The notes beneath the pieces were generated by a model. That model searched no databases. It had not been told where the DNA came from and saw only the letters and a program-made list of their open reading frames with translations. Shown here in pieces: positions 1-64,000 of a DNA stretch of 64,000 bases. A program made the translations under genes and the position numbers. Positions within the stretch are counted from its first letter, which is position 1. The number at the start of each line of letters is the position of its first letter. Source of the DNA: Hymenobacter siberiensis (GTDB lineage Bacteria; Bacteroidota; Bacteroidia; Cytophagales; Hymenobacteraceae); the NCBI RefSeq assembly GCF_018967865.2, contig NZ_JAHLZY020000001.1:1240001-1304000 (forward strand), read 5' to 3'.

Positions 1-825
1 AATCCTAATCTGGACCCTGCCCGATTAGAATCACTCATTACTGCTCGTACGCGCGCTATTGTACCCGTTCATTATGCTGGCATAGCATGTGATATGGACC
101 CCATAATGGAGATTGCTAATCGGCATAATCTGTTTGTGGTAGAAGATGCCGCCCAGGCGATTGACAGCTACTATAAGGGAAAGGCTTTGGGCACGATTGG
201 CCATTTAGCTGCTTTTTCGTTTCATGAAACCAAAAATATCATTTCGGGCGAGGGAGGAATGCTGGCCATTAATGACGAGCGGTTCGCTGCCCGTGCCGAA
301 ATAATTAGAGAAAAAGGGACAAACCGGTCATCTTTTTTTCGTGGTGAAGTAGACAAATACGGATGGGTTGACCATGGCTCGTCGTTTTTGCCTTCGGATA
401 TAATCGCAGCATTCCTGTGGGCGCAGCTTGAGAATTTGCGCGATATTCAGACTAAACGCGTAGCAATCTGGGAGCGCTACTATCGTGCACTGGAGCCCTT
501 GGTAGCTATTGGGGTAGAAATGCCCTATGTACCGGATTTCGCAACCAAAAACGGGCATATGTTCTACTTGGTGTGCCGTAGCTTAGCGGAGCGTACCGCG
601 CTAATCGAATACATGAAATCACAGAATATTAATCCGGTGTTTCATTATTTGTCGCTCCATACCAGCCCATTCTATTTCGAAAATCATGATGGCCGGGTGC
701 TGCCCTGGGCAGACCATTATACCGACTGCCTGATTCGCCTGCCGCTTTACTATGAGTTGAGCACCGCGCAGCAAACCCGGATTATGGATGCCATTTTATC
801 GTTCTATAAGCAGACGGGCTCATAA
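1..825 (+). CDS. Sugar aminotransferase, DegT/DnrJ/EryC1/StrS family (5' end outside window)
   Basis: PLP-dependent transaminase that aminates a nucleotide-linked keto sugar; the sequence most resembles the WecE/RffA type (dTDP-4-amino-4,6-dideoxygalactose transaminase). The frame is open from base 1, so the N-terminus lies outside the window. Visible family marks are the VEDAAQAID segment that contacts the cofactor and the SFHETKNI segment with the Schiff-base lysine encoded at 232-234, followed by SGEGG. The C-terminal HYLSLHTSPF and LPLYYELS stretches also fit the family. A membrane glycosyltransferase follows 131 bp downstream, so this looks like the tail of an O-antigen or exopolysaccharide locus. 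The family is clear; the exact sugar substrate is inferred. Confidence 0.88.
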   Translation, partial: NPNLDPARLESLITARTRAIVPVHYAGIACDMDPIMEIANRHNLFVVEDAAQAIDSYYKGKALGTIGHLAAFSFHETKNIISGEGGMLAINDERFAARAEIIREKGTNRSSFFRGEVDKYGWVDHGSSFLPSDIIAAFLWAQLENLRDIQTKRVAIWERYYRALEPLVAIGVEMPYVPDFATKNGHMFYLVCRSLAERTALIEYMKSQNINPVFHYLSLHTSPFYFENHDGRVLPWADHYTDCLIRLPLYYELSTAQQTRIMDAILSFYKQTGS

Positions 826-956
826 ATCTATCTTTTTTGGGATTTGGTCGTCAGGCGAGCGCTGGGGCGGAAGACGTCAAGATGCGCCATTTCAGCAGTC
901 TTTAGGCCAACGTTGGGCCGTTGCTATTCTTAAAGCAGTATTTATTAATTGCTACT

Positions 957-2372
957 ATGTCCGCACGCGCTGAAATGAATTCTGTTCGTTCCCCTTTTAG
1001 CTTCGCTAATGCGGTGTTACCGCTGTTGCTGACGGGAGGACTGGTATTAAGACTACTATTTCTGTGGGTTGGGGCAGGTATTTATTACAGAGGTAGCAGC
1101 CCATTTATTAACGGCGATACCGATTCTTTTACGCGGAGCTTCCTAAACCTGTGGCAGCACGGGGTGTATAGTTTCAATCAACTAAATCCGGAAGCTGCCT
1201 TTGGGCGCCTGCCGGGCTATCCTTTCTTCTGGGGTAGCCACTACCTGATTTTTGGGGAGCAGCACGTATATCAGGCGGTGGCATTCAGCCAGTGCCTGCT
1301 CGATACGGTGGCCATCTACCTGATTTATGCAACTGCCCGTGCACTGACGCATGATATTCGGGCAGCCTGGATATCAGCAGCACTATACGCTTGCTATCCA
1401 TTTGTGGTAGTGTGGCTTACGGTTTCAGGTTCGGAAGCTCTGGCTACTTTTGTAACTATCCTAACATTCTGGTGGTTGGCCACGCGCCCGGTCAGCGCCC
1501 GTAATGCGCTCATCGCTGGTCTGCTGGTTGGGGCCGGGCTGCTAGTGAGGGAGTACCTGGGGGCACTGTTGGTACCGGTCTTTATCTGGATATATTCAGC
1601 TAATAAGGGGTCGGGGAGCGTCATTCGGCTGAGCACGATGGCCGTAATGGGCTTCCTGTTGCTTTATGTGGGCTGGCCGGTCCGTAATTATGTTTTTCAG
1701 CATCGTTTCATATTGCTCAAGCCCACTACGGCAGGCTACGACCGGTATGCCGAGGATGTGAATACCGCCCGTGCGTGGGTGTACGGGTGGAGTCCGGACG
1801 CTGACGCCTATCTGGATGGCATTGCCGGTAAAGCGCCTCTTCCAGTCTTTCCACAACGGGTTTTCAAAGACAGTGCGGAGGGGGAACAGGCGCACCAGCT
1901 TTTTGCGCGGGCCCGGCAATGTGGTACTGGCTTCTACAATTGGCGCTATATGAAGCGCTATGACAGCCCTGCGAATTGCAATGCTGAGCTAGCCAGCGGA
2001 TTTAAGTTACTCAACAACTCGTATAAGCAGCGACACTTGCTGCGGTATTGGACGGAGGTACCTTTGCTAAACCTGAAAAAAGCGTTTTTTAAGAACCAGC
2101 TGATGAATGCTGGTAGCAGCCGGCTTGTGGGCCTGCTATTTGGCTACCGGACACTTATTTTATTGCTATGTATTTGGGGAGCATTTCTTCTGCGTCAGAA
2201 TCGGAATAGCTGGCCTGTTATGTTCTTTTTCGTCTTTATGTACCTTTTTATTTGCATTGGCTTGCGCCAGCTCGAAATGCGCTACCTGCTTCAGGCTGAT
2301 GCTGCTATATTGAGTTTAGCCGGTACGCCATTCGTATGGCTGTTCAATCGGCTTAAAGGAAAGATAGCCTGA
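957..2372 (+). CDS. Polytopic membrane glycosyltransferase (GT39/ArnT-like)
   Basis: 471-residue integral membrane protein with about ten hydrophobic segments. The first external loop carries acidic residues (NGDTDSFTRS) followed by RLPGYPFFW, the layout of GT-C enzymes such as ArnT/PMT that use a lipid-phosphate sugar donor. ATG at 957 is preferred over an upstream TTG at 921; ATG at 975 is also possible. It follows the sugar aminotransferase in the same direction and probably transfers a sugar onto a surface glycan or protein. Base composition is lower in GC than the following core genes, as is usual for glycan loci. Family assignment rests on topology and loop motifs, so donor and acceptor are unknown. 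Confidence 0.72.
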   Translation: MSARAEMNSVRSPFSFANAVLPLLLTGGLVLRLLFLWVGAGIYYRGSSPFINGDTDSFTRSFLNLWQHGVYSFNQLNPEAAFGRLPGYPFFWGSHYLIFGEQHVYQAVAFSQCLLDTVAIYLIYATARALTHDIRAAWISAALYACYPFVVVWLTVSGSEALATFVTILTFWWLATRPVSARNALIAGLLVGAGLLVREYLGALLVPVFIWIYSANKGSGSVIRLSTMAVMGFLLLYVGWPVRNYVFQHRFILLKPTTAGYDRYAEDVNTARAWVYGWSPDADAYLDGIAGKAPLPVFPQRVFKDSAEGEQAHQLFARARQCGTGFYNWRYMKRYDSPANCNAELASGFKLLNNSYKQRHLLRYWTEVPLLNLKKAFFKNQLMNAGSSRLVGLLFGYRTLILLLCIWGAFLLRQNRNSWPVMFFFVFMYLFICIGLRQLEMRYLLQADAAILSLAGTPFVWLFNRLKGKIA

Positions 2373-2598
2373 TGCCACTGGAAGCAGAAGACTTCGCTGC
2401 TGGCTGCTGGGTAAAGTTTGTCCGAAAAACAGGGGAGTGTCGCCAGACGTTGTTGGCACAAGCCAAGTGGAGGAAAGCTACTTGGTTGGCGACTTTCTTT
2501 CCTAACGGATGAGCAGGTGATGGAAGCGGTAGAACAGGCGATAGTCTGAGGTGGTCGGGTAAATCCGGACAGAATAGAGGGCTTATCTTTCGAACGTT
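2373..2598. other. Intergenic stretch without a supported gene
   Basis: 226 bp between the glycosyltransferase and IS3 debris. A 46-codon frame opens at 2372, overlapping the upstream stop (TGATG). It has no convincing family match or usage support, so it is not called. Confidence 0.5.
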
Positions 2599-2865
2599 AT
2601 GAAAGGCAGCCTCCAACCCGTTAAACGCCTGCGTTATGATGCCGCCTTCCAGGCCGAAGTATTACGCTTGGCTGAGCAAAGCCGCTGGACTAAGCCGCCG
2701 CCCGCGCCCTCAATATCAATCCCGAACTGATCTACAAGTAGCAGAGGGAGGCCCTCACGCTCGTGGCCGTTGCCCGCAGTGCCGAACTGGACCCAACCAC
2801 GGACGGCGGCCGAACTGCGTCAGCGGCGTGCCTTAGCTCGGCGGCAGGCGCAAGAGCTAGGGCCA
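2599..2865 (+). pseudogene. IS3-family transposase OrfA remnant
   Basis: ATG at 2599 opens a frame beginning MKGSLQPVKRLRYDAAF and QAEVLRLAEQSRWT, the helix-turn-helix start of IS3 OrfA proteins. The frame then shifts: AARALNINPELIYK continues in a second frame, where a TAG replaces the expected Trp codon, and TAAELRQRRALARRQAQEL continues in a third. At least two frameshifts and one stop make it non-functional. It abuts an OrfB remnant on the opposite strand, so the two parts do not form one intact element. Confidence 0.75.
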
Positions 2866-3170
2866 CCTCGAGGATGGCAAACGGGTTGCTGGCGGGTAGT
2901 AATTCGGTTTTCAGAGTAATCCAGCCAGTTTCGGCTTGGGCGTTGTCGTAGGGATTGCCGGTCCGGCTGAAGCACGGCCCCAGCTTGGGGGATGCGTGCA
3001 CGGCAGGTCGTGCTGGCGTACTGGCTGCCCCGGTCGGCGTGGATAATGAGACCCGGCACGGGCTGGCGCAGGGTCAAGGCTTTTTCCAGGGCGGTGAGCA
3101 CGAGTTCAGTGGCCATCTGCGCGGCCAGGTGTCAGCCCACACGACCACGCTAAGTATTGTACACTGACTT
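2866..3170 (-). pseudogene. IS3-family transposase OrfB remnant (rve integrase core)
   Basis: On the minus strand, PVPGLIIHADRGSQYAS followed in another frame by CFSRTGNPYDNAQAETGW is the central part of the IS3 OrfB catalytic domain (second Asp in HADRGSQY, Glu in NAQAE). The two pieces are in different frames and both ends are missing. Orientation is opposite to the neighbouring OrfA remnant, implying rearrangement or debris of two elements. Confidence 0.75.
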
Positions 3171-3194
3171 CGAAACCGCTCCAGTTAGAAAAGG

Positions 3195-3223
3195 TTGGAT
3201 TCGGTAGTATTTCCGCTATTTTG
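3195..3223 (+). promoter_or_regulatory. Candidate Bacteroidota promoter for hppA
   Basis: TTG at 3195-3197, a 19-bp spacer and TATTTTG at 3217-3223 approximate the Bacteroidota TTTG / TAnnTTTG promoter (one T short in the -7 box). It lies 47 bp upstream of the hppA ATG, beyond the IS3 debris. Confidence 0.4.
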
Positions 3224-3270
3224 CGAACCGAAAACCGCTCAAATCACATTTTCCCACCCATTCGCTTTTT

Positions 3271-5535
3271 ATGACGCCATTCCTCTACGCTGTGCCCTTA
3301 TTGGGTGTTTTTGCCTTGCTCTATACCTGGCTGCGTGCCGGCTGGGTGACGAAACAAGATGCTGGTGACGCGCGCATGACCACCATTGCCGGCTACATTG
3401 CCGATGGGGCCATCGCCTTTCTTAAGGCCGAATACAAGGTGCTGGCCCTATTTGGGCTGATTGCCGGGGCCTTTCTTTTCTACCTGGGTAGTACGAGCGG
3501 CAATTCCAGCCCCGTCATCGTCATTGCTTTTTTAATTGGCGGGGTGTTCTCGGCACTGGCCGGTTTCATCGGGATGAAAATCGCTACCAAAGCCAACGTG
3601 CGTACGGCGCAGGCGGCCAAAACCAGCCTCAGTACCGCGCTCAACGTGTCGTTCTCGGGCGGCTCGGTGATGGGTATGGGAGTAGCCGGCTTGGCCGTGC
3701 TGGGTTTGGGCTCGCTGTTTATTGTGTTCTATAAAATGTTTGTGCCCAGTGGCATGGCTAATGGGCAGGAGATGGAAAAAGCCCTCGAAGTTCTCACCGG
3801 CTTCTCGCTCGGGGCCGAAAGCATTGCCCTGTTTGCCCGCGTGGGCGGCGGCATCTACACCAAGGCGGCTGATGTGGGCGCCGACCTCGTGGGCAAAGTC
3901 GAAGCCGGCATTCCGGAGGACGACCCCCGCAACCCCGCCACCATTGCCGACAACGTTGGCGACAACGTGGGCGACGTGGCCGGCATGGGAGCCGACTTGT
4001 TTGGCTCCTACGTGGCTACTATTCTGGCTACTATGGTACTGGGGCGCGAAGTAACCGTGACCAATGACCAGTTCGGTGGCCTCTCGCCCATCTTCCTGCC
4101 GATGGCCATTGCGGGCATGGGCATCATCGCCTCGCTCATTGGCATTCTCTGCGTGCGGGTGAAGGAAGGTGGCAACGTGCAGGGTGCGCTCAATACCGGT
4201 AACTACATCTCGGTGGTCGTGTCAGCAGCCGGTGCCTATGGCTTGATTATGTGGATTTTGCCGACCGGTAATTTCACCATTCGCGGCATCAGCTTCGATG
4301 CCATGCACGTCTTTTACGCCGTGCTGGTGGGCCTCGTGGTGGGCACGCTGATGAGCATCATCACTGAGTATTACACGGCCATGGGCAAGCGGCCGGTCAA
4401 TAGCATCATTCAGCAAAGTAGCACGGGCCACGCCACTACCGTCATCGGCGGGTTGGCCGTGGGCATGGAATCAACGGTGCTGCCCATTCTGGTACTGGCG
4501 GCCGGCATCGTGCTTAGCTACGAAGCGGCGGGCCTCTACGGCGTGGCCATTGCTGCTGCCGGCATGATGGCCACCACCGCCATGCAGCTGGCTATCGACG
4601 CATTCGGCCCCATTGCCGACAACGCCGGCGGCATCGCCGAAATGTGCGAGCTGCCCAAGGAAGTACGCGAGCGTACCGATATTCTGGATGCCGTGGGCAA
4701 CACCACCGCCGCCACCGGTAAGGGCTTTGCTATTGCCTCGGCCGCGCTTACTTCGCTGGCCCTGTTCGCCGCTTTCATGGGCACCGCCAACATTACGTCC
4801 ATCGATATCAGCAAAGCGCCCGTGCTGGCCGGCATGTTCATCGGGGCCATGATTCCGTTCATTTTTTCCTCGCTGGCCATTGCCGCCGTGGGCCGGGCCG
4901 CCATGGCCATGGTGCAGGAAGTGCGCCGCCAGTTCCGTGAAATTCCGGGTATTATGGAAGGCACCGGCCGGCCAGAGTATGAGAAATGCGTGGCCATTTC
5001 GACCCAGGCGGCTATCCGGGAGATGATTTTACCGGGCGCTATCGCCCTGCTCACGCCCATTATCGTGGGGTTTGGTTGCCGGGGCTTGTTCTCAAATGCG
5101 TCGTCGCCCGAGGTGCTGGGCGGCCTGCTGGCCGGCGTCACGGTGAGCGGCGTGCTCATGGCCATGTTCCAGAGCAACGCTGGTGGGGCGTGGGACAACG
5201 CCAAAAAATCCTTCGAGAAAGGCGTGATGGTGGACGGCGTGATGCAATACAAAGGCTCCGACGCGCACAAAGCCTCCGTCACCGGCGACACCGTGGGCGA
5301 CCCCTTCAAGGATACTTCCGGCCCGAGCATGAACATCCTCATTAAGCTGATGAGCATCGTGTCGCTGGTTATCGCGCCGCACATTGCCGAAAAAGGCGGC
5401 GAGCGCGGCATGGCCCCCGTGCAGATGGAAAAGCAGCGTATCGAAGCCACTCTGCAGCCCCACGTTCGCTACGCCGAAGCCTTTGTGCCAGCTGCGGCCC
5501 GCGTGATTTACACGGCGTTGCGGACAATAGAGTAG
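3271..5535 (+). CDS. hppA: Membrane-bound pyrophosphatase, ion-pumping (K+-dependent type)
   Basis: 754-residue inner-membrane pump that couples PPi hydrolysis to Na+ or H+ export. The signature residues are present: [20 protein letters not shown] near residue 192, [17 protein letters not shown] near 227, [15 protein letters not shown] near 473, and the C-terminal [16 protein letters not shown]. Ala480 in GNTTAA with Gly483 three residues on is the pattern of K+-dependent enzymes (K+-independent ones have Lys at that Ala). About sixteen membrane segments are expected for the family. The gene stands alone and may support energy conservation by using biosynthetic PPi. Whether it pumps Na+ or H+ cannot be settled by inspection. 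Confidence 0.97.
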
Positions 5536-5632
5536 GGGCGGTTTCATCCGCCGCGTCAATCTCACGGAACCACTGCGGGGCATGTTCCCTGCCGGGTACG
5601 GCGCTCTCCGGAAATGCGGGAGGGGGGTAAGG

Positions 5633-5665
5633 TTGACGTGGCGGCCGATTCCGGCTGTAGCTTTG
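5633..5665 (+). promoter_or_regulatory. Candidate promoter for hpt
   Basis: TAGCTTTG at 5658-5665 matches TAnnTTTG exactly, with TTG 22 bp upstream (5633-5635), slightly longer than the usual 19-21 bp. The predicted start is about 25 bp before the hpt ATG. Confidence 0.5.
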
Positions 5666-5693
5666 CATCCTCATTACACCCCTCCCGCGCCGC

Positions 5694-6233
5694 ATGGGCC
5701 ACTCCCACATCACCATCCATAATAAGGAATTTCGGCCGTATCTATCGGCTGCTCAGTTGGATGAAGTCGTGGCCGGCCTGGGCGCGCGCCTCAGTGCCGA
5801 CTATGCCGGGCAAAAGCCCTTATTCGTGGTCGTGCTCACCGGCGGGTTCATGTTTGCTTCCGATTTGCTGAAGCGCTTCGTGGGCGAATGCGAGATTGTC
5901 TTCATTCGCGTGGCCTCTTATGAGGGTACCGATAGTACCGGTGTGGTGCAGGAAATTCTGGGTCTGCGCGAAGAAGTGCAGGGCCGCCACCTCATCATCG
6001 TGGAGGATATTGTGGACACGGGCACTACCATGCACCACCTGCTGCCCACACTGTTGGAAAAAGGCCCGGCTTCGGTCGAGATTGCGGCGCTGTTTTTCAA
6101 GCCCGCCAGCCTGCGGCACGACCTGTCGGTGCGCTACGTGGCTCAGGAAATCCCCAACGACTTTGTGGTCGGCTACGGCCTTGACTACGACGGCTTAGGC
6201 CGCAATCTGGCCGATGTATACGTAGCTGTGTAG
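5694..6233 (+). CDS. hpt: Hypoxanthine phosphoribosyltransferase
   Basis: 179 residues, normal for the family. Salvages hypoxanthine/guanine with PRPP to IMP/GMP in the cytosol. The PRPP-binding loop is LIIVEDIVDTGTTMHHLL near residues 100-117; VVLTGGFMFASDLL and the C-terminal VVGYGLDYDGLGRNL are typical of HPRT rather than other type I phosphoribosyltransferases. The ATG at 5694 gives the expected N-terminus. adk follows 75 bp downstream, placing two purine-nucleotide genes side by side, perhaps co-transcribed. Confidence 0.95.
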   Translation: MGHSHITIHNKEFRPYLSAAQLDEVVAGLGARLSADYAGQKPLFVVVLTGGFMFASDLLKRFVGECEIVFIRVASYEGTDSTGVVQEILGLREEVQGRHLIIVEDIVDTGTTMHHLLPTLLEKGPASVEIAALFFKPASLRHDLSVRYVAQEIPNDFVVGYGLDYDGLGRNLADVYVAV

Positions 6234-6308
6234 CAACGTTTCTGCCTCCGATTGAGTAACTTGCCCAAACCCACCTAAATCACCTCCCTCGCGCAACGCG
6301 TCTTCTAC

Positions 6309-6932
6309 ATGTTGAATATCGTGCTGTTCGGCCCTCCCGGCGCCGGCAAAGGAACCCAGAGCCAGAAACTCATCACCCATTACAACCTCGTGCACCTGAG
6401 CACCGGCGACCTGCTACGCGCCCAGATTGCGCAGGGTACCGACCTTGGTCTACAAGCTAAAAAGCTCATGGACGAAGGTCTGCTCGTGCCCGATTCTGTG
6501 GTTATCGGGATGATTGGCAGTGCGTTGAAAAATAATCCGCAGGTCGGCGGGTTCATCTTCGATGGCTTCCCGCGCACCGTGGCCCAGGCCGAAAGCCTCG
6601 ACCGCCTCATGACCGAGCATAACACGCACATTGGCTGCATGATTGCGCTCGAAGTGCAGGAGGAAGAACTGGTGACGCGCCTGCTGGAACGCGGCAAAAC
6701 CAGCAACCGCCCCGACGACCAGGACGAAACCAAAATCCGCCGCCGCGTGACGGTGTACAACACCGAAACCGCCCAGGTAGCCGGCTACTACGCCGCCCAA
6801 AACAAATTCCACGCCCTGAACGGCATTGGTCCGATTGACGATATTTTCGGCCAAATCTGCGGGCTGATTGACAAGAATAAAGTGGCTGCCCCCGAAACCC
6901 CGACGGCAGCGACTAAAGAAGTAAAGGCGTAG
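6309..6932 (+). CDS. adk: Adenylate kinase
   Basis: 207-residue cytosolic enzyme interconverting AMP + ATP and 2 ADP. The P-loop GPPGAGKGT lies at residues 8-16, then HLSTGDLLRAQ (AMP-binding) and GFIFDGFPRTVAQAESL. The LID is the short form, with RLLERGKTSNRPDDQDE in place of a Zn-binding LID. The C-terminal extension (AAPETPTAATKEVKA) is low-complexity and probably disordered. It follows hpt, and obgE lies beyond an inverted-repeat region. Confidence 0.96.
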   Translation: MLNIVLFGPPGAGKGTQSQKLITHYNLVHLSTGDLLRAQIAQGTDLGLQAKKLMDEGLLVPDSVVIGMIGSALKNNPQVGGFIFDGFPRTVAQAESLDRLMTEHNTHIGCMIALEVQEEELVTRLLERGKTSNRPDDQDETKIRRRVTVYNTETAQVAGYYAAQNKFHALNGIGPIDDIFGQICGLIDKNKVAAPETPTAATKEVKA

Positions 6933-6944
6933 CAGGCTGCGCCA

Positions 6945-7058
6945 GTTATGAGTTAAAAGTTATGAGTTATGAGTTTCGGGCGCATAGCCCGGAGTTCATA
7001 ACTCATTTCGTTACCCCAAAATCCAACTCATAACTTTTAACCCATAACCCATAACTCA
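6945..7058. repeat. Inverted repeat region built of TTATGAGT-type octamers
   Basis: The adk-obgE gap is made of repeated AGTTATGAGTT units on the left (6945-6974), a small GGGC/GCCC hairpin near 6978-6992, and reverse-complement units (AACTCATAACTTTTAAC and relatives) to 7058. The two halves can fold on each other. The region forms the obgE leader. Confidence 0.7.
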
Positions 7059-7063
7059 ATCCA

Positions 7064-8053
7064 GTGGCCTCCAATAACTTCATCGACTACGTCAAACTCA
7101 TCTGCCGTTCGGGCAAAGGCGGTGCCGGCTCGCACCACTTTTTCCGGGCCAAGGGCCTGCCCAACGGCGGCCCCGATGGCGGCGACGGCGGCCGCGGCGG
7201 CCACATCATCCTCGAAGGCAACTCGCAGCTCTGGACGCTGCTGCACCTGCAGTACCAGCGCCACGTATTCGCCAAAGACGGCGACGGCGGAGGCGAAAAC
7301 CTGCGCAGCGGCGCGCAGGGAGCTGATATCGTGCTGCAAGTGCCCCTCGGCACCGTGGCCCGCGACCCCGACGGCACCCAACTGCTGGAAATCACGGAGC
7401 ACGGCCAGCGGCTCGTCCTCGTGCCCGGCGGGCGCGGCGGCTGGGGCAACGACCACTTCAAGAACTCCATTAACCAGGCCCCGGAGTACGCGCAGCCCGG
7501 TGAGCCGGCCATCGAGGCCATCATCATCCTGGAGCTGAAGCTGCTGGCCGATGTGGGCCTCGTAGGCTTCCCCAACGCAGGCAAGAGTACGCTGCTCTCC
7601 GTAGTGTCGGCCGCCAAGCCCAAAATTGCTGATTACGCCTTCACTACCCTGGTACCTAATTTGGGCGTGGTGGCTTACCGCGACTACAAATCGTTCGTGA
7701 TGGCCGACATTCCCGGCATCATCGAGGGCGCGGCCGAGGGCAAGGGCCTTGGCACACGCTTCCTGCGCCACATCGAGCGCAACTCCATGCTGCTCTTCAT
7801 GATAAGCTGCGACTCGCCCGATATCGATGCCGAATACAAGGTGCTAATCGGCGAGTTGGAGCAGTTCAATCCCGACCTGCTGGACAAGAAGCGCCTGCTG
7901 GCCATCACCAAATCCGACATGATTGACGAGGAATTGGAGGCCGAAATCCGCCAGACGCTCCCGGCCGAGGTGCCCGCCATCTTCATTTCCAGCCTCACGA
8001 ATAAGAATATCACGCCGTTGAAGGACATGATTTGGAAGGCGCTGCATGAGTAG
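7064..8053 (+). CDS. obgE: Obg-family ribosome-assembly GTPase
   Basis: 329-residue GTPase for late 50S maturation and stress control. The N-terminal glycine-rich Obg fold ([26 protein letters not shown]) occupies about residues 1-158. The G domain has G1 GFPNAGKST at 168-176, G3 [17 protein letters not shown]4 TKSD and G5 SSL. No C-terminal OCT domain follows, as in many Bacteroidota. Translation starts at GTG 7064, the only start that keeps the conserved NFIDYVK N-terminus. It ends 6 bp before the convergent GIY-YIG gene. Confidence 0.95.
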
Positions 8054-8059
8054 AGTTAG

Positions 8060-8743
8060 TTATTCATCGTCATCTTCACCATATGTATTATCATAAATAA
8101 TACTGAGAGATTCACCGTTAAAAAGCCAATATGGGCAAGGGGCAACGTTGTATTGATTTCCAAGAACTTTGCGTGTAGCTGCCGTTAATGACATTTCTTC
8201 GCCATTCAGGTTCACTTTTTTGGAAGTCGTTACAACTACGGTTGCTTCATTGGACTTGCATGTTAGAAGCGAGCCAATGGCAATCTGCATCTCATCGAAA
8301 TTTAGATTAGGTTTCTTCTTTTTGCTAAGTTGAATACCGGCATCGACTTCAGATTTTTCGAGTATTGTAGGTTGACTTTCTACTTCAGCAGTTGAATCAT
8401 GGACATGAAGCAATTTCAGTATTGCGATGGCCTGTGTTGCCTCAATGGAAAAAAACTCTCGTTTAGGGTTGACACGATGAGGAGCAAAAGCTAGATGCAG
8501 TGCTTTCTCAACCTCCTCCGAGTTCGGTACCTTGCAAACAAACTCCAGTTTAAAGGGAACAGGGACACCAGTTGTATATAATTGGTCAATGCGAGTTTTC
8601 GCATCGTCATGACTCGTGCGTCCAATTTTGACCATCCCTGGCATTGCTGGGTTTGTTAAAACATAAACGACGCTCAATTGAGGAGTCATTTGGGAGAATT
8701 GATTTAATTGGTGGGCTATTATCTGTTGGCTTAACTGATTCAT
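8060..8743 (-). CDS. GIY-YIG-like (T5orf172/MUG113-type) protein with unknown C-terminal half
   Basis: 227 residues. Residues 20-110 carry the GIY-YIG-like core of the T5orf172/MUG113 group: VVYVLTNPAMPGMVKIGRT, then LYTTGVPVPF and LHLAFAPHRVNPKREFF. This group occurs in phage and mobile-element proteins and in stand-alone bacterial proteins of unknown role. The C-terminal half (residues 120-227) is polar, with a KKKK patch near 140, and matches nothing I recognise. It is convergent with obgE (6-bp gap) and divergent from grpE. AT content is higher than in its neighbours, suggesting acquisition. DNA cleavage is inferred from the fold only. Confidence 0.75.
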   Translation of the reverse strand: MNQLSQQIIAHQLNQFSQMTPQLSVVYVLTNPAMPGMVKIGRTSHDDAKTRIDQLYTTGVPVPFKLEFVCKVPNSEEVEKALHLAFAPHRVNPKREFFSIEATQAIAILKLLHVHDSTAEVESQPTILEKSEVDAGIQLSKKKKPNLNFDEMQIAIGSLLTCKSNEATVVVTTSKKVNLNGEEMSLTAATRKVLGNQYNVAPCPYWLFNGESLSIIYDNTYGEDDDE

Positions 8744-8768
8744 TAGATTATTGGCTGCTTTAGAAGTG

Positions 8769-8776
8769 CAAAAGTA
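8769..8776 (-). promoter_or_regulatory. Candidate -7 box for the GIY-YIG gene
   Basis: On the minus strand TACTTTTG fits TAnnTTTG and lies 26 bp before the ATG at 8743. No clear -33 TTTG is seen at the usual spacing. Confidence 0.35.
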
Positions 8777-8859
8777 AAGCTACTGCTAATGCCACTATGG
8801 CAGCCCGCGCCCCTTTGGCCCACTCCTTGCGCCCGAAGTCTGACTAACCGGCTAACCCC

Positions 8860-9465
8860 GTGAAAAACCCCTTTCGACGAATATTTCCGCAAATGGCTAA
8901 CGAGCATAACCTCCCCGAGGACGACAACCTGACCGCCGACCCCACCCACGTAGCTGGCGAAATGGCCGATGGCGAAAGCACCGACCCGGACATGACCGCC
9001 ACCGGCGCGCCCCAGCCCGAGGCCTCCCGCACCGACGCTGAGCTGGCCGAAATCAAAGACAAGTACCTGCGCCTCGCCGCCGAGTTTGAGAACTACAAGC
9101 GCCGCACCAGCAAGGAGCGCATCGACCTGTTCAAAACCGCCAATCAGGAGTTGATGGTGGCCTTGCTGCCCGTGCTCGACGACTTTGAGCGCGCCCGCAA
9201 CGCCACCCAGGCTACCACCGATGCCAATGCCGTGCGTGAGAGCATCGAAATTATTCAGAGCAAGCTGAACAAAACCTTGCAGCAAAAGGGTTTGACCGCC
9301 ATGGAAGCACAGGGCGGCGACTTCGATGCCGAGCTGCACGAGGCCATCACCCAGATTCCTGCGCCGAGCGATGACCTGAAAGGGAAAATCGTGGACGTTG
9401 TGGAGCAAGGCTATTATTTGGGCGACAAGGTTATTCGCCACGCCAAAGTGGTGCTTGGGCAGTAG
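8860..9465 (+). CDS. grpE: Nucleotide-exchange factor GrpE
   Basis: 201 residues from GTG 8860; ATG 8893 is an alternative giving 190 residues beginning MANEHNLP. It releases ADP from DnaK. The acidic, disordered N-terminal 55 residues are followed by the coiled-coil DKYLRLAAEFENYKRRTSKE and the beta-wing domain ending YYLGDKVIRHAKVVLGQ, all diagnostic of GrpE. dnaJ follows 146 bp later, separated by a palindromic repeat, so the pair is the usual grpE-dnaJ chaperone unit. dnaK is not in the window. Confidence 0.93.
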   Translation: MKNPFRRIFPQMANEHNLPEDDNLTADPTHVAGEMADGESTDPDMTATGAPQPEASRTDAELAEIKDKYLRLAAEFENYKRRTSKERIDLFKTANQELMVALLPVLDDFERARNATQATTDANAVRESIEIIQSKLNKTLQQKGLTAMEAQGGDFDAELHEAITQIPAPSDDLKGKIVDVVEQGYYLGDKVIRHAKVVLGQ

Positions 9466-9498
9466 TTTTAGGGTTTGAATTGAGTTGAAAAAATAGAA

Positions 9499-9598
9499 GA
9501 ACGTCATGCAGAGCGCAGCGAAGCATCTTGCCCGCTTCGTTGAACGATTGAGTTGGTGACTGCCAGCAAGATGCTTCGCTGCGCTCTGCATGACGTTC
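9499..9598. repeat. Palindromic repeat between grpE and dnaJ (33-bp perfect arms)
   Basis: Arms 9499-9531 and 9566-9598 are perfect reverse complements, beginning GAACGTCATGCAGAGCGC, around a 34-nt loop. This is the clearest copy of the GAACGTCATGC palindrome family seen throughout the window. It has no T tract, so it is not a canonical terminator, but could affect grpE-dnaJ read-through or mRNA stability. Confidence 0.9.
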
Positions 9599-9611
9599 AA
9601 ACATAAAAAAG

Positions 9612-10757
9612 ATGGCTACGAAGCGCGATTATTACGAGGTATTAGGCATTACCAAAACGGCGGAAGGCGACGTTATTAAGTCGGCTTATCGGAAGATGGC
9701 AATCAAATTCCACCCTGACAAGAACCCCGACGACCCCACGGCCGAGGACAAATTCAAGGAGGCGGCCGAGGCGTACGAAGTTCTCAGCAACGCCGACAAG
9801 CGCGCGCGCTACGACCGGTATGGCCATCAAGGTATGGGCGGCGGCGGTGGCGGTGGCCCGCAGAACATGGAGGATATCTTCTCGCAGTTCGGCGATATTT
9901 TCGGCGGTGGCGGTGGCTTCGAAGGCTTCTTTGGGGGCGGCCGCCAGGGCGGCGGCCGACGCCAGAAGAAGGGCTCAAACCTGCGCATCAAGCTGAAGCT
10001 TGATTTAGAGGAAATCGCCAACGGGGTCGAGAAGAAAATCAAGGTGAAGCGCTACGTGGCCTGCCAGCCGTGCAGCGGCACCGGGGCCAAAAATGGCACC
10101 GATATGAAAACCTGCCCTACCTGCCAGGGCCAGGGCCAGATCAAACGCGTGGTGAACACCATGCTCGGCCAGATGGTGAGCAGCAGCACCTGCCCCACCT
10201 GCAACGGCGAAGGCAAAACCATTGTGAGCACCTGCGACGTGTGCAAGGGCGAAGGTCGCCAACTGCACGAGGAAGTGATTCCCATCAATATCCCCGCCGG
10301 CGTGGCCAACGACATGCAGCTGAGCATGAACGGCAAAGGCAACTTCCCCGAGCGCGGCGGCGTGCCCGGCGACCTGCTCATTCAGATTGAGGAGGAGCCG
10401 CACGAGTTCCTGAAGCGCGATGGTAACAACATCATGTTCGAGCAATACATCTCGTTTGTGGATGCGGCGCTGGGCGCGAGTCTGGAAGTGCCCACCATCG
10501 AGGGCAAGGTAAAAATTAAGGTGGACCCCGGCACCCAGCCGGGCAAAATTCTGCGCCTGCGTGGCAAAGGCATCAAAGACCTGAACGGCTACGGCCGCGG
10601 CGACCAGCTTATCCACCTGAACGTGTGGACGCCTAAAAACGTGAGCAACCAGGAGCGTGAGCTGCTGGAGAAGCTGCGCGACTCGGACAACTTCACGCCC
10701 CACCCCGGCAAGAACGAGAAAGGCTTCTTCGAGAAAGTAAAGGAGTATTTCGCGTAA
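9612..10757 (+). CDS. dnaJ: Chaperone protein DnaJ
   Basis: 381-residue Hsp40 co-chaperone that delivers substrates to DnaK and stimulates its ATPase. The J domain spans residues 1-75 with HPD at 34-36. A Gly/Phe-rich region follows with repeated GGGG and [11 protein letters not shown]. The zinc-finger domain near 147-212 has four CxxCxGxG motifs ([32 protein letters not shown]). The C-terminal substrate domains are complete. Start ATG 9612 gives the standard [13 protein letters not shown] rho-independent terminator lies about 100 bp after the stop. Confidence 0.97.
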
Positions 10758-10770
10758 TCTCGCGCCTTTT

Positions 10771-10804
10771 GAACGTCATGCAGAGCGTAGCGAGGCATGA
10801 CGTT
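10771..10804. repeat. Miniature copy of the GAACGTCATGC palindrome
   Basis: Arms GAACGTCATGC (10771-10781) and GCATGACGTTC (10794-10804) enclose 12 nt. It looks like a family member in which most of the arms and loop have been deleted. Confidence 0.7.
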
Positions 10805-10857
10805 CCTTACTCATAACTAGAGAGAAGTAAAGGGTCCCCTATACCCCCCCCACTTCT

Positions 10858-10899
10858 GAAACCCCGGCTGCGCTAACAGTCCGGGGTTTCTTCTTTTTC
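10858..10899 (+). terminator. Rho-independent terminator after dnaJ
   Basis: GAAACCCCGG and CCGGGGTTTC pair across a 13-nt loop, followed by TTCTTTTTC. It ends the grpE-dnaJ unit. Confidence 0.75.
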
Positions 10900-10965
10900 A
10901 AGAAAACCCGGTCTGGCTGGGGGACATACCAAACGCGCTTGGGCTAAAGATAGAGCCGTCATCCG

Positions 10966-10998
10966 AAACCCTGCCGAACTACCTTCGGCAGGGTTTAT
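10966..10998. terminator. Second terminator-like hairpin
   Basis: AAACCCTGCCGAA (10966-10978) and TTCGGCAGGGTTT (10984-10996) form a perfect 13-bp stem with a 5-nt loop, flanked by A and T runs. No gene is seen between it and the dnaJ terminator, so it may be a back-up terminator or mark a lost gene. Confidence 0.55.
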
Positions 10999-11114
10999 TG
11001 TGCCTCTGCGTTATCTGCGAAAGCCTCTGCGCCTTCTGCGGGCTAAAAAATGTTAGCCCGATGTAATGCTACCGTTATCCCGGCGATAAACTTCCTGAAA
11101 CCATTACCCGCCGC

Positions 11115-11621
11115 ATGGCCACCGCCACCCCGTCTGCTGATTTTGTTGCCGTGCTGCACGAGTACCAGCCTTTGCTGCGACGCGTGGCCCGCCTGTACTG
11201 CCAGGATACCGATGACCGCCAGGACCTGTTTCAGGAAATAGTGCTGCAGCTGTGGCGGGCGTGGCCGCGCTACGTGCCCCAGCCCAATGCCAAGCTCAGC
11301 ACCTGGCTCTACCGTATTGCGCTGAACGTGGCCATCTCAAACCTGCGCCAGCGCACCCGCCATCCCGCGCCGGTGGGCCTCGATGCCGAAGCGCTGGCCG
11401 TGGCCCAGGCCCCCGATAGCGGGCCCGATGCCGACGACCGCGCCGCCCTTTACCGGGCTATTGGCCGCTTATCCGAAGTAGACAAGGCGTTTGTGCTGCT
11501 CTACCTTGAAGACCGGTCCTATGATGAAATAGCTGATATTCTTGGCATTACTCAAAACAATGTGCGTGTGAAAATGCACCGCGTGCAGGAAAAGCTGCGG
11601 CAGCAATTAGTCCCCTGCTAA
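11115..11621 (+). CDS. ECF-type RNA polymerase sigma factor
   Basis: 168 residues with sigma region 2 (DLFQEIVLQLWRAWPRY, then KLSTWLYRIALNVAISNL) and region 4 (DKAFVLLYLEDRSYDEIA, LGITQNNVRVKMHRVQEKL), no region 1 or 3: the ECF layout. It redirects RNA polymerase to a small regulon. The next gene, 21 bp downstream, encodes a membrane protein likely to act with it. ATG 11115 fits family length; an earlier start in the same region would only add unsupported sequence. Confidence 0.92.
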   Translation: MATATPSADFVAVLHEYQPLLRRVARLYCQDTDDRQDLFQEIVLQLWRAWPRYVPQPNAKLSTWLYRIALNVAISNLRQRTRHPAPVGLDAEALAVAQAPDSGPDADDRAALYRAIGRLSEVDKAFVLLYLEDRSYDEIADILGITQNNVRVKMHRVQEKLRQQLVPC

Positions 11622-11642
11622 CCATTAAACCGGTACCATCCT

Positions 11643-12284
11643 ATGGAACTTGATGACCTGCGCCGCCAATGGCAGCGGCCTGAGCCGGACAACGAACCGG
11701 CTGCTTTCGATGCCGCCGAAGTGGCCCGGCTACTGGCCCAGCGGTCGGGGGATAGTTTGGGGCAGCTGCAACATAATGCCCGTAAAGACCTGTTAATCAA
11801 TGCCGGTTTTCTGGTAGTGTCGCTGGGGTTTATTGTCTTTTCCCCATTTGCCTGGCTGCGAACAATGGGGTGCCTGCTGGCTTTGGTAGCGCTGCTGTGC
11901 ATCTACTACTTTTATCGGAAGATGGGCTTGCTGCGCGGTATCACCAAGCCCGAGGGCGACTTGCGTACGCACCTTGTGCGCGTTACGAGTGGGCTGCGGA
12001 GCCTGATGCGCTTCTATTACCGGTTTACGATGGTACTGATTCCGGTGGCGGGGCTGGTGGGGCTGACTGCCGGACTGCTAGAACCCAAGAATGGCGTGGT
12101 GTCTATTCCGCAGTCGCGGCTGATGCTGGCTTTAGGCCTGGAGATTGTGGTAAGTCTGGCGTTGTATTGGCCCTTGACAAAGTACATCCGCTGGTACCTG
12201 CAACGGGTATATGGCCAGCATCTGGACCGCCTCGAAGCCAGTCTGCATGAGTTGAGCGAAGCCGAAATAGAAGCGGCCAGCTAG
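11643..12284 (+). CDS. Membrane protein paired with the ECF sigma factor
   Basis: 213 residues: a cytosolic N-terminal 55 residues (MELDDLRRQWQRPEPDNEP), then hydrophobic segments near 59-90 and 130-180, ending in an acidic tail. It shows no zinc anti-sigma motif (HxxxCxxC), but its position 21 bp after the sigma gene and its cytosolic N-terminus fit a membrane anti-sigma or sensor partner, a common Bacteroidota arrangement. No recognised domain. The partner role is inferred from context. Confidence 0.6.
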   Translation: MELDDLRRQWQRPEPDNEPAAFDAAEVARLLAQRSGDSLGQLQHNARKDLLINAGFLVVSLGFIVFSPFAWLRTMGCLLALVALLCIYYFYRKMGLLRGITKPEGDLRTHLVRVTSGLRSLMRFYYRFTMVLIPVAGLVGLTAGLLEPKNGVVSIPQSRLMLALGLEIVVSLALYWPLTKYIRWYLQRVYGQHLDRLEASLHELSEAEIEAAS

Positions 12285-12434
12285 CCCAGGCCGGCCCGTT
12301 CATCCCCGTTATTCACCGTTTGGGGAGCCCCAGAACCCGCTTGGCGCCCAACTGCTGGCAAATGGGCCGGGTGGCCAACACATTTGCTCAGCTACATTCT
12401 TCTACATTTAACCCGCCAACTAACCTTTTTTTCT

Positions 12435-13388
12435 GTGAAACCTATACTGGAAGTCCTCAACGTGCACAAGGCCTACGCCAACCACGTTGCCCTCGACGGG
12501 GTGAGCCTTGAAATTTCCGAAGGCAACATTTTCGGCCTGCTCGGTCCCAACGGAGCGGGTAAAACCTCGCTCATCCGCATCATCACCCAGATTACGGGGG
12601 CCGATGAGGGCGAAATCCGCTTTCGTGGCGAGCGGTTGAACCCGAGCCATATTGCCCAGATTGGCTACCTGCCCGAGGAGCGCGGCCTGTATAAAAAGAT
12701 GAAAGTGGGCGAGCAGCTGCTCTATCTGGCCCGCCTGCGCGGCCTGAGCCGCGAAGACGCCACGGTACGCATCAAGCAGTGGCTGAATCGGTTCGAGATA
12801 AAAGAGTGGGCCGGGAAGAACGTGGAGGACCTGAGCAAGGGTATGCAGCAGAAGGTGCAGTTTATTGCCACGGTGCTGCACGAGCCCAAACTCATTATTC
12901 TCGATGAGCCGTTCTCGGGCTTCGACCCGATTAACGCCAACCTGATTAAGGACGAAATTCTGGAGCTGCGGAACCAGGGCGCGACCATTATTTTCTCGAC
13001 GCACCGCATGGAATCGGTGGAGGAGATGTGCGACAACATTGCCCTCATCAACCGCTCGCGCAAGGTGCTGGACGGGCCGATTGGTGTGATTCGCAACCAG
13101 TTTAAAACCAATACCTACGAGGTGGAGGGCACAGGGCATCCCATGCTGTCGAGCCCCGATTTCAGGGTGATTGAGCAGAAAAAGCGGGAAAATAACCATT
13201 TCTACCTGCAAGTGCAACTGCAGGAGGGCGTGCGGCCCAACGACCTGCTGCGCTACCTCATCGGTTCGGCAGGCATTGAAGTAGCCGCTTTCCGGGAGAA
13301 AATTCCGAGCATCAACGAGATATTCATCCGGCGCGTGCGCGAAACCATGCCCGAAACCCTCCTCGAAACCGCTAACGCGCTGCTTTAA
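12435..13388 (+). CDS. ABC transporter ATP-binding protein (NatA-like)
   Basis: 317-residue ATPase. Walker A LLGPNGAGKTSL, signature LSKGMQQKVQF, Walker B LIILDEPFSGFD and the H-loop STHRMESVEEM are intact. The C-terminal 90 residues form the DUF4162-type extension seen in ABC-2 exporters. GTG 12435 is preferred because it gives the family N-terminus (KPILEVLNVHKAY); an upstream TTG at 12384 adds unrelated residues. The permease starts 9 bp downstream. The pair resembles NatAB, an Na+-export system, but the substrate cannot be read from the sequence. Confidence 0.9.
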   Translation: MKPILEVLNVHKAYANHVALDGVSLEISEGNIFGLLGPNGAGKTSLIRIITQITGADEGEIRFRGERLNPSHIAQIGYLPEERGLYKKMKVGEQLLYLARLRGLSREDATVRIKQWLNRFEIKEWAGKNVEDLSKGMQQKVQFIATVLHEPKLIILDEPFSGFDPINANLIKDEILELRNQGATIIFSTHRMESVEEMCDNIALINRSRKVLDGPIGVIRNQFKTNTYEVEGTGHPMLSSPDFRVIEQKKRENNHFYLQVQLQEGVRPNDLLRYLIGSAGIEVAAFREKIPSINEIFIRRVRETMPETLLETANALL

Positions 13389-13397
13389 TCCATCATC

Positions 13398-14792
13398 ATG
13401 GCCTCAAAATTTTTCCTCATTGCCCAACGCGAATACCTCACGCGGGTTCGCAAAAAGTCTTTCATCGTTCTCACGCTGGCTGTGCCGCTGCTGCTGGCGG
13501 CATTCGGTTTCATCATCGCCAAAGTAGCCAGTTCCGACAACGATACCACGGACGTGGTGGAGGTGCGCGACGACAGCGGCCTAAACATCGCCAGCCACTT
13601 GGTGAGCACTCCACAACTGCGCTTCGAAACGGCCACCGGCACGCTGGCCGAGGCTAAAAAAGGCTTCCTGAAGGCCAAACACGATGGCCTGGTGGTACTG
13701 CCCGCCGGCCTTGACGTGGAGAATCCCACCGGCGTGCAGTTCTTCGGCAAGGGCAACATCAGCCTCAAGAAGGAGCTTGCTGTAAAAAATGCGCTCGATA
13801 AGGCATTTTCGGATTTGAAAATGAAGAAATCCGGCCTCTCGCAGGAGCAGCTTGACCGGCTGCGCTCGAAGGTGGTGTTGCAGGCCGTGAGTCTGGACGA
13901 AACCGGGAAGGAGGCCGATAGCAACGCGCTGGCTACTTCGGGCATGGCCTATGCGCTGGCGCTGGCCATCTACCTGTTCATCTTCATCTACGGCGTGCAG
14001 ATTATGCGCGGGGTGGGGGAGGAGAAGTCGAGCCGCATCATGGAAGTGATGCTGTCGTCGGTGAAGCCGTTTGATTTGATGATGGGTAAGATTGTGGGCA
14101 TCGCGGCGGTGGGCCTCACGCAGTTTCTGCTGTGGGGTGTGCTTTCGTTCGGCGTGAGCTCGGTGGTGCTTCCCATGCTGATGGGCAAGGACAAGCCCAA
14201 AACGGAGGTAGCCGTTGCGCCAACAGCGCCCGGCGCGGCCGCTGCCAGCGCTGCCGACGAGCCGGAATCGGCGGTGGCAACTTTCGACAAGGGGATGGAT
14301 AAGCAGAAGGACCAGGCCACCAATTCGGCCGGCCGTTTCGCCTTCTTCAACACAATAGCCAACCTGCCGCTAGGTACTATTCTCTTCGGTTTCATCGTCT
14401 ATTTCCTGGGCGGCTACCTGCTTTATGGGGCGTTGTTCGGGGCCGTGGGCGCGGCCGTGGACGACCAGACCGATACCCAGCAGTTCATGTTTCCGATTAC
14501 GATGCCGCTCATCCTGAGCTATATCGTGGGCGTGTCGGTCATTCTGCGCAATCCCGACGGGCCGGTGGCTTTCTGGATGTCGATATTCCCGCTGACTTCG
14601 CCCATTGCCATGGTGATTCGGCTGCCGTTTGGCGTGCCGGCGTGGCAGCTGGCGCTGTCCATCTTCCTGCTCATTCTCGGTTTCATCGGTACGGTATGGG
14701 TGGCGGCCCGCATCTACCGCGTGGGTATTCTGATGTACGGCAAGAAAGTGACGTACAAAGAGTTGGGCAAGTGGATGTTTTATAAGGGATAA
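13398..14792 (+). CDS. ABC-2 type transporter permease (NatB-like)
   Basis: 464-residue membrane subunit. The N-terminal FFLIAQREYLTRVRKKSF with an immediately following membrane segment is typical of ABC-2 permeases. A large extracytoplasmic loop (about residues 40-185) and five further membrane spans follow; the conserved GEEKSSRIMEVMLSS stretch lies near residue 210. An Ala/Pro/Lys-rich insert near 265-310 is unusual in composition. It forms an exporter with the preceding ATPase. Substrate unknown. Confidence 0.9.
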   Translation: MASKFFLIAQREYLTRVRKKSFIVLTLAVPLLLAAFGFIIAKVASSDNDTTDVVEVRDDSGLNIASHLVSTPQLRFETATGTLAEAKKGFLKAKHDGLVVLPAGLDVENPTGVQFFGKGNISLKKELAVKNALDKAFSDLKMKKSGLSQEQLDRLRSKVVLQAVSLDETGKEADSNALATSGMAYALALAIYLFIFIYGVQIMRGVGEEKSSRIMEVMLSSVKPFDLMMGKIVGIAAVGLTQFLLWGVLSFGVSSVVLPMLMGKDKPKTEVAVAPTAPGAAAASAADEPESAVATFDKGMDKQKDQATNSAGRFAFFNTIANLPLGTILFGFIVYFLGGYLLYGALFGAVGAAVDDQTDTQQFMFPITMPLILSYIVGVSVILRNPDGPVAFWMSIFPLTSPIAMVIRLPFGVPAWQLALSIFLLILGFIGTVWVAARIYRVGILMYGKKVTYKELGKWMFYKG

Positions 14793-14815
14793 ACCAGCAT
14801 TGTTTGACGAACTTT

Positions 14816-14908
14816 GAACGTCATGCTGAGCTTGTCGAAGCGTCTCTACTGCCCGAGTAATTCATTTACTATTAGTAGAGATGCTTCGACAAGCTCAGCA
14901 TGACGTTC
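14816..14908. repeat. Palindromic repeat before the ChaN-like gene
   Basis: Arms 14816-14850 and 14874-14908 (35 bp, one mismatch) begin GAACGTCATGCTGAGCTTGT. The right arm contains an in-frame ATG (14881) that would wrongly extend the downstream gene. Confidence 0.88.
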
Positions 14909-14916
14909 TTTTTACT

Positions 14917-15801
14917 ATGATGACCCTCCGCCTGTTTATCCTTTTCTGCCTTGCATTCGCCAGTGTCGCTTTCACCAGTGACCGGCCGGCCTATCGCCTC
15001 TTCACTGCGGCCGGCCAGCCCGCCGACTACGACCAGATGCTGACTGAGCTGGCCCAGGCCGATGTGGTCCTCTTCGGCGAACAGCACAACGACGCCTTGG
15101 CGCATTGGCTGGAACTGCAAGTAGCCAAGGACTTGCTAAAGCTGAAAAAGCCCGGTGATTTGGTGCTGGGAATGGAAATGTTTGAGCGCGACGTGCAGCC
15201 CCTGGTGGCCCAGTACGCTGCCGGCACCCTGGCCGATACCGCTTTCGAGCGCCAGGCCCGCCCGTGGCCCAACTATGATACCGACTACCGCCCGCTGCTG
15301 CAATTTGCCCGCGAGAATCACCTCGCCGTCATTGGCACCAACGCCCCGCGCCCCTTCGCCAAAACCGTGGCCCAGCGCAGCCTTACCGCTCTCGACAAGC
15401 TGCCCGCTGCCGACCGTGCCCTACTCGCCCCGCTGCCCCTGAAAGTGGATTACGACCTGCCCGGCTACAAGAACATGGCTGCTATGTTCGGCGGTGCCGG
15501 CAGCGCCCACGGCGGCGGCGCCCAAAATATCATTCAAGCCCAGGCACTGAAGGATGCGACAATGGCCCATTTCATCGAAACCAGCTGCCAGCCCGGCGAA
15601 ACCCTGCTTCACTTCAATGGCAGCTACCACTCCGACCACCACGACGGCATTGTGGCCTGGTTGAGGCAGTATGCGCCCAAGCTGCGCGTCCGCACCATCA
15701 GCGTAGTGACGCAGGAGGAGTTGAAGACCCTGGATAAAGAGCAGGTGAACGTGGCCGATTTCGTGGTAGTGGTGCCGGGCGATGCCAGCAAAACATATTG
15801 A
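14917..15801 (+). CDS. ChaN-family (haem-binding, iron-regulated type) exported protein
   Basis: 294 residues from ATG 14917 (ATG 14920 equally possible). The first 20 residues form a signal peptide (MTLRLFILFCLAFASVAF). The body has the ChaN marks LFGEQHNDALAHWLELQV, LGMEMFERDVQPLV and the His-rich HFNGSYHSDHHDGI. Family members bind haem or act in iron uptake at the cell envelope, but the mechanism is unclear. An earlier in-frame ATG at 14881 lies inside a palindromic repeat and is rejected. No Cys lipobox is seen, so it is probably periplasmic. Confidence 0.8.
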   Translation: MMTLRLFILFCLAFASVAFTSDRPAYRLFTAAGQPADYDQMLTELAQADVVLFGEQHNDALAHWLELQVAKDLLKLKKPGDLVLGMEMFERDVQPLVAQYAAGTLADTAFERQARPWPNYDTDYRPLLQFARENHLAVIGTNAPRPFAKTVAQRSLTALDKLPAADRALLAPLPLKVDYDLPGYKNMAAMFGGAGSAHGGGAQNIIQAQALKDATMAHFIETSCQPGETLLHFNGSYHSDHHDGIVAWLRQYAPKLRVRTISVVTQEELKTLDKEQVNVADFVVVVPGDASKTY

Positions 15802-15835
15802 GCAAATCAATGCATAACCGTAATGGATAAGTAGA

Positions 15836-15843
15836 TATATTTG
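15836..15843 (+). promoter_or_regulatory. Candidate -7 box for the cupin gene
   Basis: TATATTTG fits TAnnTTTG and lies 17 bp upstream of the ATG at 15861. The nearest TTG is 25 bp further up, longer than normal, so this is tentative. Confidence 0.3.
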
Positions 15844-15860
15844 CTTTCACTCCAGCGCCA

Positions 15861-16373
15861 ATGCTCATGCCTCATACCGATACCCAAAAAAGCGCCCTGT
15901 TCCAGCAAGTGGCCGCGCAGCTTCGGCAGCAAGGCTTCACTATTGCCAAAGAAGACCCAACGCGCCCGTGGGGTGGTTTTTTTGTGATTGACGAGGCCCA
16001 GGCGCAGGAATTTGCCAATACCTATTTCGATGGCTTGTTGGTGGATAGCTTGCGGATTTCGGGCCGACTGAGTCCCAAAATTCTGGTAGTGGCCCCGCAC
16101 CAGCGGCTGAGCTGGCAGTACCACCACCGCCGCGCCGAAATCTGGCAGGTGGTGCAGGGGCCGGTGGGCGTGGCCGTCAGCGATTCTGATGAGCAGGGCG
16201 AAGTGAAAAACCTGCAGGTGGGCGAGCGGATTATTCTGCGGCAGGGTGAGCGCCACCGCCTCGTGGGCTTGAAGGATTGGGGCGTATTAGCCGAAATCTG
16301 GCAGCATACCGACGCGAACAATCCTTCGGACGAATACGACATCGTGCGCGTGCAAGACGACTTCGGCCGCTAG
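15861..16373 (+). CDS. Cupin-domain protein, mannose-6-phosphate isomerase type II-like
   Basis: 170 residues from ATG 15861; ATG 15867 is two codons in. After RPWGGFFVIDE come KILVVAPHQRLSWQYHHRR and AEIWQVVQGPVGV, then LRQGERHRLVGL: the metal-binding cupin pattern of type II phosphomannose isomerases, here without the pyrophosphorylase domain. It may isomerise a sugar phosphate feeding glycan synthesis. Function beyond the cupin fold is inferred. A terminator follows. Confidence 0.75.
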   Translation: MLMPHTDTQKSALFQQVAAQLRQQGFTIAKEDPTRPWGGFFVIDEAQAQEFANTYFDGLLVDSLRISGRLSPKILVVAPHQRLSWQYHHRRAEIWQVVQGPVGVAVSDSDEQGEVKNLQVGERIILRQGERHRLVGLKDWGVLAEIWQHTDANNPSDEYDIVRVQDDFGR

Positions 16374-16392
16374 AAGCCGTTGTGGTACCAAC

Positions 16393-16421
16393 AAAAAAGC
16401 TCGGTATTGCCGGGCTTTTTT
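16393..16421 (+). terminator. Rho-independent terminator after the cupin gene
   Basis: AAAAAAGCTCGG pairs with CCGGGCTTTTTT around a short loop, about 20 bp after the stop at 16373. It may also serve the convergent gene ending at 16443. Confidence 0.75.
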
Positions 16422-16442
16422 GCTGTTCAGGAAAAAGCCTGG

Positions 16443-16631
16443 CTACGCTTCATCATCGCTGGGTTTCACCTTTTTCATCGCCTCGGCCAGCGACTGTTGC
16501 AGCTTAGTGCCGGAGTCGGCCGGGGCAGTTTCGCTGATGTTGTACTGCTTTTGCAGCCGCTCCCACTCCTCAATGGTGATGAACACGCCGGTGATTTTGC
16601 CTTTGTCGTCGGAGAGATACTTGATGTCCAT
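16443..16631 (-). CDS. Small acidic/basic protein, antitoxin-like, function unknown
   Basis: 62 residues from the ATG at 16631 (an upstream ATG at 16706 would add 25 unconserved residues). The sequence begins MDIKYLSDDKGKITGVFI and continues TIEEWERLQKQY, recalling short antitoxin-type proteins such as Phd/DUF2281 relatives, in which an ExWxxL patch follows a beta hairpin. The C-terminus is lysine and aspartate rich. No toxin gene lies beside it. It sits between the convergent cupin gene and the penicillin-acylase gene. Confidence 0.45.
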   Translation of the reverse strand: MDIKYLSDDKGKITGVFITIEEWERLQKQYNISETAPADSGTKLQQSLAEAMKKVKPSDDEA

Positions 16632-16715
16632 TATCAGTAGGGGGTTAAATGATTTTTTCGGAACGTCGGGCTGCGTTGGTCGAGGCGTAACGCGCTTTCC
16701 TGGCACAAACGCCGC

Positions 16716-18917
16716 TTACTCGCCGGGGCGATAGGTTTTTTCGGCGTGGGCCTGCACGTCTTCGGGGTAGAAGCGCACCTCTTTAAAACGGCCGTTGCAG
16801 TATAAATCGGCCTGGTCGGTAAAGTGCGGCGTGCCGGGGCGGCTGCTCTGGCCTCCGGTCACCACTGAGCGTGCCGTGATGCGCGGGCCAAATTCCACCA
16901 CCGCCACAAAGCTATTTCCCACGTTGCCGTAGCGTTTTTTCGTACCAGGATACGTGCGCGCACCAAACGCCGCCAGTGAGCCCCAGGCCGACGATGTGAA
17001 GGCCACCGGCTGGCTGGGCTGCTGGTCGTCGTAGGTTTCCTCGATGCGGCCGGTGAGGCGCTGGTAGCGGTTCACCTCGCCCCAGGGCATTTTCCAGGTG
17101 CCGAAATCGCGCGTCAGGTCGTCGAGGGTTTCGGAGAGGGTCGTGATTTTTTCCGATGGCGAAGTATTGGCCAGCGCGAAACGCACGAAGCTGATGTAGT
17201 CGAGCTGCGGCTGGGCCTCGGGTACGCGGGCGCGGGCTTTGGCCAGCAGCCGCTCGGCCCAGTAGATGGCCACCGTTTGGGCCACTGAAGTTTGGGCGTA
17301 GCTGTGGTCCCAGGCGCGGAGGGTGGCAATGGCTTCGGCCACGGCGGGCGCGGCGGCTTTTTCGGCCGAAGTGGGCTGGTAGGCAGCCAGCAGTGGCGGC
17401 AGCATATCATCGAAAGCGGTGAGGTGCGGGTCGTCGGCCGCCGTAATGAGCGTGTCGAGGCTGACCACGGCTTTGCTGCTGAGCACGCGCACGGCGTTCA
17501 GGCCGCGGTAGTTTTCGGCGTCGGGGGCTTCGTATTTGGGATATTTTGCGGCGGCCGGGCTGCTGGGGCCGCTCACGGTGAAGGGCGTGGAATTACAGTT
17601 CTGGATGAAGCCGCTGGCCGGGTTGTGCACCTGCACTAGCTCGCTCACCGGGTGGAAGCCCTGCCATTCGGTGGCCGACGTGCTGCCGTCTACCGGCTGG
17701 CTCCAATCGAATTTCGGGTTGCGCCGGGGCATGAAATTGCCGTGCCAGTAGGCAATACTGCCCTTGGTATCGGCAAAAACCGTGTTGTTAGAGGCGTTCC
17801 CGTTCAGCTTCATCACCTGCTGAAAACTGGCGTAATCGGTGGCCTTGGTGCGCAGGTACGACTGCTGCAAAGCGGCCAGCGGCGCGTTCATCATGCGCAC
17901 CGCCACCCACTGCCCGTCCGATTTCTGCCCCACAATAGGGCCGTGGTGGGTGCGGAAGATGGTGAAAGTTTTGCGCAGCATCTTATCACCCGATTTGTAG
18001 GGCAGCGCCACTTTCTGCGCAGTCACGGCGCGCAGCTTGCCATCGTATTTGTAAAACGCCTTGCCGTCTTTTTCCTCAATCGTTTCGAGGTACTCGTCCA
18101 TCGAATCGGCCTGGCTGGACGTGTGCATCCAGCCACAGTGCTCATTAAATCCCTGATAAATAAAGAACTGGCCCCAGGTCACGGCCCCGTAGGCGTTCAG
18201 GCCCTGCTGGCTCACCATCTGCACTTCGGAGCGGAAGTAAAACGAGGTATGCGGGTTGATGAGCAGCAGGGCGTGGCCGTTGGCGCTTTTGGCGGGCGCA
18301 ATGGCAAAGCCGTTGGAGCCCACCGGCTCGCGGTCGGTGCGGCCAAAATCGGTATCAATCCAGGAGCTCGATTTCTTCTGGCTGTAAAAAGCCTTCAGCC
18401 GCTCCAGCGATACCACGCTGATATTGCCCCCAATGCTGCCCTCGCTGAACATGAGCGGCATCCAGGGCTGGAAGCGGCGCAGCAGCCGGGGCCGCACGGT
18501 GGGATGGGTGGCCAGGTAGTAGTTGGTGCCGGCCGCGAAGGCATCGAGCAGCAGCTTCATATCGGCTGGGCTCTTTTTATAGATGCTGAGGGCCTGGGTG
18601 CTGTCAAGAAACATGCGGGCACGCAGGTCGTGGTAAAGCTGGGCTTCGCCCTCCACTTCGGCCAGCCGACCAATGGCATCGAGGTAGTTGGTTTCGACGC
18701 GGGCAAAATCATCCTCGCACTGCGCGTAAAGCAGGCCGAAAACCGCGTCGGCATCGGTCTTGCCGTAAATGTGCGGCACACCGTAGCTGTCGCGCGTGAT
18801 GCGCACCTGCCGCGCCTGCTGCTGCCAGTGCGCCACTTCGGCGGGGGTAAAGCGTTGAGCCAGTCCAGGCAAGCAAAGGCCGGCGCACAGGCTCAGCACA
18901 AACAGAAAGCGCATCAT
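16716..18917 (-). CDS. Penicillin acylase-family N-terminal nucleophile hydrolase, exported
   Basis: 733 residues. The signal peptide is residues 1-20 (MMRFLFVLSLCAGLCLPGLA). The alpha region starts VRITRDSYGVPHIYGKTDAD; the nucleophile is Ser201 in EPVGSNGFAIAP, where autoproteolysis should free the beta chain. GHALLLINPHTSF and the AYGAVTWGQFFIYQGFNEHCGW stretch (partly quoted) are family-typical. Relatives cleave the amide of beta-lactams, N-acyl-homoserine lactones, aculeacin or related acyl amides in the periplasm; which substrate applies here is unknown. ATG 18917 is chosen because it begins the signal peptide; a longer upstream frame lacks support. Confidence 0.88.
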   Translation of the reverse strand: MMRFLFVLSLCAGLCLPGLAQRFTPAEVAHWQQQARQVRITRDSYGVPHIYGKTDADAVFGLLYAQCEDDFARVETNYLDAIGRLAEVEGEAQLYHDLRARMFLDSTQALSIYKKSPADMKLLLDAFAAGTNYYLATHPTVRPRLLRRFQPWMPLMFSEGSIGGNISVVSLERLKAFYSQKKSSSWIDTDFGRTDREPVGSNGFAIAPAKSANGHALLLINPHTSFYFRSEVQMVSQQGLNAYGAVTWGQFFIYQGFNEHCGWMHTSSQADSMDEYLETIEEKDGKAFYKYDGKLRAVTAQKVALPYKSGDKMLRKTFTIFRTHHGPIVGQKSDGQWVAVRMMNAPLAALQQSYLRTKATDYASFQQVMKLNGNASNNTVFADTKGSIAYWHGNFMPRRNPKFDWSQPVDGSTSATEWQGFHPVSELVQVHNPASGFIQNCNSTPFTVSGPSSPAAAKYPKYEAPDAENYRGLNAVRVLSSKAVVSLDTLITAADDPHLTAFDDMLPPLLAAYQPTSAEKAAAPAVAEAIATLRAWDHSYAQTSVAQTVAIYWAERLLAKARARVPEAQPQLDYISFVRFALANTSPSEKITTLSETLDDLTRDFGTWKMPWGEVNRYQRLTGRIEETYDDQQPSQPVAFTSSAWGSLAAFGARTYPGTKKRYGNVGNSFVAVVEFGPRITARSVVTGGQSSRPGTPHFTDQADLYCNGRFKEVRFYPEDVQAHAEKTYRPGE

Positions 18918-19104
18918 AGAAAGCAAAAAGTAAGGATGAAGCCATTGCGGCCATCGGCAGCCAGGGGCAGTAGTGGTCAAAGTACGGCGATTTGCCCGGC
19001 TCCGACGCGTTATGGCACCAGAGCCCGCGCACCGCAACCCACTGGGAAGCCCATGGCTGCCCCCCGCCAACTAACGCGGCAGCTACTTTCGCCGTCAGCT
19101 TTCC

Positions 19105-19629
19105 ATGGAAAACCTGTTTTTTACCAGCTGGACCAGTTTGGTCCGCACGCTCATTATTGGTCTGCTGGCATACGTAGGGCTGATTTTGATGCTGCGCGCC
19201 TCGGGCAAGCGCCCGCTGTCGAAGATGAATGCCTTCGACCTGATTGTGACCGTAGCCCTGTGCTCCACGCTGGTCACGGTGCTGCTCAGCAAGGGCGTAG
19301 CCCTGGCCGACGGGCTGCTGGCTTTCGCCCTGCTCATTGGCCTGCAGTTCGGCATCACCTGGCTGTCGGTGCGCTTCAAAGCGGTGAGCCGGCTGGTAAA
19401 ATCCGACCCCACGCTGCTGGTGTACACCGGCCACTACTTGCCCGATGCCATGCGCGCCGAACGCATTACGGAAGGTGAAGTACTGGCCAGTCTGCGCGAG
19501 CGCGGCATTGCGTCGCTGGCCGATGCCGCCGCCGTAGTCCTGGAAAACGACGGCACCCTGAACGCACTATCCAAAGCCTCATCGGCCGAAGGGTCGTCGC
19601 TGGGCAATGTGCCTGGTATACCCCAATAA
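19105..19629 (+). CDS. DUF421 (YetF/YcaP-type) membrane protein
   Basis: 174 residues. Three hydrophobic segments occupy residues 13-85, with the family stretch LRASGKRPLSKMNAFDLIVT between them, followed by a soluble beta domain (SDPTLLVYTGHYLPDAM, then ITEGEVLASLRERGI). The family lies in the inner membrane and is of unknown function. It is divergent from the penicillin-acylase gene. Complete, with a Ser-rich tail. Confidence 0.88.
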   Translation: MENLFFTSWTSLVRTLIIGLLAYVGLILMLRASGKRPLSKMNAFDLIVTVALCSTLVTVLLSKGVALADGLLAFALLIGLQFGITWLSVRFKAVSRLVKSDPTLLVYTGHYLPDAMRAERITEGEVLASLRERGIASLADAAAVVLENDGTLNALSKASSAEGSSLGNVPGIPQ

Positions 19630-19687
19630 TATTTCGGGTAGATAATTGATTGTAATCTGAAGCTGCTTAGGGATTTCAGCAATAACA

Positions 19688-19788
19688 GAACGTCATTCCG
19701 AGCGCAGCCGAGGAATCTCGCTCGGGGTTGTTTGGGTGTCGTTCAACTATTCACGCGAGATTCCTCGGCTGCGCTCGGAATGACGTTT
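19688..19788. repeat. Palindromic repeat, GAACGTCATTCCGAG variant
   Basis: Arms 19689-19721 and 19755-19787 are reverse complements over 33 bp. The outer GAACGTCAT is shared with the family, but the inner arm reads TCCGAGCGCAGCCGAGGAAT, so a subfamily exists. Confidence 0.88.
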
Positions 19789-19836
19789 TTCTATTCTCGG
19801 GTACTTCCTAATCAGCTTCAATAACTAAAATAAAAT

Positions 19837-19885
19837 AACCCAAGGATGCGAGCGATTGACATTCAATCGCTCGCATCCTTGGGTT
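19837..19885 (-). terminator. Strong hairpin terminator for the IscA-type gene
   Basis: 23-bp perfect arms (19837-19859 and 19863-19885) with a 3-nt loop. On the minus strand it is followed by TATTTTATTTTAG, giving an intrinsic terminator 38 bp after the stop at 19924. Confidence 0.75.
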
Positions 19886-19923
19886 AGCAAGCCAACCCGG
19901 GTTCAACCGGACCGGCTGGTTGC

Positions 19924-20271
19924 TTAGGCCGAAAATGACGAGCCGCAGCCGCAGGTGCTTTTGGCCTGAGGGTTGTTGAAAACGAAGCCACGGGCGTTGA
20001 GGCCATCCTGGAAGTCGACTTCCATGCCCAGCACGTACATGGCGTGCTTTTTATCCATGATGAGCTTCAGGCCGTCGAGGTCGTAGGTTTCGTCGGCATC
20101 TTTGGCTTTGTCGAAGCCCAGCAGGTAGCTCATGCCCGAGCAGCCGCCGCCCTGCACGCCGATGCGCAGGCCGTAGTCGGCGGGCACATTCTTCTCCTGA
20201 ATGATGTTTTTCACCTCCACTACAGCGCGGTCGGTGAGGGTAATGGGGGCGAGGGTGGCAACAGCAGCCAT
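19924..20271 (-). CDS. Iron-sulfur cluster assembly protein, IscA/ErpA/HesB family
   Basis: 115 residues, normal length. Carries or transfers Fe-S clusters in the cytosol. The three conserved cysteines are in GGGCSGMSY and the C-terminal STCGCGSSF. The sequence is complete, with a normal FNNPQAKSTCGCG ending. It stands apart from suf/isc genes here, so it may be the A-type carrier of a dispersed system. A -7 box TATCTTTG lies 32 bp upstream and a strong terminator downstream. Confidence 0.93.
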   Translation of the reverse strand: MAAVATLAPITLTDRAVVEVKNIIQEKNVPADYGLRIGVQGGGCSGMSYLLGFDKAKDADETYDLDGLKLIMDKKHAMYVLGMEVDFQDGLNARGFVFNNPQAKSTCGCGSSFSA

Positions 20272-20302
20272 AATAAAAATTGATTTAGCGGGAAGTTGGG
20301 AA

Positions 20303-20310
20303 CAAAGATA
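20303..20310 (-). promoter_or_regulatory. -7 box of the IscA-type gene
   Basis: On the minus strand TATCTTTG matches TAnnTTTG exactly and sits 32 bp before the ATG at 20271. No clear TTTG is seen about 20 bp upstream. Confidence 0.45.
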
Positions 20311-20361
20311 CGGCCGGAGCCGGCGTTGCCGTTGGTACGGCCGCAGCAGGGGAAACAGCGG

Positions 20362-20392
20362 TTGGGGCCCGGCGGTTCACGGCGTAGTTTTG
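20362..20392 (+). promoter_or_regulatory. Bacteroidota promoter for the 20533 gene
   Basis: TTG at 20362-20364, a 20-bp spacer and TAGTTTTG at 20385-20392 match the TTTG-N19/21-TAnnTTTG consensus well. The transcript would carry the palindromic repeat at 20414-20511 in its leader. Confidence 0.6.
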
Positions 20393-20413
20393 TGGGCTAT
20401 TTATGCACCTAGC

Positions 20414-20511
20414 ACGTCATGCGGAGCTTGTCGAAGCATCTCTACCGCTTCGTTGCAATCGTCGTTGATTACTACTGCGGCAGAGATGTTTCGACAAGCT
20501 CCGCATGACGT
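20414..20511. repeat. Palindromic repeat in the 20533 gene leader
   Basis: Arms 20414-20443 and 20482-20511 (30 bp, one mismatch) begin ACGTCATGCGGAGCTTGTCG. The element lies between a predicted promoter and the start codon at 20533. Confidence 0.87.
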
Positions 20512-20532
20512 TCAAAACCTTAAATAATTCCA

Positions 20533-21069
20533 ATGGATTCAACTACCTATTTCTTCGACATCCTCAAGATTACCCTGCCCGCCATCATCGTGGCCGGAGT
20601 CATTTATATGCTGTTTCAGCAGTTTCTGGAGAAGGAGCAGCAGCGTCGCCTCATCGAGCTTCGCCTCGAAAGCAACAAAACCACGCTGCCGCTGCGCCTG
20701 CAGGCCTACGAGCGCATCGTGCTATTTCTGGAGCGTATCTCGCCCAACAACATCCTCGTGCGCCTGAGCAGCGGGGGCATTACCGCGCCCGAGTTTCACC
20801 GGCTGCTGCAGCAGGAAATCCGGGCCGAATACGAGCACAACCTCTCGCAGCAGCTCTATCTCTCGGCCGATGCCTGGACGCTGGTGAAGGAAGCCAAAGA
20901 AAACGTGCTCACAATGGTAAACCGCGCCTTCCACGGCATTCAGAACCCGGCCCAAGCCCGTGGCACTGAGCTGGCAAAGCGCATCCTTGAAGGCCTGATG
21001 ATGGACGGGGCCGAGCCTACGGCGCAGGCGCTGGCCGTGGTGAAGAACGAGGCGGCCGGGCTGTTTTAA
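20533..21069 (+). CDS. Conserved Bacteroidota protein with one membrane anchor (DUF7935-like)
   Basis: 178 residues. A single hydrophobic segment near residues 9-30 (ILKITLPAIIVAGVIYML) is followed by a charged helix (FLEKEQQRRLIELRLE) and a helical soluble part with LPLRLQAYERIVLFLERI. This resembles the family I know as DUF7935, anchored in the inner membrane with a cytosolic coiled body and of unknown role. The stop abuts the shared hairpin that separates it from convergent bshA. Confidence 0.6.
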   Translation: MDSTTYFFDILKITLPAIIVAGVIYMLFQQFLEKEQQRRLIELRLESNKTTLPLRLQAYERIVLFLERISPNNILVRLSSGGITAPEFHRLLQQEIRAEYEHNLSQQLYLSADAWTLVKEAKENVLTMVNRAFHGIQNPAQARGTELAKRILEGLMMDGAEPTAQALAVVKNEAAGLF

Positions 21070-21137
21070 CTTGTAGCACGTGCTTTAGCTTGTGCATGGT
21101 AGCGCCACCATGCACAAGCTAAAGCACGTGCTACAAG
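21070..21137. terminator. 31-bp perfect hairpin between convergent genes
   Basis: Arms 21070-21100 and 21107-21137 are perfect reverse complements with a 6-nt loop. The left arm begins right after one stop codon and the right arm ends 2 bp before the bshA stop, so it can serve both genes as a bidirectional stop. No T tract; its stem is unrelated to the GAACGTCATGC family. Confidence 0.7.
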
Positions 21138-21139
21138 CC

Positions 21140-22276
21140 CTACGCTGTCACGCTCACTTCCTCAAGAGCCTTGCGGTAGCACTCCTCATACAGCGGCACG
21201 ATGTTATCGACAGCGAACTCCTCGGCGCGGGCGCGGGCGGCGGCTTTGAAGCGGGGCAGGTTTGTGTCATCGAGCACGAAAAGGGCGTTTCTTACCATGT
21301 CGGGCACGTCGCCGATTTCGCTAATCATGCCCGTTACGCCGTGCACGTTCAACTCGGGAATGCCGCCGGCATTTGTACTCACCACGGGCACTTCGCAGGC
21401 CATCGCCTCGAGAGCGGCCAGGCCGAAGCTCTCGTTTTCGGACGGCATCAGGAACAGGTCGCCCACGCTCAGCACTTCCTCCACGGCTTCTAGCTTGCCG
21501 AGGAAGCGCAGGTCGCGGTGGCAGTCGAGGTCGCGGGCCAGCTTCTCCATGCGGCTGCGGTCGGGGCCGTCGCCCACTAATAGCAGCTTGGCCGGTATCT
21601 GGGCGCGCACGCCGCAGAAGATGCGCAGCACATCCTCGACGCGCTTCACGGTGCGGAAGTTACTGGTGTGGATGAGCAGCTTTTCGCCCTCGGGGGCAAT
21701 GGCGGCCCGGAAGTGGCTTTTTTCCTGCTTCTTAAAACGGTGCAGGTCGATGAAGTTGGGGATGACGGTAATTTCCTTCTCGACGGCGAAATACTCGTAG
21801 GTTTCGCGCCGCAAATCGGCCGATACCGATGTCACCCCGTCGCTCTGATTGATGCTGAACGTCACCACGGGCTCGAAGCTGGGGTCTTTGCCCACCAGCG
21901 TAATGTCGGTGCCGTGCAGCGTGGTCACTACCGGAATCTGGATGCCCCGGGCACGCAGAATCTGTTTGGCCATGAAAGCCGCCGAAGCGTGCGGAATGGC
22001 GTAGTGGACGTGTAGCACATCCAGCTTCTCGTTCTGCACAATGTCAACCATCTTGCTGGTCAGGGCCAGCTCGTAGGGCGGAAACTGGAACAGCGGGTAC
22101 GCCGGCACATACACCTCGTGGTAGAAGAGGTTCTCGTTGAAGAAGTCGAGCCGCACCGGCTGGCTGTAAGTAATAAAATGCACGCGGTGGCCGCGTTGGG
22201 CCAGGGCCTTGCCCAATTCCGTGGCCACTACGCCGGAGCCGCCAAAGGTGGGATAACAAACGATGCCGATGTTCAT
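21140..22276 (-). CDS. bshA: N-acetyl-alpha-D-glucosaminyl L-malate synthase (bacillithiol step 1)
   Basis: 378-residue GT4 glycosyltransferase that joins GlcNAc from UDP-GlcNAc to L-malate, the first step of bacillithiol synthesis. The N-terminus MNIGIVCYPTFGGSGVVATE is diagnostic for BshA, as are HVHYAIPHASAAFMA and the C-terminal E-x7-E motif region SENESFGLAALEAM with STNAGGIPEL. Full length. Other bsh genes are not in the window. Converges with the DUF7935-like gene across a hairpin. Confidence 0.93.
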   Translation of the reverse strand: MNIGIVCYPTFGGSGVVATELGKALAQRGHRVHFITYSQPVRLDFFNENLFYHEVYVPAYPLFQFPPYELALTSKMVDIVQNEKLDVLHVHYAIPHASAAFMAKQILRARGIQIPVVTTLHGTDITLVGKDPSFEPVVTFSINQSDGVTSVSADLRRETYEYFAVEKEITVIPNFIDLHRFKKQEKSHFRAAIAPEGEKLLIHTSNFRTVKRVEDVLRIFCGVRAQIPAKLLLVGDGPDRSRMEKLARDLDCHRDLRFLGKLEAVEEVLSVGDLFLMPSENESFGLAALEAMACEVPVVSTNAGGIPELNVHGVTGMISEIGDVPDMVRNALFVLDDTNLPRFKAAARARAEEFAVDNIVPLYEECYRKALEEVSVTA

Positions 22277-22615
22277 GAGATAATGCTGTTGCGCTTAGCG
22301 AACCAGATAAGAGGCGCATTGTTGCGCCAGCTGCTAGGTGTGGTGATTGACGTACGGGGTGTAATTTTACTTACTCCGGCTACCTTATACGGTAAAACTG
22401 ATGCATCCGTAGGAGTGCGCATTCCAGCTAATTGATGGCTTGACTGCCTACAGTATAGTTTGCTCCATCAAGCTGCAACTGAAGCGGTAGGAAGCTGTGC
22501 GTTTATGATGGGGCAACGTTGACGCGTGCGTCAATCCATAAAGGATTCCGCGTAATCCTCACCCCATTTTTTGACGAATTGGTAATTTGTATCAAGTAGC
22601 AGCAATCATAATCCG
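22277..22615. other. Gene-free stretch
   Basis: 339 bp upstream of bshA with no supported coding frame, no clear TAnnTTTG box and no repeat recognised. Presumably holds the bshA promoter. Confidence 0.5.
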
Positions 22616-22945
22616 CTGCTTGCCAAACTGTCAGCTGGCCTGTAATGCCAATGATAAAAGCCGTACTCAAAGTTGTGGAGTTCGGTAGTCTGACTGAACC
22701 CCGGCTGCGTAACATCAGTGAACCCTAAATCCATCATCTTCTTGCCGAACTCATTAAACACTGGCTCATCTTTAGTGAAAAGCAGTATTTTCTTATGTTC
22801 ATCAAACGTAAGTTTCGTTTCACCCTGCTCGAAGTAAACAGCACATTCGATGAAGCCATCATCAAGAATGTTAGCCTGATTTTCCTGTAGAAAGCTAATG
22901 ATTCCATTCTGAGAATGAATCGAATCATAGAAGCTGTTTAGAGAG
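22616..22945 (-). pseudogene. C-terminal fragment of an unknown protein, start lost at a palindromic repeat
   Basis: A minus-strand frame of about 108 codons reads FYDSIHSQNGIISFLQEN, then DDGFIECAVYFEQGETKL and HNFEYGFYHWHYRPADS before TGA at 22616-22618. Its composition and codon use look like a real protein, but no start codon is found: upstream the frame enters the 22926-23012 hairpin and meets a stop just beyond. The hairpin probably replaced or cut off the 5' part. No family recognised. Confidence 0.55.
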
Positions 22946-23012
22946 TCCCCGAACGGTGATGCAGAGCGCAGCGAAGCATCACCGTTCGGGGACTCTCTAA
23001 ACAGCTTCTATG
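22926..23012. repeat. 37-bp perfect palindrome between two decayed genes
   Basis: Arms 22926-22962 and 22976-23012 are perfect reverse complements. The outer part GAAGCTGTTTAGAGAGTCCC is shared with the repeat at 31378-31454; the inner part carries the GATGC(AGAGCGCAGCGAA)GCATC core of the main family. It provides the stop of the upstream gene fragment. Confidence 0.9.
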
Positions 23013-23317
23013 CCTGTGGGTGGAATAAAAACATGCTCTTCTGGGTCAATAGGGTAAGAACAATTTTTAGAGCCCGTCATTACCGAGCCAGACAACTGAA
23101 TCAAATTGTCCGGCTCTTCGAAATCTTCCAAGTTATCCAACCGAGCCGCTTCCGTAGCTTGAGGATTCAGAAAATCATTTTCTGCGGCAGCCTGTAGCGC
23201 ATTAGCTAATACTTCGCCACAGTGTGAGCCATAGGCTTAGAAATTGCCCACTATTCCGGTAATGTCATCGGACTGGCCACCAATGAGGAAATACCAATAT
23301 TGATTCTGCTCCTGCAT
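22997..23317 (-). pseudogene. Unknown small gene with an internal stop codon
   Basis: ATG at 23317 opens MQEQNQYWYFLIGGQSDD and meets TAA after 26 codons (23237-23239); the same frame then continues with AYGSHCGEVLANALQAAAEN and ends PPTGIEAV at a TAG supplied by the palindromic repeat. Total 106 codons. The protein-like composition on both sides of the TAA indicates a nonsense mutation. No family recognised; it may have been one locus with the next fragment. Confidence 0.55.
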
Positions 23318-23424
23318 TCGAAAAGGAAAGTAACTTAAAGCTGCTGCGTAGAGCTACTGTTAGCTAATTCATTGGCTTCCCTGAATTCTATATTTCCTTG
23401 ATGCTTCCAGTGGAGCAGAAGCCC

Positions 23425-26418
23425 TTATTTCTGGCTGGCCGTAGCCGGCAGCTTCTTCGCGCTTTCCGCCGCCATAGCCTTATAAATAACCTCCTGAATG
23501 CGAGTGCGAATGTTGTACTGACGCAGCTTGTTATTGCCCGCGTCGGGGTACACGCGGTTGGAGAGGAAGATGTAGAGGATGTTATTGTCCGGGTCCATCC
23601 ACACGCAGGTGCCCGTGAAGCCGGTGTGGCCGAAGGTGCTGGCCGGCGCGAGGTTGCTGGTGGGGCCTTCGGGCTTGCTGGGGTCGCCGTGGTCCCAGCC
23701 CAGGCCGCGCCGGCTGCCGGCCGTCTGGGGCCGCGCAAACTCCGTCACCACCGGCGACTGGAAGTAGCGGGTGCCACCGTAGTTACCGTTTTGCAGGTTC
23801 ATCTGCATCAGCACAGCCAAGTCGTTGGCGGTGGCAAAAAGGCCGGCGTGGCCGCCCACGCCCCCTACGAGGGCGGCGGTTTGGTCGTGCACTGTGCCTT
23901 GCAGCTGCTCACGGCGGTAGTAGGTGTCGTTTTCGGTAGGCGCAATGCAGGTTTTGGGAAAGCGCAGCAAGGGGTTGTACGTCATGCTGCCCAGCCCCAG
24001 CGGCCGGTAGAAATTATCCTCCAGAAATTTTTCAATCGGCTGTCTGAGAAGCTTTTCGCACACCCGCTTCATCACCATAAAGCTCAGGTCCGAATATTCC
24101 GTGGGGTAGCGGCCCTTGATTTTGGGCAGCAGGCCGGAGCGCATGGTCCAGGCCCAGACGGAATCGTCGGCGGCTTTGGTGCTGTATTCGCCGGGCGCTA
24201 CTTCGTTGGGGAAATCGTCGGAGCGGGCGCTGGCGTAGTAGACGGGTTTCAGATGGCCGTCGTGCAGGGTGCGTTCCCACGTCGGAATGCCCGGTTTGAG
24301 GCCGGCCTGGTGCAACAGCACGTCGCGCACGGTCATGTCGCGCTTGTTGGTACGGACCAGCTCGGGCAGGTAGGTGGCTACTTTCTCCTCGATATTCAGC
24401 TTGCCCTGGTCCTTGAGGTACATCACGGCTTGCAGCGTGCCGGCCACTTTCGTCACCGAGGCCAGGTCGTATAACGTGCTGCTGGTCACCGGTTGGGTCT
24501 GGTCGTAGGTGCAGTAGCCGTAGCTTTGGTCGAAGACCACGGTGCCGTTTTTGGCCACCAGTACCTGGCAGCCGGGGGCGGCGGCGTAGGTCTGGCTCTC
24601 TAGCGCGATATTGTCAATCTGGGCCAGCACCCGCGAGCTCAGGCCCTGGCTTTCGGGCACGGCGTAGCGCAGACGGTGCAGGTCGGCGGTGGCAATGCCA
24701 AGATTGGTTTTGAGCGTGGGCGATACCGTAACGGGCAGTTTGCCCCGGGCCGGCAGCGCCCCAAACAGCACCTGCGGCACCACCAGCTGCGCCGCATAAT
24801 GGTCCTCGTAGCCGCACACCAGCGTGCGGGCATCTTCCAGAAATTTCAGCGAATAGGCGTTGCCCATGGCCACCACCACCGTTTTGATGCGCTTGTTGGC
24901 CTCCAGCTGCTTGATAAATTTCATCGCCCCATCGCCGATGCCGTAGTTGTGGCTGGGCGTGTTGTTCATCTGGTGCAGGCTCACCACCACTACGTTATAT
25001 CCCTGCAGGCGGCTGCTGATGCGGGCAAACGTGGAGTCGGGCGCGTAGCGGTCGGGCACGGCATATACCGGGCCGGGCTGGTACTTATTGAAAATGGTAG
25101 CGTACGGCCCTTCCGCCTGCGTGCCGATGGTGATGGCCGCAATCCGCAGCGTATCGAGCCGCTGGAAGGGGAGGAGATTATCGTCGTTTTTTGCCACGGT
25201 CACCGCGTGCTCAAAAATGCTCTGGGCCAATACCTTTGAATCGGGCAGGTTCAGACTATCGCGCAGGGTACGCAGGTTCACGGGCTGGTAGTGATTTAGC
25301 CCGGCCCAGTACTTGGCCCGCAGAATTTTCTTGATGCGCAGGTCCAAATCGGCCTGCGTGAGCTTGCCGGCGGCCACCGCTTCGCGGATGCGCAGCAGGG
25401 CCGACGGCACGTCCTCCGAAAACAGCAGCACATCGTTGCCGGCGGCCAGGGCCAGGGCATCCAGCTCGCCATCCTTGTAGAGCTTGCTCACACTGCGCAT
25501 GTTCAGCGCGTCGGTGAAAACCAAGCCTTTAAAGCCCATCTTGTCCTTCAGCAAGTCCGTAACCAGCGCGTGCGAGAGGGTGGTGGTTTTGGCATCCGTT
25601 GTGTCGAACAGCGGCATGTAGAGGTGGGCCACAATCACGCCCATCACCCCGGCCTCAAACGACTGCTGGAAGGGCACCAAATCCACCTTTGTAAGGCGGG
25701 CCATATCGGTATTAATAACCGGGAGCGAAACGTGCGAGTCGGTATCGGTGTCGCCGTGGCCGGGGAAATGTTTGGCCACGGCCATCACGTTGTTATCCTG
25801 CAAGCCCTTGATATACTGAATGCCCAGCGCGGCCACGCGGTTCTGGTCCTCGCCAAACGAACGGTTGCCGATGACCGGGTTGCCGGGGTTGGAGTTCACG
25901 TCGAGCACTGGCGCGAAGTCGATGTGTACGCCCAGCGCCCGCATTTTGCGGGCAATGTCGCGGCCCATCTGGTACACGTACTTGGGGTCATTCATAGCCC
26001 CCAGCGTCATTTGCTTGGCAAAGTGGGCCGAGGAGTCGAGGCGCATATCGAGGCCCCACTCGGCATCCATGGCGATGAGCAGCGGCACTTTGGCGGCGGC
26101 CTGCAGGCGGTTGGCCATCAGGGCCTGGCGCTTGGGGCCGCCTTGCATAAACATCACGCCGCCAATGCCCTGATTACGTACCAGCCGCTCGATGCGCTCT
26201 ACGTGGCTGCGGTCTTTGTTCGAATACGCGGCCACCATGAACAGCTGGCCCAGGCGCTGGTCGGGCGTGAGCGCATTAAAAATGCTATCGACCCAGGCCG
26301 TTTCCACCGGGCCGGAAGGCAGCGGGTCGGCGGGCATTTTCTTTACATCGGCAAACGACAGCAACAGTCCCGCCGCCAGCAGCAAAGCCGCCATGGTAAG
26401 CTGGAAAGGGATGCGCAT
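23425..26418 (-). CDS. GH3 beta-N-acetylglucosaminidase-like / serine beta-lactamase-like fusion, exported
   Basis: 997 residues. Signal peptide 1-22 (MRIPFQLTMAALLLAAGLLL). The N-terminal half is a NagZ-like GH3 barrel with the KHFPGHGDTDTDSH catalytic loop and the nucleophile Asp in GLVFTDALNM, followed by a GH3 C-domain. The last 400 residues form a class C beta-lactamase/DD-peptidase fold: SxxK in LASVTKVAGT, YxD in the EYSDLSFMVM region (where YxN is usual) and HTG in FGHTGFTGT. The fusion suggests muropeptide or peptidoglycan recycling in the periplasm. ATG 26418 is chosen because it begins the signal peptide. Activity of the second domain is inferred. Confidence 0.88.
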   Translation of the reverse strand: MRIPFQLTMAALLLAAGLLLSFADVKKMPADPLPSGPVETAWVDSIFNALTPDQRLGQLFMVAAYSNKDRSHVERIERLVRNQGIGGVMFMQGGPKRQALMANRLQAAAKVPLLIAMDAEWGLDMRLDSSAHFAKQMTLGAMNDPKYVYQMGRDIARKMRALGVHIDFAPVLDVNSNPGNPVIGNRSFGEDQNRVAALGIQYIKGLQDNNVMAVAKHFPGHGDTDTDSHVSLPVINTDMARLTKVDLVPFQQSFEAGVMGVIVAHLYMPLFDTTDAKTTTLSHALVTDLLKDKMGFKGLVFTDALNMRSVSKLYKDGELDALALAAGNDVLLFSEDVPSALLRIREAVAAGKLTQADLDLRIKKILRAKYWAGLNHYQPVNLRTLRDSLNLPDSKVLAQSIFEHAVTVAKNDDNLLPFQRLDTLRIAAITIGTQAEGPYATIFNKYQPGPVYAVPDRYAPDSTFARISSRLQGYNVVVVSLHQMNNTPSHNYGIGDGAMKFIKQLEANKRIKTVVVAMGNAYSLKFLEDARTLVCGYEDHYAAQLVVPQVLFGALPARGKLPVTVSPTLKTNLGIATADLHRLRYAVPESQGLSSRVLAQIDNIALESQTYAAAPGCQVLVAKNGTVVFDQSYGYCTYDQTQPVTSSTLYDLASVTKVAGTLQAVMYLKDQGKLNIEEKVATYLPELVRTNKRDMTVRDVLLHQAGLKPGIPTWERTLHDGHLKPVYYASARSDDFPNEVAPGEYSTKAADDSVWAWTMRSGLLPKIKGRYPTEYSDLSFMVMKRVCEKLLRQPIEKFLEDNFYRPLGLGSMTYNPLLRFPKTCIAPTENDTYYRREQLQGTVHDQTAALVGGVGGHAGLFATANDLAVLMQMNLQNGNYGGTRYFQSPVVTEFARPQTAGSRRGLGWDHGDPSKPEGPTSNLAPASTFGHTGFTGTCVWMDPDNNILYIFLSNRVYPDAGNNKLRQYNIRTRIQEVIYKAMAAESAKKLPATASQK

Positions 26419-26737
26419 CAGCCCCGTAGGGTTGGTGGGTTGGTTCAAGGGGCAAACGGGCCGCGGGGGCCGTACTTTTGTCGTGAGTAGCAACGGAACC
26501 CGCCGGCCGGGTTTGGAGGTTCCAATCCTGGGCGGCTTCGGCACGAAACGCAACGGTGCGAGCCGTAAAATTTCGCTTTGGAACTCCGCTATTCGGCCGC
26601 GAAGGTACGCAACAAACCCCGTCGCGGGTTTACAACGCGGTGCTTTTTTGGTTATTGTTCAATACGTTTCGGCTTGTTGGCGTGCTGGTTAGCTGTTCGT
26701 TGTTCGCTCCTCAATTCTCGCTTTCCGCTTCCAGAAA

Positions 26738-28831
26738 ATGCCTGATATCATTCACCTGCTTCCCGAATACCTTGCCAATCAGATTGCGGCCGGCGAGGTG
26801 GTGCAGCGCCCCGCCTCGGTGGTGAAGGAGCTGCTGGAAAATGCTGTCGATGCCGGGGCCACTCAGGTGCAGCTTATTGTGAAAGAGGCTGGTAAGCAGC
26901 TTGTGCAGGTGGTGGACAATGGCGCGGGCATGAGCCCCACCGATGCCCGCATGAGCCTGGAGCGCCACGCCACCAGCAAAATCCGCTCGACCGAAGACCT
27001 GTTCCGCATTCGCACCCTGGGCTTCCGGGGCGAGGCCCTGGCCAGCATCGCGGCCGTGGCCCAGGTCGAAATCCGCACCAAGCAGCGCGACCAGGACACC
27101 GGCAGCCTGCTGCTCGTGGAGGGCTCGCAAATCACCAGCCAGCAGCCCACCGCCTGCCCGGACGGTACCAGCATCGCCGTCAAAAACCTGTTTTTCAACG
27201 TGCCCGCCCGGCGCAATTTCCTCAAGAGCAACGCCGTGGAAATGCGACACATTCTCGATGAGTTTCAGCATGTAGCCCTGGCCAATCCGCAAATTGCGTT
27301 CTCGCTCTATCAGAATGAGCTGGAGGTGTTTGGTCTGCCGGCCGGTAAGCTGAGCCAGCGCATTGTGGCGCTGCTGGGCAATGGCTACAAGGAGCAGCTG
27401 GCAGCCTGCGAGGAGGTGACGCACTCCATTTCGGTGCGCGGCTTTGTGGGCAAGCCCGAGTCAAGCAAGAAAAGCCGGGGCGACCAGTTTTTCTTCGTCA
27501 ATAACCGCTTCATTCGCTCGGCCTACCTCAACCATGCCGTGCTGGCGGCTTACGAAGGCCTGCTGGCCCGCGACACGCACCCGTTCTACGTGCTGTTTCT
27601 GGAGCTCGACCCCAAGGCCATCGATATCAACGTGCACCCAACCAAGACGGAAATCAAGTTCGAGGATGAGAAAACCGTGTACGCCGTGGTGCGCGCCGCC
27701 GTGAAGCAAAGCCTGGGCCTGCACAATATTGCGCCCTCGCTGGACTTTGAGGGCGATGTGAACTTTGCGCCCATCCGCCCGCTGCGGGCCGGCAAGGGCA
27801 CCGGCGGCATACCTACCGAAGCCGACGACCACCTACCTGCCGCCACGCCTGCCGCCCGCGCCGCCGCCGCCAATGGCGATAGCTACCGCCCCGATGCCCT
27901 GGCCGCTGCCGCCTCGGGGGCGGCTCCGCGTACTGTTGGTGGCAGCTCCGGCTTCGCTAATTTCAACTCCGACACCCGCCGCGACGGCTTCGAGCGTGAG
28001 CTGCCGCCGCGCCCCACCGAGCAGGCCCGCCGCGACCTCGAAGCCTTTTACCGCGAGCTGGGCCAGCCCGTGCGCGACAACGCCAGCATCGACGCCGTGA
28101 CCGCCCGTAGCTTTGATGGGCCCGCGCCGGCCGTGCCCGTCGAGTCCATTATCAATAACCTGCCTGGGCGGGGGGCTCCCGGCTCGGCTGAGCTATCGCT
28201 GGGCCTGAACGTGCCCGATGGTGCCCCGGGCCGGGTGGTTCCGGCCCGCGAGGGCAGCGGCGCGGGCAGCCGCGCCGTGCAGGTGCAGCAGCGCTTCGTG
28301 CTGGTGCCCGTGAAGTCGGGCGTGCTGCTGATTGACCAGGAAGCCGCCCGCGAGCGCATTCTGTATGAGCAGTACCAGCAGGAGCTGGGCCGGGCCGTGG
28401 GCACTTCACAAACGCTCTTATTTCCGCGCACGGTCACGTTTTCGCCGGCCGACTTCGCCGTGCTGCGCGAGCTCACGGAGCCGTTGCACGCGCTGGGCTT
28501 CATTTTTAATGAGTTTGGGCCGAGCACCATTGCCGTGGAAGCCATCCCGGCCGGCATGCCGGCGCAGGACGAAAAAGAGCTGCTGGAAAGTCTTATCGAG
28601 CAGTTTCGCACCACGGCCAGCCCGCTCAAGCTCGACCAGCGCGAGAGCCTGGCCCGCGCCCTGGCCCGCCGCGTAGCCGCTGGCACCGCCGCCACCCGCC
28701 TGCCCGAATCCGAACTCAACGCCCTGGCCGACCGCCTCTTCGCCTGCCAAACCCCCGGCTATACCCCCGACGGCCGTAAAACCCTCGTACTCCTTGACGG
28801 CCAGCAGCTAGCCGATTTCTTCCGTAAGTAA
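26738..28831 (+). CDS. mutL: DNA mismatch repair protein MutL
   Basis: 697 residues. The N-terminal GHKL ATPase is intact: IAAGEVVQRPASVVKELLEN, DNGAGM, HATSKI and LGFRGEALASIAAV. A Pro/Ala-rich linker covers about 340-490. The C-terminal dimerisation domain has IDQEAARERILYEQ near residue 532, a variant of the endonuclease motif DQHAxxExxxxE in which His is Glu; the usual CxHGRP zinc motif near the end is replaced by CQTPGYTPDGRKT. Nicking activity is therefore doubtful. It couples mismatch recognition by MutS to strand removal. Rhomboid genes follow, as in related genomes. Confidence 0.96.
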   Translation: MPDIIHLLPEYLANQIAAGEVVQRPASVVKELLENAVDAGATQVQLIVKEAGKQLVQVVDNGAGMSPTDARMSLERHATSKIRSTEDLFRIRTLGFRGEALASIAAVAQVEIRTKQRDQDTGSLLLVEGSQITSQQPTACPDGTSIAVKNLFFNVPARRNFLKSNAVEMRHILDEFQHVALANPQIAFSLYQNELEVFGLPAGKLSQRIVALLGNGYKEQLAACEEVTHSISVRGFVGKPESSKKSRGDQFFFVNNRFIRSAYLNHAVLAAYEGLLARDTHPFYVLFLELDPKAIDINVHPTKTEIKFEDEKTVYAVVRAAVKQSLGLHNIAPSLDFEGDVNFAPIRPLRAGKGTGGIPTEADDHLPAATPAARAAAANGDSYRPDALAAAASGAAPRTVGGSSGFANFNSDTRRDGFERELPPRPTEQARRDLEAFYRELGQPVRDNASIDAVTARSFDGPAPAVPVESIINNLPGRGAPGSAELSLGLNVPDGAPGRVVPAREGSGAGSRAVQVQQRFVLVPVKSGVLLIDQEAARERILYEQYQQELGRAVGTSQTLLFPRTVTFSPADFAVLRELTEPLHALGFIFNEFGPSTIAVEAIPAGMPAQDEKELLESLIEQFRTTASPLKLDQRESLARALARRVAAGTAATRLPESELNALADRLFACQTPGYTPDGRKTLVLLDGQQLADFFRK

Positions 28832-28832
28832 A

Positions 28833-28910
28833 GTAGCGCGGACTTTTAGTCCGCGAGTGAGTGAATCCCACCCATCTTCCCGTCACGCGCGGACTAAAAG
28901 TCCGCGCTAC
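28833..28910. repeat. Nested palindrome after mutL
   Basis: Arms 28833-28855 and 28888-28910 are perfect 23-bp reverse complements, and each arm itself contains the palindrome CGCGGACTTTTAGTCCGCG. Sequence is unrelated to the GAACGTCATGC family. May act in mutL 3' end formation. Confidence 0.85.
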
Positions 28911-28922
28911 AGGTGCCCCGGC

Positions 28923-28930
28923 TAGCTTTG
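28923..28930 (+). promoter_or_regulatory. -7 box upstream of the first rhomboid gene
   Basis: TAGCTTTG matches TAnnTTTG and lies 57 bp before the ATG at 28988, directly after the palindrome. No -33 TTTG is visible at normal spacing. Confidence 0.4.
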
Positions 28931-28987
28931 TGCGGCCAATTTCTGTTAAACATCACTCCAGCGGAACGTTGGAGCTATACCCCATTC

Positions 28988-29782
28988 ATGTTCAATCTCA
29001 CCCCCACGGTTCGCAATTTGTTGATTGCGAACGTTCTGTTTCTTGTTGCCCAGCAAAGTCTGCTGCCGCTCATCACCCAGGTCGGCAGCTTGTATCCCGT
29101 CGGTTCGCCGTTTTTCTTTCCCTGGCAGTTCTTTACCTATATGTTCCTGCATGCCGGCTGGGGGCATTTGATTGCCAATATGTTCGGTCTTATTTCCTTC
29201 GGGCCGCTGCTGGAGCAGCGTTGGGGCGCGTCACGCTTTCTTACCTTCTGGCTGATTTGCGGCGTGGGGGCCGGCGTGCTCTACGAAGGTGTGCGCGGCT
29301 ACGAAATGCACAAGATGGAAGTGGCGCGGCAGGAGTTTCATCAGTCGCCCACCGGCGGAGATTTTGCCAATTTTTTCCGCTCGTACTTTCCCGATGCCAC
29401 CGGCTACGAAAGCCTGGCTGGTGCGCTGGAGCGCAACCCGCAAAACCAGGAATACATCAATGCCGCCACCAAAGCCGTGGATGGGGCCGTTGTCGAAACC
29501 CGCGATTCTCCCAACGGCGGCATGGTAGGTGCTTCGGGCGCACTGTTCGGCATCCTGTTCGCCTTCGCCTACCTGTTTCCGAATACAGAATTAATGCTGC
29601 TTTTCTTTCCGTTTCCCATCAAAGCGAAGTATTTTGTGTTTCTATATGCCGCGTACGAGCTGTACAACGGTGTGCACCGCACCCCAGGCGATAATGTTGC
29701 CCACTTTGCCCACCTCGGCGGGTTGCTGATTGGTTTCATTGTCCTCAAGTTCTGGGAGGGCGGCCGGGAACGGTTTTACTAA
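28988..29782 (+). CDS. Rhomboid-family intramembrane serine protease
   Basis: 264 residues, about six membrane spans. Catalytic Ser183 lies in MVGASGALFGI and His242 in AHFAHLGGLLIGF, the Ser-His dyad of rhomboids. HAGWGHLIANMFGL supplies the family His/Asn residues. An extra hydrophilic loop of about 80 residues (roughly 100-175) precedes the catalytic span, an extension common in Bacteroidota. It cleaves membrane-protein segments; substrate unknown. ATG 28988 gives the normal start; an upstream in-frame ATG at 28913 adds unconserved residues. A second rhomboid follows 81 bp later. Confidence 0.92.
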   Translation: MFNLTPTVRNLLIANVLFLVAQQSLLPLITQVGSLYPVGSPFFFPWQFFTYMFLHAGWGHLIANMFGLISFGPLLEQRWGASRFLTFWLICGVGAGVLYEGVRGYEMHKMEVARQEFHQSPTGGDFANFFRSYFPDATGYESLAGALERNPQNQEYINAATKAVDGAVVETRDSPNGGMVGASGALFGILFAFAYLFPNTELMLLFFPFPIKAKYFVFLYAAYELYNGVHRTPGDNVAHFAHLGGLLIGFIVLKFWEGGRERFY

Positions 29783-29863
29783 TAGTTGGTTGTTGAAATA
29801 AGCGGGCCGCGTTGGCGGCTATTCCGTTACATTCATTGAATCTGTTTACTCCCGATACATGCC

Positions 29864-30799
29864 ATGAGCATCGTTCAAGATATTCGCACCGCCTTCAGCC
29901 GCCGCGACAATGCCCTCATCCAGCTCATCCAGCTCAATGTGCTGGTATTTGCGGGCCTGATTGTGGTGCAGGCCGTGATGACCATCAGCAGCACTAGCGG
30001 CTATTTCCCGCTGCTGCTGCGCCAGTTTGAACTGTCGTCGGCGCTGCCGGAGTTCATTCGCCACCCCTGGACGCTGCTCACCTACGCCTTCACGCACACC
30101 ACCTACCAGAAGAGTTTCTTCGACGGCCTGCTCCATATCCTGTTCAATATGCTGAACCTGTACTGGTTTGGGCAGCTCATCCAGGAGTACCTCGGCAACC
30201 GTCGGCTCGTGAGCCTCTACGTGCTGGGGGCGCTGGCCGGTGCGGCGTTCTTCCTGCTCAGCTTCAACCTGATTCCGGCTTTCCAGTCCGGCCTGGGCAG
30301 CCCCATGAATGGGGCATCGGCGGCGGTTTCGGCCATCATCGTGGCCGCGGCCACGCTGCTGCCCGACTACACGTTCATGGTTATCCTCATCGGCCCGGTC
30401 AAAATCAAATGGATTGCGGCTGTAGTGATTCTACTCTCGCTCGCGGGCCTCAGCGGCGGCAACCCGGGCGGCATGATGGCCCACCTCGGCGGGGCCTTGC
30501 TGGGCTTCGTGTTCATCAAGCAGTTGCAGGCCGGGCGCGATTTGGGCCGGCCGGTGCAGGCCGTCGGCAACTGGTTCAGCCGCCTCGCCAGTCCGCGCCC
30601 CACCATGCGTGTGAGCAGCACCACTCGCCGCCCCGAGCCGGTAGCGGCCGCTTCTATGAGCAGCAGCAAGAAGCCCGCCGCCCCCGGCCAGCCCCTGCAG
30701 GACGAAATCGACACGATTCTGGATAAGATTTCGCGTTCCGGCTACGAGAGCCTTTCCAAGGACGAAAAGCAGAAGCTTTTCCGGGCCAGCCAGCAGTAG
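29864..30799 (+). CDS. Second rhomboid-family protein with altered GxSG motif
   Basis: 311 residues. Six membrane spans occupy residues 20-225, with FDGLLHILFNMLNLYWFG supplying the conserved His/Asn. The nucleophile Ser152 is in MNGASAAVSAI, so the usual GASG is GASA, while His207 is kept in MMAHLGGALLGF. The C-terminal cytosolic part has a Ser/Pro-rich linker and ends in DEIDTILDKISRSGYESLS, a short helical tail seen in related rhomboids (DUF6576-like). The dyad remains, but the Gly-to-Ala change could weaken the oxyanion hole. Probably co-transcribed with the first rhomboid. Confidence 0.88.
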   Translation: MSIVQDIRTAFSRRDNALIQLIQLNVLVFAGLIVVQAVMTISSTSGYFPLLLRQFELSSALPEFIRHPWTLLTYAFTHTTYQKSFFDGLLHILFNMLNLYWFGQLIQEYLGNRRLVSLYVLGALAGAAFFLLSFNLIPAFQSGLGSPMNGASAAVSAIIVAAATLLPDYTFMVILIGPVKIKWIAAVVILLSLAGLSGGNPGGMMAHLGGALLGFVFIKQLQAGRDLGRPVQAVGNWFSRLASPRPTMRVSSTTRRPEPVAAASMSSSKKPAAPGQPLQDEIDTILDKISRSGYESLSKDEKQKLFRASQQ

Positions 30800-30844
30800 G
30801 CCGGCGCTGGTTAAGGCTTGGTCACTCTAACGGGTTTGAGTAGG

Positions 30845-30935
30845 CGTCATGCAGAGCGCAGCGAAGCATCTTTACCGCAATAGTAAATCGGATTACTGGT
30901 GGCGGGCAAGATGCTTCGCTGCGCTCTGCATGACG
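30845..30935. repeat. Palindromic repeat between convergent genes
   Basis: Arms 30845-30872 and 30908-30935 (28 bp, perfect) begin CGTCATGCAGAGCGCAGCGA, matching the grpE-dnaJ copy in arm sequence. It fills the gap between the second rhomboid gene and the convergent gene at 30939. Confidence 0.88.
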
Positions 30936-30938
30936 ACC

Positions 30939-31343
30939 TTACGCGCTGCGCAGCCAGGCCTTAGCCAGTTCTAGGTCCTGAAACAGCCGAATCTCGAAGT
31001 TCTGGCCCACGCGCGTCACCAGTTCGGCGGCCGATGCCTGCCCAAAAATGCCCGGCGATACGATGTGCGCAAAGCGTTTCAGGCCCAGGGCCAGCGCCTG
31101 CGGCATCCAGTTTTCGGCAATCCATTCGTTGGCCGAGCTCCAGGAGCCGATGATTTTGCGGTTGTCGTTCAGCATATGGGCGCACGGGTTTTCCCGCAGG
31201 AAATCAATGGTCGCCTGGCAGCCCTGGATAACTTTCTCGGTGTGCAGCACCCCCACCCAGTTGTTGTAAATCCACTGGTTGGCTGCATCAAATTCGATGG
31301 TTAAGAATATTTTATCGAACGCGTTGACCAGGGATTTCTTCAT
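30939..31343 (-). CDS. STAS/SpoIIAA-like small cytosolic protein, role unknown
   Basis: 134 residues without signal or membrane segment. The pattern of an N-terminal beta strand (IFLTIEFDAANQWIYNNW), helix, then AHMLNDNRKIIGSW and FAHIVSPGIFGQASA recalls the SpoIIAA/STAS-like fold of small Bacteroidota proteins of unknown role. No catalytic motif is visible. Its stop lies 4 bp from the palindrome at 30845-30935. Confidence 0.4.
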   Translation of the reverse strand: MKKSLVNAFDKIFLTIEFDAANQWIYNNWVGVLHTEKVIQGCQATIDFLRENPCAHMLNDNRKIIGSWSSANEWIAENWMPQALALGLKRFAHIVSPGIFGQASAAELVTRVGQNFEIRLFQDLELAKAWLRSA

Positions 31344-31377
31344 GGGTAAACAGGGAGTAGTAGGTGATAGTGGAGTT

Positions 31378-31454
31378 GTTTAGAAAGTCACAAAAGGTAC
31401 TCAAACGGTCATGCTTCGCGGCGCGCTGCATGACCGTTCGGGGACTTTCTAAAC
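31378..31454. repeat. Decayed palindromic repeat of the GTTTAGA-AGTC type
   Basis: Outer arms GTTTAGAAAGTC (31378-31389) and GACTTTCTAAAC, inner arms AACGGTCATGC (31404-31414) and GCATGACCGTT (31428-31438). The left arm has lost the CCCCG segment kept on the right (TTCGGGGAC). Shares outer sequence with 22926-23012. Confidence 0.75.
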
Positions 31455-31506
31455 AGCTTCAATATCCAAAGGTAGCCATATTATTTCAGCAGTTCTCTGG
31501 TAAAGC

Positions 31507-31540
31507 AAAAGGGCCAGTGCTGCGAAGCACTGGCCCTTTT
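31507..31540 (-). terminator. Rho-independent terminator of mdh
   Basis: AAAAGGGCCAGTGCT pairs with AGCACTGGCCCTTTT around GCGA; 18 bp after the mdh stop, with T runs on both strands, so it may work in both directions. Confidence 0.85.
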
Positions 31541-31558
31541 GTAAGTAGTTGGCAGGTA

Positions 31559-32503
31559 TTACGCAGGCTGGGCGCTGCTCATTTTGTCGAGCGCATCCAT
31601 CACCTCTTTCACGTGGCCGCGCGAGGTTTCAAGCATGGCTTTCTCTTCGTCGTTGAGCTGCAGCTCAATCACGCGCTCCACGCCGTTTTTGCCGAGGATA
31701 ACCGGGGCACCGAGGTACACACCGTTGATGCCGTATTCGCCTTGCAGCTCCAGGCACACGGGGAACACGCGGCGCTGGTCGCGCACAATGGCCTCCACCA
31801 TCTGGGCGGCAGCCGCGCCGGGCGCGTACCAGGCCGACGTACCCATGAGCTTCACCAGCTCGCCGCCGCCGTTCTTGGTGCGCTCCACAATGGCATCAAG
31901 CTTCTCCTTAGAAATCAGCTCGGTAACGGGAATGCCACCCACGGTGGTGTAGCGGGGTAGGGGCACCATGGTGTCGCCGTGGCCACCCATGAGCACGGCC
32001 TGAATGTCTTTCGGGCTCACGTTCAAGGCCTCGGCCAGGAAGGCGCGGTAACGGGCCGTGTCGAGGATGCCGGCCATGCCGAACACCTTTTCGCGGGGCA
32101 GCTTGGCGGTGAGGTGGGCCTGGTAGGTCATCACGTCGAGCGGGTTGCTCACGATGATGATAATGGCGTTGGGGGAGTGGGCCACCACCTGCTCGGTCAC
32201 CGATTTCACGATGCCGGCGTTGATGCCAATCAGGTCGTCGCGGGTCATGCCGGGCTTGCGGGGCAGGCCGGAGGTAATCACCACCACGTCCGAACCAGCG
32301 GTGCGGGCGTAGTCGCTGGTTACGCCCACGGTGCGCGAGTCGTAGCCGATAATCGGAGCTTTCTGCCAGATATCGAGGGCTTTGCCTTCGGCAACACCTT
32401 CCTTGATATCAACCAGGACAATTTCGTTAGCAATTTCACGGGTGGCGAGCACATCAGCGCAAGTTGCGCCGACATTGCCGGCTCCGACTACGGTAACTTT
32501 CAT
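31559..32503 (-). CDS. mdh: Malate dehydrogenase
   Basis: 314-residue LDH-type NAD-dependent enzyme interconverting malate and oxaloacetate in the TCA cycle. Rossmann motif VVGAGNVGATCADVL at residues 5-19, Asp of LVDIKEG for NAD selectivity, RKPGMTRDDLI with the substrate arginines, VSNPLDVMTYQAH, and the catalytic His in LMGGHGDTMVPL. ATG 32503 gives the conserved MKVTVVGAG start; the upstream extension to 32623 is not family sequence. It is followed by a terminator and probably transcribed alone. Confidence 0.96.
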   Translation of the reverse strand: MKVTVVGAGNVGATCADVLATREIANEIVLVDIKEGVAEGKALDIWQKAPIIGYDSRTVGVTSDYARTAGSDVVVITSGLPRKPGMTRDDLIGINAGIVKSVTEQVVAHSPNAIIIIVSNPLDVMTYQAHLTAKLPREKVFGMAGILDTARYRAFLAEALNVSPKDIQAVLMGGHGDTMVPLPRYTTVGGIPVTELISKEKLDAIVERTKNGGGELVKLMGTSAWYAPGAAAAQMVEAIVRDQRRVFPVCLELQGEYGINGVYLGAPVILGKNGVERVIELQLNDEEKAMLETSRGHVKEVMDALDKMSSAQPA

Positions 32504-32629
32504 AGGAAAAGAATTGGGGGGTTGGAGTTTCGCGGGTAAAAGTACGGACGGGCCGCTCAAGCTTGGGTGAAAAAAGCAAGTTTTTACCCAAGCCGGAGTT
32601 CGGGAGTTAAATCGATTGCCCAAAAAACA

Positions 32630-33961
32630 CTACATCCGCTGCACCGTGAGCACGCGCTCCGAGGTTTCTTCCACCTTAAACCGGTCATCGACGCGCCAGC
32701 CCACTACCCAGCAGATTTTGCCATCGGCCGAGGTGAGCACGCGCACGTCATCCTTCAGGTTCAGCGGCACTTTCTGGTCGATGAGGAAGTCGCTGAGCAG
32801 CTTTTTGCCCTTCATGCCGAGGGGCATAAACCAGTCGCCTTCCTGCCATTTGCGCAGCGTGAGCGGGAATTTAATTTTGTCGGCATCGAGCGCGGCCGTG
32901 CTTTTGGAGCGTGGGATGATAAAGTGCCGGGCATCGTCGTGCAGTTCGGCTTTCAGGCGCATGCCGTCGGCCAGCAGGTCGGTCTGGCCCGCCGTCAGCT
33001 GGAAGGTACCGAACTGCGACAGCCGCCGCGGCGTGATAACCAGATGCTCCCGGTCCTTCACCAGCCGGTGCGTGGGCGAGTCGAACTTCCGGCCACTCTC
33101 GCCGGGGAAAGCGGCCACAATGTCCTTCACCACCAGCCACGAAAAACCGAACGGCCGCAGGATTTCGTGCAGCACCAGGGCCGTGGCGGCTGTTTTTTGC
33201 AGCGTACTGATATTTAAATACGTTACCTCCGCTTCGTCGCGGCGGGCCTGGGCGGCGGTTTCCTCCACGTAGCGGCGCACAATTTCCTCGGCCCCGCCCA
33301 CGCGCTCGGCGGTGCCGTGCATGGTCTGGTCGAGATTGGGGTTGATTTCGCGCAGCACGGGCAGCACCTCGTGGCGCAGCAGGTTGCGCTGGTACACGGG
33401 GCTGGCGTTGCTGTCGTCTTCACGCCAGCGCAGGCCGCGCTCTACTAAGTATTCGTGCAGGGCATCGCGTCCCAGGCCCAGCAGCGGGCGGATGATGTGC
33501 CCGTTTTTCACCTGAATGCCGTGCAGGCCGGCTAGTCCGGTGCCGTGCGTGAGGTTGAGAATCATGGTTTCGGCCTCATCGCGCTGGTGGTGGGCCGTGG
33601 CGATGTAGGCCAAACCCTGCGCCTGCCGCACCTGCTCAAACCAGCGGTATCGCAGGAAGCGGGCCGCCATCTGGGTCGAAATGCCTTCCTGCTCGGCGTA
33701 GGTTTTGGTCTGGAAAAACTCGGCGAAGTAGGGGAGGTCGTACTGTTTGGCCAGCTTGCGCACAAACTGCTCGTCGGCGTCGGCATCTTCGCCGCGCAGG
33801 CCGAAGTGGCAGTGCGCCACCGCCACCTGCGCGCCCAGCTTGTGCAGCACATCCAGCATCACCACCGAATCGAGCCCGCCACTCACGGTTACCAGAATGG
33901 GGTCGTTTTCGATGGAAAATAGATTGTTTTCTTCAATGAAGCGGCGAACGGAATCAAGCAT
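32630..33961 (-). CDS. tilS: tRNA(Ile)-lysidine synthase
   Basis: 443 residues. Modifies C34 of tRNA-Ile(CAU) to lysidine with ATP and lysine, so AUA is read as Ile. The PP-loop VTVSGGLDSVVMLDVL is at residues 23-38, HCHFGLRGEDADADE and ATAHHQRDEAETMILNL complete the N-terminal catalytic domain, and the C-terminal TilS domains (PLGMKGKKLLSDFLIDQ, VCWRVDDRFKV-like ending) follow. It is divergent from the OstA-like gene with 88 bp between, a shared promoter region. Essential in most bacteria. Confidence 0.94.
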   Translation of the reverse strand: MLDSVRRFIEENNLFSIENDPILVTVSGGLDSVVMLDVLHKLGAQVAVAHCHFGLRGEDADADEQFVRKLAKQYDLPYFAEFFQTKTYAEQEGISTQMAARFLRYRWFEQVRQAQGLAYIATAHHQRDEAETMILNLTHGTGLAGLHGIQVKNGHIIRPLLGLGRDALHEYLVERGLRWREDDSNASPVYQRNLLRHEVLPVLREINPNLDQTMHGTAERVGGAEEIVRRYVEETAAQARRDEAEVTYLNISTLQKTAATALVLHEILRPFGFSWLVVKDIVAAFPGESGRKFDSPTHRLVKDREHLVITPRRLSQFGTFQLTAGQTDLLADGMRLKAELHDDARHFIIPRSKSTAALDADKIKFPLTLRKWQEGDWFMPLGMKGKKLLSDFLIDQKVPLNLKDDVRVLTSADGKICWVVGWRVDDRFKVEETSERVLTVQRM

Positions 33962-34049
33962 GGTGCAACGGGCAGCCCAGAGGGCTAATAAGTACTACAG
34001 TGCAAATATGGCCGTTAGCGCGGCCTCCGTCCGTACCTTTACACCCTCA

Positions 34050-35792
34050 ATGGCCGTATTTCGCGTTTTTTTACTTCTGTGGCTGCTGATGCCACTGCTG
34101 GGGCAGGCGCAACGCGCCACGCCGCCGGCTGCTAAAGGCTCGCCCATCAAATTGCTGACGGCCGGCGAGCTGGTGGGTGGTGACTTTGAAGGGGTGAAAA
34201 TCCGCAAGTTGATTACCAACGTCAGCTTTCAGCAGGACGACGTGTTCCTGTACTGCGACTCGGCCTACCAGTACCTGGAGCGCAACCAGGTGGAGGCCTT
34301 CAGCAACGTGCGCGTGGTGCAGAGCGACACCATGACCATAACCGGCGACCATGGCTTTTATGACGGGGCCCAGCGCACGGCCCGCATGACCGGCAATGTG
34401 GTGATGCGCGACCCGCGCATGACCCTGACCACGCCCAGCCTCGACTACGACCTGAATCGCAAAACGGCCTCTTACACCGAAACCGGCCACCTCACCGACC
34501 CGCAGAACACCCTCGATAGCCAGCAGGGCTTCTACGATACCAATACTAAAGTATTCGTTTTTAAGCAGAATGTGCACCTCGTGACGCCCGATTCGGAGCT
34601 GAACAATGACACGCTGCGCTACAACACCGTCAGCAAGATTGCCTATTTTAACGGCCCTACCCGCATCAAGGGTAAGCAGGGGAATCTGTATGCCGAAGGG
34701 GGCAATTACAACACCAAAACTCGCGTTTCGGATTTCAAGCGAAATGCCAAAATTGACACGCCCAACTACCTGTTGGGCGGCGACCAGCTGGTGTATGATG
34801 AGGTGAAGCAGTACGGCGTGGCGCGGGGCCACGTCTCGCTCACGTCCAAGAAGGACAACCTGGTGCTGCGCGGCGATGCCGGCAAATACTGGCGCGCCCT
34901 GGGCCGCACCAAGCTCTACGGCGGCCGGCCGGTGGTGCGCAACATCGGCAGTCAGAAAGACACGCTTTATATGGCCGCCGACACGCTCATCAGCGTCGAG
35001 GCCCGGCCCGGCCAAACCACCACGCGCACCATCCTTTACGCCTACCCGAAGGTGCAGATTTTTCGGGGTAACCTCCAGGGCATCTGCGACTCACTGACCT
35101 ACGACCGCCAGGACAGCATCATCTACCTCAACCGCGACCCGGTGCTGTGGCAGGCCAAAAACCAGCTCACCGCCGACTCTATCCAAATCCGCTCGAAGGG
35201 CGGCAAGGTGGATGAGATGCGACTCTATTCCAATGCGTTTGCCGTGAATCAGGACACGCTCCTGAACTTCAACCAAACTAAGGGCCGCAACATGATGGCC
35301 TATTTCCGCGACAATAAAATGCGCCGCGTGGACGTGCTCGGCAACGCCGAAAGCATTTTCTACGCCCTCGACGGCGACACCGTTACCACCGGTATGAACC
35401 GCGTGCTCTCGGCCAACATGCGCCTGCTGTTTCTGGATAGCAAGCTGAATAAAATCTCCGTCCTCTCCAATCCCGAGGCCAAGTTTATCCCGCCCCACGA
35501 GCTCAAGCCCGACGACGAGCGTCTGAAAGGCTACCAGTGGCGCGCCAAGGAACGGCCCACTCGCCGCCAGGTGTTGGGCAAACAGTTCGACGACCGCCCC
35601 AAAAAGAAAGCCGTGAAGAAGAAAGTGGTGAAGAAAAAAACCACTTCCGCTACTAAACGCACCACCAAACCCAAGGCCAAAACGACCAGTCCCAAACCCG
35701 CCACCCCGGCCAAATCTGCGAAGCCGGCCATTAAATCCGTCATTTCCGCGCCAGCCAAACCAGCGGCCGCAGCTGCTCCCGCGCGGCGCTAG
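34050..35792 (+). CDS. OstA/LptA-like outer-membrane biogenesis protein with Lys/Ala-rich tail
   Basis: 580 residues from ATG 34050 (ATG 34008 is possible). A signal peptide (VFRVFLLLWLLMPLLGQA) leads into repeated beta-jellyroll strands of the OstA/LptA/LptD N-domain type: FLYCDSAYQYLERNQVEAF, TGDHGFYDGAQRTARM, SQQGFYDTNTKVFVFKQNV. In Bacteroidota this architecture is linked to LPS transport across the periplasm. The last 80 residues are low-complexity, rich in KKK, TTK and PA repeats, like a basic disordered tail. It precedes bamD, so two envelope-assembly genes are adjacent. TACCTTTA at 34034-34041 resembles a -7 box. Confidence 0.78.
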   Translation: MAVFRVFLLLWLLMPLLGQAQRATPPAAKGSPIKLLTAGELVGGDFEGVKIRKLITNVSFQQDDVFLYCDSAYQYLERNQVEAFSNVRVVQSDTMTITGDHGFYDGAQRTARMTGNVVMRDPRMTLTTPSLDYDLNRKTASYTETGHLTDPQNTLDSQQGFYDTNTKVFVFKQNVHLVTPDSELNNDTLRYNTVSKIAYFNGPTRIKGKQGNLYAEGGNYNTKTRVSDFKRNAKIDTPNYLLGGDQLVYDEVKQYGVARGHVSLTSKKDNLVLRGDAGKYWRALGRTKLYGGRPVVRNIGSQKDTLYMAADTLISVEARPGQTTTRTILYAYPKVQIFRGNLQGICDSLTYDRQDSIIYLNRDPVLWQAKNQLTADSIQIRSKGGKVDEMRLYSNAFAVNQDTLLNFNQTKGRNMMAYFRDNKMRRVDVLGNAESIFYALDGDTVTTGMNRVLSANMRLLFLDSKLNKISVLSNPEAKFIPPHELKPDDERLKGYQWRAKERPTRRQVLGKQFDDRPKKKAVKKKVVKKKTTSATKRTTKPKAKTTSPKPATPAKSAKPAIKSVISAPAKPAAAAAPARR

Positions 35793-35856
35793 CTGCAACC
35801 TTTGGCCGGCTGTCGGGCATCTGGCTGGTAGCCGGGCCTGCCCGGCCGCCGGCCGG

Positions 35857-35888
35857 TTTGCCTCCGCCGGCTCAAATCGTTACCTTTG
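35857..35888 (+). promoter_or_regulatory. Consensus Bacteroidota promoter of the bamD operon
   Basis: TTTG at 35857-35860, a 20-bp spacer and TACCTTTG at 35881-35888 match TTTG-N19/21-TAnnTTTG exactly. The start codon is only 9 bp after the -7 box, so the transcript should be leaderless or nearly so. Confidence 0.7.
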
Positions 35889-35896
35889 CACCCCTT

Positions 35897-36727
35897 ATGC
35901 CGATTTCCCGCCTCACGGTTCTGTTTCTGCTCGTTAGTACGCTCATTCTGGGCTCCTGCGCCAGTGGCTACCAACGCCTGCTGAAAAGCACCGACGTCAA
36001 TAAAAAATACGAAGCCGCCGTCAAATACTATGACAAGGGCGACTTTTTCCGGGCCGGTACACTGCTCGAAGACCTCATTCCGCTGCTGAAAGGCCGCCCT
36101 GAGGCTGAAAAAGCCCAGTTTTACTTCGCCAACACCAACTACAAGCAGCGCAACTACGTGCTGAGCGCGTTCTATTTCAAGTCGTTCACCGACACGTATC
36201 CCAACTCGGAATATTCGGAAGAGGCCTCGTACCTGCACGCCAAATCGCTGTTTCTGGACTCGCCTGGCTACGAGCTCGACCAGACCAACACGGTGTCGGC
36301 CCTCGAATCCATCCAGGATTTTCTGAACCGCTACCCCGAAAGCAAGTTCAAGCCCGAGACCGAGAACATGTCGCAGGAGCTCCAGCGCAAGCTGGAAAAC
36401 AAGGCGTACGAAAGCGCCCGCCTCTATTACCAGCTCCGCTACAACCAGGCGGCTGTGGTGGCGTTCACCAACTTCCAATTGAGCTATCCGGCTTCGGCCT
36501 ACGCCGAACAGGCCGCCTTTCTGCGCCTGAGTGCCCAGTATGCCTGGGCCAAGGAAAGCATCGAATCGAAGCAACGGGAACGTTTCCTTGATGCGGTGAG
36601 CTTCTACCAGCAGTTTCTTGATGCCTACCCCAAGAGCAAGAGCCTGAAATCGGCGCAGGATATGTACGATGTCAGCCAGGCCGAGATTGTTCGCCTGAAG
36701 GCCGTGCCCACGGCCGCCGCCAACTAA
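35897..36727 (+). CDS. bamD: Outer-membrane assembly lipoprotein BamD
   Basis: 276 residues. The signal peptide ends in the lipobox LILGSC (Cys17-18 region), so it is a lipoprotein of the outer-membrane inner face that works with BamA in beta-barrel insertion. TPR-like helices follow: KYEAAVKYYDKGDFFRAGTL, YFANTNYKQRNYVLSAFYF, SEEASYLHAKSLFLDSPGY, consistent with BamD/ComL. ATG 35897 is chosen for the signal peptide. It begins an operon with rpoZ (22 bp away) and the coaC/coaB genes. Confidence 0.92.
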   Translation: MPISRLTVLFLLVSTLILGSCASGYQRLLKSTDVNKKYEAAVKYYDKGDFFRAGTLLEDLIPLLKGRPEAEKAQFYFANTNYKQRNYVLSAFYFKSFTDTYPNSEYSEEASYLHAKSLFLDSPGYELDQTNTVSALESIQDFLNRYPESKFKPETENMSQELQRKLENKAYESARLYYQLRYNQAAVVAFTNFQLSYPASAYAEQAAFLRLSAQYAWAKESIESKQRERFLDAVSFYQQFLDAYPKSKSLKSAQDMYDVSQAEIVRLKAVPTAAAN

Positions 36728-36749
36728 TAATTTGTCACTAAATCAGCCC

Positions 36750-37097
36750 ATGAAACCTAATCCCAACACCCCGTCGAGCTCCATCATCACGCGCAACGTG
36801 GCCGACATCACCGGCGACAACGGCAACGTGTACGAGGCCATTGCCGTGATTTCGAAGCGTGCCAACCAGCTGTCGATTAAACTGAAGGAGGAGCTGAACG
36901 ACCGCCTCGCCGAGTTCGCCTCCACGGTTGATAACCTGGAGGAAGTGTTCGAAAACCGCGAGCAAATCGAAGTTTCCAAGCAGTACGAGCGCATGCCCAA
37001 GCCTACCAGCCTGGCCATCGAGGAGTTCCTGCAAGGCAAAATCTACTACTCCACGCCCGAGCCGGAAGAAGTTCCGGTGCCCCGCGAGCTGTTTTAG
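36750..37097 (+). CDS. rpoZ: RNA polymerase omega subunit (RpoZ, Bacteroidota type)
   Basis: 115 residues from ATG 36750 (a TTG at 36732 is less likely). Assists beta' folding and RNA polymerase stability. SSIITRNVADITGDNGNVYE and AIAVISKRANQLSIKLKEEL match the Bacteroidota omega/Rpb6 type, and the position between bamD and coaBC is conserved in the phylum. C-terminus acidic (PEPEEVPVPRELF). Confidence 0.88.
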   Translation: MKPNPNTPSSSIITRNVADITGDNGNVYEAIAVISKRANQLSIKLKEELNDRLAEFASTVDNLEEVFENREQIEVSKQYERMPKPTSLAIEEFLQGKIYYSTPEPEEVPVPRELF

Positions 37098-37151
37098 CGT
37101 TTAGTGCATGGTTGTTAGTACTTGGTGCCTGGTTTTAGCGAAATTTGCATT

Positions 37152-37751
37152 ATGACTGCACCAGGCACCAGGCACCAGGCACCAGGCACCAATTTAGCTG
37201 GCCGGCGCATCCTGCTGGGTGTCAGCGGCAGCATTGCCGCTTATAAAGCCGCTCCGCTCACGCGTCTGCTCATTAAAGCCGGGGCCGAAGTGCAGGTCAT
37301 CCTCACCGAAGCCGCCACGGCTTTCGTGACGCCCCTCACGCTGGGAACCCTCTCCAAAAAGCCCGTCCTGACGGGCTTTTTGCGTGATGCGGCCGCCGGC
37401 GAGTGGCACAACCACGTCGAGTTGGGCCTGCGGGCCGATGCCCTGCTGATTGCGCCCGCCAGCGCCAACACCATCGGGCAACTGGCCAATGGGCTGTGTC
37501 CTAATCTGCTGTGCGCGGTGTATTTGTCGGCCCGCTGCCCAGTGTTTCTGGCTCCGGCCATGGATTTGGATATGTTCGCCCACCCGGCCGTGACACAGAA
37601 CCTGGCGCGGCTGCGCGCCTTCGGCAACCACGTTTTTGATTCGCCCAGCGGCGAGCTGGCCAGCGGCCTCAGCGGCCAGGGCCGCATGCTGGAGCCGGAG
37701 GATATTGTGGCGGCGCTGGAGCAGTATTTTGGTAGTATCGATTCTAAATGA
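37152..37751 (+). CDS. coaC: Phosphopantothenoylcysteine decarboxylase (CoaC half of split CoaBC)
   Basis: 199 residues from ATG 37152. FMN flavoprotein that decarboxylates 4'-phospho-N-pantothenoylcysteine in coenzyme A synthesis. ILLGVSGSIAAYKAAPL, the catalytic His in EWHNHVELGLRADALLI, the APASANTIGQLANGL loop and APAMDLDMF are typical of CoaC. The usual protein is a CoaBC fusion; here the frame ends at 37751 and CoaB restarts at 37893. The first dozen residues are encoded by a 7-bp tandem repeat, so the true start is uncertain. A terminator-like hairpin lies inside the gene at 37356-37381. Confidence 0.9.
   Translation: MTAPGTRHQAPGTNLAGRRILLGVSGSIAAYKAAPLTRLLIKAGAEVQVILTEAATAFVTPLTLGTLSKKPVLTGFLRDAAAGEWHNHVELGLRADALLIAPASANTIGQLANGLCPNLLCAVYLSARCPVFLAPAMDLDMFAHPAVTQNLARLRAFGNHVFDSPSGELASGLSGQGRMLEPEDIVAALEQYFGSIDSK
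37158..37191. repeat. 7-bp tandem repeat (GCACCAG) at the start of coaC
   Basis: Four GCACCAG units and a fifth GCACCAA unit. The reverse complement (TTGGTGCCTGG) occurs about 40 bp upstream near 37121, so the leader can also fold. A 7-bp unit changes the reading frame when copy number changes. Confidence 0.85.
37356..37381 (+). terminator. Terminator-like hairpin inside coaC
   Basis: AAAAAGCCCGT and ACGGGCTTTTT form an 11-bp perfect stem with a 4-nt loop and a T5 run. It encodes LSKKPVLTGFL in the coaC frame. It has every visible mark of an intrinsic terminator though it lies in coding sequence. Confidence 0.5.
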
Positions 37752-37863
37752 ACGTCATGCTGAGCGAAGCCGAAGCATCTCGCGTGTGGTAGTAAATCTT
37801 TTCGCAGAATGATTGAATTACCATTGCACGCGAGATGCCTCGGCTCCGCTCAGCATGACGTTC
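37750..37863. repeat. Palindromic repeat splitting coaC from coaB
   Basis: Arms 37750-37786 and 37827-37863 (37 bp, two mismatches) begin GAACGTCATGCTGAGCGAAG and enclose a 40-nt loop. The left arm starts at the last base of the coaC stop. Confidence 0.88.
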
Positions 37864-37892
37864 TGCAATCAATCTTTCCCGTTCAATAGTCG

Positions 37893-38543
37893 ATGCACGT
37901 TCTCCTCACCGCCGGCCCTACCTACGAACCCCTCGACCCCGTTCGTTTCCTCGGCAACCGCTCGACGGGTAAAATGGGCTATGCGCTGGCCGAAGCCTTC
38001 GCGGCCCAAGGCGCTGAGGTAACGCTGGTGAGCGGCCCCAGCCACCTGCCCGACCCGGCCAGCCCGCGCATTCGCATAGTGCGGGTAGAAACCGCGGCGG
38101 AGATGTTTGCGGCGGCGGCCGAGGTGGCGGCCAAGACCGATGTATGGGTGTTTGCGGCGGCCGTGGCCGACTACCGGCCGGCCCACATCGCGGTCGATAA
38201 AATCAAGAAATCGGGCGAAACGCTGATGCTGGAGCTGGTGAAAAACGTGGACATCGCCGCTACCCTCGGCCAGCGCAAGCGGGCTGAACAATTTGCCGTC
38301 GGTTTTGCGTTGGAGACTACGAACGAGCTGGCCCATGCCCAGGACAAGCTGCACCGAAAAAACTTCGACCTCATTGTGCTGAATTCTCTGCGCGATGCGG
38401 GCGCGGGCTTCGGCCACGACACCAATAAGGTGACGGTGCTGGATGCGGCCGGCCAAATCGTTAATTTTGAGTTACAGTCCAAAGCCGACGTGGCCCGCGG
38501 ACTGGTTAGCCTGATTCTGGCCCGTCTGACTCCTTCCTCATGA
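37893..38543 (+). CDS. coaB: Phosphopantothenate-cysteine ligase (CoaB half of split CoaBC)
   Basis: 216 residues from ATG 37893. Joins cysteine to 4'-phosphopantothenate with CTP. The CoaB core is complete: MHVLLTAGPTYEPLDPVRFL, NRSTGKMGYALAEAF, the VFAAAVADYRPA segment with the phosphopantothenate site, IKKSGE, VGFALET and LIVLNSLRDAGAGFGHDTN. It begins exactly where the fusion protein's second domain would start, so the palindromic repeat at 37750-37863 has turned one gene into two. The stop overlaps the next start (ATGA at 38540). Confidence 0.93.
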   Translation: MHVLLTAGPTYEPLDPVRFLGNRSTGKMGYALAEAFAAQGAEVTLVSGPSHLPDPASPRIRIVRVETAAEMFAAAAEVAAKTDVWVFAAAVADYRPAHIAVDKIKKSGETLMLELVKNVDIAATLGQRKRAEQFAVGFALETTNELAHAQDKLHRKNFDLIVLNSLRDAGAGFGHDTNKVTVLDAAGQIVNFELQSKADVARGLVSLILARLTPSS

Positions 38544-39463
38544 TGCGAAAATTCCTCGCGGTCTTGCCCCTATTTGCCCTGCTACTCCTGGCTGGCCCCG
38601 CTGCCCGCGCCCAGGAACTGCTGGCCGAAGTGCGCGTATCGACCGAAAACGTGACGATTTCGGACCCCACCATCGTCACGTCGATGCAGAACGACATCCG
38701 TACGTTCCTCAACAACCGCGCCTGGACCACGCAGACGTACCGGCCCGAGGAACGGATTCGGCTCAAAATCTTTATCGGCATCACCGCCATCCCGCAGAAC
38801 GGTACCTACAGCACCACCATGCGCCTGATTTCGACGCGCCCGGTATATGGCACCGGCTACGAAACCAACGTGGTGAGCATCGTGGACCGCAATTTTAACT
38901 TCAATTATTCGCAGCAGAACCCCCTGGATTTTTCGCCCAACAGCTTCGTTTCCAATCTGTCGTCGCTGCTGGGGTATTATGCTTATCTCGTCATCGGGAT
39001 TGACCGCGACACGTTTGCCCGACTTGGCGGCACGCCATATTATGAGCTGGCCCGCAACGTGGTCAACTACTCGGCCAACCAAACCCAGACCAATGAAGCC
39101 GACGAAGGCTGGCGTGGCAGTGGCTCGCGTGAGCGCCACTTTATCCTCGATAATCTGACCGACCCGCAGCTCGAAGCCTTCCGTACCGGGCTGTATGGCT
39201 ACTACCGGCAGGGGATGGACATCTTTATCGAAAAGCCTGAAGAGGCCCGCACCTCGGTGATGGCGGCCCTGACAGGCGTGCAGAAAGCCGCCCTTACGCG
39301 CCCGGGCACGTTATTCGCCCGCGCGTTTTTCGATGCGAAATCGGATGAAATCGCCAATATCTTCCGCACCAGTCAGGACCAGAGCCAGAAGCAGCAGCTC
39401 GTGACCATGCTCACGGAAGTGGACCCAACGAATTCGGCAAAATATCAAACGATACTCAAATAA
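38540..39463 (+). CDS. DUF4835 exported protein
   Basis: 307 residues. Signal peptide FLAVLPLFALLLLAGPAARA, cleaved before QELLAEV. The mature part has NDIRTFLNNRAWTTQTYRPE, RPVYGTGYETNVVSIVDRNF and LLGYYAYLVIGIDRDTFA, marks of the Bacteroidota DUF4835 family, whose genes lie between coaBC and recN throughout the phylum. Role unknown; probably periplasmic. It overlaps coaB by 4 bp, so the two are translated as one unit. Confidence 0.88.
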   Translation: MMRKFLAVLPLFALLLLAGPAARAQELLAEVRVSTENVTISDPTIVTSMQNDIRTFLNNRAWTTQTYRPEERIRLKIFIGITAIPQNGTYSTTMRLISTRPVYGTGYETNVVSIVDRNFNFNYSQQNPLDFSPNSFVSNLSSLLGYYAYLVIGIDRDTFARLGGTPYYELARNVVNYSANQTQTNEADEGWRGSGSRERHFILDNLTDPQLEAFRTGLYGYYRQGMDIFIEKPEEARTSVMAALTGVQKAALTRPGTLFARAFFDAKSDEIANIFRTSQDQSQKQQLVTMLTEVDPTNSAKYQTILK

Positions 39464-39475
39464 ATTAATTAAAAC

Positions 39476-39567
39476 AGTTCTACTGAGCTTGTCAAAGCCT
39501 CGCTACTGCGCCAGTAGCTAATTGCTATTGCATTGAGAGGCTTCGACAAGCTCAGCAGGACGTTCTA
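39476..39567. repeat. Partly decayed palindromic repeat before recN
   Basis: Arms CTGAGCTTGTCAAAGCCTC (39483-39501) and GAGGCTTCGACAAGCTCAG (39537-39555), one mismatch; the right end keeps the GGACGTTCT family end. It sits 8 bp before the recN start. Confidence 0.8.
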
Positions 39568-39575
39568 AAGGCTTT

Positions 39576-41261
39576 ATGCTCGTCGATTTACGGATTAATA
39601 ACTACGCGCTGATTGAGCAGCTGGAGCTGCGTCCGTCGCCATTGCTGAACATTATTACGGGTGAAACCGGGGCCGGCAAATCCATTATGCTGGGCGCTAT
39701 TGGCCTGCTGCTGGGCAACCGGGCCGATTCGCGCATGCTCTTCAATACCGAGCGCAAGTGTGTGATTGAGGGACAGTTCGATATTGCCAACTACCACTTG
39801 CAGGACATTTTTGAGGCCGAAGACCTGGACTATGATTCGCACTGCATTTTGCGGCGCGAAATCAGCCCTAACGGCAAGTCGCGCGCCTTTGTGAACGACA
39901 CGCCGGTGACGCTGGAAGCCCTACGGAAAATCGGGGCGAATCTGATGGATATTCACTCGCAGCACGATACGCTGCTGCTGGGCGATGGGGTTTTCCAGTT
40001 GAATTTGCTGGATTTGTACGCCGGGCTGGTGCCGCAGCGCACCATGTACAGCCACGCTTTCCGGCAGTACCGCAAGCTCGAAACCGACCTGCAGGCGCTG
40101 GAAGGTCAGGCCGCGCAGGCCAGTAAAGAGCTGGATTACAATAGTTTCCTGCTGAATGAGCTGGAAGAATCCCGCCTCGACAATGAAGACCAGGACGCGC
40201 TAGAGCAGGAGATAAAGCAGCTGGAGCACGCCGAGGAAATTAAGTACAAGCTAAGCCAGGCGCTGCACGGCCTGCGCGACAGCGAAACCTGCGCCACCGG
40301 CAACCTCAAGGAAGCTGTGGGTCTGCTGGGGCAGGTAGCGAGCTACGCCGATAACTTCCGCGACCTGCGCGAGCGCCTGAGTTCTTGCCTGATTGAGCTG
40401 CACGACATTGCCGACGAGGTAGAAACTGCCGAGCGCCGCACTGAAGGCGACCCCGCCCGCGCCGAGGAGCTCCAGGACCGTCTGAACGTGCTCTACACTC
40501 TCCAGCGCAAGCACCAGGCCCGCGACCTGCCCGCACTCATCGCCGTGCGCGACGACCTGCGCCAGAAGGTAAGCTCCGTGCTGAGCCTCGACAAGGAAAT
40601 TGCCCGCCTGCGCAAGGATTCCGATGCCGCGCTAGCCGCCGTAACCAAGCAGGGCAACAAGCTGTCGGAGAGCCGGCGCAAGTCGTTCCCGCACTTTGAG
40701 AAGCAGCTGGGGCTATTGCTGGCCGACTTGGGCATGTCGCACGCCCGCATCGTGGTGCAGCATAGCACCGGCGCACCAGCCACCAGCGGTATCGACGTGG
40801 TAAGCATCCTCTTCACCGCCAACAAAGGCGCGCAACCCCAGACGCTGAGCAAGGCTGCTTCGGGTGGCGAATTTTCGCGCCTGATGCTGTGCATCAAGTA
40901 TATGCTAGCCGATAAAACGGCATTGCCCACGATTGTATTTGACGAAATTGACACTGGTATTTCGGGCGAAATCGCGGTGAAGGTGGGCCGCATGATGCAG
41001 CAGATGGCGCAGAAGCACCAGCTCGTGGCCATTTCGCACCTGCCCCAGATGGCGGCGGCCGGCGATGTGCACTACTTCGTGTACAAGGAGGACCGCGCCG
41101 ACCGCACCGTGAGCCGCATCCGCGAGCTGAGCCAGGACGACCGTATCAAGGAAATCGCGCACATGATTGCGGGTGCTAAGCCCAGCGAAAACGCCTTCCA
41201 GAGTGCCCGCGAGCTGCTGGCGTTGCGGGGCGAGGTAGTGAGTGGTGAGGTGGTGAAATAG
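39576..41261 (+). CDS. recN: DNA repair ATPase RecN
   Basis: 561-residue SMC-like protein acting in double-strand break repair. Walker A GETGAGKSIML at residues 28-38, the MDIHSQHDTLLL stretch, a long antiparallel coiled coil (about 170-370), the ABC signature ASGGEFSRLML near 430 and Walker B TIVFDEIDTGISGEI near 450. Complete and in the conserved DUF4835-recN-fabI order, but separated from DUF4835 by a palindromic repeat. Confidence 0.95.
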   Translation: MLVDLRINNYALIEQLELRPSPLLNIITGETGAGKSIMLGAIGLLLGNRADSRMLFNTERKCVIEGQFDIANYHLQDIFEAEDLDYDSHCILRREISPNGKSRAFVNDTPVTLEALRKIGANLMDIHSQHDTLLLGDGVFQLNLLDLYAGLVPQRTMYSHAFRQYRKLETDLQALEGQAAQASKELDYNSFLLNELEESRLDNEDQDALEQEIKQLEHAEEIKYKLSQALHGLRDSETCATGNLKEAVGLLGQVASYADNFRDLRERLSSCLIELHDIADEVETAERRTEGDPARAEELQDRLNVLYTLQRKHQARDLPALIAVRDDLRQKVSSVLSLDKEIARLRKDSDAALAAVTKQGNKLSESRRKSFPHFEKQLGLLLADLGMSHARIVVQHSTGAPATSGIDVVSILFTANKGAQPQTLSKAASGGEFSRLMLCIKYMLADKTALPTIVFDEIDTGISGEIAVKVGRMMQQMAQKHQLVAISHLPQMAAAGDVHYFVYKEDRADRTVSRIRELSQDDRIKEIAHMIAGAKPSENAFQSARELLALRGEVVSGEVVK

Positions 41262-41368
41262 TGAGTTGGTGGGTGCGAGGCAAGGGTATTTGCTAACTTG
41301 CCGCGTGTTTGCGCCCAACGCCCGGGCGGCGGGCTACTCACTAACTCACCAACTCACCATTTCACCTC

Positions 41369-42202
41369 ATGGCCAACAACCTCCTCGCCGGCAAAGTCGG
41401 CATCATTTCCGGCGCGCTCAACGAACATTCCATTGCCTGGAAAGTGGCCCAACGGGCGCACGCCGAAGGGGCGCGCTTCGTGCTCACCAACGCGCCGCTG
41501 GCCATGCGCATGGGCGAAATCAACAAGCTGAGCGAGGAGTGCAACGCGCCCATTATCCCGGCCGATGCTACTTCGACCGAGGAGCTGGAGGCGCTGTTTT
41601 CGGGCGCGCAGGAGCAGCTGGGTGGCAAGATTGACTTCGTCCTACACAGCATTGGCATGAGTGCCAACATCCGCAAAAAGAAGCACTACGGCGAGCTGGA
41701 CTACAAGTTCTTCCAGCAGACGATTGACGTGTCGGCCATGTCGTTCCATAAGATGATGGCCGTGGCTGAGAAGCAGGACGCCATGAACGAATGGGGCAGC
41801 ATCGTGGCGCTGAGCTACATCGCCGCCCAGCGTGCCTTCCTCGACTACACCGACATGACGCAGGCCAAGGCCATGCTCGAAAGCATTGCCCGCAGCTACG
41901 GCCAGCGTTTCGGCAAGCTGAAAAAGGTGCGCGTGAACACCGTGTCGCAGTCGCCCACCAAAACCACGGCCGGCACCGGCATCACCGGCTTCGATGCCTT
42001 CTACAACTTCGCCGACATGATGTCGCCGCTGGGCAACGCCCCGGCCGAAGCCTGCGCCGACTACTGCATCTCGCTTTTCTCGGACCTCACGCGCTACGTG
42101 ACCATGCAGAACCTGATGCACGACGGCGGCTTCAGCACCACCGGCATCTCGGCTGAGATTGTGGACATGATGACCAAGGCAGCCGGCGTTTCGGAAGAGT
42201 AG
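41369..42202 (+). CDS. fabI: Enoyl-[acyl-carrier-protein] reductase (NADH), FabI
   Basis: 277 residues. Last reductive step of type II fatty-acid elongation in the cytosol. SGALNEHSIAWKVAQRAHAE is the FabI-type cofactor loop, then LHSIGMS, and Tyr160-x6-Lys167 in YTDMTQAKAMLES is the catalytic pair. The C-terminal helix-turn (TTAGTGITGFDAF, GNAPAEACAD) is complete. An intrinsic terminator follows; the accessory island begins 69 bp after the stop. Confidence 0.95.
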   Translation: MANNLLAGKVGIISGALNEHSIAWKVAQRAHAEGARFVLTNAPLAMRMGEINKLSEECNAPIIPADATSTEELEALFSGAQEQLGGKIDFVLHSIGMSANIRKKKHYGELDYKFFQQTIDVSAMSFHKMMAVAEKQDAMNEWGSIVALSYIAAQRAFLDYTDMTQAKAMLESIARSYGQRFGKLKKVRVNTVSQSPTKTTAGTGITGFDAFYNFADMMSPLGNAPAEACADYCISLFSDLTRYVTMQNLMHDGGFSTTGISAEIVDMMTKAAGVSEE

Positions 42203-42225
42203 AGTTGATTGATTTTGAATAGCAG

Positions 42226-42246
42226 AGCCCGGCCGTTTGGTCGGGC
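42226..42246 (+). terminator. Rho-independent-like hairpin after fabI
   Basis: AGCCCG and CGGGCT pair with weak inner GCC/GGT pairing, 24 bp past the fabI stop. The following T tract is short (TTCC). Confidence 0.6.
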
Positions 42247-42317
42247 TTCCTGCGTTTGGGGGCATTAGTAACTGATGTTACGCAGTCGTCGGGGCGGATA
42301 AATCGTTTAAGCTGCTC

Positions 42318-42449
42318 ATGCTGACTTGCACGCTGGACCTGTACACGGATTATTTACTGAGTTCGACGGGTCCGACCACGGCCACGGGCTTGTCGCGGCT
42401 GCTGGACGGGGCGTTGAGCCACGACCATGTCACGCGCTGGCTGAGCCAG
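42318..42449 (+). pseudogene. IS701-like transposase, N-terminal 44 codons
   Basis: ATG 42318 opens MLTCTLDLYTDYLLSSTGPT followed by TATGLSRLLDGALSHDHVTR, the N-terminal domain of IS701-like transposases. It ends at RWLSQ exactly where the IS3 copy A terminus begins. The rest of the protein starts at 59674. Confidence 0.85.
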
Positions 42450-43687
42450 TGTACTACTCCCCAAAAACTGGACAGTTTAGCGGGGTTTGTTAAGTAATAT
42501 TGTTATGATTGAATGTTGTGTTGGTTTGGTAGACGTGGGCGGGCGTTTGGCCCCCGAGACTTTGATGGGGTCGGCGATGATTGTAGTAGGCAAAGTACGC
42601 GGTTAATTGCTGGTGCAGGTGCTGGCCGTCATCGGCCGGGATAAGATAGATATGTTCCCATTTGACCGTGCGCCAGAGGCGTTTGATGAAGGCATTGTCG
42701 GTGGCGCGGCCGCGGCCGTCGCGGCTGATGCGGCAGCCGGCGTCCAGCAAAGCTTGTTCGTAGGCGAGGCTGGTGAACTGGCTGCCCTGGTCGGAGTTGA
42801 AGATGTAGGGAGCCGGAGCATGGCGCAACGCATCACCCAGGGCTTGCAGGCAAAAGCCCACGTCGAGCGAGTTGGAGAGCTGCCAGCTGAGCACGTAGCG
42901 CGAGTGCCAGTCGAGCACGGCGGCCAGATAGAGAAAGCCCTTGGCCATGGGCACGTACGTGATGTCGGTACTCCATACCTCCTTCGGGGCGGTGGCCGGG
43001 CGGTCCCGCAGTAGGTACGGTTAGGGCGTAACGCCTTGACCAGGAATGGACAAGCGCGGTTTGGGGTAAATCGGCTCGTGGCCCATCAGGCGCACGAGGC
43101 GGCGCACGCGCTTGGCATTGACGGCGTGGCCGGCCAGGCGCAGGTGGTCGCGCAGGCCGAGCACTCCGTTGAAGTTGTGGTCGGTAAACTCCTCATTGAG
43201 CAGGCGCATGAGCTCCAGGTTGTAAGCACTTTCTCCGCAGGGCTGGTAGTAGAAGCTGCTGCGGGCCAGGCCTAGGGCCTGGCAGCGAGCGGCGACCGAG
43301 CTACCGGCCGGGTCCGAGGCCTGAACCAGGACCCGTTGTTGGGCCGAGCTCATCGGGGTAGCGTTTTTTTTAGCAGCGCGTTTTCCATTTGCAACCGACC
43401 GATGGCCGCGTAGGAGGGGCTCGACGTCGGGTAAGGGCGTACCGGCCGCAGGCGCTTCGGTGAAAACCTGGGTGGCCTGCTCACGCAGTTGCAGCTTCCA
43501 ACGGGTGATTTGAGCGGTAGCCAATTGGGAGTGAGCGGCCAGCTCGGCCAATGGCTGGCGCTCGGTGAGGGCGGCTAGCGCCACCTCCGCTTTGAACTCG
43601 GCCGTATAGCGACGGCGGGTGCGTTTTGGGGTCATAATCGAGCTAAGCTAGCCCGCTTTAAGTGTCCAGCTTTTGGGGAGTACTACA
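42450..43687 (-). mobile_element. IS3-family element, copy A
   Basis: Ends TGTACTACTCCCC (42450) and GGGGAGTACTACA (43687) are near-perfect inverted repeats extending into CTGGACAG. Length 1,238 bp. It cuts an IS701 transposase on the left and an IS630 transposase on the right, with different short sequences at the two ends (CAG and GTT), so no target duplication remains. Confidence 0.9.
42490..43635 (-). pseudogene. IS3 transposase OrfA/OrfB, copy A (inactivated)
   Basis: OrfA starts at 43635 (MTPKRTRRRYTAEFKAEV, HTH domain). A 1-nt insertion relative to copy B near 43408 removes the OrfA stop and fuses it to the OrfB frame (MSSAQQRVLVQ at 43353). OrfB is then interrupted by TAA (43021-43023) where copy B predicts Tyr. 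The rve domain continues to 42490, with FNSDQGSQFTS (second Asp) and DNAFIKRLWR, where Lys replaces the catalytic Glu. Two independent lesions make it inactive. Confidence 0.85.
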
Positions 43688-44367
43688 GTTGTAGGCCAAC
43701 AGGACGTTGCAAACGCCTTTGCGCAGGTATTCCTGGTGTTCTTTGGCGGTGGCGTTGGGTTTGGGTGGTATCGGGGTTAGCACCTGGTCGAGCAGTTGGC
43801 AGGGGCGCTCATCGAAGCACAGGCGCACCACGCCCGCTTCGGCCGGTTGCTGGTACACGTCGAGCACGTCCTCCATGTTGGCTAGGTATTCGCCCGTGAT
43901 GGTGCCAATGCACCACATTTGTTTCAGCCAGGGTTTGAGTTTGCTTTTTTTAAAACTTGTCGAATCGATTCATTCGAAATCTTGTCAATGCAGTCGAGCG
44001 AAATCAGATTTTCGTTAAGCAGGGACAAGGTCCAACGGGCCGCGCCAGTCGGTAACTCACTGCAAGCCAAGCTTGTAATACGGGCCTCCAGGGTGGCCGT
44101 CACCTTTCGGGGCTGCCCGCTGCGGGGGCGCTCTTCCAGCGCCCTGTCCAGTCCTTCGGTCATGTAACGCCGCTTGATACGGTGATACTGGCTGTCGGAA
44201 ATGCCCGCGCTGGTTTGCACCTGCGCCGCACTTTGTCCCTCCCCCATCAACAGCAGCGCCCGCGCCCGGGTGATTTTGCGGCTCTTGTGAGTGCCTTTTT
44301 TGACGATAGCCCGCAGTCGAGATACGTCAGAGGCAGGTAAACAAACCGGTTTTGCGAGGCGAGCCAT
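43688..44367 (-). pseudogene. IS630-family transposase, truncated by IS3 copy A
   Basis: ATG at 44367 begins MARLAKPVCLPASD. The helix-turn-helix part (RSGQPRKVTATLEARITSLA) ends at a stop near 43924; the DDE part continues in another frame (WCIGTITGEYLANMEDVLDV, CFDERPCQLL), as in IS630 elements that use a frameshift. The frame is then cut at 43688 by the IS3 end, so the C-terminal DDE glutamate is lost. Non-functional. Confidence 0.8.
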
Positions 44368-44526
44368 CAGGGGAGCGTAAAATGAAAAATAACTAACAAT
44401 TGGCATCGCAATTAAGTTGGTAGAGCACTAGACCAATTCACTGCCCGGACTTGAGATGGTTATTTTAGCAAGTAATCGCCAGCTTCAGCAACTTCGCCAA
44501 TGCGACAGGGTTGCCATGCGGCTTCG

Positions 44527-46311
44527 CTACTGCATCACCGTAGCAGGAGTCTTCGGCTGCCGCTCCACTAACAGGTACGTAAACCATTCCTGCTTCGCAG
44601 CACGAATAACCGTAATTTTGTACTTTTTATTATTTAACAGCCTGGTTTCTACCCATTGCGGACAATCCAGGTAAGTATCCCACAAGTCGAAAGTTTGCAA
44701 GCCAGAATACAGCGGCTGGCACTTGTGTAAATAATTGGGCCGGTCCAGCACTAAGAAGCGGTCGTAGCGCGCCAAAAACTCGTCGTTGGTAAGGATATTG
44801 TTGCCAAACCGCTCCGGGAAGTTGCGCCGCCAGGCCTGCATGTGCTTAAACTCTTGTGGCGGAAATGTGCCACTGTACTTATTCAACGCCGATTCCCAGT
44901 CAAGTATGTAAAAATACTTGTTTCTTTCAGGTGAATAGAAATTTCGCTCGAGCAATTGCCCAGAAAGCGGCATTACTCTTGGTAAATCTCTATACGGCTG
45001 CATCTCAACTGCTTTCAAGTCATAAAATCCCGGCGACCCTCCCCCCCGATAATGAATTCCCCAGATAATCGGCTGGTAGAGGACAAACCCGAAGAAAGCC
45101 ACTATTGCCAACATACTCGTTAAGCTGACTAGCACTTTCCGCTCACCCAGTCGACCCACAACTGTGGCCACTATTGGCAACCCGGAAATAGGGCGAGCCA
45201 CCCCCATTGTTATAAGCACTATCCAACCCAGTGCAGTTGGAATCATATAGCGCGGATAAAATATGGGCTTAATGGTGAGCGAAATTATCCATACTGCCGT
45301 AGGGACTGCAATAAAAGCCAAGGCGAATAACAATAAATGTATTTCGCCAGCTAGTAATTTGATGCTCTCTTTACGCCTGTTCCAGATAATATATGCTGCC
45401 ACAACAACGGTCAATCCCAAAACCAGAAACCTGGAAAAAAAGCTGGGAGCTGTGACATTGTAGATGTCGAGTAAATCTCTGAAATCAGGCGCGGGTATCC
45501 AAGTGCGCGGTTTGCCGGCATCGGCCTGAATGAGAAAAGTCGGGATGTAAAATATGATGGTCGCCAATCCTCCAATCACCGAAAGATAGAGCTTGGGCCG
45601 ATAAAGGTGTCGCAACCTGTCGGCCAGAATAAAACAGCAAAGCATAGCGCCGCTGTAAAAAAATCCATATAGATGGGTGTGCGCAATAGCCGCGTGGGCG
45701 CATACATTCAGCCAGAAATCGCCTGTTGAGATGCGCGTTTTTTGGTAGGCTTGGTCGTACAGTTGGAAGGCGAGGGCAAGTGTTAAGATAAATAGGCCAT
45801 ACATCCGCGCTTCACCGTTCTGGGTAAGAATGATGGTTGATGTGCAAAACACCAGCAGCACCCCAATACTGGCCGGCCACTGGCCGTAGCTTCGCCGCAG
45901 GGTCGCCCAGGAAATGAGTAAGGCGGCACAAAAGCTAATAGAGGTAAAAATCCGTAGCGAAAGCTCTGCTGAGCCAAATAACTTGTCCCAAACCCAGCCT
46001 AGCAGGAAATAAAGAATAGGAGTATTATTTAATTTGTCTTGAAAGGCCGTCAGTAGTTTGCCAAAGCTTGGCTCCGACGTCATATAATATGAAAATAGTT
46101 CGTCATTCCAGTAATACTTTTTGGCTGATACTATCATGCAACTGGCCAGTAAAGCAATTGCCGCCAGCATTGGCACTAGGTAGCTCCATTTAGAAAAACG
46201 CTTTTTATTAGCCAGTTGTATATCGGGGGGGGTATGGTTGAAGTAACGCAGCATATCGTATATACTATCAGGCAAAAAGCAATTTTGGTGACTTTGAAGT
46301 AGTTGATGCAC
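44527..46311 (-). CDS. Polytopic glycosyltransferase, GT39-like
   Basis: 594 residues with about eleven hydrophobic spans. The first external loop carries YYWNDELFSYYMTSEP (acidic pair expected of GT-C catalysts) and a downstream NTPILYFLLGWVWDK. The C-terminal 200 residues form a soluble external domain. Such enzymes add a sugar from a polyprenyl-phosphate donor to a glycan or protein. It is the last of four minus-strand genes in the cargo. GC content is lower than in the core genome. Substrate unknown. Confidence 0.78.
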   Translation of the reverse strand: MHQLLQSHQNCFLPDSIYDMLRYFNHTPPDIQLANKKRFSKWSYLVPMLAAIALLASCMIVSAKKYYWNDELFSYYMTSEPSFGKLLTAFQDKLNNTPILYFLLGWVWDKLFGSAELSLRIFTSISFCAALLISWATLRRSYGQWPASIGVLLVFCTSTIILTQNGEARMYGLFILTLALAFQLYDQAYQKTRISTGDFWLNVCAHAAIAHTHLYGFFYSGAMLCCFILADRLRHLYRPKLYLSVIGGLATIIFYIPTFLIQADAGKPRTWIPAPDFRDLLDIYNVTAPSFFSRFLVLGLTVVVAAYIIWNRRKESIKLLAGEIHLLLFALAFIAVPTAVWIISLTIKPIFYPRYMIPTALGWIVLITMGVARPISGLPIVATVVGRLGERKVLVSLTSMLAIVAFFGFVLYQPIIWGIHYRGGGSPGFYDLKAVEMQPYRDLPRVMPLSGQLLERNFYSPERNKYFYILDWESALNKYSGTFPPQEFKHMQAWRRNFPERFGNNILTNDEFLARYDRFLVLDRPNYLHKCQPLYSGLQTFDLWDTYLDCPQWVETRLLNNKKYKITVIRAAKQEWFTYLLVERQPKTPATVMQ

Positions 46312-46355
46312 CCTTGACTAGGCAGCACTAGATTAGTGGCAACTATTATCTACAC

Positions 46356-46487
46356 GGGTATAATTCAAAACTACGCGTTGCCCTTTTCATGAGTCATCGG
46401 CCCTTGCCTCTGGGCTACACTAAGGGCATCAGACACCAGTCCGAACTTCTGCTTGGCGGTGGCAGCACGTAGTTTTGAATTACACCC
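46356..46487. mobile_element. 132-bp MITE, copy 1
   Basis: Terminal inverted repeats GGGTATAATTCAAAACTACG and CGTAGTTTTGAATTACACCC. Flanked by TATCTACAC and CATCTGCAC (7 of 9 identical), an aged 9-bp target duplication. No coding capacity. Its right end supplies the stop codon of the 46480-48063 gene. Confidence 0.85.
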
Positions 46488-48063
46488 CATCTGCACTCAA
46501 CTGAGGGAATGGCTTTGGCTTCGGCGAACCAAATATTTTCTGCACCCACAGCCTTCGCAGTACCTGCCAGTAACCACCTCCTACTTTAGCTAGCTTAAAC
46601 GAGGAAACCCCCATATCGGCGGTGCGGTTAATCCAGGAAATAGGTACCTCCTTTACGCTGTAATTCATCAAAATCGGGAGTAGGCCTGTTTCGGCGTTAA
46701 TAGAGAAACCTGGTTGCGTTAACAGCACATTTTGAATTACCGTCCGACGAACAAGCTTAAGGTTATTGGTGACATCCCGGAAGCGAGTATTGAGCAGCAT
46801 GCGGGCAATGAGATGGAAAGCACGGTTAGCTACAATCTTTTGAAATGGGTAATTAACCAGCACGCTATAGCGCGAAAACCGACTACCAATCACCATATCA
46901 AATCCCTCGGCCGCCGCATCGAAAATATCCCGTAGCTCCGGCAATAAGTGCTGAAAATCGCAATCCATTGACAGGATATACTCCCCAGTTGCTTCTCGGT
47001 AGCCATCCATCAGTGCCCGACCTACGCCATTAGGTGGCGAACGCCTGACGGGTCTCACGACCGAATATTCTTCGTACAAGCGACTGATTACCTGCCATGT
47101 ATGGTCGGTGCTGTTGTCATCGACTAGCACAATTTCCTTAATATAGTCGCTGTAGAGCGCCAGCAACTGGCTGACCAAGGGTGGGAGATTCATTTCCTCG
47201 TTGTGACAAGGTACGACCACCGAGATGGCCCCATATAATGAGCGGTGGTCCGCCAAGGAGGTAGCAGATGTAACCGTGGCATGAGCACCTTTCCGGGCGT
47301 GCACGAGCAGGGAACCGGACATGGTTTGCACGTAGGGCATGTTTTCAAGCAGGACCGACGCATTACGCAACAACCAATAGCCGTAGCTTGTCAGTGGGGC
47401 ATAAGTAAAATCATGATAAGCTACCATGAGGCTTTCAAAGCCCGCATTAGTAACTAGTGTTTCGAGGGCCAATTTGTTGTGCAACTGACGAGTATCGGGT
47501 CGAGCAGTCATTTTCGACAATAGTTGATTAATTCGAAACAATGGGTTGCTGGGGTTGCTCTCGTAAAGCAGCAGTTGTCCACCAGGTTTTAGCAGAGCGT
47601 AGGCAAAATCTAATAGGCCAGAGCTATCCGAAGCATCGACTAAGTCCATGGCGACGATGAAATCGAATTCTTGCGTTGCCAGTTGGGCAGCACTTTCCGC
47701 GAACGAAACAAAATTTATCGCCGCATTTGCTTTCCTCGATGGTATTTCCTCCGAAAAGCTCACAGCGGTAATAGGATTCTCTCCCCGTGAAACTCTGGCC
47801 AGTGCTTCCGTAAAAAGTCCTTGCCCACTTCCCAACTCCAGAATGCTCTGATTGGGTAATAGATGCATTAGATGGCGAAAAGTTTGGGCACGCCACACCA
47901 TTCTATCTTGATAGATGGGGTCTTTTTTCAACCAATAATTATCTCGTAATGCTTCTCGCTTTTGCAGTACCTCGGTTCCATGCAGTTGGGTCATAACGCT
48001 GAATTTAAGGAAAACGCTTCGCGCTTTGGTAGTAACAGGGGGAATGCAAAGCATCTTTTGCAA
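46480..48063 (-). CDS. Methyltransferase-GT2 glycosyltransferase fusion
   Basis: 527 residues in two domains. Residues 40-260: class I SAM methyltransferase (SILELGSGQGLFTEALA motif I, LLDFAYALLKPGGQLLLY). Residues 280-505: GT2 of the dolichol-phosphate-mannose-synthase type, with VVVPCHNEEMNLPPLV, VDDNSTDHTW, DxD in SMDCDFQHLLPE and MVIGSRFSRYS. No membrane segment. It could make a lipid-linked or methylated sugar donor for the GT39-like gene 168 bp downstream. The last residues (DGV and stop) come from the MITE at 46356-46487, so the natural C-terminus may differ. ATG 48063 or a later Met (MTQLHGTEVL) may be used. Confidence 0.85.
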   Translation of the reverse strand: MQKMLCIPPVTTKARSVFLKFSVMTQLHGTEVLQKREALRDNYWLKKDPIYQDRMVWRAQTFRHLMHLLPNQSILELGSGQGLFTEALARVSRGENPITAVSFSEEIPSRKANAAINFVSFAESAAQLATQEFDFIVAMDLVDASDSSGLLDFAYALLKPGGQLLLYESNPSNPLFRINQLLSKMTARPDTRQLHNKLALETLVTNAGFESLMVAYHDFTYAPLTSYGYWLLRNASVLLENMPYVQTMSGSLLVHARKGAHATVTSATSLADHRSLYGAISVVVPCHNEEMNLPPLVSQLLALYSDYIKEIVLVDDNSTDHTWQVISRLYEEYSVVRPVRRSPPNGVGRALMDGYREATGEYILSMDCDFQHLLPELRDIFDAAAEGFDMVIGSRFSRYSVLVNYPFQKIVANRAFHLIARMLLNTRFRDVTNNLKLVRRTVIQNVLLTQPGFSINAETGLLPILMNYSVKEVPISWINRTADMGVSSFKLAKVGGGYWQVLRRLWVQKIFGSPKPKPFPQLSADGV

Positions 48064-48086
48064 TACATACGCATTCAGTTAGGTAC

Positions 48087-48218
48087 GGGTGTAATTCAAA
48101 ACTACGCGCTGCCCTTTTCATGAGTCATCGGCTCTTGCCTCTGGGCTCCACTAAGGGCATCAGACACCAGTCCGAACTTCTGCTTGGCGGTGGCAGCGCG
48201 TAGTTTTGAATTACACCC
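48087..48218. mobile_element. 132-bp MITE, copy 2
   Basis: Same element as 46356-46487 with five base differences: ends GGGTGTAATTCAAAACTACG and CGTAGTTTTGAATTACACCC. Flanked by GTTAGGTAC (48078-48086) and GTTAGGCAC (48219-48227), 8 of 9 identical. The right duplication contains the stop codon of the SDR gene. Confidence 0.87.
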
Positions 48219-48219
48219 G

Positions 48220-49275
48220 TTAGGCACTTATAGCACGGTAGTTATGAACTATCTGTCTAATAGTTTCATCTAAAGAAATGCTGATATCCCAAGTGGGGTA
48301 ATGGGTACGCATCTTCTCAAGGTTTGAGATGTAGCAAATATGGTCGCCTACTCTGTTCGTATCCTGGTAGTTGAATACCTGCGGTATGCCAGTATGCTTT
48401 TCGACCATAGTAAATGCCTCCAAAATAGAGCAGGAATTTGCGCGGCCACCGCCAATATTGTAGACCTGCCCTGAACGCGGTTTCTCAATGAATGCATCGA
48501 TGAAGCGAGCGACATCATAAGCGTGAATATTGTCGCGTACTTGCTTGCCTTTGTATCCAAATACGGTGTATTCCCGGCTATGCAGATTGCACTGTACCAG
48601 ATAACTGAGAAAGCCATGCAATTCGACGCCGGCATGGTTGGGACCAGTTAGGCACCCCCCGCGCAAACAGCAGGTCGGCATACCAAAATACTTCCCATAC
48701 TCCTGCACCATCACATCGGCAGCCACTTTCGAGGAACCAAACAGTGAATGAACCGATTGGTCGATTGAAAAATCTTCCCCAATACCATTGCGAAATGCCT
48801 TGTCAGCGTATTCCCACCGGGTAGCTTGTTCAACCAACGGAATAGTATTTGGCCGGTCTCCATAAACCTTGTTGGTGGACATGTGCACAAAGGGCACATC
48901 CGTGCTGACGCGCCGCGCCGCTTCCAGTAGATTTAGCGTACCAACGGCATTCGTATCAAAGTCCTCGAACGGAATTGCGGCGGCCCGGTCATGAGATGGT
49001 TGCGCGGCCGTGTGCACAATAGCCGCCGGTTTCACGGCCTGCAACAGTTCTAACACGCCTTGACGGTCGCGAATATCCAGTTCGTGGTGCTGAAAGGAAC
49101 CGCCCAGCCTTGTTGACAACCGATGCTGATGGGCCCGAGTATCTCCCTGCGGCCCAAAAAACACGGCTCGCTGGTTATTATCAACGCCGTGCACCAACCA
49201 GCCTTTGGCCGCGAAATATGAAACGACTTCGGAGCCAATTAGGCCCGAAGAACCGGTTACCAGTATGTTTTTCAT
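48220..49275 (-). CDS. NAD-dependent sugar epimerase (CDP-paratose 2-epimerase-like SDR)
   Basis: 351 residues. Extended [18 protein letters not shown] at residues 7-21 binds NAD. The stretches [58 protein letters not shown] and [17 protein letters not shown] mark the CDP-paratose 2-epimerase-like branch. The catalytic YxxxK reads FGSSK, with Phe for Tyr, as in this branch. It makes or remodels a nucleotide sugar for the neighbouring transferases. The stop codon lies within a MITE target duplication. Product sugar unknown. Confidence 0.82.
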
Positions 49276-49474
49276 ACACTTGTCTATGCCCAGTCCAATA
49301 TGTTAATCATCACTTGAGCTTATTTTTTCTTAGCAAAGGTATACTTGATTGCTGTAGAAAAACTGTCTTTAGCTGCAGATAAGTTTGAGATTTTACATGT
49401 GATGCGTATATCCGCCTAGAGCGTGAGGACAATTACCTTTGCTTTGGCAATCGTTTATAACGAAGAAATTATTT

Positions 49475-50193
49475 ATGCGAAGACATGAGATTAGCGATGC
49501 TCAATGGCTGGCGGTGAGCCCCCTTTTGTCGGGCAAAGCCACGGATTGCGGGGTAACGGGCAAAGACAACCGCTTGTTTTTCAACGCGGTCGTGTGGATA
49601 ATGCGCACCGGCTGCCCGTGGGCCGACCTACCCGAACGCTTCGGCAAATTCAACACCGTGTGCAAGCGCTTCCGGCGTATGGCGACCAAAGGGGTTTGGG
49701 AGCGGGCCTTCCAGGCCCTGCAAGCCCCCGAACTGGACTGGGTCATGCTCGATTCGACCGTCGTGCGGGCGCACCAGCATTCAGCAGGCCAAAAAAAAGT
49801 ACCGCCGCCACCGAGTGCCTCGGACGCAGCCGCGGGGGCATCGGCACCAAAATTCACGCCTGCGTGGAGTCGCTGGGCAACGCCGTGCGGCTGATTGCGA
49901 CCGAAGGCCAGGCGGGCGACAGCCCGCAGGCGCTGCCCTTGCTGGCGGACCTGCAGCCGGGCAAAGTGCTGGCCGACACGGCTTACGACAGCGACGCGAC
50001 CCGCGCCTATTGCACCGAAAAGGGCATCGAAGCCGTCATTCCCAGCCATCCTAACCGGGTAGAACCCTTGGCAATGGACGAAGAAACCTACCGCGACCGC
50101 AACAAAGTCGAGCGCTTTTTTGGCCGCCTCAAGCAATACCGCCGCCTAGCCACCCGCTACGAAAAAACCGCCGTTTCCTTCCTCGCCTTTTAG
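49475..50193 (+). CDS. IS5-family transposase with -1 frameshift site
   Basis: ATG 49475 opens MRRHEISDAQWLAVSPLLSG and NAVVWIMRTGCPWADLPERF (DUF4096 domain), then VMLDSTVVRAHQHSAGQ. The first frame ends at 49894, but an A8 run at 49791-49798 allows a -1 shift into GGIGTKIHACVES, VLADTAYDSD and YRDRNKVERFFGRLK, the DDE part. Two-frame expression by slippage is known in this family. The TAG at 50191-50193 falls a few codons before the usual end (HIGATLDWL follows). Transposition activity is plausible but unproven. Confidence 0.8.
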
Positions 50194-50228
50194 CATATTG
50201 GTGCTACGCTAGATTGGCTTAGGTAAAT

Positions 50229-51209
50229 AGACTTGTTGCGAAGTGAGTGAAGTGCGGAATTTTCGACAAACTGTACTTAAATTTAGAACATGAACTTTTC
50301 CGTAAAAAACCTCACTACTTCGCGTAAATGGCGTGCTGCCACGGGACTCACGGCGGAGCGTTTTGCGCAGCTTTTGGCGCATTTTAAGCAGGCGTATTTT
50401 CGGTTGAATGGAACAAATATGATTGAACGTGGGGCTTTTGCGCCGTATGAAGTAGCCCTTAAAACAGAAGAAGAATTACTGCTTTTCACCCTATTCAGCT
50501 TCAAAGCAAACTTGACGTATGATTTGTTGGGATTGGTCAGTGGGATGGACGGTTCCAACGCGAAACGCAACCAGGAATTAGGCATTACGGTGCTCCAAGA
50601 AGCGCTGGAGCAAACCGGGCATGCGCCAAAGCGGGAATTTACGACAGTGGCCGAATTTGAAGCCTATTTTCAGGAACACGAGACGTTATTGGTCGATGGA
50701 ACGGAGCAACGCAAGCAACGACCAGGAAATAAAGAGATGCAAAAAGACTACTATAGCGGTAAAAAAAAATGCACGCCGTAAAAGAGATAGTTATTTCAAC
50801 GACCATCCGCTGGATTGGTTTTATCAGCCGTTGTTACGGCGGAAGACACCACGACTACAGTGTGCTAAAAAGCGTTTTACCAGTTGATAAAGAGTGGTTT
50901 AAAAAGTTCAAGGTGCGGTTGGACCTGGGGTTTTTGGGCTTCGCGAAAGACTACGTTTGCCGGAAATTTTTTATTCCTATCAAAAAGCCGAAAGGGAAAG
51001 AACTCACCGATGAACAACGAGAAATAAATACAAAACAAGCAAGTGAACGAATTACCGTAGAGCATAGCATTGGCGGATTGAAACGTTATCGAATTTTGGA
51101 AGACCGATTACGTTTGCATAATTTGAACCTGTACAATGACGTGCTGGGAGTGTGTGCGGGCTTGTGGAATTTCAGCTTAAATCTGTGATTAATAGCTCGC
51201 AACAAGTCT
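50229..51209 (+). mobile_element. IS5-superfamily (ISL2-like) element (inner)
   Basis: Ends AGACTTGTTGCG (50229-50240) and CGCAACAAGTCT (51198-51209) are perfect inverted repeats. AAT flanks both sides (50226-50228, 51210-51212), a likely 3-bp duplication. Inserted between the outer IS transposase stop and its right end. Confidence 0.8.
50290..51188 (+). CDS. ISL2-like transposase with -1 frameshift site
   Basis: ATG 50290 opens MNFSVKNLTTSRKWRAATGL, an HTH domain, then DLLGLVSGMDGSNAKRNQ and the first acidic motif TLLVDGTEQRKQRPG. The first frame stops near 50781. An A9 run (50761-50769) permits a -1 slip, giving YYSGKKKMHAVKEIVIS and the DDE_Tnp_4 part: HDYSVLKSVLP, LDLGFLGFAK and ERITVEHSIGGLKRYRI with the final Glu. 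Both parts are otherwise intact, so the element may be active. Confidence 0.78.
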
Positions 51210-51310
51210 AATAGATAAATCTTTGATTGTCCTCACGCTCTAGGCGGCATAAAGGAAAGGCTGTCACCGTCTTACCAGAACTATTTCGAAATTCATCTGC
51301 TATCTACCAA

Positions 51311-52693
51311 TTAGCGCGTGCCGACCAAAGTCGGTGGAACCGTCCGGACCCAGAATGGAATATTAGCTGTTGCGACGCTACCATGGCCGTCAAACACCCG
51401 CACATATAGTCGGTAAGGCCCTGGTAATTGAGGAGCTTTAATCAGAGCGCCAAAACCATACCCGCTTATAACGGCGTTTTCAACGGACTCAGGTGGAGTA
51501 GCTATAATCTTGGCATCGAACGTTTTTTCCACTTCGGGAAGTAGTTCCCAGTGTACGGTCAACGAATCGCCTTCCGGGTCTGACGCCTCAACTATCGAAG
51601 GTAATAACTGCCCGACCGTTGCTTCAATACTCGCGCTCGCCCGTCGCCCCGCCAATTGCAAATCCGTTATCAGAGGAGCCCGGTTAGTAGGATACTGCCC
51701 TCTCCACAGATAGTTCATCTCATCAACCAAGGCCGTTTTTTCGCCAGTAGGCTCAAATAAGCTGAACCAAGTGGAAGTATATTCAAACTTAGAACCCCAG
51801 AAAAAAAGGTAGCTACCTAAACACTTATTGCTATCAGGCTCGATTACCTGCCGGTAGAGGCTACTGACAAAAACGGCTTTTGCCGTACTAGTCTTTTCCA
51901 GTTGTGCCCCCCATTTTGTCTCGGCTTCTTCCCAATAGCCCGCGTTACCATATTCAGAAATGATGTAGGGGCCAAGCCAGCCACTGTTCCGCAACAGGGT
52001 GGGTAATATCCGAAGCTTTCCATATATATTAAATGACAAAATATCGACTTCTGGAGCCAGGTGATGTAACTCGGCGGCTCGGCTGTCCAAGTCTCCTAGG
52101 GTTGTCGTGACTGGATGATAGGGGTCTAGTTCATGAATCATGTGAGCAATGCGGCCGAGCGCGCTAAAAAGCCGTGGCCCTCTAGCAGAAATGTCTACTT
52201 CGTTTCCCACGTTCCACATCAGCAGAGCGGGGTGATGACGGTAACGTAACACCTGCTGGCGAATGCGCCCGAGTTGCGCTTCTACCATGGCAGGGTCATA
52301 ATATGTAAAGTGGGAAGTCTCTGGTTCCATCCACAATCCAAGCATTACACTGAGGCCCGCCTGATGCGCCTCGTCCATGAACGGTTCCGCAAAATCGGAG
52401 CTCCAGAGCCGTAGGGTATTGCCACCGGCCTCGCGCAGACGGTCGATTTGCTGAACGCCCGCCCCACCCCTCAAATAGTATGGCTTTCCGCCACGTACTA
52501 GGCGAAACCCGCCCTGGGTTGGTTCTACCTTGGTAGGAATAACACCTTGTAAGCGGGTGGTGGATGGCGTAAGCCAGGTTGTATTTTCGGGGGACTTCGT
52601 ATTGCATCCTTCTGCTGATAGTATAACAAGCAATAGAAAGGTCACCCATCCTCTTTTGAGAATTTTCACTTGTTTTTTTTGACCTGTATCCAT
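51311..52693 (-). CDS. Glycosidase-like lipoprotein (clan GH-A TIM barrel)
   Basis: 460 residues. The lipobox LSAEGC after a hydrophobic segment makes it a lipoprotein. GGKPYYLRGGAGVQQIDRLR and GGNTLRLWSSDFAEPFMDEA start a TIM barrel like GH2/GH5; the proposed acid/base is Glu in MLWNVGNEVDISARG and the nucleophile Glu in YIISEYGNAGYW. A beta-sandwich follows (TDLQLAGRRASASIEATVGQ). It may trim or release the polysaccharide made by the divergent GT2 synthase. Family level is uncertain. First gene of the minus-strand cluster. Confidence 0.72.
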   Translation of the reverse strand: MDTGQKKQVKILKRGWVTFLLLVILSAEGCNTKSPENTTWLTPSTTRLQGVIPTKVEPTQGGFRLVRGGKPYYLRGGAGVQQIDRLREAGGNTLRLWSSDFAEPFMDEAHQAGLSVMLGLWMEPETSHFTYYDPAMVEAQLGRIRQQVLRYRHHPALLMWNVGNEVDISARGPRLFSALGRIAHMIHELDPYHPVTTTLGDLDSRAAELHHLAPEVDILSFNIYGKLRILPTLLRNSGWLGPYIISEYGNAGYWEEAETKWGAQLEKTSTAKAVFVSSLYRQVIEPDSNKCLGSYLFFWGSKFEYTSTWFSLFEPTGEKTALVDEMNYLWRGQYPTNRAPLITDLQLAGRRASASIEATVGQLLPSIVEASDPEGDSLTVHWELLPEVEKTFDAKIIATPPESVENAVISGYGFGALIKAPQLPGPYRLYVRVFDGHGSVATANIPFWVRTVPPTLVGTR

Positions 52694-53148
52694 TTAATCT
52701 CTGCTCAATGCATTTTCATAAAACATGCTTTTTCCTTTAAATCAGTCCAAGCAAAGACAATCAAACTATATCCCAACTCCAGCACCAAGCCAGATTTAAT
52801 CAGTAATTTTTAACACCGTAGCCAACAGTTTTTACTGTATTATATAAATATAAAATATTTATTATATAAACATTGCCGCTCCTTTCTAAACAGAAATATT
52901 AGTGAATATTGCACAATTATTTGTACTTTCAATTTAAACATTTAATTCTAATGCCATTTTAAAACGCACAGAATTCTATGCAACATTGCAAACATTATCA
53001 ATGCGGGTAATTAAATATATAATTAGCCGCTTTTGCATATAGCTACGAAAACATTATTTAAAATAATGAGCCTCATTCCAAATAATGTTTTATTAAGTTC
53101 TCATTAACAATATTTTCACACAATCTATTGTATCGCTTGCATTTTAGA
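52694..53148. other. AT-rich divergent promoter region
   Basis: 455 bp between the glycosidase-like gene and the GT2 synthase, far richer in A+T than anything else in the window, with runs such as TATTATATAAATATAAA. No coding frame or repeat was found. It probably holds promoters for both genes and perhaps a binding site for a silencing or regulatory protein. Confidence 0.55.
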
Positions 53149-55545
53149 ATGTCGACTGGAGTCAGGACCATGAGGTGGCTGGTGGGCATCGGCATTATTA
53201 GCCTGATATATTTCGGGTGGTGGTTCTTCGCCAACCTACGGATTGGATTTCCCTTGTTGTTTTGGCCATTGGCATTGTCCATTGGCTTCAAACTGCTGTT
53301 GGTGCTGCACGAGTGGGCACACTATGTACAGGTGCGGGTGCCGGTTCCGCCTGCTTACACCCCGCCGGTACGGCGAGTAGATGTGATGACAACTGCTTTC
53401 CCAGGTGAGCCCCTCGACATGATTATTCACACATTGGAAGCGATGCAGGCCATTCGATATCCGCACACCAGCTACCTCTGCGATGAAGGTGATGACCCGG
53501 TACTGCGCGCGGCATGCTTGCGCCTGGGTATTATCCATGTCACGAGGCTAGTTAAAACGGATGCTAAAGCAGGCAACATTAACCATGCCCTGCAACAGGC
53601 CACAGGCGAGGTGTGCGTGGTGCTAGACCCAGACCATGCGCCTACGACCGATTTTCTGGACCAAGTAATGCCCTATTTCGAAGACGAACGTATTGGGTTT
53701 GTACAGGTAGTACAGGCATACAGCAACCAAGCCGAAAGTCTGGTGGCTCGCGCGGCGGCTGAGCAGACCTACCACTTTTATGGTCCTCTGATGATGGGGA
53801 TGAATGGCTATGGCACCGTGCAAGCCATAGGCGCTAACTGCACCTTTCGGCGTGCGGCGCTTGATTCGATTGGCGGGCACGCCGTCGGACTCACCGAAGA
53901 TATGCATACAGCTATGTGCTTGCATGCGGCGGGCTGGCGTTCGGTTTATGTCCCCGAAATTGTGAGCCGGGGCTTGGTACCAGCTTCGCTGGCTGCCTTC
54001 TATTCGCAGCAGCTTAAGTGGTCACGAGGGGCTTTTGATTTACTGTTTCGGGTGTACCCGAAGCTGTTTACGCGTTTTACTTGGTCCCAGCGTATTCATT
54101 ATTTAGTGCTGCCGCTCTATTTCTTCTCGGGCGTAATTGCCCTCCTAGACCTAAGTATTCCGTTGGTATCACTCGGAATCAGCCAGTTTCCGTGGCTGGT
54201 ATCACTCAATGCGCTAATCCGGCATGCATTTCCGCTGCTGGGTATGGCGTTACTTATCCGCTTTTACGCACAACGATGGATGCGCGAGCCCGGCGAAGGG
54301 GGCCTGCACTTAGCAGGTGGCTTTTTGCTAGTGGGCACTTGGTGGGTGTACACGCTAGGTTTCCTGTACGCGGTGCTGGGAATACAGGTGCCCTACCTGC
54401 CCACCCCCAAAGTAGGCCGCAAATACAACGAATGGGCACTGGCACTACCTAACATCTTATTTGCGTTGCTCCTGCTCGCGGCTTGTGTACATAGCCAACT
54501 GGTAGATGCCACCGGCTATGCCACCAGCCAATATATTATCACAATGATGGTGGTATCAGTAGCAAGCGCCGGGGTTTTACTGGCTGCTACGGTGATGGGG
54601 TTGCACCGAACAGTATTTCACTTTATGCGGGAACTGGCCAAGCTTCCCTTTCGGGGTATGGCTATGGGGCTGCACCGCTTACAAAATAAATTAGGGAGGT
54701 TGCTGGCAGGCAGCGTGAGTATGTATAGCTTACTGATAGCCCTGATTGGCGTATCCTCTGTATTTTTTTTCACCTATCGTCAACAGCAATGGCTATTGCA
54801 GGTCCCTCCTGAGTGGCTCCTAAATGGCGGCGGCAATGAAACGCATATAGGACGGGAAGCCACGCCAACTGTTGATTCCGATACCGAAGCTTCAACCAAA
54901 TGGAAAATCGGGCTCCCTTTTAACTCATTCCAAACCTCGACCATCAATGCTCTTACACTACCTGCTATCGACCCAGCTACCCGATTGCCCCTACAGGTGT
55001 ATAAGCTGGCCAGCAAGCATCAAATTATGATGATTACGTGGACGGTGAGTGCCCAGGAACTGCAAAACGCTAATTACTGGCCGCAGCTCGTTCGTCAACT
55101 AATGGTCGTTCCGGGGCCGTTGCTGTTGCGGCCGCTACTGCAATCGCCGTCACCCGACCGCTATCGTCGGGACTGGGCGCTCATGGCCAGCACCTTTCGA
55201 GCTGCCAAAGTACCAAATGTACTTTGGGTTTGGACGCCGGAAGCTGCGGACCCGTTGCTGAAAAAATTTCCCGGCGTGGCGAATGTGAACTGGATGGCTA
55301 CACCGCTGGTCGCAGATACCCTCTCAATTAGTTTTGCGGAGCTGCGCCGACACTTGGTTTCAAATTTGGTCAACCAAGTTCCCGTGTTATTGCTGGCTCC
55401 CCCTGCCACCGGTAAGCTTAGTACGATAGCAAACCGTATTGCTTGGCAATACCCCGAAATCAAGATAGTAGTGTTTGCGGCGCCAAAACCGTCAATATCT
55501 ACTTCTCCAATAACGCTTAACTCCACGAATCGCTCCTTCAACTGA
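53149..55545 (+). CDS. Cellulose-synthase-like GT2 synthase fused to a degenerate GH26-like domain
   Basis: 798 residues (ATG 53149; ATG 53170 possible). Two N-terminal spans, then a processive GT2 domain with DEGDDP, DxD in LDPDHAPTT, LTEDMHTAM and QQLKWSRGAF in place of QxxRW. A bundle of spans (about 310-540) follows, like BcsA or NdvB-type synthases. After a final span near 560, an extracytoplasmic domain (about 610-790) has PGPLLLRPLLQSPS and NVLWVWTPEA, resembling the GH26 barrel; there Gln stands where the acid Glu of RPxxE is expected. The domain may bind rather than cut the polymer. Divergent from a glycosidase-like lipoprotein. Confidence 0.78.
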   Translation: MSTGVRTMRWLVGIGIISLIYFGWWFFANLRIGFPLLFWPLALSIGFKLLLVLHEWAHYVQVRVPVPPAYTPPVRRVDVMTTAFPGEPLDMIIHTLEAMQAIRYPHTSYLCDEGDDPVLRAACLRLGIIHVTRLVKTDAKAGNINHALQQATGEVCVVLDPDHAPTTDFLDQVMPYFEDERIGFVQVVQAYSNQAESLVARAAAEQTYHFYGPLMMGMNGYGTVQAIGANCTFRRAALDSIGGHAVGLTEDMHTAMCLHAAGWRSVYVPEIVSRGLVPASLAAFYSQQLKWSRGAFDLLFRVYPKLFTRFTWSQRIHYLVLPLYFFSGVIALLDLSIPLVSLGISQFPWLVSLNALIRHAFPLLGMALLIRFYAQRWMREPGEGGLHLAGGFLLVGTWWVYTLGFLYAVLGIQVPYLPTPKVGRKYNEWALALPNILFALLLLAACVHSQLVDATGYATSQYIITMMVVSVASAGVLLAATVMGLHRTVFHFMRELAKLPFRGMAMGLHRLQNKLGRLLAGSVSMYSLLIALIGVSSVFFFTYRQQQWLLQVPPEWLLNGGGNETHIGREATPTVDSDTEASTKWKIGLPFNSFQTSTINALTLPAIDPATRLPLQVYKLASKHQIMMITWTVSAQELQNANYWPQLVRQLMVVPGPLLLRPLLQSPSPDRYRRDWALMASTFRAAKVPNVLWVWTPEAADPLLKKFPGVANVNWMATPLVADTLSISFAELRRHLVSNLVNQVPVLLLAPPATGKLSTIANRIAWQYPEIKIVVFAAPKPSISTSPITLNSTNRSFN

Positions 55546-55603
55546 ACAGAGCGCGTTTACGGCAGTACCGTTTTACTTTTTAAGCACGCTAGTTAAAGCT
55601 ATG

Positions 55604-56179
55604 CCCTTTAGGGCAAGACTTTAGTTGCTACTCACTTCCAGGCGTCGGGTACCTTTGTGAGATGAAGCAGCGAACAGGCAGCCATTCGGTTCACAAGCTG
55701 GAAGTGCATCTGGTGTGGAGCACAAAATATCGCTACCAGGTGCTGACGGGGGATGTGCAACTGCGCTGCCGGGACTTGCTGCGTCAGACGTGTAACACGC
55801 TGGATGTGGGCATCTTGAAAGGGGTAGTGAGCAAAGACCATATCCATTTGCACGTCTCGTATCCGCCCGCCTTGGCTGTGATCGAATTAATGCGTCGCTT
55901 GAAGGGACGCAGCGCCAAGTTGCTCTTGCAAGAGTTTCCCGAGTTGAAGCGGCGGTATTGGGGCGGTCATTTCTGGGGCATTGGCTACGGGGCCTGGAGT
56001 GTCGGTAACATCACAGACGAGCTACTCGAAGCGTATTTGAATCATCACAAGGACCAGCCCAATGGGGACGAGAATTTCATTCTGGAATAGCCCACTTACA
56101 GTGGTTGTCTTTCAGTCGGCTTGAGCCGAAACCCGCGAATTTCATTCGCAATCCAAACCTATGGACTTACAGTCCATAG
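55604..56179 (+). mobile_element. IS200/IS605-type element with hairpin ends
   Basis: The Y1 transposase gene is flanked by hairpins: TGCCCTTTAGGGCA near 55608 on the left and CTATGGACTTACAGTCCATAG (56159-56179, first 20 nt shown by rule as CTATGGACTTACAGTCCATA) on the right, plus small hairpins GTCGGCTTGAGCCGA and GCGAATTTCATTCGC between. Exact boundaries were not determined; such elements leave no target duplication. Confidence 0.6.
55662..56090 (+). CDS. tnpA: IS200-type Y1 transposase
   Basis: 142 residues. Rolling-circle-like HUH endonuclease: VHKLEVHLVWSTKYRYQVL opens the fold, HIHLHVSYPP holds the metal-binding HUH, and the catalytic Tyr is expected in FWGIGYGAWSVGN. Length and motifs are complete, so it may be active. 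It has no accompanying tnpB. Located between the GT2 synthase and the acyltransferase in the cargo. Confidence 0.9.
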   Translation: MKQRTGSHSVHKLEVHLVWSTKYRYQVLTGDVQLRCRDLLRQTCNTLDVGILKGVVSKDHIHLHVSYPPALAVIELMRRLKGRSAKLLLQEFPELKRRYWGGHFWGIGYGAWSVGNITDELLEAYLNHHKDQPNGDENFILE

Positions 56180-56339
56180 TCGTTTAGTGAACACGGAGGC
56201 TTTCACTTTCCGCAGGTTGCTAGTTTGCTCAGGGTACGGCCCTGAAATTCAATAGGCGTTTAGGTGTCAGTCACTTCCATTAATCTTGCACTGCCCAAAG
56301 CCTTCCTGTTGCTTTGCTCATCTGCCCTTACTGCCCTGC

Positions 56340-57461
56340 ATGGCCCCTTCTGTCTCCTCCACCCCCCAGCGTTACTATGAAATTGACTTGTTGCGCTTCC
56401 TGGCCGCCCTTGCGGTGGCGTTGTACCACTTGGCCTACAACGGGTTCCACTCTCATTCAACGCTTGTCGATTACCCATGGCTCGGCAAAATTTTCCGGTA
56501 TGGCTACTTGGGCGTTCAGCTTTTTTTTCTCATCAGCGGGTACGTTATCCTCCAGTCGGTGTACGGCAAGACATTGGGTCAATTTTTTGTGGCGCGAGTA
56601 GCAAGATTATACCCTGCCTTCTGGGCGGCATGCGCCCTATTCTTTGCAGTGGTCCGCCTATTTGGGCCCGTCGCGGGGGAAGTCGGCTGGTCGGCCGAGT
56701 GGGCGGCGGACGCGCGGTGGTCGGTATTCTTATGCAACCTGACAATGCTGCATGAGTTTTTGGGCGTTCACAATCTGGACGGCGTGTGCTGGACCCTGAC
56801 ATATGAACTCATGTTCTACTTCTTAGTGGCGCTGCTCGTGGCCTTCCAGTGGCTAAATCACCTGCCGCTCGTGCTGAGCGTGTGGTCGGCTTACTGCGGG
56901 TTGATAAACCTAGGGCTGATAGTAAACGCGGGGCCCTTTGCTTCTTTCTTTTTTCCCAGCTATGCCCCCTTTTTCATCGGCGGCATGATGCTGTCGTTGA
57001 TTCAGCGCCGACAGGACGAGTCTTGGAAACTCTACTCGTTGCTGTTCGTGGCGTACGTTTTAGGACTGCTCCCGGTGCTGCACTACACGGCAGGATTGCA
57101 GTTCCACTACGGCCAACCGTTTCACCCTTCCGTGGTGGTGGCAGTAGTCACGTTCTTCTTTGGGGCAATGCTGCTCATTGTCCACCGCAAAGTTAACCTA
57201 GGGTACGCTCCTGGGTTCGCCTGGTTCGGGGCGCTTTCCTACCCCCTGTATTTGTTTCACCAAAAAATGGGGTACGTGGTGCTACAACGCTTCGGCGGCA
57301 CTGTGGACAAGCACTGGTTGCTCGCCACCTTTTTTGTGGGCGTGGGGTTGCTTGCGCTGTTCGTGCACGTGCTCATAGAACGGCCCGGCAGTCGGTTTCT
57401 GCGTCACGCACTGGCGCGCTTGGTGGCTACGGCCCCACGAGGTCAGGGCACGCCAGGTTGA
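56340..57461 (+). CDS. Membrane acyltransferase, acyltransferase-3 family
   Basis: 373 residues with ten hydrophobic segments. RYYEIDLLRFLAALAVALYH at the N-terminus carries the family Arg/His residues, and GYLGVQLFFLISGYVI is a hallmark. LAVALVR-type loops and the C-terminal SYPLYLFHQKMGYVVL follow. It adds acetyl or other acyl groups to surface glycans, probably the product of this cluster. ATG 56340 is chosen; an upstream TTG (56286) adds only unconserved residues. Confidence 0.88.
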   Translation: MAPSVSSTPQRYYEIDLLRFLAALAVALYHLAYNGFHSHSTLVDYPWLGKIFRYGYLGVQLFFLISGYVILQSVYGKTLGQFFVARVARLYPAFWAACALFFAVVRLFGPVAGEVGWSAEWAADARWSVFLCNLTMLHEFLGVHNLDGVCWTLTYELMFYFLVALLVAFQWLNHLPLVLSVWSAYCGLINLGLIVNAGPFASFFFPSYAPFFIGGMMLSLIQRRQDESWKLYSLLFVAYVLGLLPVLHYTAGLQFHYGQPFHPSVVVAVVTFFFGAMLLIVHRKVNLGYAPGFAWFGALSYPLYLFHQKMGYVVLQRFGGTVDKHWLLATFFVGVGLLALFVHVLIERPGSRFLRHALARLVATAPRGQGTPG

Positions 57462-57638
57462 CTGGCAGGCAGAGCAATATACCGTAGGACCTAAATCAAG
57501 TACTCGTTTTGCTGATTGGAACACGTCTGAACTACCACCCTTTGGCTGAACCGAAGATGCACCGTCGCACACCTGTTGGCATCCGGTTGGCGGAGCGGTC
57601 CGGGGGCGGGGCGGGGATTTTTCCCGCTAGTTTAGGGT

Positions 57639-58268
57639 ATGAAACACCTGCTCCTCGCCGCCGCGCTGCTCCTGGCCGGGCTGGTCCCCGGTTGCTCCCC
57701 AGCGGAACGCCCGCTCCCGCCGGGCGCGTTGGCGGCCCAGGTCGAGGCCCTGACGAAGGACTTCGACACGTGGTGGCGCAACACGTACGCCTACGTGTTG
57801 CTGGCCCGCGACTATCAGCCCCGGGACGTCGACGGCCGGCCGGTGCCCAAGCCGGACTTTCTGCGGCAGCTGGCCACCGGCCGGGTCCTGGCCCTGCGCA
57901 CCGGCACGGCCCGCGGGGAGCCGGTGTACCAGCTGTGTGCCTACCCTGGGAGCCCCGACCCGGCGATTCGGTCCACGAGCAAGCAACTGGCCGAAGAGGC
58001 GCTGCGCAATGACGCGCGGGAAGGCCAGGCGCTGCCCGCGTTTGCGTGGCGGGACCTGAACGGCGGGGCGTACATCCCCACCAGCACGCGGGGCAAAATT
58101 CTGGTGCTCAAGTGCTGGTACACCAACTGCGTGGCCTGCGTCGACGAGATGCCGGCCACCAACGCGCTGGTAGAGCGCTACCGCCAGCGCCCGGACGTAC
58201 TGTTCGTGAGCCTGGCCAAGAACGAGGCGCAGCAGCCACGCCCCTTTCTCAAAGGCCACCCAGTAGCG
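57639..58268 (+). pseudogene. TlpA/thioredoxin-like lipoprotein, 3' end cut by IS3 copy B
   Basis: ATG 57639 opens a signal peptide with lipobox LAGLVPGCS. The body leads to a thioredoxin fold with the redox motif CVAC in KCWYTNCVACVDEMPATNA, typical of periplasmic TlpA-like thiol-disulfide proteins. After VSLAKNEAQQPRPFLKGHPV the IS3 copy B terminus supplies about 15 foreign residues and a stop (frame to 58316). The last part of the thioredoxin fold is lost, so function is doubtful. Very GC-rich compared with neighbouring cargo genes. Confidence 0.82.
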
Positions 58269-58308
58269 TGTACTACTCCCCAAAAACTGGACAGTTTAGC
58301 GGGGTTTG

Positions 58309-59340
58309 TTAAGTAATATTGTTATGATTGAATGTTGTGTTGGTTTGGTAGACGTGGGCGGGCGTTTGGCCCCCGAGACTTTGATGGGGTCGGCGATGAT
58401 TGTAGTAGGCAAAGTACGCGGTTAATTGCTGGTGCAGGTGCTGGCCGTCATCGGCCGGGATAAGATAGATATGTTCCCATTTGACCGTGCGCCAGAGGCG
58501 TTTGATGAAGGCATTGTCGGTGGCGCGGCCGCGGCCGTCGCGGCTGATGCGGCAGCCGGCGTCCAGCAAAGCTTGTTCGTAGGCGAGGCTGGTGAACCGG
58601 CTGCCCTGGTCGGAGTTGAAGATGTAGGGAGCCGGAGCATGGCGCAACGCATCGGCCAGGGCTTGCAGGCAAAAGCCCACGTCGAGCGAGTTGGAGAGCT
58701 GCCAGCTGAGCACGTAGCGCGAGTGCCAGTCGAGCACGGCGGCCAGATAGAGAAAGCCCTTGGCCATGGGCACGTACGTGATGTCGGTACTCCATACCTC
58801 CTTCGGGGCGGTGGCCGGGCGGTCCCGCAGTAGAGTTGTTGCGAAGCAAAAAGCCTTGATAATCAATTAATTATGTCAAAAATAAAAACCGACAAAAATT
58901 GAAAAGAGAACGTCTAAGCCACATTGCCAATAAAATTAGCGCGATTTCATGCCTGTAATAGGCTGATTTTGAGCACAAACATTACGCAACAAGTCTAGTA
59001 GGTACTGGTAGGGCGTAACACCTTGACCAGGAATGGACAAGCGCGGTTTGGGATAAATCGGCTCGTGGCCCATCAGGCGCACGAGGCGGCGCACGCGCTT
59101 GGCATTGACGGCGTGGCCGGCCAGGCGCAGGTGGTCGCGCAGGCCGAGCACTCCTTTGAAGTTGTGGTCGGTAAACTCCTCATCGAGCAGGCGCATGAGC
59201 TCCAGGTTGTAGGCACTTTCTCCGCAGGGCTGGTAGTAGAAGCTGCTGCGGGCCAGGCCTAGGGCCTGGCAGCGAGCGGCGACCGAGCTACCGGCCGGGT
59301 CCGAGGCCTGAACCAGGACCCGTTGTTGGGCCGAGCTCAT
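58309..59340 (-). pseudogene. IS3 OrfB, copy B, interrupted by a MITE
   Basis: OrfB begins at ATG 59340 (MSSAQQRVLVQASDPAG) and runs to about 59002, where the MITE at 58834-58996 breaks it. The rve domain resumes at about 58833 (LLRDRPATAPKEVWSTDITY) and ends at 58309. DNAFIKRLWR again has Lys (58501-58503) instead of the DDE glutamate. Confidence 0.88.
58834..58996. mobile_element. 163-bp MITE in IS3 copy B, related to the ISL2-like element
   Basis: Ends AGTTGTTGCGAAG and CGCAACAAGTCT are imperfect inverted repeats matching those of the element at 50229-51209 (AGACTTGTTGCG). AGTAG flanks both sides (58829-58833 and 58997-59001). Copy A lacks it at the same place, so the insertion is recent. 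No coding sequence. Confidence 0.82.
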
Positions 59341-59621
59341 CGGGGTAGCGTTTTTTTTAGCAGCGCGTTTTCCATTTGCAACCGACCGATGGCCGCGTAG
59401 AGGGGCTCGACGTCGGGTAAGGGCGTGCCGGCCGCAGGCGCTTCGGTGAAAACCTGGGTGGCCTGCTCACGCAGTTGCAGCTTCCAACGGGTGATTTGAG
59501 CGGTAGCCAATTGGGAGTGAGCGGCCAGCTCGGCCAATGGCTGGCGCTCGGTGAGGGCGGCTAGCGCCACCTCCGCTTTGAACTCGGCCGTATAGCGACG
59601 GCGGGTGCGTTTTGGGGTCAT
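59337..59621 (-). CDS. IS3-family OrfA, copy B
   Basis: 94 residues, complete. MTPKRTRRRYTAEFKAEVAL and LAAHSQLATAQITRWKLQLR form the helix-turn-helix, with MENALLKKTLPR at the end. Its stop overlaps the OrfB start (ATGA at 59337-59340), and an A8 run on the minus strand just before it fits -1 programmed frameshifting to make OrfAB. Because OrfB is broken, only the OrfA protein would be made. Confidence 0.88.
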   Translation of the reverse strand: MTPKRTRRRYTAEFKAEVALAALTERQPLAELAAHSQLATAQITRWKLQLREQATQVFTEAPAAGTPLPDVEPLYAAIGRLQMENALLKKTLPR

Positions 59622-59673
59622 AATCGAGCTAAGCTAGCCCGCTTAACCTGTCCAGCTTTTGGGGAGTACTACA

Positions 59674-60622
59674 ACCTACGGCCCGGCCGACATCTGGCGG
59701 CAAGCCAAGCCCCTGATTCGCCAGGCCGAGGCCCGGCGACCGGCCGGCGAGTTCGCCGTGCTCATCGTCGACGATTCGGTGCTGGAAAAGGCGCATGCCG
59801 ATGCCAATGAGTTGATTTGCAGTCATTGGGACCACAGCCAGCAGCGCTACGTCAAGGGTCTGAATTTCGTCACCCTGCTCTATCAGGCCGGCGAGTTGGC
59901 CCTGTCCATCGCCGTCGAACTCGTGCGCAAACCCGTGCCCGTCTACCATCCCAAGACCCAGCAGACCAGCTACCAGAGCCCGTTCACCAAAAACGAGTAC
60001 CTGCAGCAGATGCTGCGCGTGGCGCAGCCGCAGGTGGCCTACCGCTACCTGCTGGCCGATTCCTGGTACGCCTCGGCCGAGAACATGTGTCTGGTGCGGG
60101 CCTTGGGCCATCATTTCGTTTTTGCCCTCGAAAGCAGCCGCACCGTCGCCCTGAGCGAAGCCGACCGTGCGCAAGGTCGGTTCCAGGCCGTGCAGACGCT
60201 GGTGTTTCCCGATACGCAACCCCTGCGCGTCTATTTGCGGTCCGTGCAAGAGGCGGTGCTCGTAACCAGGCAAGTCTTTACAAACCAAGACGGTAGCCAG
60301 GGTACATTGTATGTGGTCAGCAGCGATACCGACCTGGACCAAGCCCAACTGACCACGATTTACCAGGGACGGTGGAAAAGCGCATCAAGCTTTTTGTGTG
60401 GAAGAGTATCACAAGTCGCTCAAACAGAATGCCTCGATGGGCAAGGCGCCCACCAAAACCCTGGCCACGCAGGCCACCCATTTCTTCGCTGCCGTGCTGG
60501 CCTACACCAAACTCGAAGTCCTCAAGCTCAAATGCGGCATCGGCCATTTTCGCCTTAAAGCACAGCTCTATACCGTCGGTCTCAAAGCCATGTACCAGCA
60601 ACTCGCCCTACTCCGTGCGTAA
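59674..60622 (+). pseudogene. IS701-like transposase, C-terminal part, frameshifted
   Basis: Starts TYGPADIWRQAKPLIRQAE, in frame with the 44-codon piece ending at 42449. The DDE core follows: VLIVDDSVLEKAHADANELI (first Asp), SHWDHSQQRYVKGLNFV and YRYLLADSWYASAENM. Near 60377-60395 an extra 19 nt shifts the frame; the true end (EEYHKSLKQNASMGKAPTKT, then FRLKAQLYTVGLKAMYQQLA) continues in another frame to TAA at 60620-60622. So even without the composite block the transposase would be inactive. Confidence 0.87.
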
Positions 60623-60658
60623 CATCAGGTAGTAATCTGTCCGAAATGATTAGTGGTA

Positions 60659-60696
60659 GCACGCGAGATGCTTCGGCTGCGCTCAGCATGACGTTC
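60659..60696. repeat. Half of a GAACGTCATGC palindrome beside the IS701-like element
   Basis: GCACGCGAGATGCTTCGGCT and GCGCTCAGCATGACGTTC match the right arm of the repeat at 37750-37863, and the preceding loop-like bases (GGTAGTAATCT) also resemble that copy. No left arm is found on this side or near 42270. Confidence 0.7.
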
Positions 60697-60707
60697 TGTT
60701 AGTCACT

Positions 60708-60875
60708 AGACTTGTTCCTCAATTAAGAGAACGGTGATTTTCCAAGCCGTATTTGGCACCAGAAACGGGGGCTGCTCAAAGAATCCAAGGATACGGGCTT
60801 GGCTAAACCAAAAAGACCATTCAGGCGTCACAATCGGCTAAAATCTTTGACTACTTCTTATTCGGAAACAAGTCT
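60708..60875. mobile_element. 168-bp MITE-like remnant at the dehydrogenase stop codon
   Basis: Ends AGACTTGTTCCTC (60708) and GGAAACAAGTCT (60875) are imperfect inverted repeats of the AGACTTGTT type. ACT is duplicated (60705-60707 and 60876-60878), the second copy reaching the first base of the neighbouring stop codon. A short frame AKPKRPFRRHNRLKS inside may be a transposase relic. Confidence 0.65.
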
Positions 60876-60877
60876 AC

Positions 60878-61816
60878 TCAATACCCCCGGCTCAAATCCA
60901 CCAGATTCTCCAGTGGCTGGCCGTGGCGCAGGCGCTCCAGGTTGCGCAGCAGCACATCGACTTTGCTTTCGTCCTCGTGGTGCTGGCCGCCACCGGTGTG
61001 CTGGGTAAGTAGCACGTTGGGCAGGGCCCAGAGCGGATTGTCGGCGGGCAGGGGCTCCACGGCGGTCACGTCGAGCACGGCCCCGCCGAGGTAGCCGGCT
61101 TGCAGCAGCTTGATGAGGGCGGGCTCGTCGGTGGTGTTGCCACGGCCCACACTGGCGTAGATGCTGCCCGGGCGCATGGCATCCAGCAGCTCGGCCGAGA
61201 AAAAGCCCTCGGCGCTGCCCGGCAGAGTATTTATCACGATGTCGGTTTCGGGCAGGGCGGCTTTCAGGTCTTCTTTGGAGCGAAGCTGCGCCTTGGGGTG
61301 GGTGCGGGCCAGCAGCTGCACAGGGCACTCGAAACCGCTGAGTTGCTGCTGCACGGCCAGGGCAATAGCCCCGGCGCCCAGCACCACCACGCGCTTGCCG
61401 CGCAGCAGGCCCGAGCGGTTGCGCACGTAGGCCCCGCCCACCCATTTTTTCTCGGCTTGCAGCACGGCCAGCTCGCCCAGGTGGCGGTAGAGGGCCAACA
61501 GGCCACCTACCATGGTTTCGGCGCAGGGCCAGGCGAAAAAGTCGCCCATATTCGCTACTGGCACATTCAGGTGCAGGTGGCGGTAGCGTTCGAAGCCGGC
61601 CGAGTCAATTTGCCAGAAGCGCAGCAGAGGCGAGGTGCCAGCCGCTAGCCACACGGGCGGCGGGTTGCCGAGCAGCACCTCGGCCTCCTGGAAGGCGGGA
61701 AACTGGTCTTCGGGGGCTACGTCGTGGCAGAACGTGACGTTGACCTCGGCCGGAAGCTGCTGGTGCAGGTAAGCGCGGGCGGAGGGGCTGAGGGGCGAAT
61801 AAACGAAAAGATTCAT
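60878..61816 (-). CDS. D-2-hydroxyacid dehydrogenase
   Basis: 312 residues from ATG 61816. NAD(P)-dependent oxidoreductase of the 2-hydroxyacid family. The Rossmann loop is LLRGKRVVVLGAGAIALAV near residue 132; NTLPGSAEGFFSAELL and SVGRGNTTDEPALIKLLQ follow, the Arg/Glu/His triad is expected at GRGNTTDE, VTAVEPLPADNP and LLTQHTGGGQ. It reduces or oxidises an unspecified hydroxyacid. It is divergent from the Crp/Fnr regulator with 161 bp between them, which may control it. Confidence 0.88.
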   Translation of the reverse strand: MNLFVYSPLSPSARAYLHQQLPAEVNVTFCHDVAPEDQFPAFQEAEVLLGNPPPVWLAAGTSPLLRFWQIDSAGFERYRHLHLNVPVANMGDFFAWPCAETMVGGLLALYRHLGELAVLQAEKKWVGGAYVRNRSGLLRGKRVVVLGAGAIALAVQQQLSGFECPVQLLARTHPKAQLRSKEDLKAALPETDIVINTLPGSAEGFFSAELLDAMRPGSIYASVGRGNTTDEPALIKLLQAGYLGGAVLDVTAVEPLPADNPLWALPNVLLTQHTGGGQHHEDESKVDVLLRNLERLRHGQPLENLVDLSRGY

Positions 61817-61977
61817 GGCGGAGCAGCCGGCACGGCCGCAAGCAGTTGACAAGCGTGAGCCCCAGAAACGGGCCGATGGACAAAGTTGCTGCCCAGGCGG
61901 CGTACTTTTCGCAAAGAAGCGGCCCGACCAGCCGTATTTGCCCGTTTTTTTGCGTATTCCGCCCGTTTCCTCTGCTC

Positions 61978-62532
61978 ATGCGCGCCTACCTGCACCAGCA
62001 CGCCCACCTCACCGATGCCGAGCTGGAACAAACCATGACGCTTATCCAACCCTGCACTTTCCGTAAAGGCACCGAGCTGTTCCACCCCGGTCCGCCGCCC
62101 GACCGGCTCTATTTCATCGAAACCGGGCTGGCCCGTGCCTACCGCCTTGTGCGCGGCGAAGACATCACCAGCGCCTTCTATGGGGCCGATTCCTTCTGTT
62201 TCGATACCCTGAGCATTGTGGCTCAGGTACCCACCGAGCTGTATTTCGAATGCCTGACCGACGTGCAGGCCCACGAAATCCTCATTCCCGACCTCAACCG
62301 CCTGTTCCGCCGGGTGCCGCCCATCGAGCGCCTGGGCCGCCGCATCAACGAAAACCTGGTGTGTGGCCTCACTGAGCGCCTCCGGGCCTTCCAGATGGAC
62401 GACCTGCGCACCCGCTACCTCGCCCTGATGCGCCAGAACCCCGAGCTGATTCAGCAGGTGCCGCAGCGGCATATTGCTACGTACCTGGGTGTGAAGCCGG
62501 AAAGCCTGAGCCGCATGCGGGCGCAGCTGTGA
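61978..62532 (+). CDS. Crp/Fnr-family transcriptional regulator
   Basis: 184 residues from ATG 61978. The cyclic-nucleotide-binding-like beta barrel (FRKGTELFHPGPPPDRLYFI, LARAYRLVRGEDITSAFYG) is followed by a dimerisation helix and an HTH with LIQQVPQRHIATYLGVKPES and LSRMRAQL. Members of this short Bacteroidota type regulate neighbouring genes without known ligand. It may control the divergent dehydrogenase. A longer in-frame start upstream is not family sequence. Confidence 0.9.
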   Translation: MRAYLHQHAHLTDAELEQTMTLIQPCTFRKGTELFHPGPPPDRLYFIETGLARAYRLVRGEDITSAFYGADSFCFDTLSIVAQVPTELYFECLTDVQAHEILIPDLNRLFRRVPPIERLGRRINENLVCGLTERLRAFQMDDLRTRYLALMRQNPELIQQVPQRHIATYLGVKPESLSRMRAQL

Positions 62533-62563
62533 GGGTGGCCTTGGCTTAGGACTGGGTATTGGT

Positions 62564-62704
62564 TGGCGCGCGTCTGCGACGCGTGCCGGCTGGACTCGGG
62601 TCTGTGACTCGTGCTGCGAACGACTCGCAATTACGCTGTTCTGCCGGCTCTGTACCCGAGCCGCAGGCTCGCACCCAGTCGGCACGCGTCGCAGACGCAC
62701 GCCA
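62564..62704. repeat. Large imperfect palindrome
   Basis: Arms 62564-62588 and 62680-62704 (25 bp, one mismatch) contain GCGTCTGCGACGCGTGCCG. Further inner pairings (ACTCGGGT/ACCCGAG) make a 141-bp fold. Stem unrelated to the GAACGTCATGC family; lies between the Crp/Fnr gene and the acyl-CoA dehydrogenase. Confidence 0.8.
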
Positions 62705-62743
62705 GCGGCAGCCTGGGGATTGCGCATTTCTTAACCTAGGTCA

Positions 62744-62774
62744 TTGGGGCCGCTGCCGGAACTGGGTACTTTTA
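62744..62774 (+). promoter_or_regulatory. Candidate promoter for the acyl-CoA dehydrogenase
   Basis: TTG at 62744-62746, 20-bp spacer and TACTTTTA at 62767-62774 (one mismatch to TAnnTTTG). Ends 35 bp before the ATG. Confidence 0.5.
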
Positions 62775-62809
62775 CCCGCGCTCCCTTCCCACGCAACTCC
62801 TTAGTCCTA

Positions 62810-64000
62810 ATGGCCAAGCAAGCCTATTCCCGCCGCGACCTCGCGTTTCAGCTCCACGAAGTATTGCACGTTGAAAGCCTGAACCGCTTCCCGTACTTTC
62901 AGGACCACGACCGCGGCTCCATCGACCTGGTGCTTGATACCGCCGGCCAGTTTGCCGACCAGCTCCTGCGCCCCCTGCTCACCGAGCTCGACCGCCAGGA
63001 GCCGCAGCTCGTGGATGGCACCATTCGGGTGCATCCCGGCGTGAAGAACATCGTGCACCGCTTCGGCCAGGATGGCTGGATAAACGCCCTGTTTTCGTAC
63101 GAGGAAGGTGGCCAGCAGCTGCCCGGCACCGTGTACAACGCGGCCGTGTTTGCCATGCAGGCCACCAACTATTCGGCCAGCGTGCCGCCCTTCCTCACAC
63201 TGGGCGCGGCCAATCTGCTCCGTAGCTTCGCTACGCCCGAGCTCACGGCTGCCTTCACGCCGCACATGTACGCCGGCCGCTGGCAGGGCACCATGGCCCT
63301 CACCGAGCCCGACGCCGGCAGCTCCCTCTCCGACATCAGTACCTCGGCCGAACCCACGGAGGATGGCTACTACCGGATTCGGGGGCAGAAAATCTATATT
63401 TCCTCCGGCGACCATGATGCCTGCGACAACGTGGTGCACCTCATGCTGGCTAAGATTAAAGGCGGACCAGCGGGGGCCAAGGGCATCTCGCTCTTTGCCG
63501 TACCGCGCCAGCGCGTGGCGGCCGGGCTGCCCAACGAGGCCACAAAACCCGACGAATTAGTTTCGAACGACGTGGTCACGGCCGGCATCTACCACAAGCT
63601 GGGCTGCAAGGGCGCGCCCATTGCCCACCTCCTGATTGGCGGCGACGGCGACACGCGCGGCTACCTTGTGGGCGAGCCCAACAAGGGCCTCAGCTACATG
63701 TTCCAGATGATGAACGAGGCTCGGCTGGCCGTGGGCGTGAGCGCGGCGGCCATCGGCACGGCCGCCTACTACGCGGCCCTCGAATACGCCCGCGCCCGGC
63801 CCCAGGGCCGCCCCATCGCCAACCGTGACGTGGCCCAGCCGCAGGTGCCCATCATCCGGCACGCCGATGTGAAGCGCATGCTGCTCTTCCAGAAAGCTAC
63901 CATGGAAGGCGCGCTGGGCCTGCTATTACAGTGCAGCTACTACATGGATGTGGCCCGGGTAGGCGATGGCGCAGAGAAGGAAAAAGCCGAGCTGCTGCTC
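62810..64000 (+). CDS. Acyl-CoA dehydrogenase (3' end outside window)
   Basis: 397 codons open to the window end, from ATG 62810. FAD enzyme of fatty-acyl-CoA oxidation. GTMALTEPDAGSSLSDIST is the flavin-binding signature, then IRGQKIYISSGDH and GYLVGEPNKGLSYMFQMMNE with ARLAVGVSAAAIGTAAYY. The N-terminal extension (LAFQLHEVLHVESLNRFPYF) marks the larger DmdC/FadE-like subgroup of about 590 residues. Substrate chain length cannot be told. The C-terminal catalytic region lies beyond the window. Confidence 0.93.
   Translation, partial: MAKQAYSRRDLAFQLHEVLHVESLNRFPYFQDHDRGSIDLVLDTAGQFADQLLRPLLTELDRQEPQLVDGTIRVHPGVKNIVHRFGQDGWINALFSYEEGGQQLPGTVYNAAVFAMQATNYSASVPPFLTLGAANLLRSFATPELTAAFTPHMYAGRWQGTMALTEPDAGSSLSDISTSAEPTEDGYYRIRGQKIYISSGDHDACDNVVHLMLAKIKGGPAGAKGISLFAVPRQRVAAGLPNEATKPDELVSNDVVTAGIYHKLGCKGAPIAHLLIGGDGDTRGYLVGEPNKGLSYMFQMMNEARLAVGVSAAAIGTAAYYAALEYARARPQGRPIANRDVAQPQVPIIRHADVKRMLLFQKATMEGALGLLLQCSYYMDVARVGDGAEKEKAELLL

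What the first reader, a model, noticed from the sequence alone, without database searches (positions are those of the whole stretch)
42266..60634. 18.4-kb island: glycan cargo between two IS3 copies, inside an IS701-like element
Perfect 13-bp inverted ends and TAGTA flanks define an outer IS701-like element. Its transposase is cut after codon 44 and resumes in frame at 59674, joining AGC CAG to ACC TAC. The intervening block is bounded by direct copies of one IS3 element. This shows step-wise capture of a surface-glycan cluster next to fabI.
Basis: partly seen in the sequence, partly recalled or inferred. Interest (0 to 1): 0.75.

Follow-up and report, generated by a model that had tools for sequence, protein, structure and literature searches.

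The report
Nested jumping-gene island beside fabI
An 18-kb block of sugar-polymer genes, framed by two copies of one jumping gene and nested inside a broken second jumping gene, has replaced a decayed pectin-enzyme locus in one strain of an environmental bacterium; this is an ordinary kind of genome rearrangement, resolved here in some detail.

Summary
The anatomy is real. The genus is Hymenobacter. The outer element's perfect 13-bp ends lie at 42272-42284 and 60616-60628, its transposase is split (44 codons, then 59674 onward), and two direct IS3 copies (42450-43687, 58269-59673) bound the cargo. A same-species strain lacks the island; no other of 119 genus genomes showed it as a block.

Other copies of the outer element make 7-bp duplications; here the flanks match 6 of 7, and in the same-species strain they mark the edges of a 1,235-bp native segment (pectinesterase remnants) missing here. 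So this is a replacement, not a clean insertion. Neither IS3 copy has its 3-bp duplication, alone or as a pair; the joined transposase would be 3 bp short of all ten copies compared. The right IS3 copy holds a 164-bp insert and has an identical sister elsewhere with a perfect duplication. Recombination between IS3 copies fits better than composite transposition. The cargo is two glycan blocks not found side by side elsewhere.

Side result: the outer transposase has a 19-nt frame-breaking segment beside the catalytic-glutamate codon, gained or lost repeatedly among close copies; cause open.

The parts
41369..42202 (+). fabI, enoyl-ACP reductase, left neighbour
   Evidence: Pfam PF13561, 211 bits; matches in 120 of 120 genus genomes, in G090 only a weak one
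42265..42271 (.). left flanking 7-mer; native, followed by other DNA in the same-species strain G072
42272..42284 (.). left 13-bp terminal inverted repeat of the outer IS701-like element
42318..42449 (+). outer transposase, 5' part (44 codons)
   Evidence: 88% identical to the second own copy L053
42450..43687 (-). IS3 copy A; flanking trinucleotides do not match
43688..44431 (-). IS630-family fragment cut by IS3 copy A
   Evidence: NCBIfam NF033545, 58.7 bits, below its cut-off of 100; 97% copy elsewhere in the genome, where the element continues past the cut point
44527..46311 (-). PMT-type sugar transferase (glycan block 1)
   Evidence: Pfam PMT_2, 29.8 bits, cut-off 26.1
46356..46487 (.). 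MITE-like palindromic repeat 1; carries the stop codon of the gene 46480-48063
46480..48063 (-). methyltransferase fused to GT2 glycosyltransferase (glycan block 1)
   Evidence: Pfam PF00535 and PF13489
48087..48220 (.). MITE-like palindromic repeat 2
48220..49275 (-). NAD-dependent sugar epimerase/dehydratase (glycan block 1)
   Evidence: Pfam PF01370, 149.5 bits
49439..50200 (+). transposase of DDE_Tnp_1 type, in two overlapping frames; right bound approximate
   Evidence: Pfam PF01609 and PF13586 on 49504-50193
50290..51188 (+). transposase of DDE_Tnp_4 type, split in two frames
   Evidence: Pfam PF13359 on the 3' frame only
51311..52693 (-). glycoside-hydrolase-2-type protein, lipoprotein-like N-terminus by eye (glycan block 2)
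   Evidence: Pfam PF02836, 38.2 bits; divergent pair with the GT2 gene kept in relatives
53128..55545 (+). cellulose-synthase-like GT2, 805 aa (glycan block 2)
   Evidence: Pfam PF13641; TIGR03030 155.6 bits, below its cut-off of 699
55568..56188 (+). IS200 element (ORF 55662-56090)
   Evidence: NCBIfam NF033573, 131.7 bits, cut-off 55; 100% copy at G000:C1:1315931-1316551
56286..57461 (+). acyltransferase-3 family protein
   Evidence: Pfam PF01757, 99.8 bits
57639..58268 (+). AhpC/TSA-like gene fragment cut by IS3 copy B
   Evidence: Pfam PF00578, 24.5 bits, below its cut-off of 26
58269..59673 (-). IS3 copy B; identical over 1,405 bp to the copy at G000:C1:996221-997625
58834..58997 (.). 164-bp MITE-like insert inside IS3 copy B
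59674..60624 (+). outer transposase, 3' part, frame broken at 60379
   Evidence: 89% identical to the second own copy
60379..60397 (+). 19-nt segment in front of the catalytic-glutamate motif; present in some copies of the element and absent in others
60616..60628 (.). right 13-bp terminal inverted repeat
60629..60635 (.). right flanking 7-mer, 6 of 7 like the left one; one base off the G072 sequence
60878..61852 (-). D-2-hydroxyacid dehydrogenase, right neighbour
   Evidence: Pfam PF02826, 124.4 bits; near fabI in 37 of 119 other genus genomes (pairs picked by eye)

Best explanation
A nested, now probably inert island made in several steps. (1) An IS701-like element landed at a preferred TTAGTAA-type target just after fabI, where a decaying pectinesterase locus lay (inferred). 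(2) IS3 copies entered that element (shown: they interrupt it). (3) The cargo, flanked by IS3 copies that had truncated an IS630 element on one side and an AhpC/TSA-like gene on the other, was joined in by recombination between IS3 copies, or IS3 insertions were followed by adjacent deletions (inferred from mismatching flanks). (4) About 1.2 kb of native DNA between the outer element's present ends was lost before, during or after (shown: loss; inferred: order). The cargo is two separate glycan blocks, one probably for lipid-linked sugar transfer and one for an exopolysaccharide, which would alter the cell surface if expressed (inferred from domains).
For: Island absent in same-species G072: the fabI flank aligns up to the element's left end, the dehydrogenase flank resumes at its right end, 1,235 bp of other DNA between. 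That DNA is ancestral: its pectinesterase part matches 7 of 12 fabI-dehydrogenase loci of other species, and another part matches an eighth, G025; G009 has two whole pectinesterases there. IS3 flanks: A CAG/GTT, B GCG/ACC, no pair matching, although this IS3 makes 3-bp duplications elsewhere (own L004 and B'; 9 of 20 complete copies among the fetched loci). Junction 3 bp short of 10 of 10 copies. B identical to B', which has a perfect duplication. Block 1 is syntenic in G032, block 2 is kept in eight named loci; the listed matches show the two side by side in no other genome. The five glycan-block genes are 47-53% GC against 59-65% in the flanks.
Against: No present-day IS3 copy carries the partner flanks that recombination would have left, so the event cannot be traced (by eye). 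About half of the IS3 copies lack a duplication, so its absence is weak evidence for any one mechanism. The 6-of-7 flanks also fit one insertion whose duplication later mutated, with the 1.2-kb loss as a separate deletion between AGTAA repeats. Not all cargo is low in GC: the acyltransferase is 56% and the AhpC/TSA-like fragment 70%. Import of the finished island by homologous recombination in the flanks was not tested.
Confidence: 0.6

Rival explanations
1. Composite transposon: the two IS3 copies moved the cargo as one unit into an IS701-like element that had inserted cleanly at TAGTA.
For: Direct IS3 copies at both ends and an outer element split at exactly the IS3 ends.
Against: No 3-bp duplication at the outer IS3 ends; the joined element is 3 bp short of 10 of 10 copies instead of 3 bp longer. 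Outer flanks are 6 of 7, not identical, and native DNA is missing. The two IS3 copies differ by 14 substitutions and a 164-bp insert.
Confidence: 0.15
2. The finished island was imported whole from another Hymenobacter strain by homologous recombination in the fabI and dehydrogenase flanks, so that it replaced the local pectinesterase remnant.
For: Explains replacement rather than insertion; the flanks continue at 97.5% (2,403 bp) and 97.9% (194 bp) identity to the same-species strain.
Against: No donor: none of the 119 other genomes showed the block in the listed matches (two candidates scored per genome), and the replacement ends fall exactly on the outer element's ends, which homologous recombination would not require.
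Confidence: 0.15
3. Concerning the outer step alone (compatible with the best explanation for the rest): a single clean insertion of the outer element with a duplication that later took one substitution; the 1.2-kb native segment was lost earlier or later by deletion between AGTAA repeats.
For: TTAGTAA is a used target elsewhere: L176 in G077 and L216 in G025 have it on both sides. Other copies score either 7 of 7 (7 sites) or 5 of 7 and less (9 copies), so 6 of 7 looks like a decayed duplication.
Against: Needs a deletion whose end falls exactly at the element's edge. It does not explain the IS3 junctions.
Confidence: 0.35

Closest known systems
IS-flanked composite transposons and their decayed or single-ended forms (ISApl1-mcr-1 type, PMC5821093, search listing only)
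   Same: Cargo between two direct copies of one IS.
   Different: No target duplication at the outer IS ends; copies not identical; transposition as a unit not supported.
IS-associated deletions and IS-IS recombination that leave copies without duplications (Ngan et al. 2024, PMC11708052, abstract and section list seen)
   Same: Absent duplications and a deletion that ends at an IS; [quoted passage not shown]
   Different: Here two IS families are nested and 14.6 kb of cargo lies between the IS3 copies.
IS701 and IS4 families ('IS4 family goes genomic', PMC2266710, passages read)
   Same: Transposase of an insert-free copy matches NCBIfam NF049921, IS701 family, above its cut-off; CT-type ends as in some IS4 subgroups.
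   Different: About 1.08-1.15 kb against 1.40-1.55 kb; 7-bp instead of 4-bp duplications; full Y-(2)-R-(3)-E-(6)-K signature, which that paper gives to IS4 and not to IS701.
Recoded IS transposases, e.g. the Roseiflexus IS630 with hairpin-dependent transcription slippage (review PMC5009743, passages read)
   Same: A frame break inside a transposase whose both parts look conserved, next to a T5 run.
   Different: No significant RNA structure, the break falls inside the catalytic motif, and insert-free copies coexist, so recoding is not shown.

Membership tests
IS701 family (outer element) | transposase profile | tested here: met
   The insert-free G077 copy L176 scores 306.3 bits against NF049921 (cut-off 250), but only 76.7 against NF033540 (cut-off 150); the island's own 3' part hits DDE_5 at 35.7 bits, cut-off 27
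IS701 family (outer element) | 4-bp target duplication (PMC2266710) | tested here: not met
   7-bp identical flanks at 7 sites
IS701 family (outer element) | 1,400-1,550 bp and no full YREK motif | tested here: not met
   1,083-1,151 bp in copies with both ends recognised; L176 reads Y-2-R-3-E-6-K
IS4 family (outer element) | full YREK motif; duplications of 7-13 bp across subgroups | tested here: met
   but the IS4 profile NF049925 gives 97.9 bits, below its cut-off of 250
IS3 family (inner copies) | IS3 transposase with rve domain | tested here: met
   NF033516 170.2 bits, cut-off 160, on the ORF 58309-58866 of copy B; rve 72.5 bits
IS3 family (inner copies) | 3-bp target duplications (recalled as typical of the family) | tested here: met
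   In 9 of 20 complete copies among the fetched loci and at B'; not at A or B
Composite transposon | matching target duplication outside the two outer IS ends | tested here: not met
   CAG against ACC
Composite transposon | two near-identical IS copies that flank cargo | tested here: met
   98.9% over 1,237 aligned bases, apart from the 164-bp insert
Programmed recoding of the outer transposase | both frames under selection, with conserved recoding site and active product | tested here: inconclusive
   dN/dS 0.10-0.17 in the 5' part and 0.05-0.17 in the 3' part, the near-identical pair L053/L079 left aside, but the segment comes and goes between close copies; product not testable here

The most novel reading that the evidence does not exclude
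In this Hymenobacter IS701-like group a 19-nt segment sits exactly between the conserved R and catalytic E codons of the transposase, breaks the frame, and is gained or lost precisely and repeatedly (at least three changes forced by well-supported branches, six on the best tree) while the sequence on both sides stays under purifying selection. The boldest reading is that it is a switchable or recoded on/off cassette that controls transposase output, by skipping, slippage or programmed exchange between copies, rather than a simple mutation passed round by gene conversion.
Probability: 0.13. Interest if true: 0.7.

Novelty: new member of a known kind. Interest (0 to 1): 0.32.

Why it matters
As an island it is one more case of IS-built replacement of a decaying locus by glycan genes, useful because a same-species island-free genome exists and the events can be ordered in part. 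It shows that short matching motifs at IS ends (TAGTA) can mislead: only the island-free strain and other copies of the element reveal a 7-bp rule and a 1.2-kb loss. The outer element also shows that the IS701/IS4 boundary is blurred, and its 19-nt segment is a concrete, testable oddity.

Tried and rejected
Rejected: composite transposition as sole cause (no matching trinucleotides; 3 bp short); TAGTA as the duplication; an IS3-IS3 exchange between present chromosomal copies (none of the listed flank trinucleotides pair up across A, B, L002 and the 1237-kb copy; compared by eye); the two transposase halves coming from different copies (both are 95.8% identical to L053 in the 120 bp next to the junction, so no mosaic signal). 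The recoding idea looked strong after (low dN/dS, a 38-nt invariant run over the segment), then weakened: insert-free open copies L216 and L218 were found in G025, and L218 is sister to insert-bearing L214 with 29 substitutions and, as the only gap, the 19 nt; the presence of the segment is no more clustered on that tree than under shuffling (282 of 500 shuffles as low). RNA folding was not significant (z -0.64 and -0.68 on the two 45-nt insert-bearing pieces, -1.08 on an insert-free one, +0.43 on 121 nt of the window); a plain +1 shift would also lengthen the R-E spacing of the motif. Plasmid collection: at near sensitivity 2 Hymenobacter records matched 1% of the cargo (in the IS200 stretch), and at distant sensitivity none matched the outer element. 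Paper searches (capped listings) showed no paper on this island; only PMC11708052 (abstract, section list), PMC5009743 and PMC2266710 (passages) were opened.
Full report
Where it is. The window is G000:C1:1240001-1304000 of a 4.83-Mb genome in three contigs. Named relatives of a cargo protein are Hymenobacter in eight of nine loci, the ninth a Bacteroidetes bacterium; G072 is listed as the same species.

Anatomy. The outer element's 13-bp ends are perfect inverted repeats at 42272-42284 and 60616-60628. Its transposase starts at 42318, is cut after 44 codons at 42449 and goes on in the same frame at 59674. Between lie IS3 copy A (42450-43687), 14.6 kb of cargo and IS3 copy B (58269-59673), A and B in direct orientation and 98.9% identical over 1,237 aligned bases. 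Copy B has a 164-bp insert with imperfect terminal repeats and a short direct repeat at its ends, so MITE-like by eye. The cargo begins with an IS630 fragment and ends with an AhpC/TSA-like fragment, each cut by an IS3 end.

Empty site. In G072 the fabI flank matches up to 42271 and the dehydrogenase flank resumes at 60628, with 1,235 bp of other DNA between. That DNA is not peculiar to G072. Of 12 fabI-dehydrogenase loci fetched from other species, seven match its pectinesterase part (L146, L148, L149, L150, L153, L154, L157) and an eighth, G025 (L147), matches its other part over about 640 bp; the remaining four show nothing beyond short repeats. Pfam confirms two pectinesterases in G009, a carboxypeptidase-regulatory-like domain in the G025 gene and a partial pectinesterase in G072. 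So the window has lost native DNA that its sister strain keeps. From the listings I picked by eye the genomes with both genes close on one contig: 37 of 119 other genomes have them 63-3,358 bp apart; here the gap is 18,681 bp.

Outer flanks. Copies of the outer element with both ends recognised have identical 7-bp flanks, all ending in TAA, at seven sites (L053 with its same-site copy L079, L080, L175, L176, L177, L216, L218), while nine others score 5 of 7 or less (L084, L085, L173, L178, L181, L185, L186, L187, L210). The island scores 6 of 7, and both 7-mers lie at the edges of the lost segment in G072 (left identical, right one base different). This fits either a decayed duplication plus a separate deletion, or an IS-linked loss between two target-like sites. 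It does not fit a clean TAGTA duplication.

Inner junctions. This IS3 makes 3-bp duplications: 9 of 20 complete copies among the fetched loci, of which two (L109, L115) could not be judged fairly. In this genome 2 of 6 copies have them, read. A and B have none, and no pairing of their four flanks matches. Ten of ten other copies of the outer element compared, including the open-frame copies L176, L216 and L218, have three more bases at the junction. Copy B is identical over 1,405 bp to a copy at 996 kb with a perfect GGT duplication, so an IS3 with the 164-bp insert has moved or been copied recently. I read this as IS3-IS3 recombination or IS3 insertion with adjacent deletion; an abstract on laboratory evolution gives both as frequent causes of missing duplications (PMC11708052).

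Cargo. Block 1 (44527-49275) is a PMT-type sugar transferase, a methyltransferase-GT2 fusion and a sugar epimerase; G032 has the same order with 49-74% protein identity and two PMT genes. Block 2 (51311-55545) is a GH2-type protein divergent from a cellulose-synthase-like GT2; the pair recurs in eight of nine named loci. In the matches listed for the 119 other genomes (two candidates scored per genome) the blocks are never side by side; in G032 a GT2 relative lies more than 200 kb from block 1. The five genes of the two blocks are 47-53% GC, the flanks 59-65%, the acyltransferase 56% and the AhpC/TSA-like fragment 70%. Functions are inferred from domains; the NCBIfam scores of the glycan proteins are all below cut-off.

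Side result. The island's transposase carries 19 nt at 60379-60397 that some relatives lack; it lies between the R and E of the Y-2-R-3-E-6-K motif and breaks the frame. A pattern search finds it in 10 places in 4 of 204 family genomes. Its peptide shows in 7 of the 120 listed protein matches (of 2,841 found), one of them the window's own and one only 78% identical to the query; 97 of the 120 have the insert-free form (the seventh, P0003, read by eye). Among seven copies with it dN/dS is 0.10-0.17 before and 0.05-0.17 after it, the near-identical pair L053/L079 left aside, against 0.10-0.25 in three insert-free copies, and the longest invariant run among five copies, 38 nt against 20 for the next, covers it. 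But it is not inherited as one clade. A first tree needed three changes, of which well-supported branches force one; with the further G025 copies the tree needs six, of which they force three. L214 and L218, well-supported sisters there, differ by 29 substitutions and exactly this gap. Gene conversion between copies explains this most simply; recoding or switching is possible but unshown.

Family label. NCBIfam calls the insert-free protein IS701 family, but length, duplication size and the full YREK motif do not fit the IS701 definition in PMC2266710, and the last two fit IS4 better. 'IS701-like' is fair; 'IS701 family member' is not secured.

Verdict. Anatomy confirmed, capture history partly right, an ordinary nested island with a better-resolved and messier past than proposed.

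Noticed in passing
60379-60397: 19-nt frame-breaking segment beside the catalytic-glutamate codon of the outer transposase, gained or lost repeatedly among close copies; found in four Hymenobacter genomes.
   Followed up: partly
46356-46487 and 48087-48220: Two direct copies of a roughly 133-bp palindromic MITE-like repeat flank the methyltransferase-GT2 gene; the first supplies its stop codon, and the second has 9-bp flanks alike in 8 of 9 positions by eye. Further copies in G000 and G072.
   Followed up: partly
L056 (G000:C1:996221-997625): IS3 copy with the same 164-bp insert, identical to copy B over 1,405 bp, between perfect GGT duplications: an IS3 with a foreign insert still moves or is copied.
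   Followed up: partly
G000:C1:1237204-1239649, just left of the window: Another copy of the same IS3, split by about 1.2 kb of other DNA, ends about 350 bp before the window starts.
   Followed up: no
60660-60697; also 9503-9598, 31365-31466, 37744-37865: Short repeats dispersed in the window match the DNA between fabI and the dehydrogenase in G072; beside the dehydrogenase only the second arm of a hairpin remains in the window, the first being gone where the island ends.
   Followed up: no
L180 (G010): A 79%-identical IS3 also cuts the 5' end of an outer-type element in G010, at a different place and without a matching trinucleotide.
   Followed up: partly
50290-51188: A second transposase of the cargo (DDE_Tnp_4 type) is split between two frames; not examined further.
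   Followed up: no
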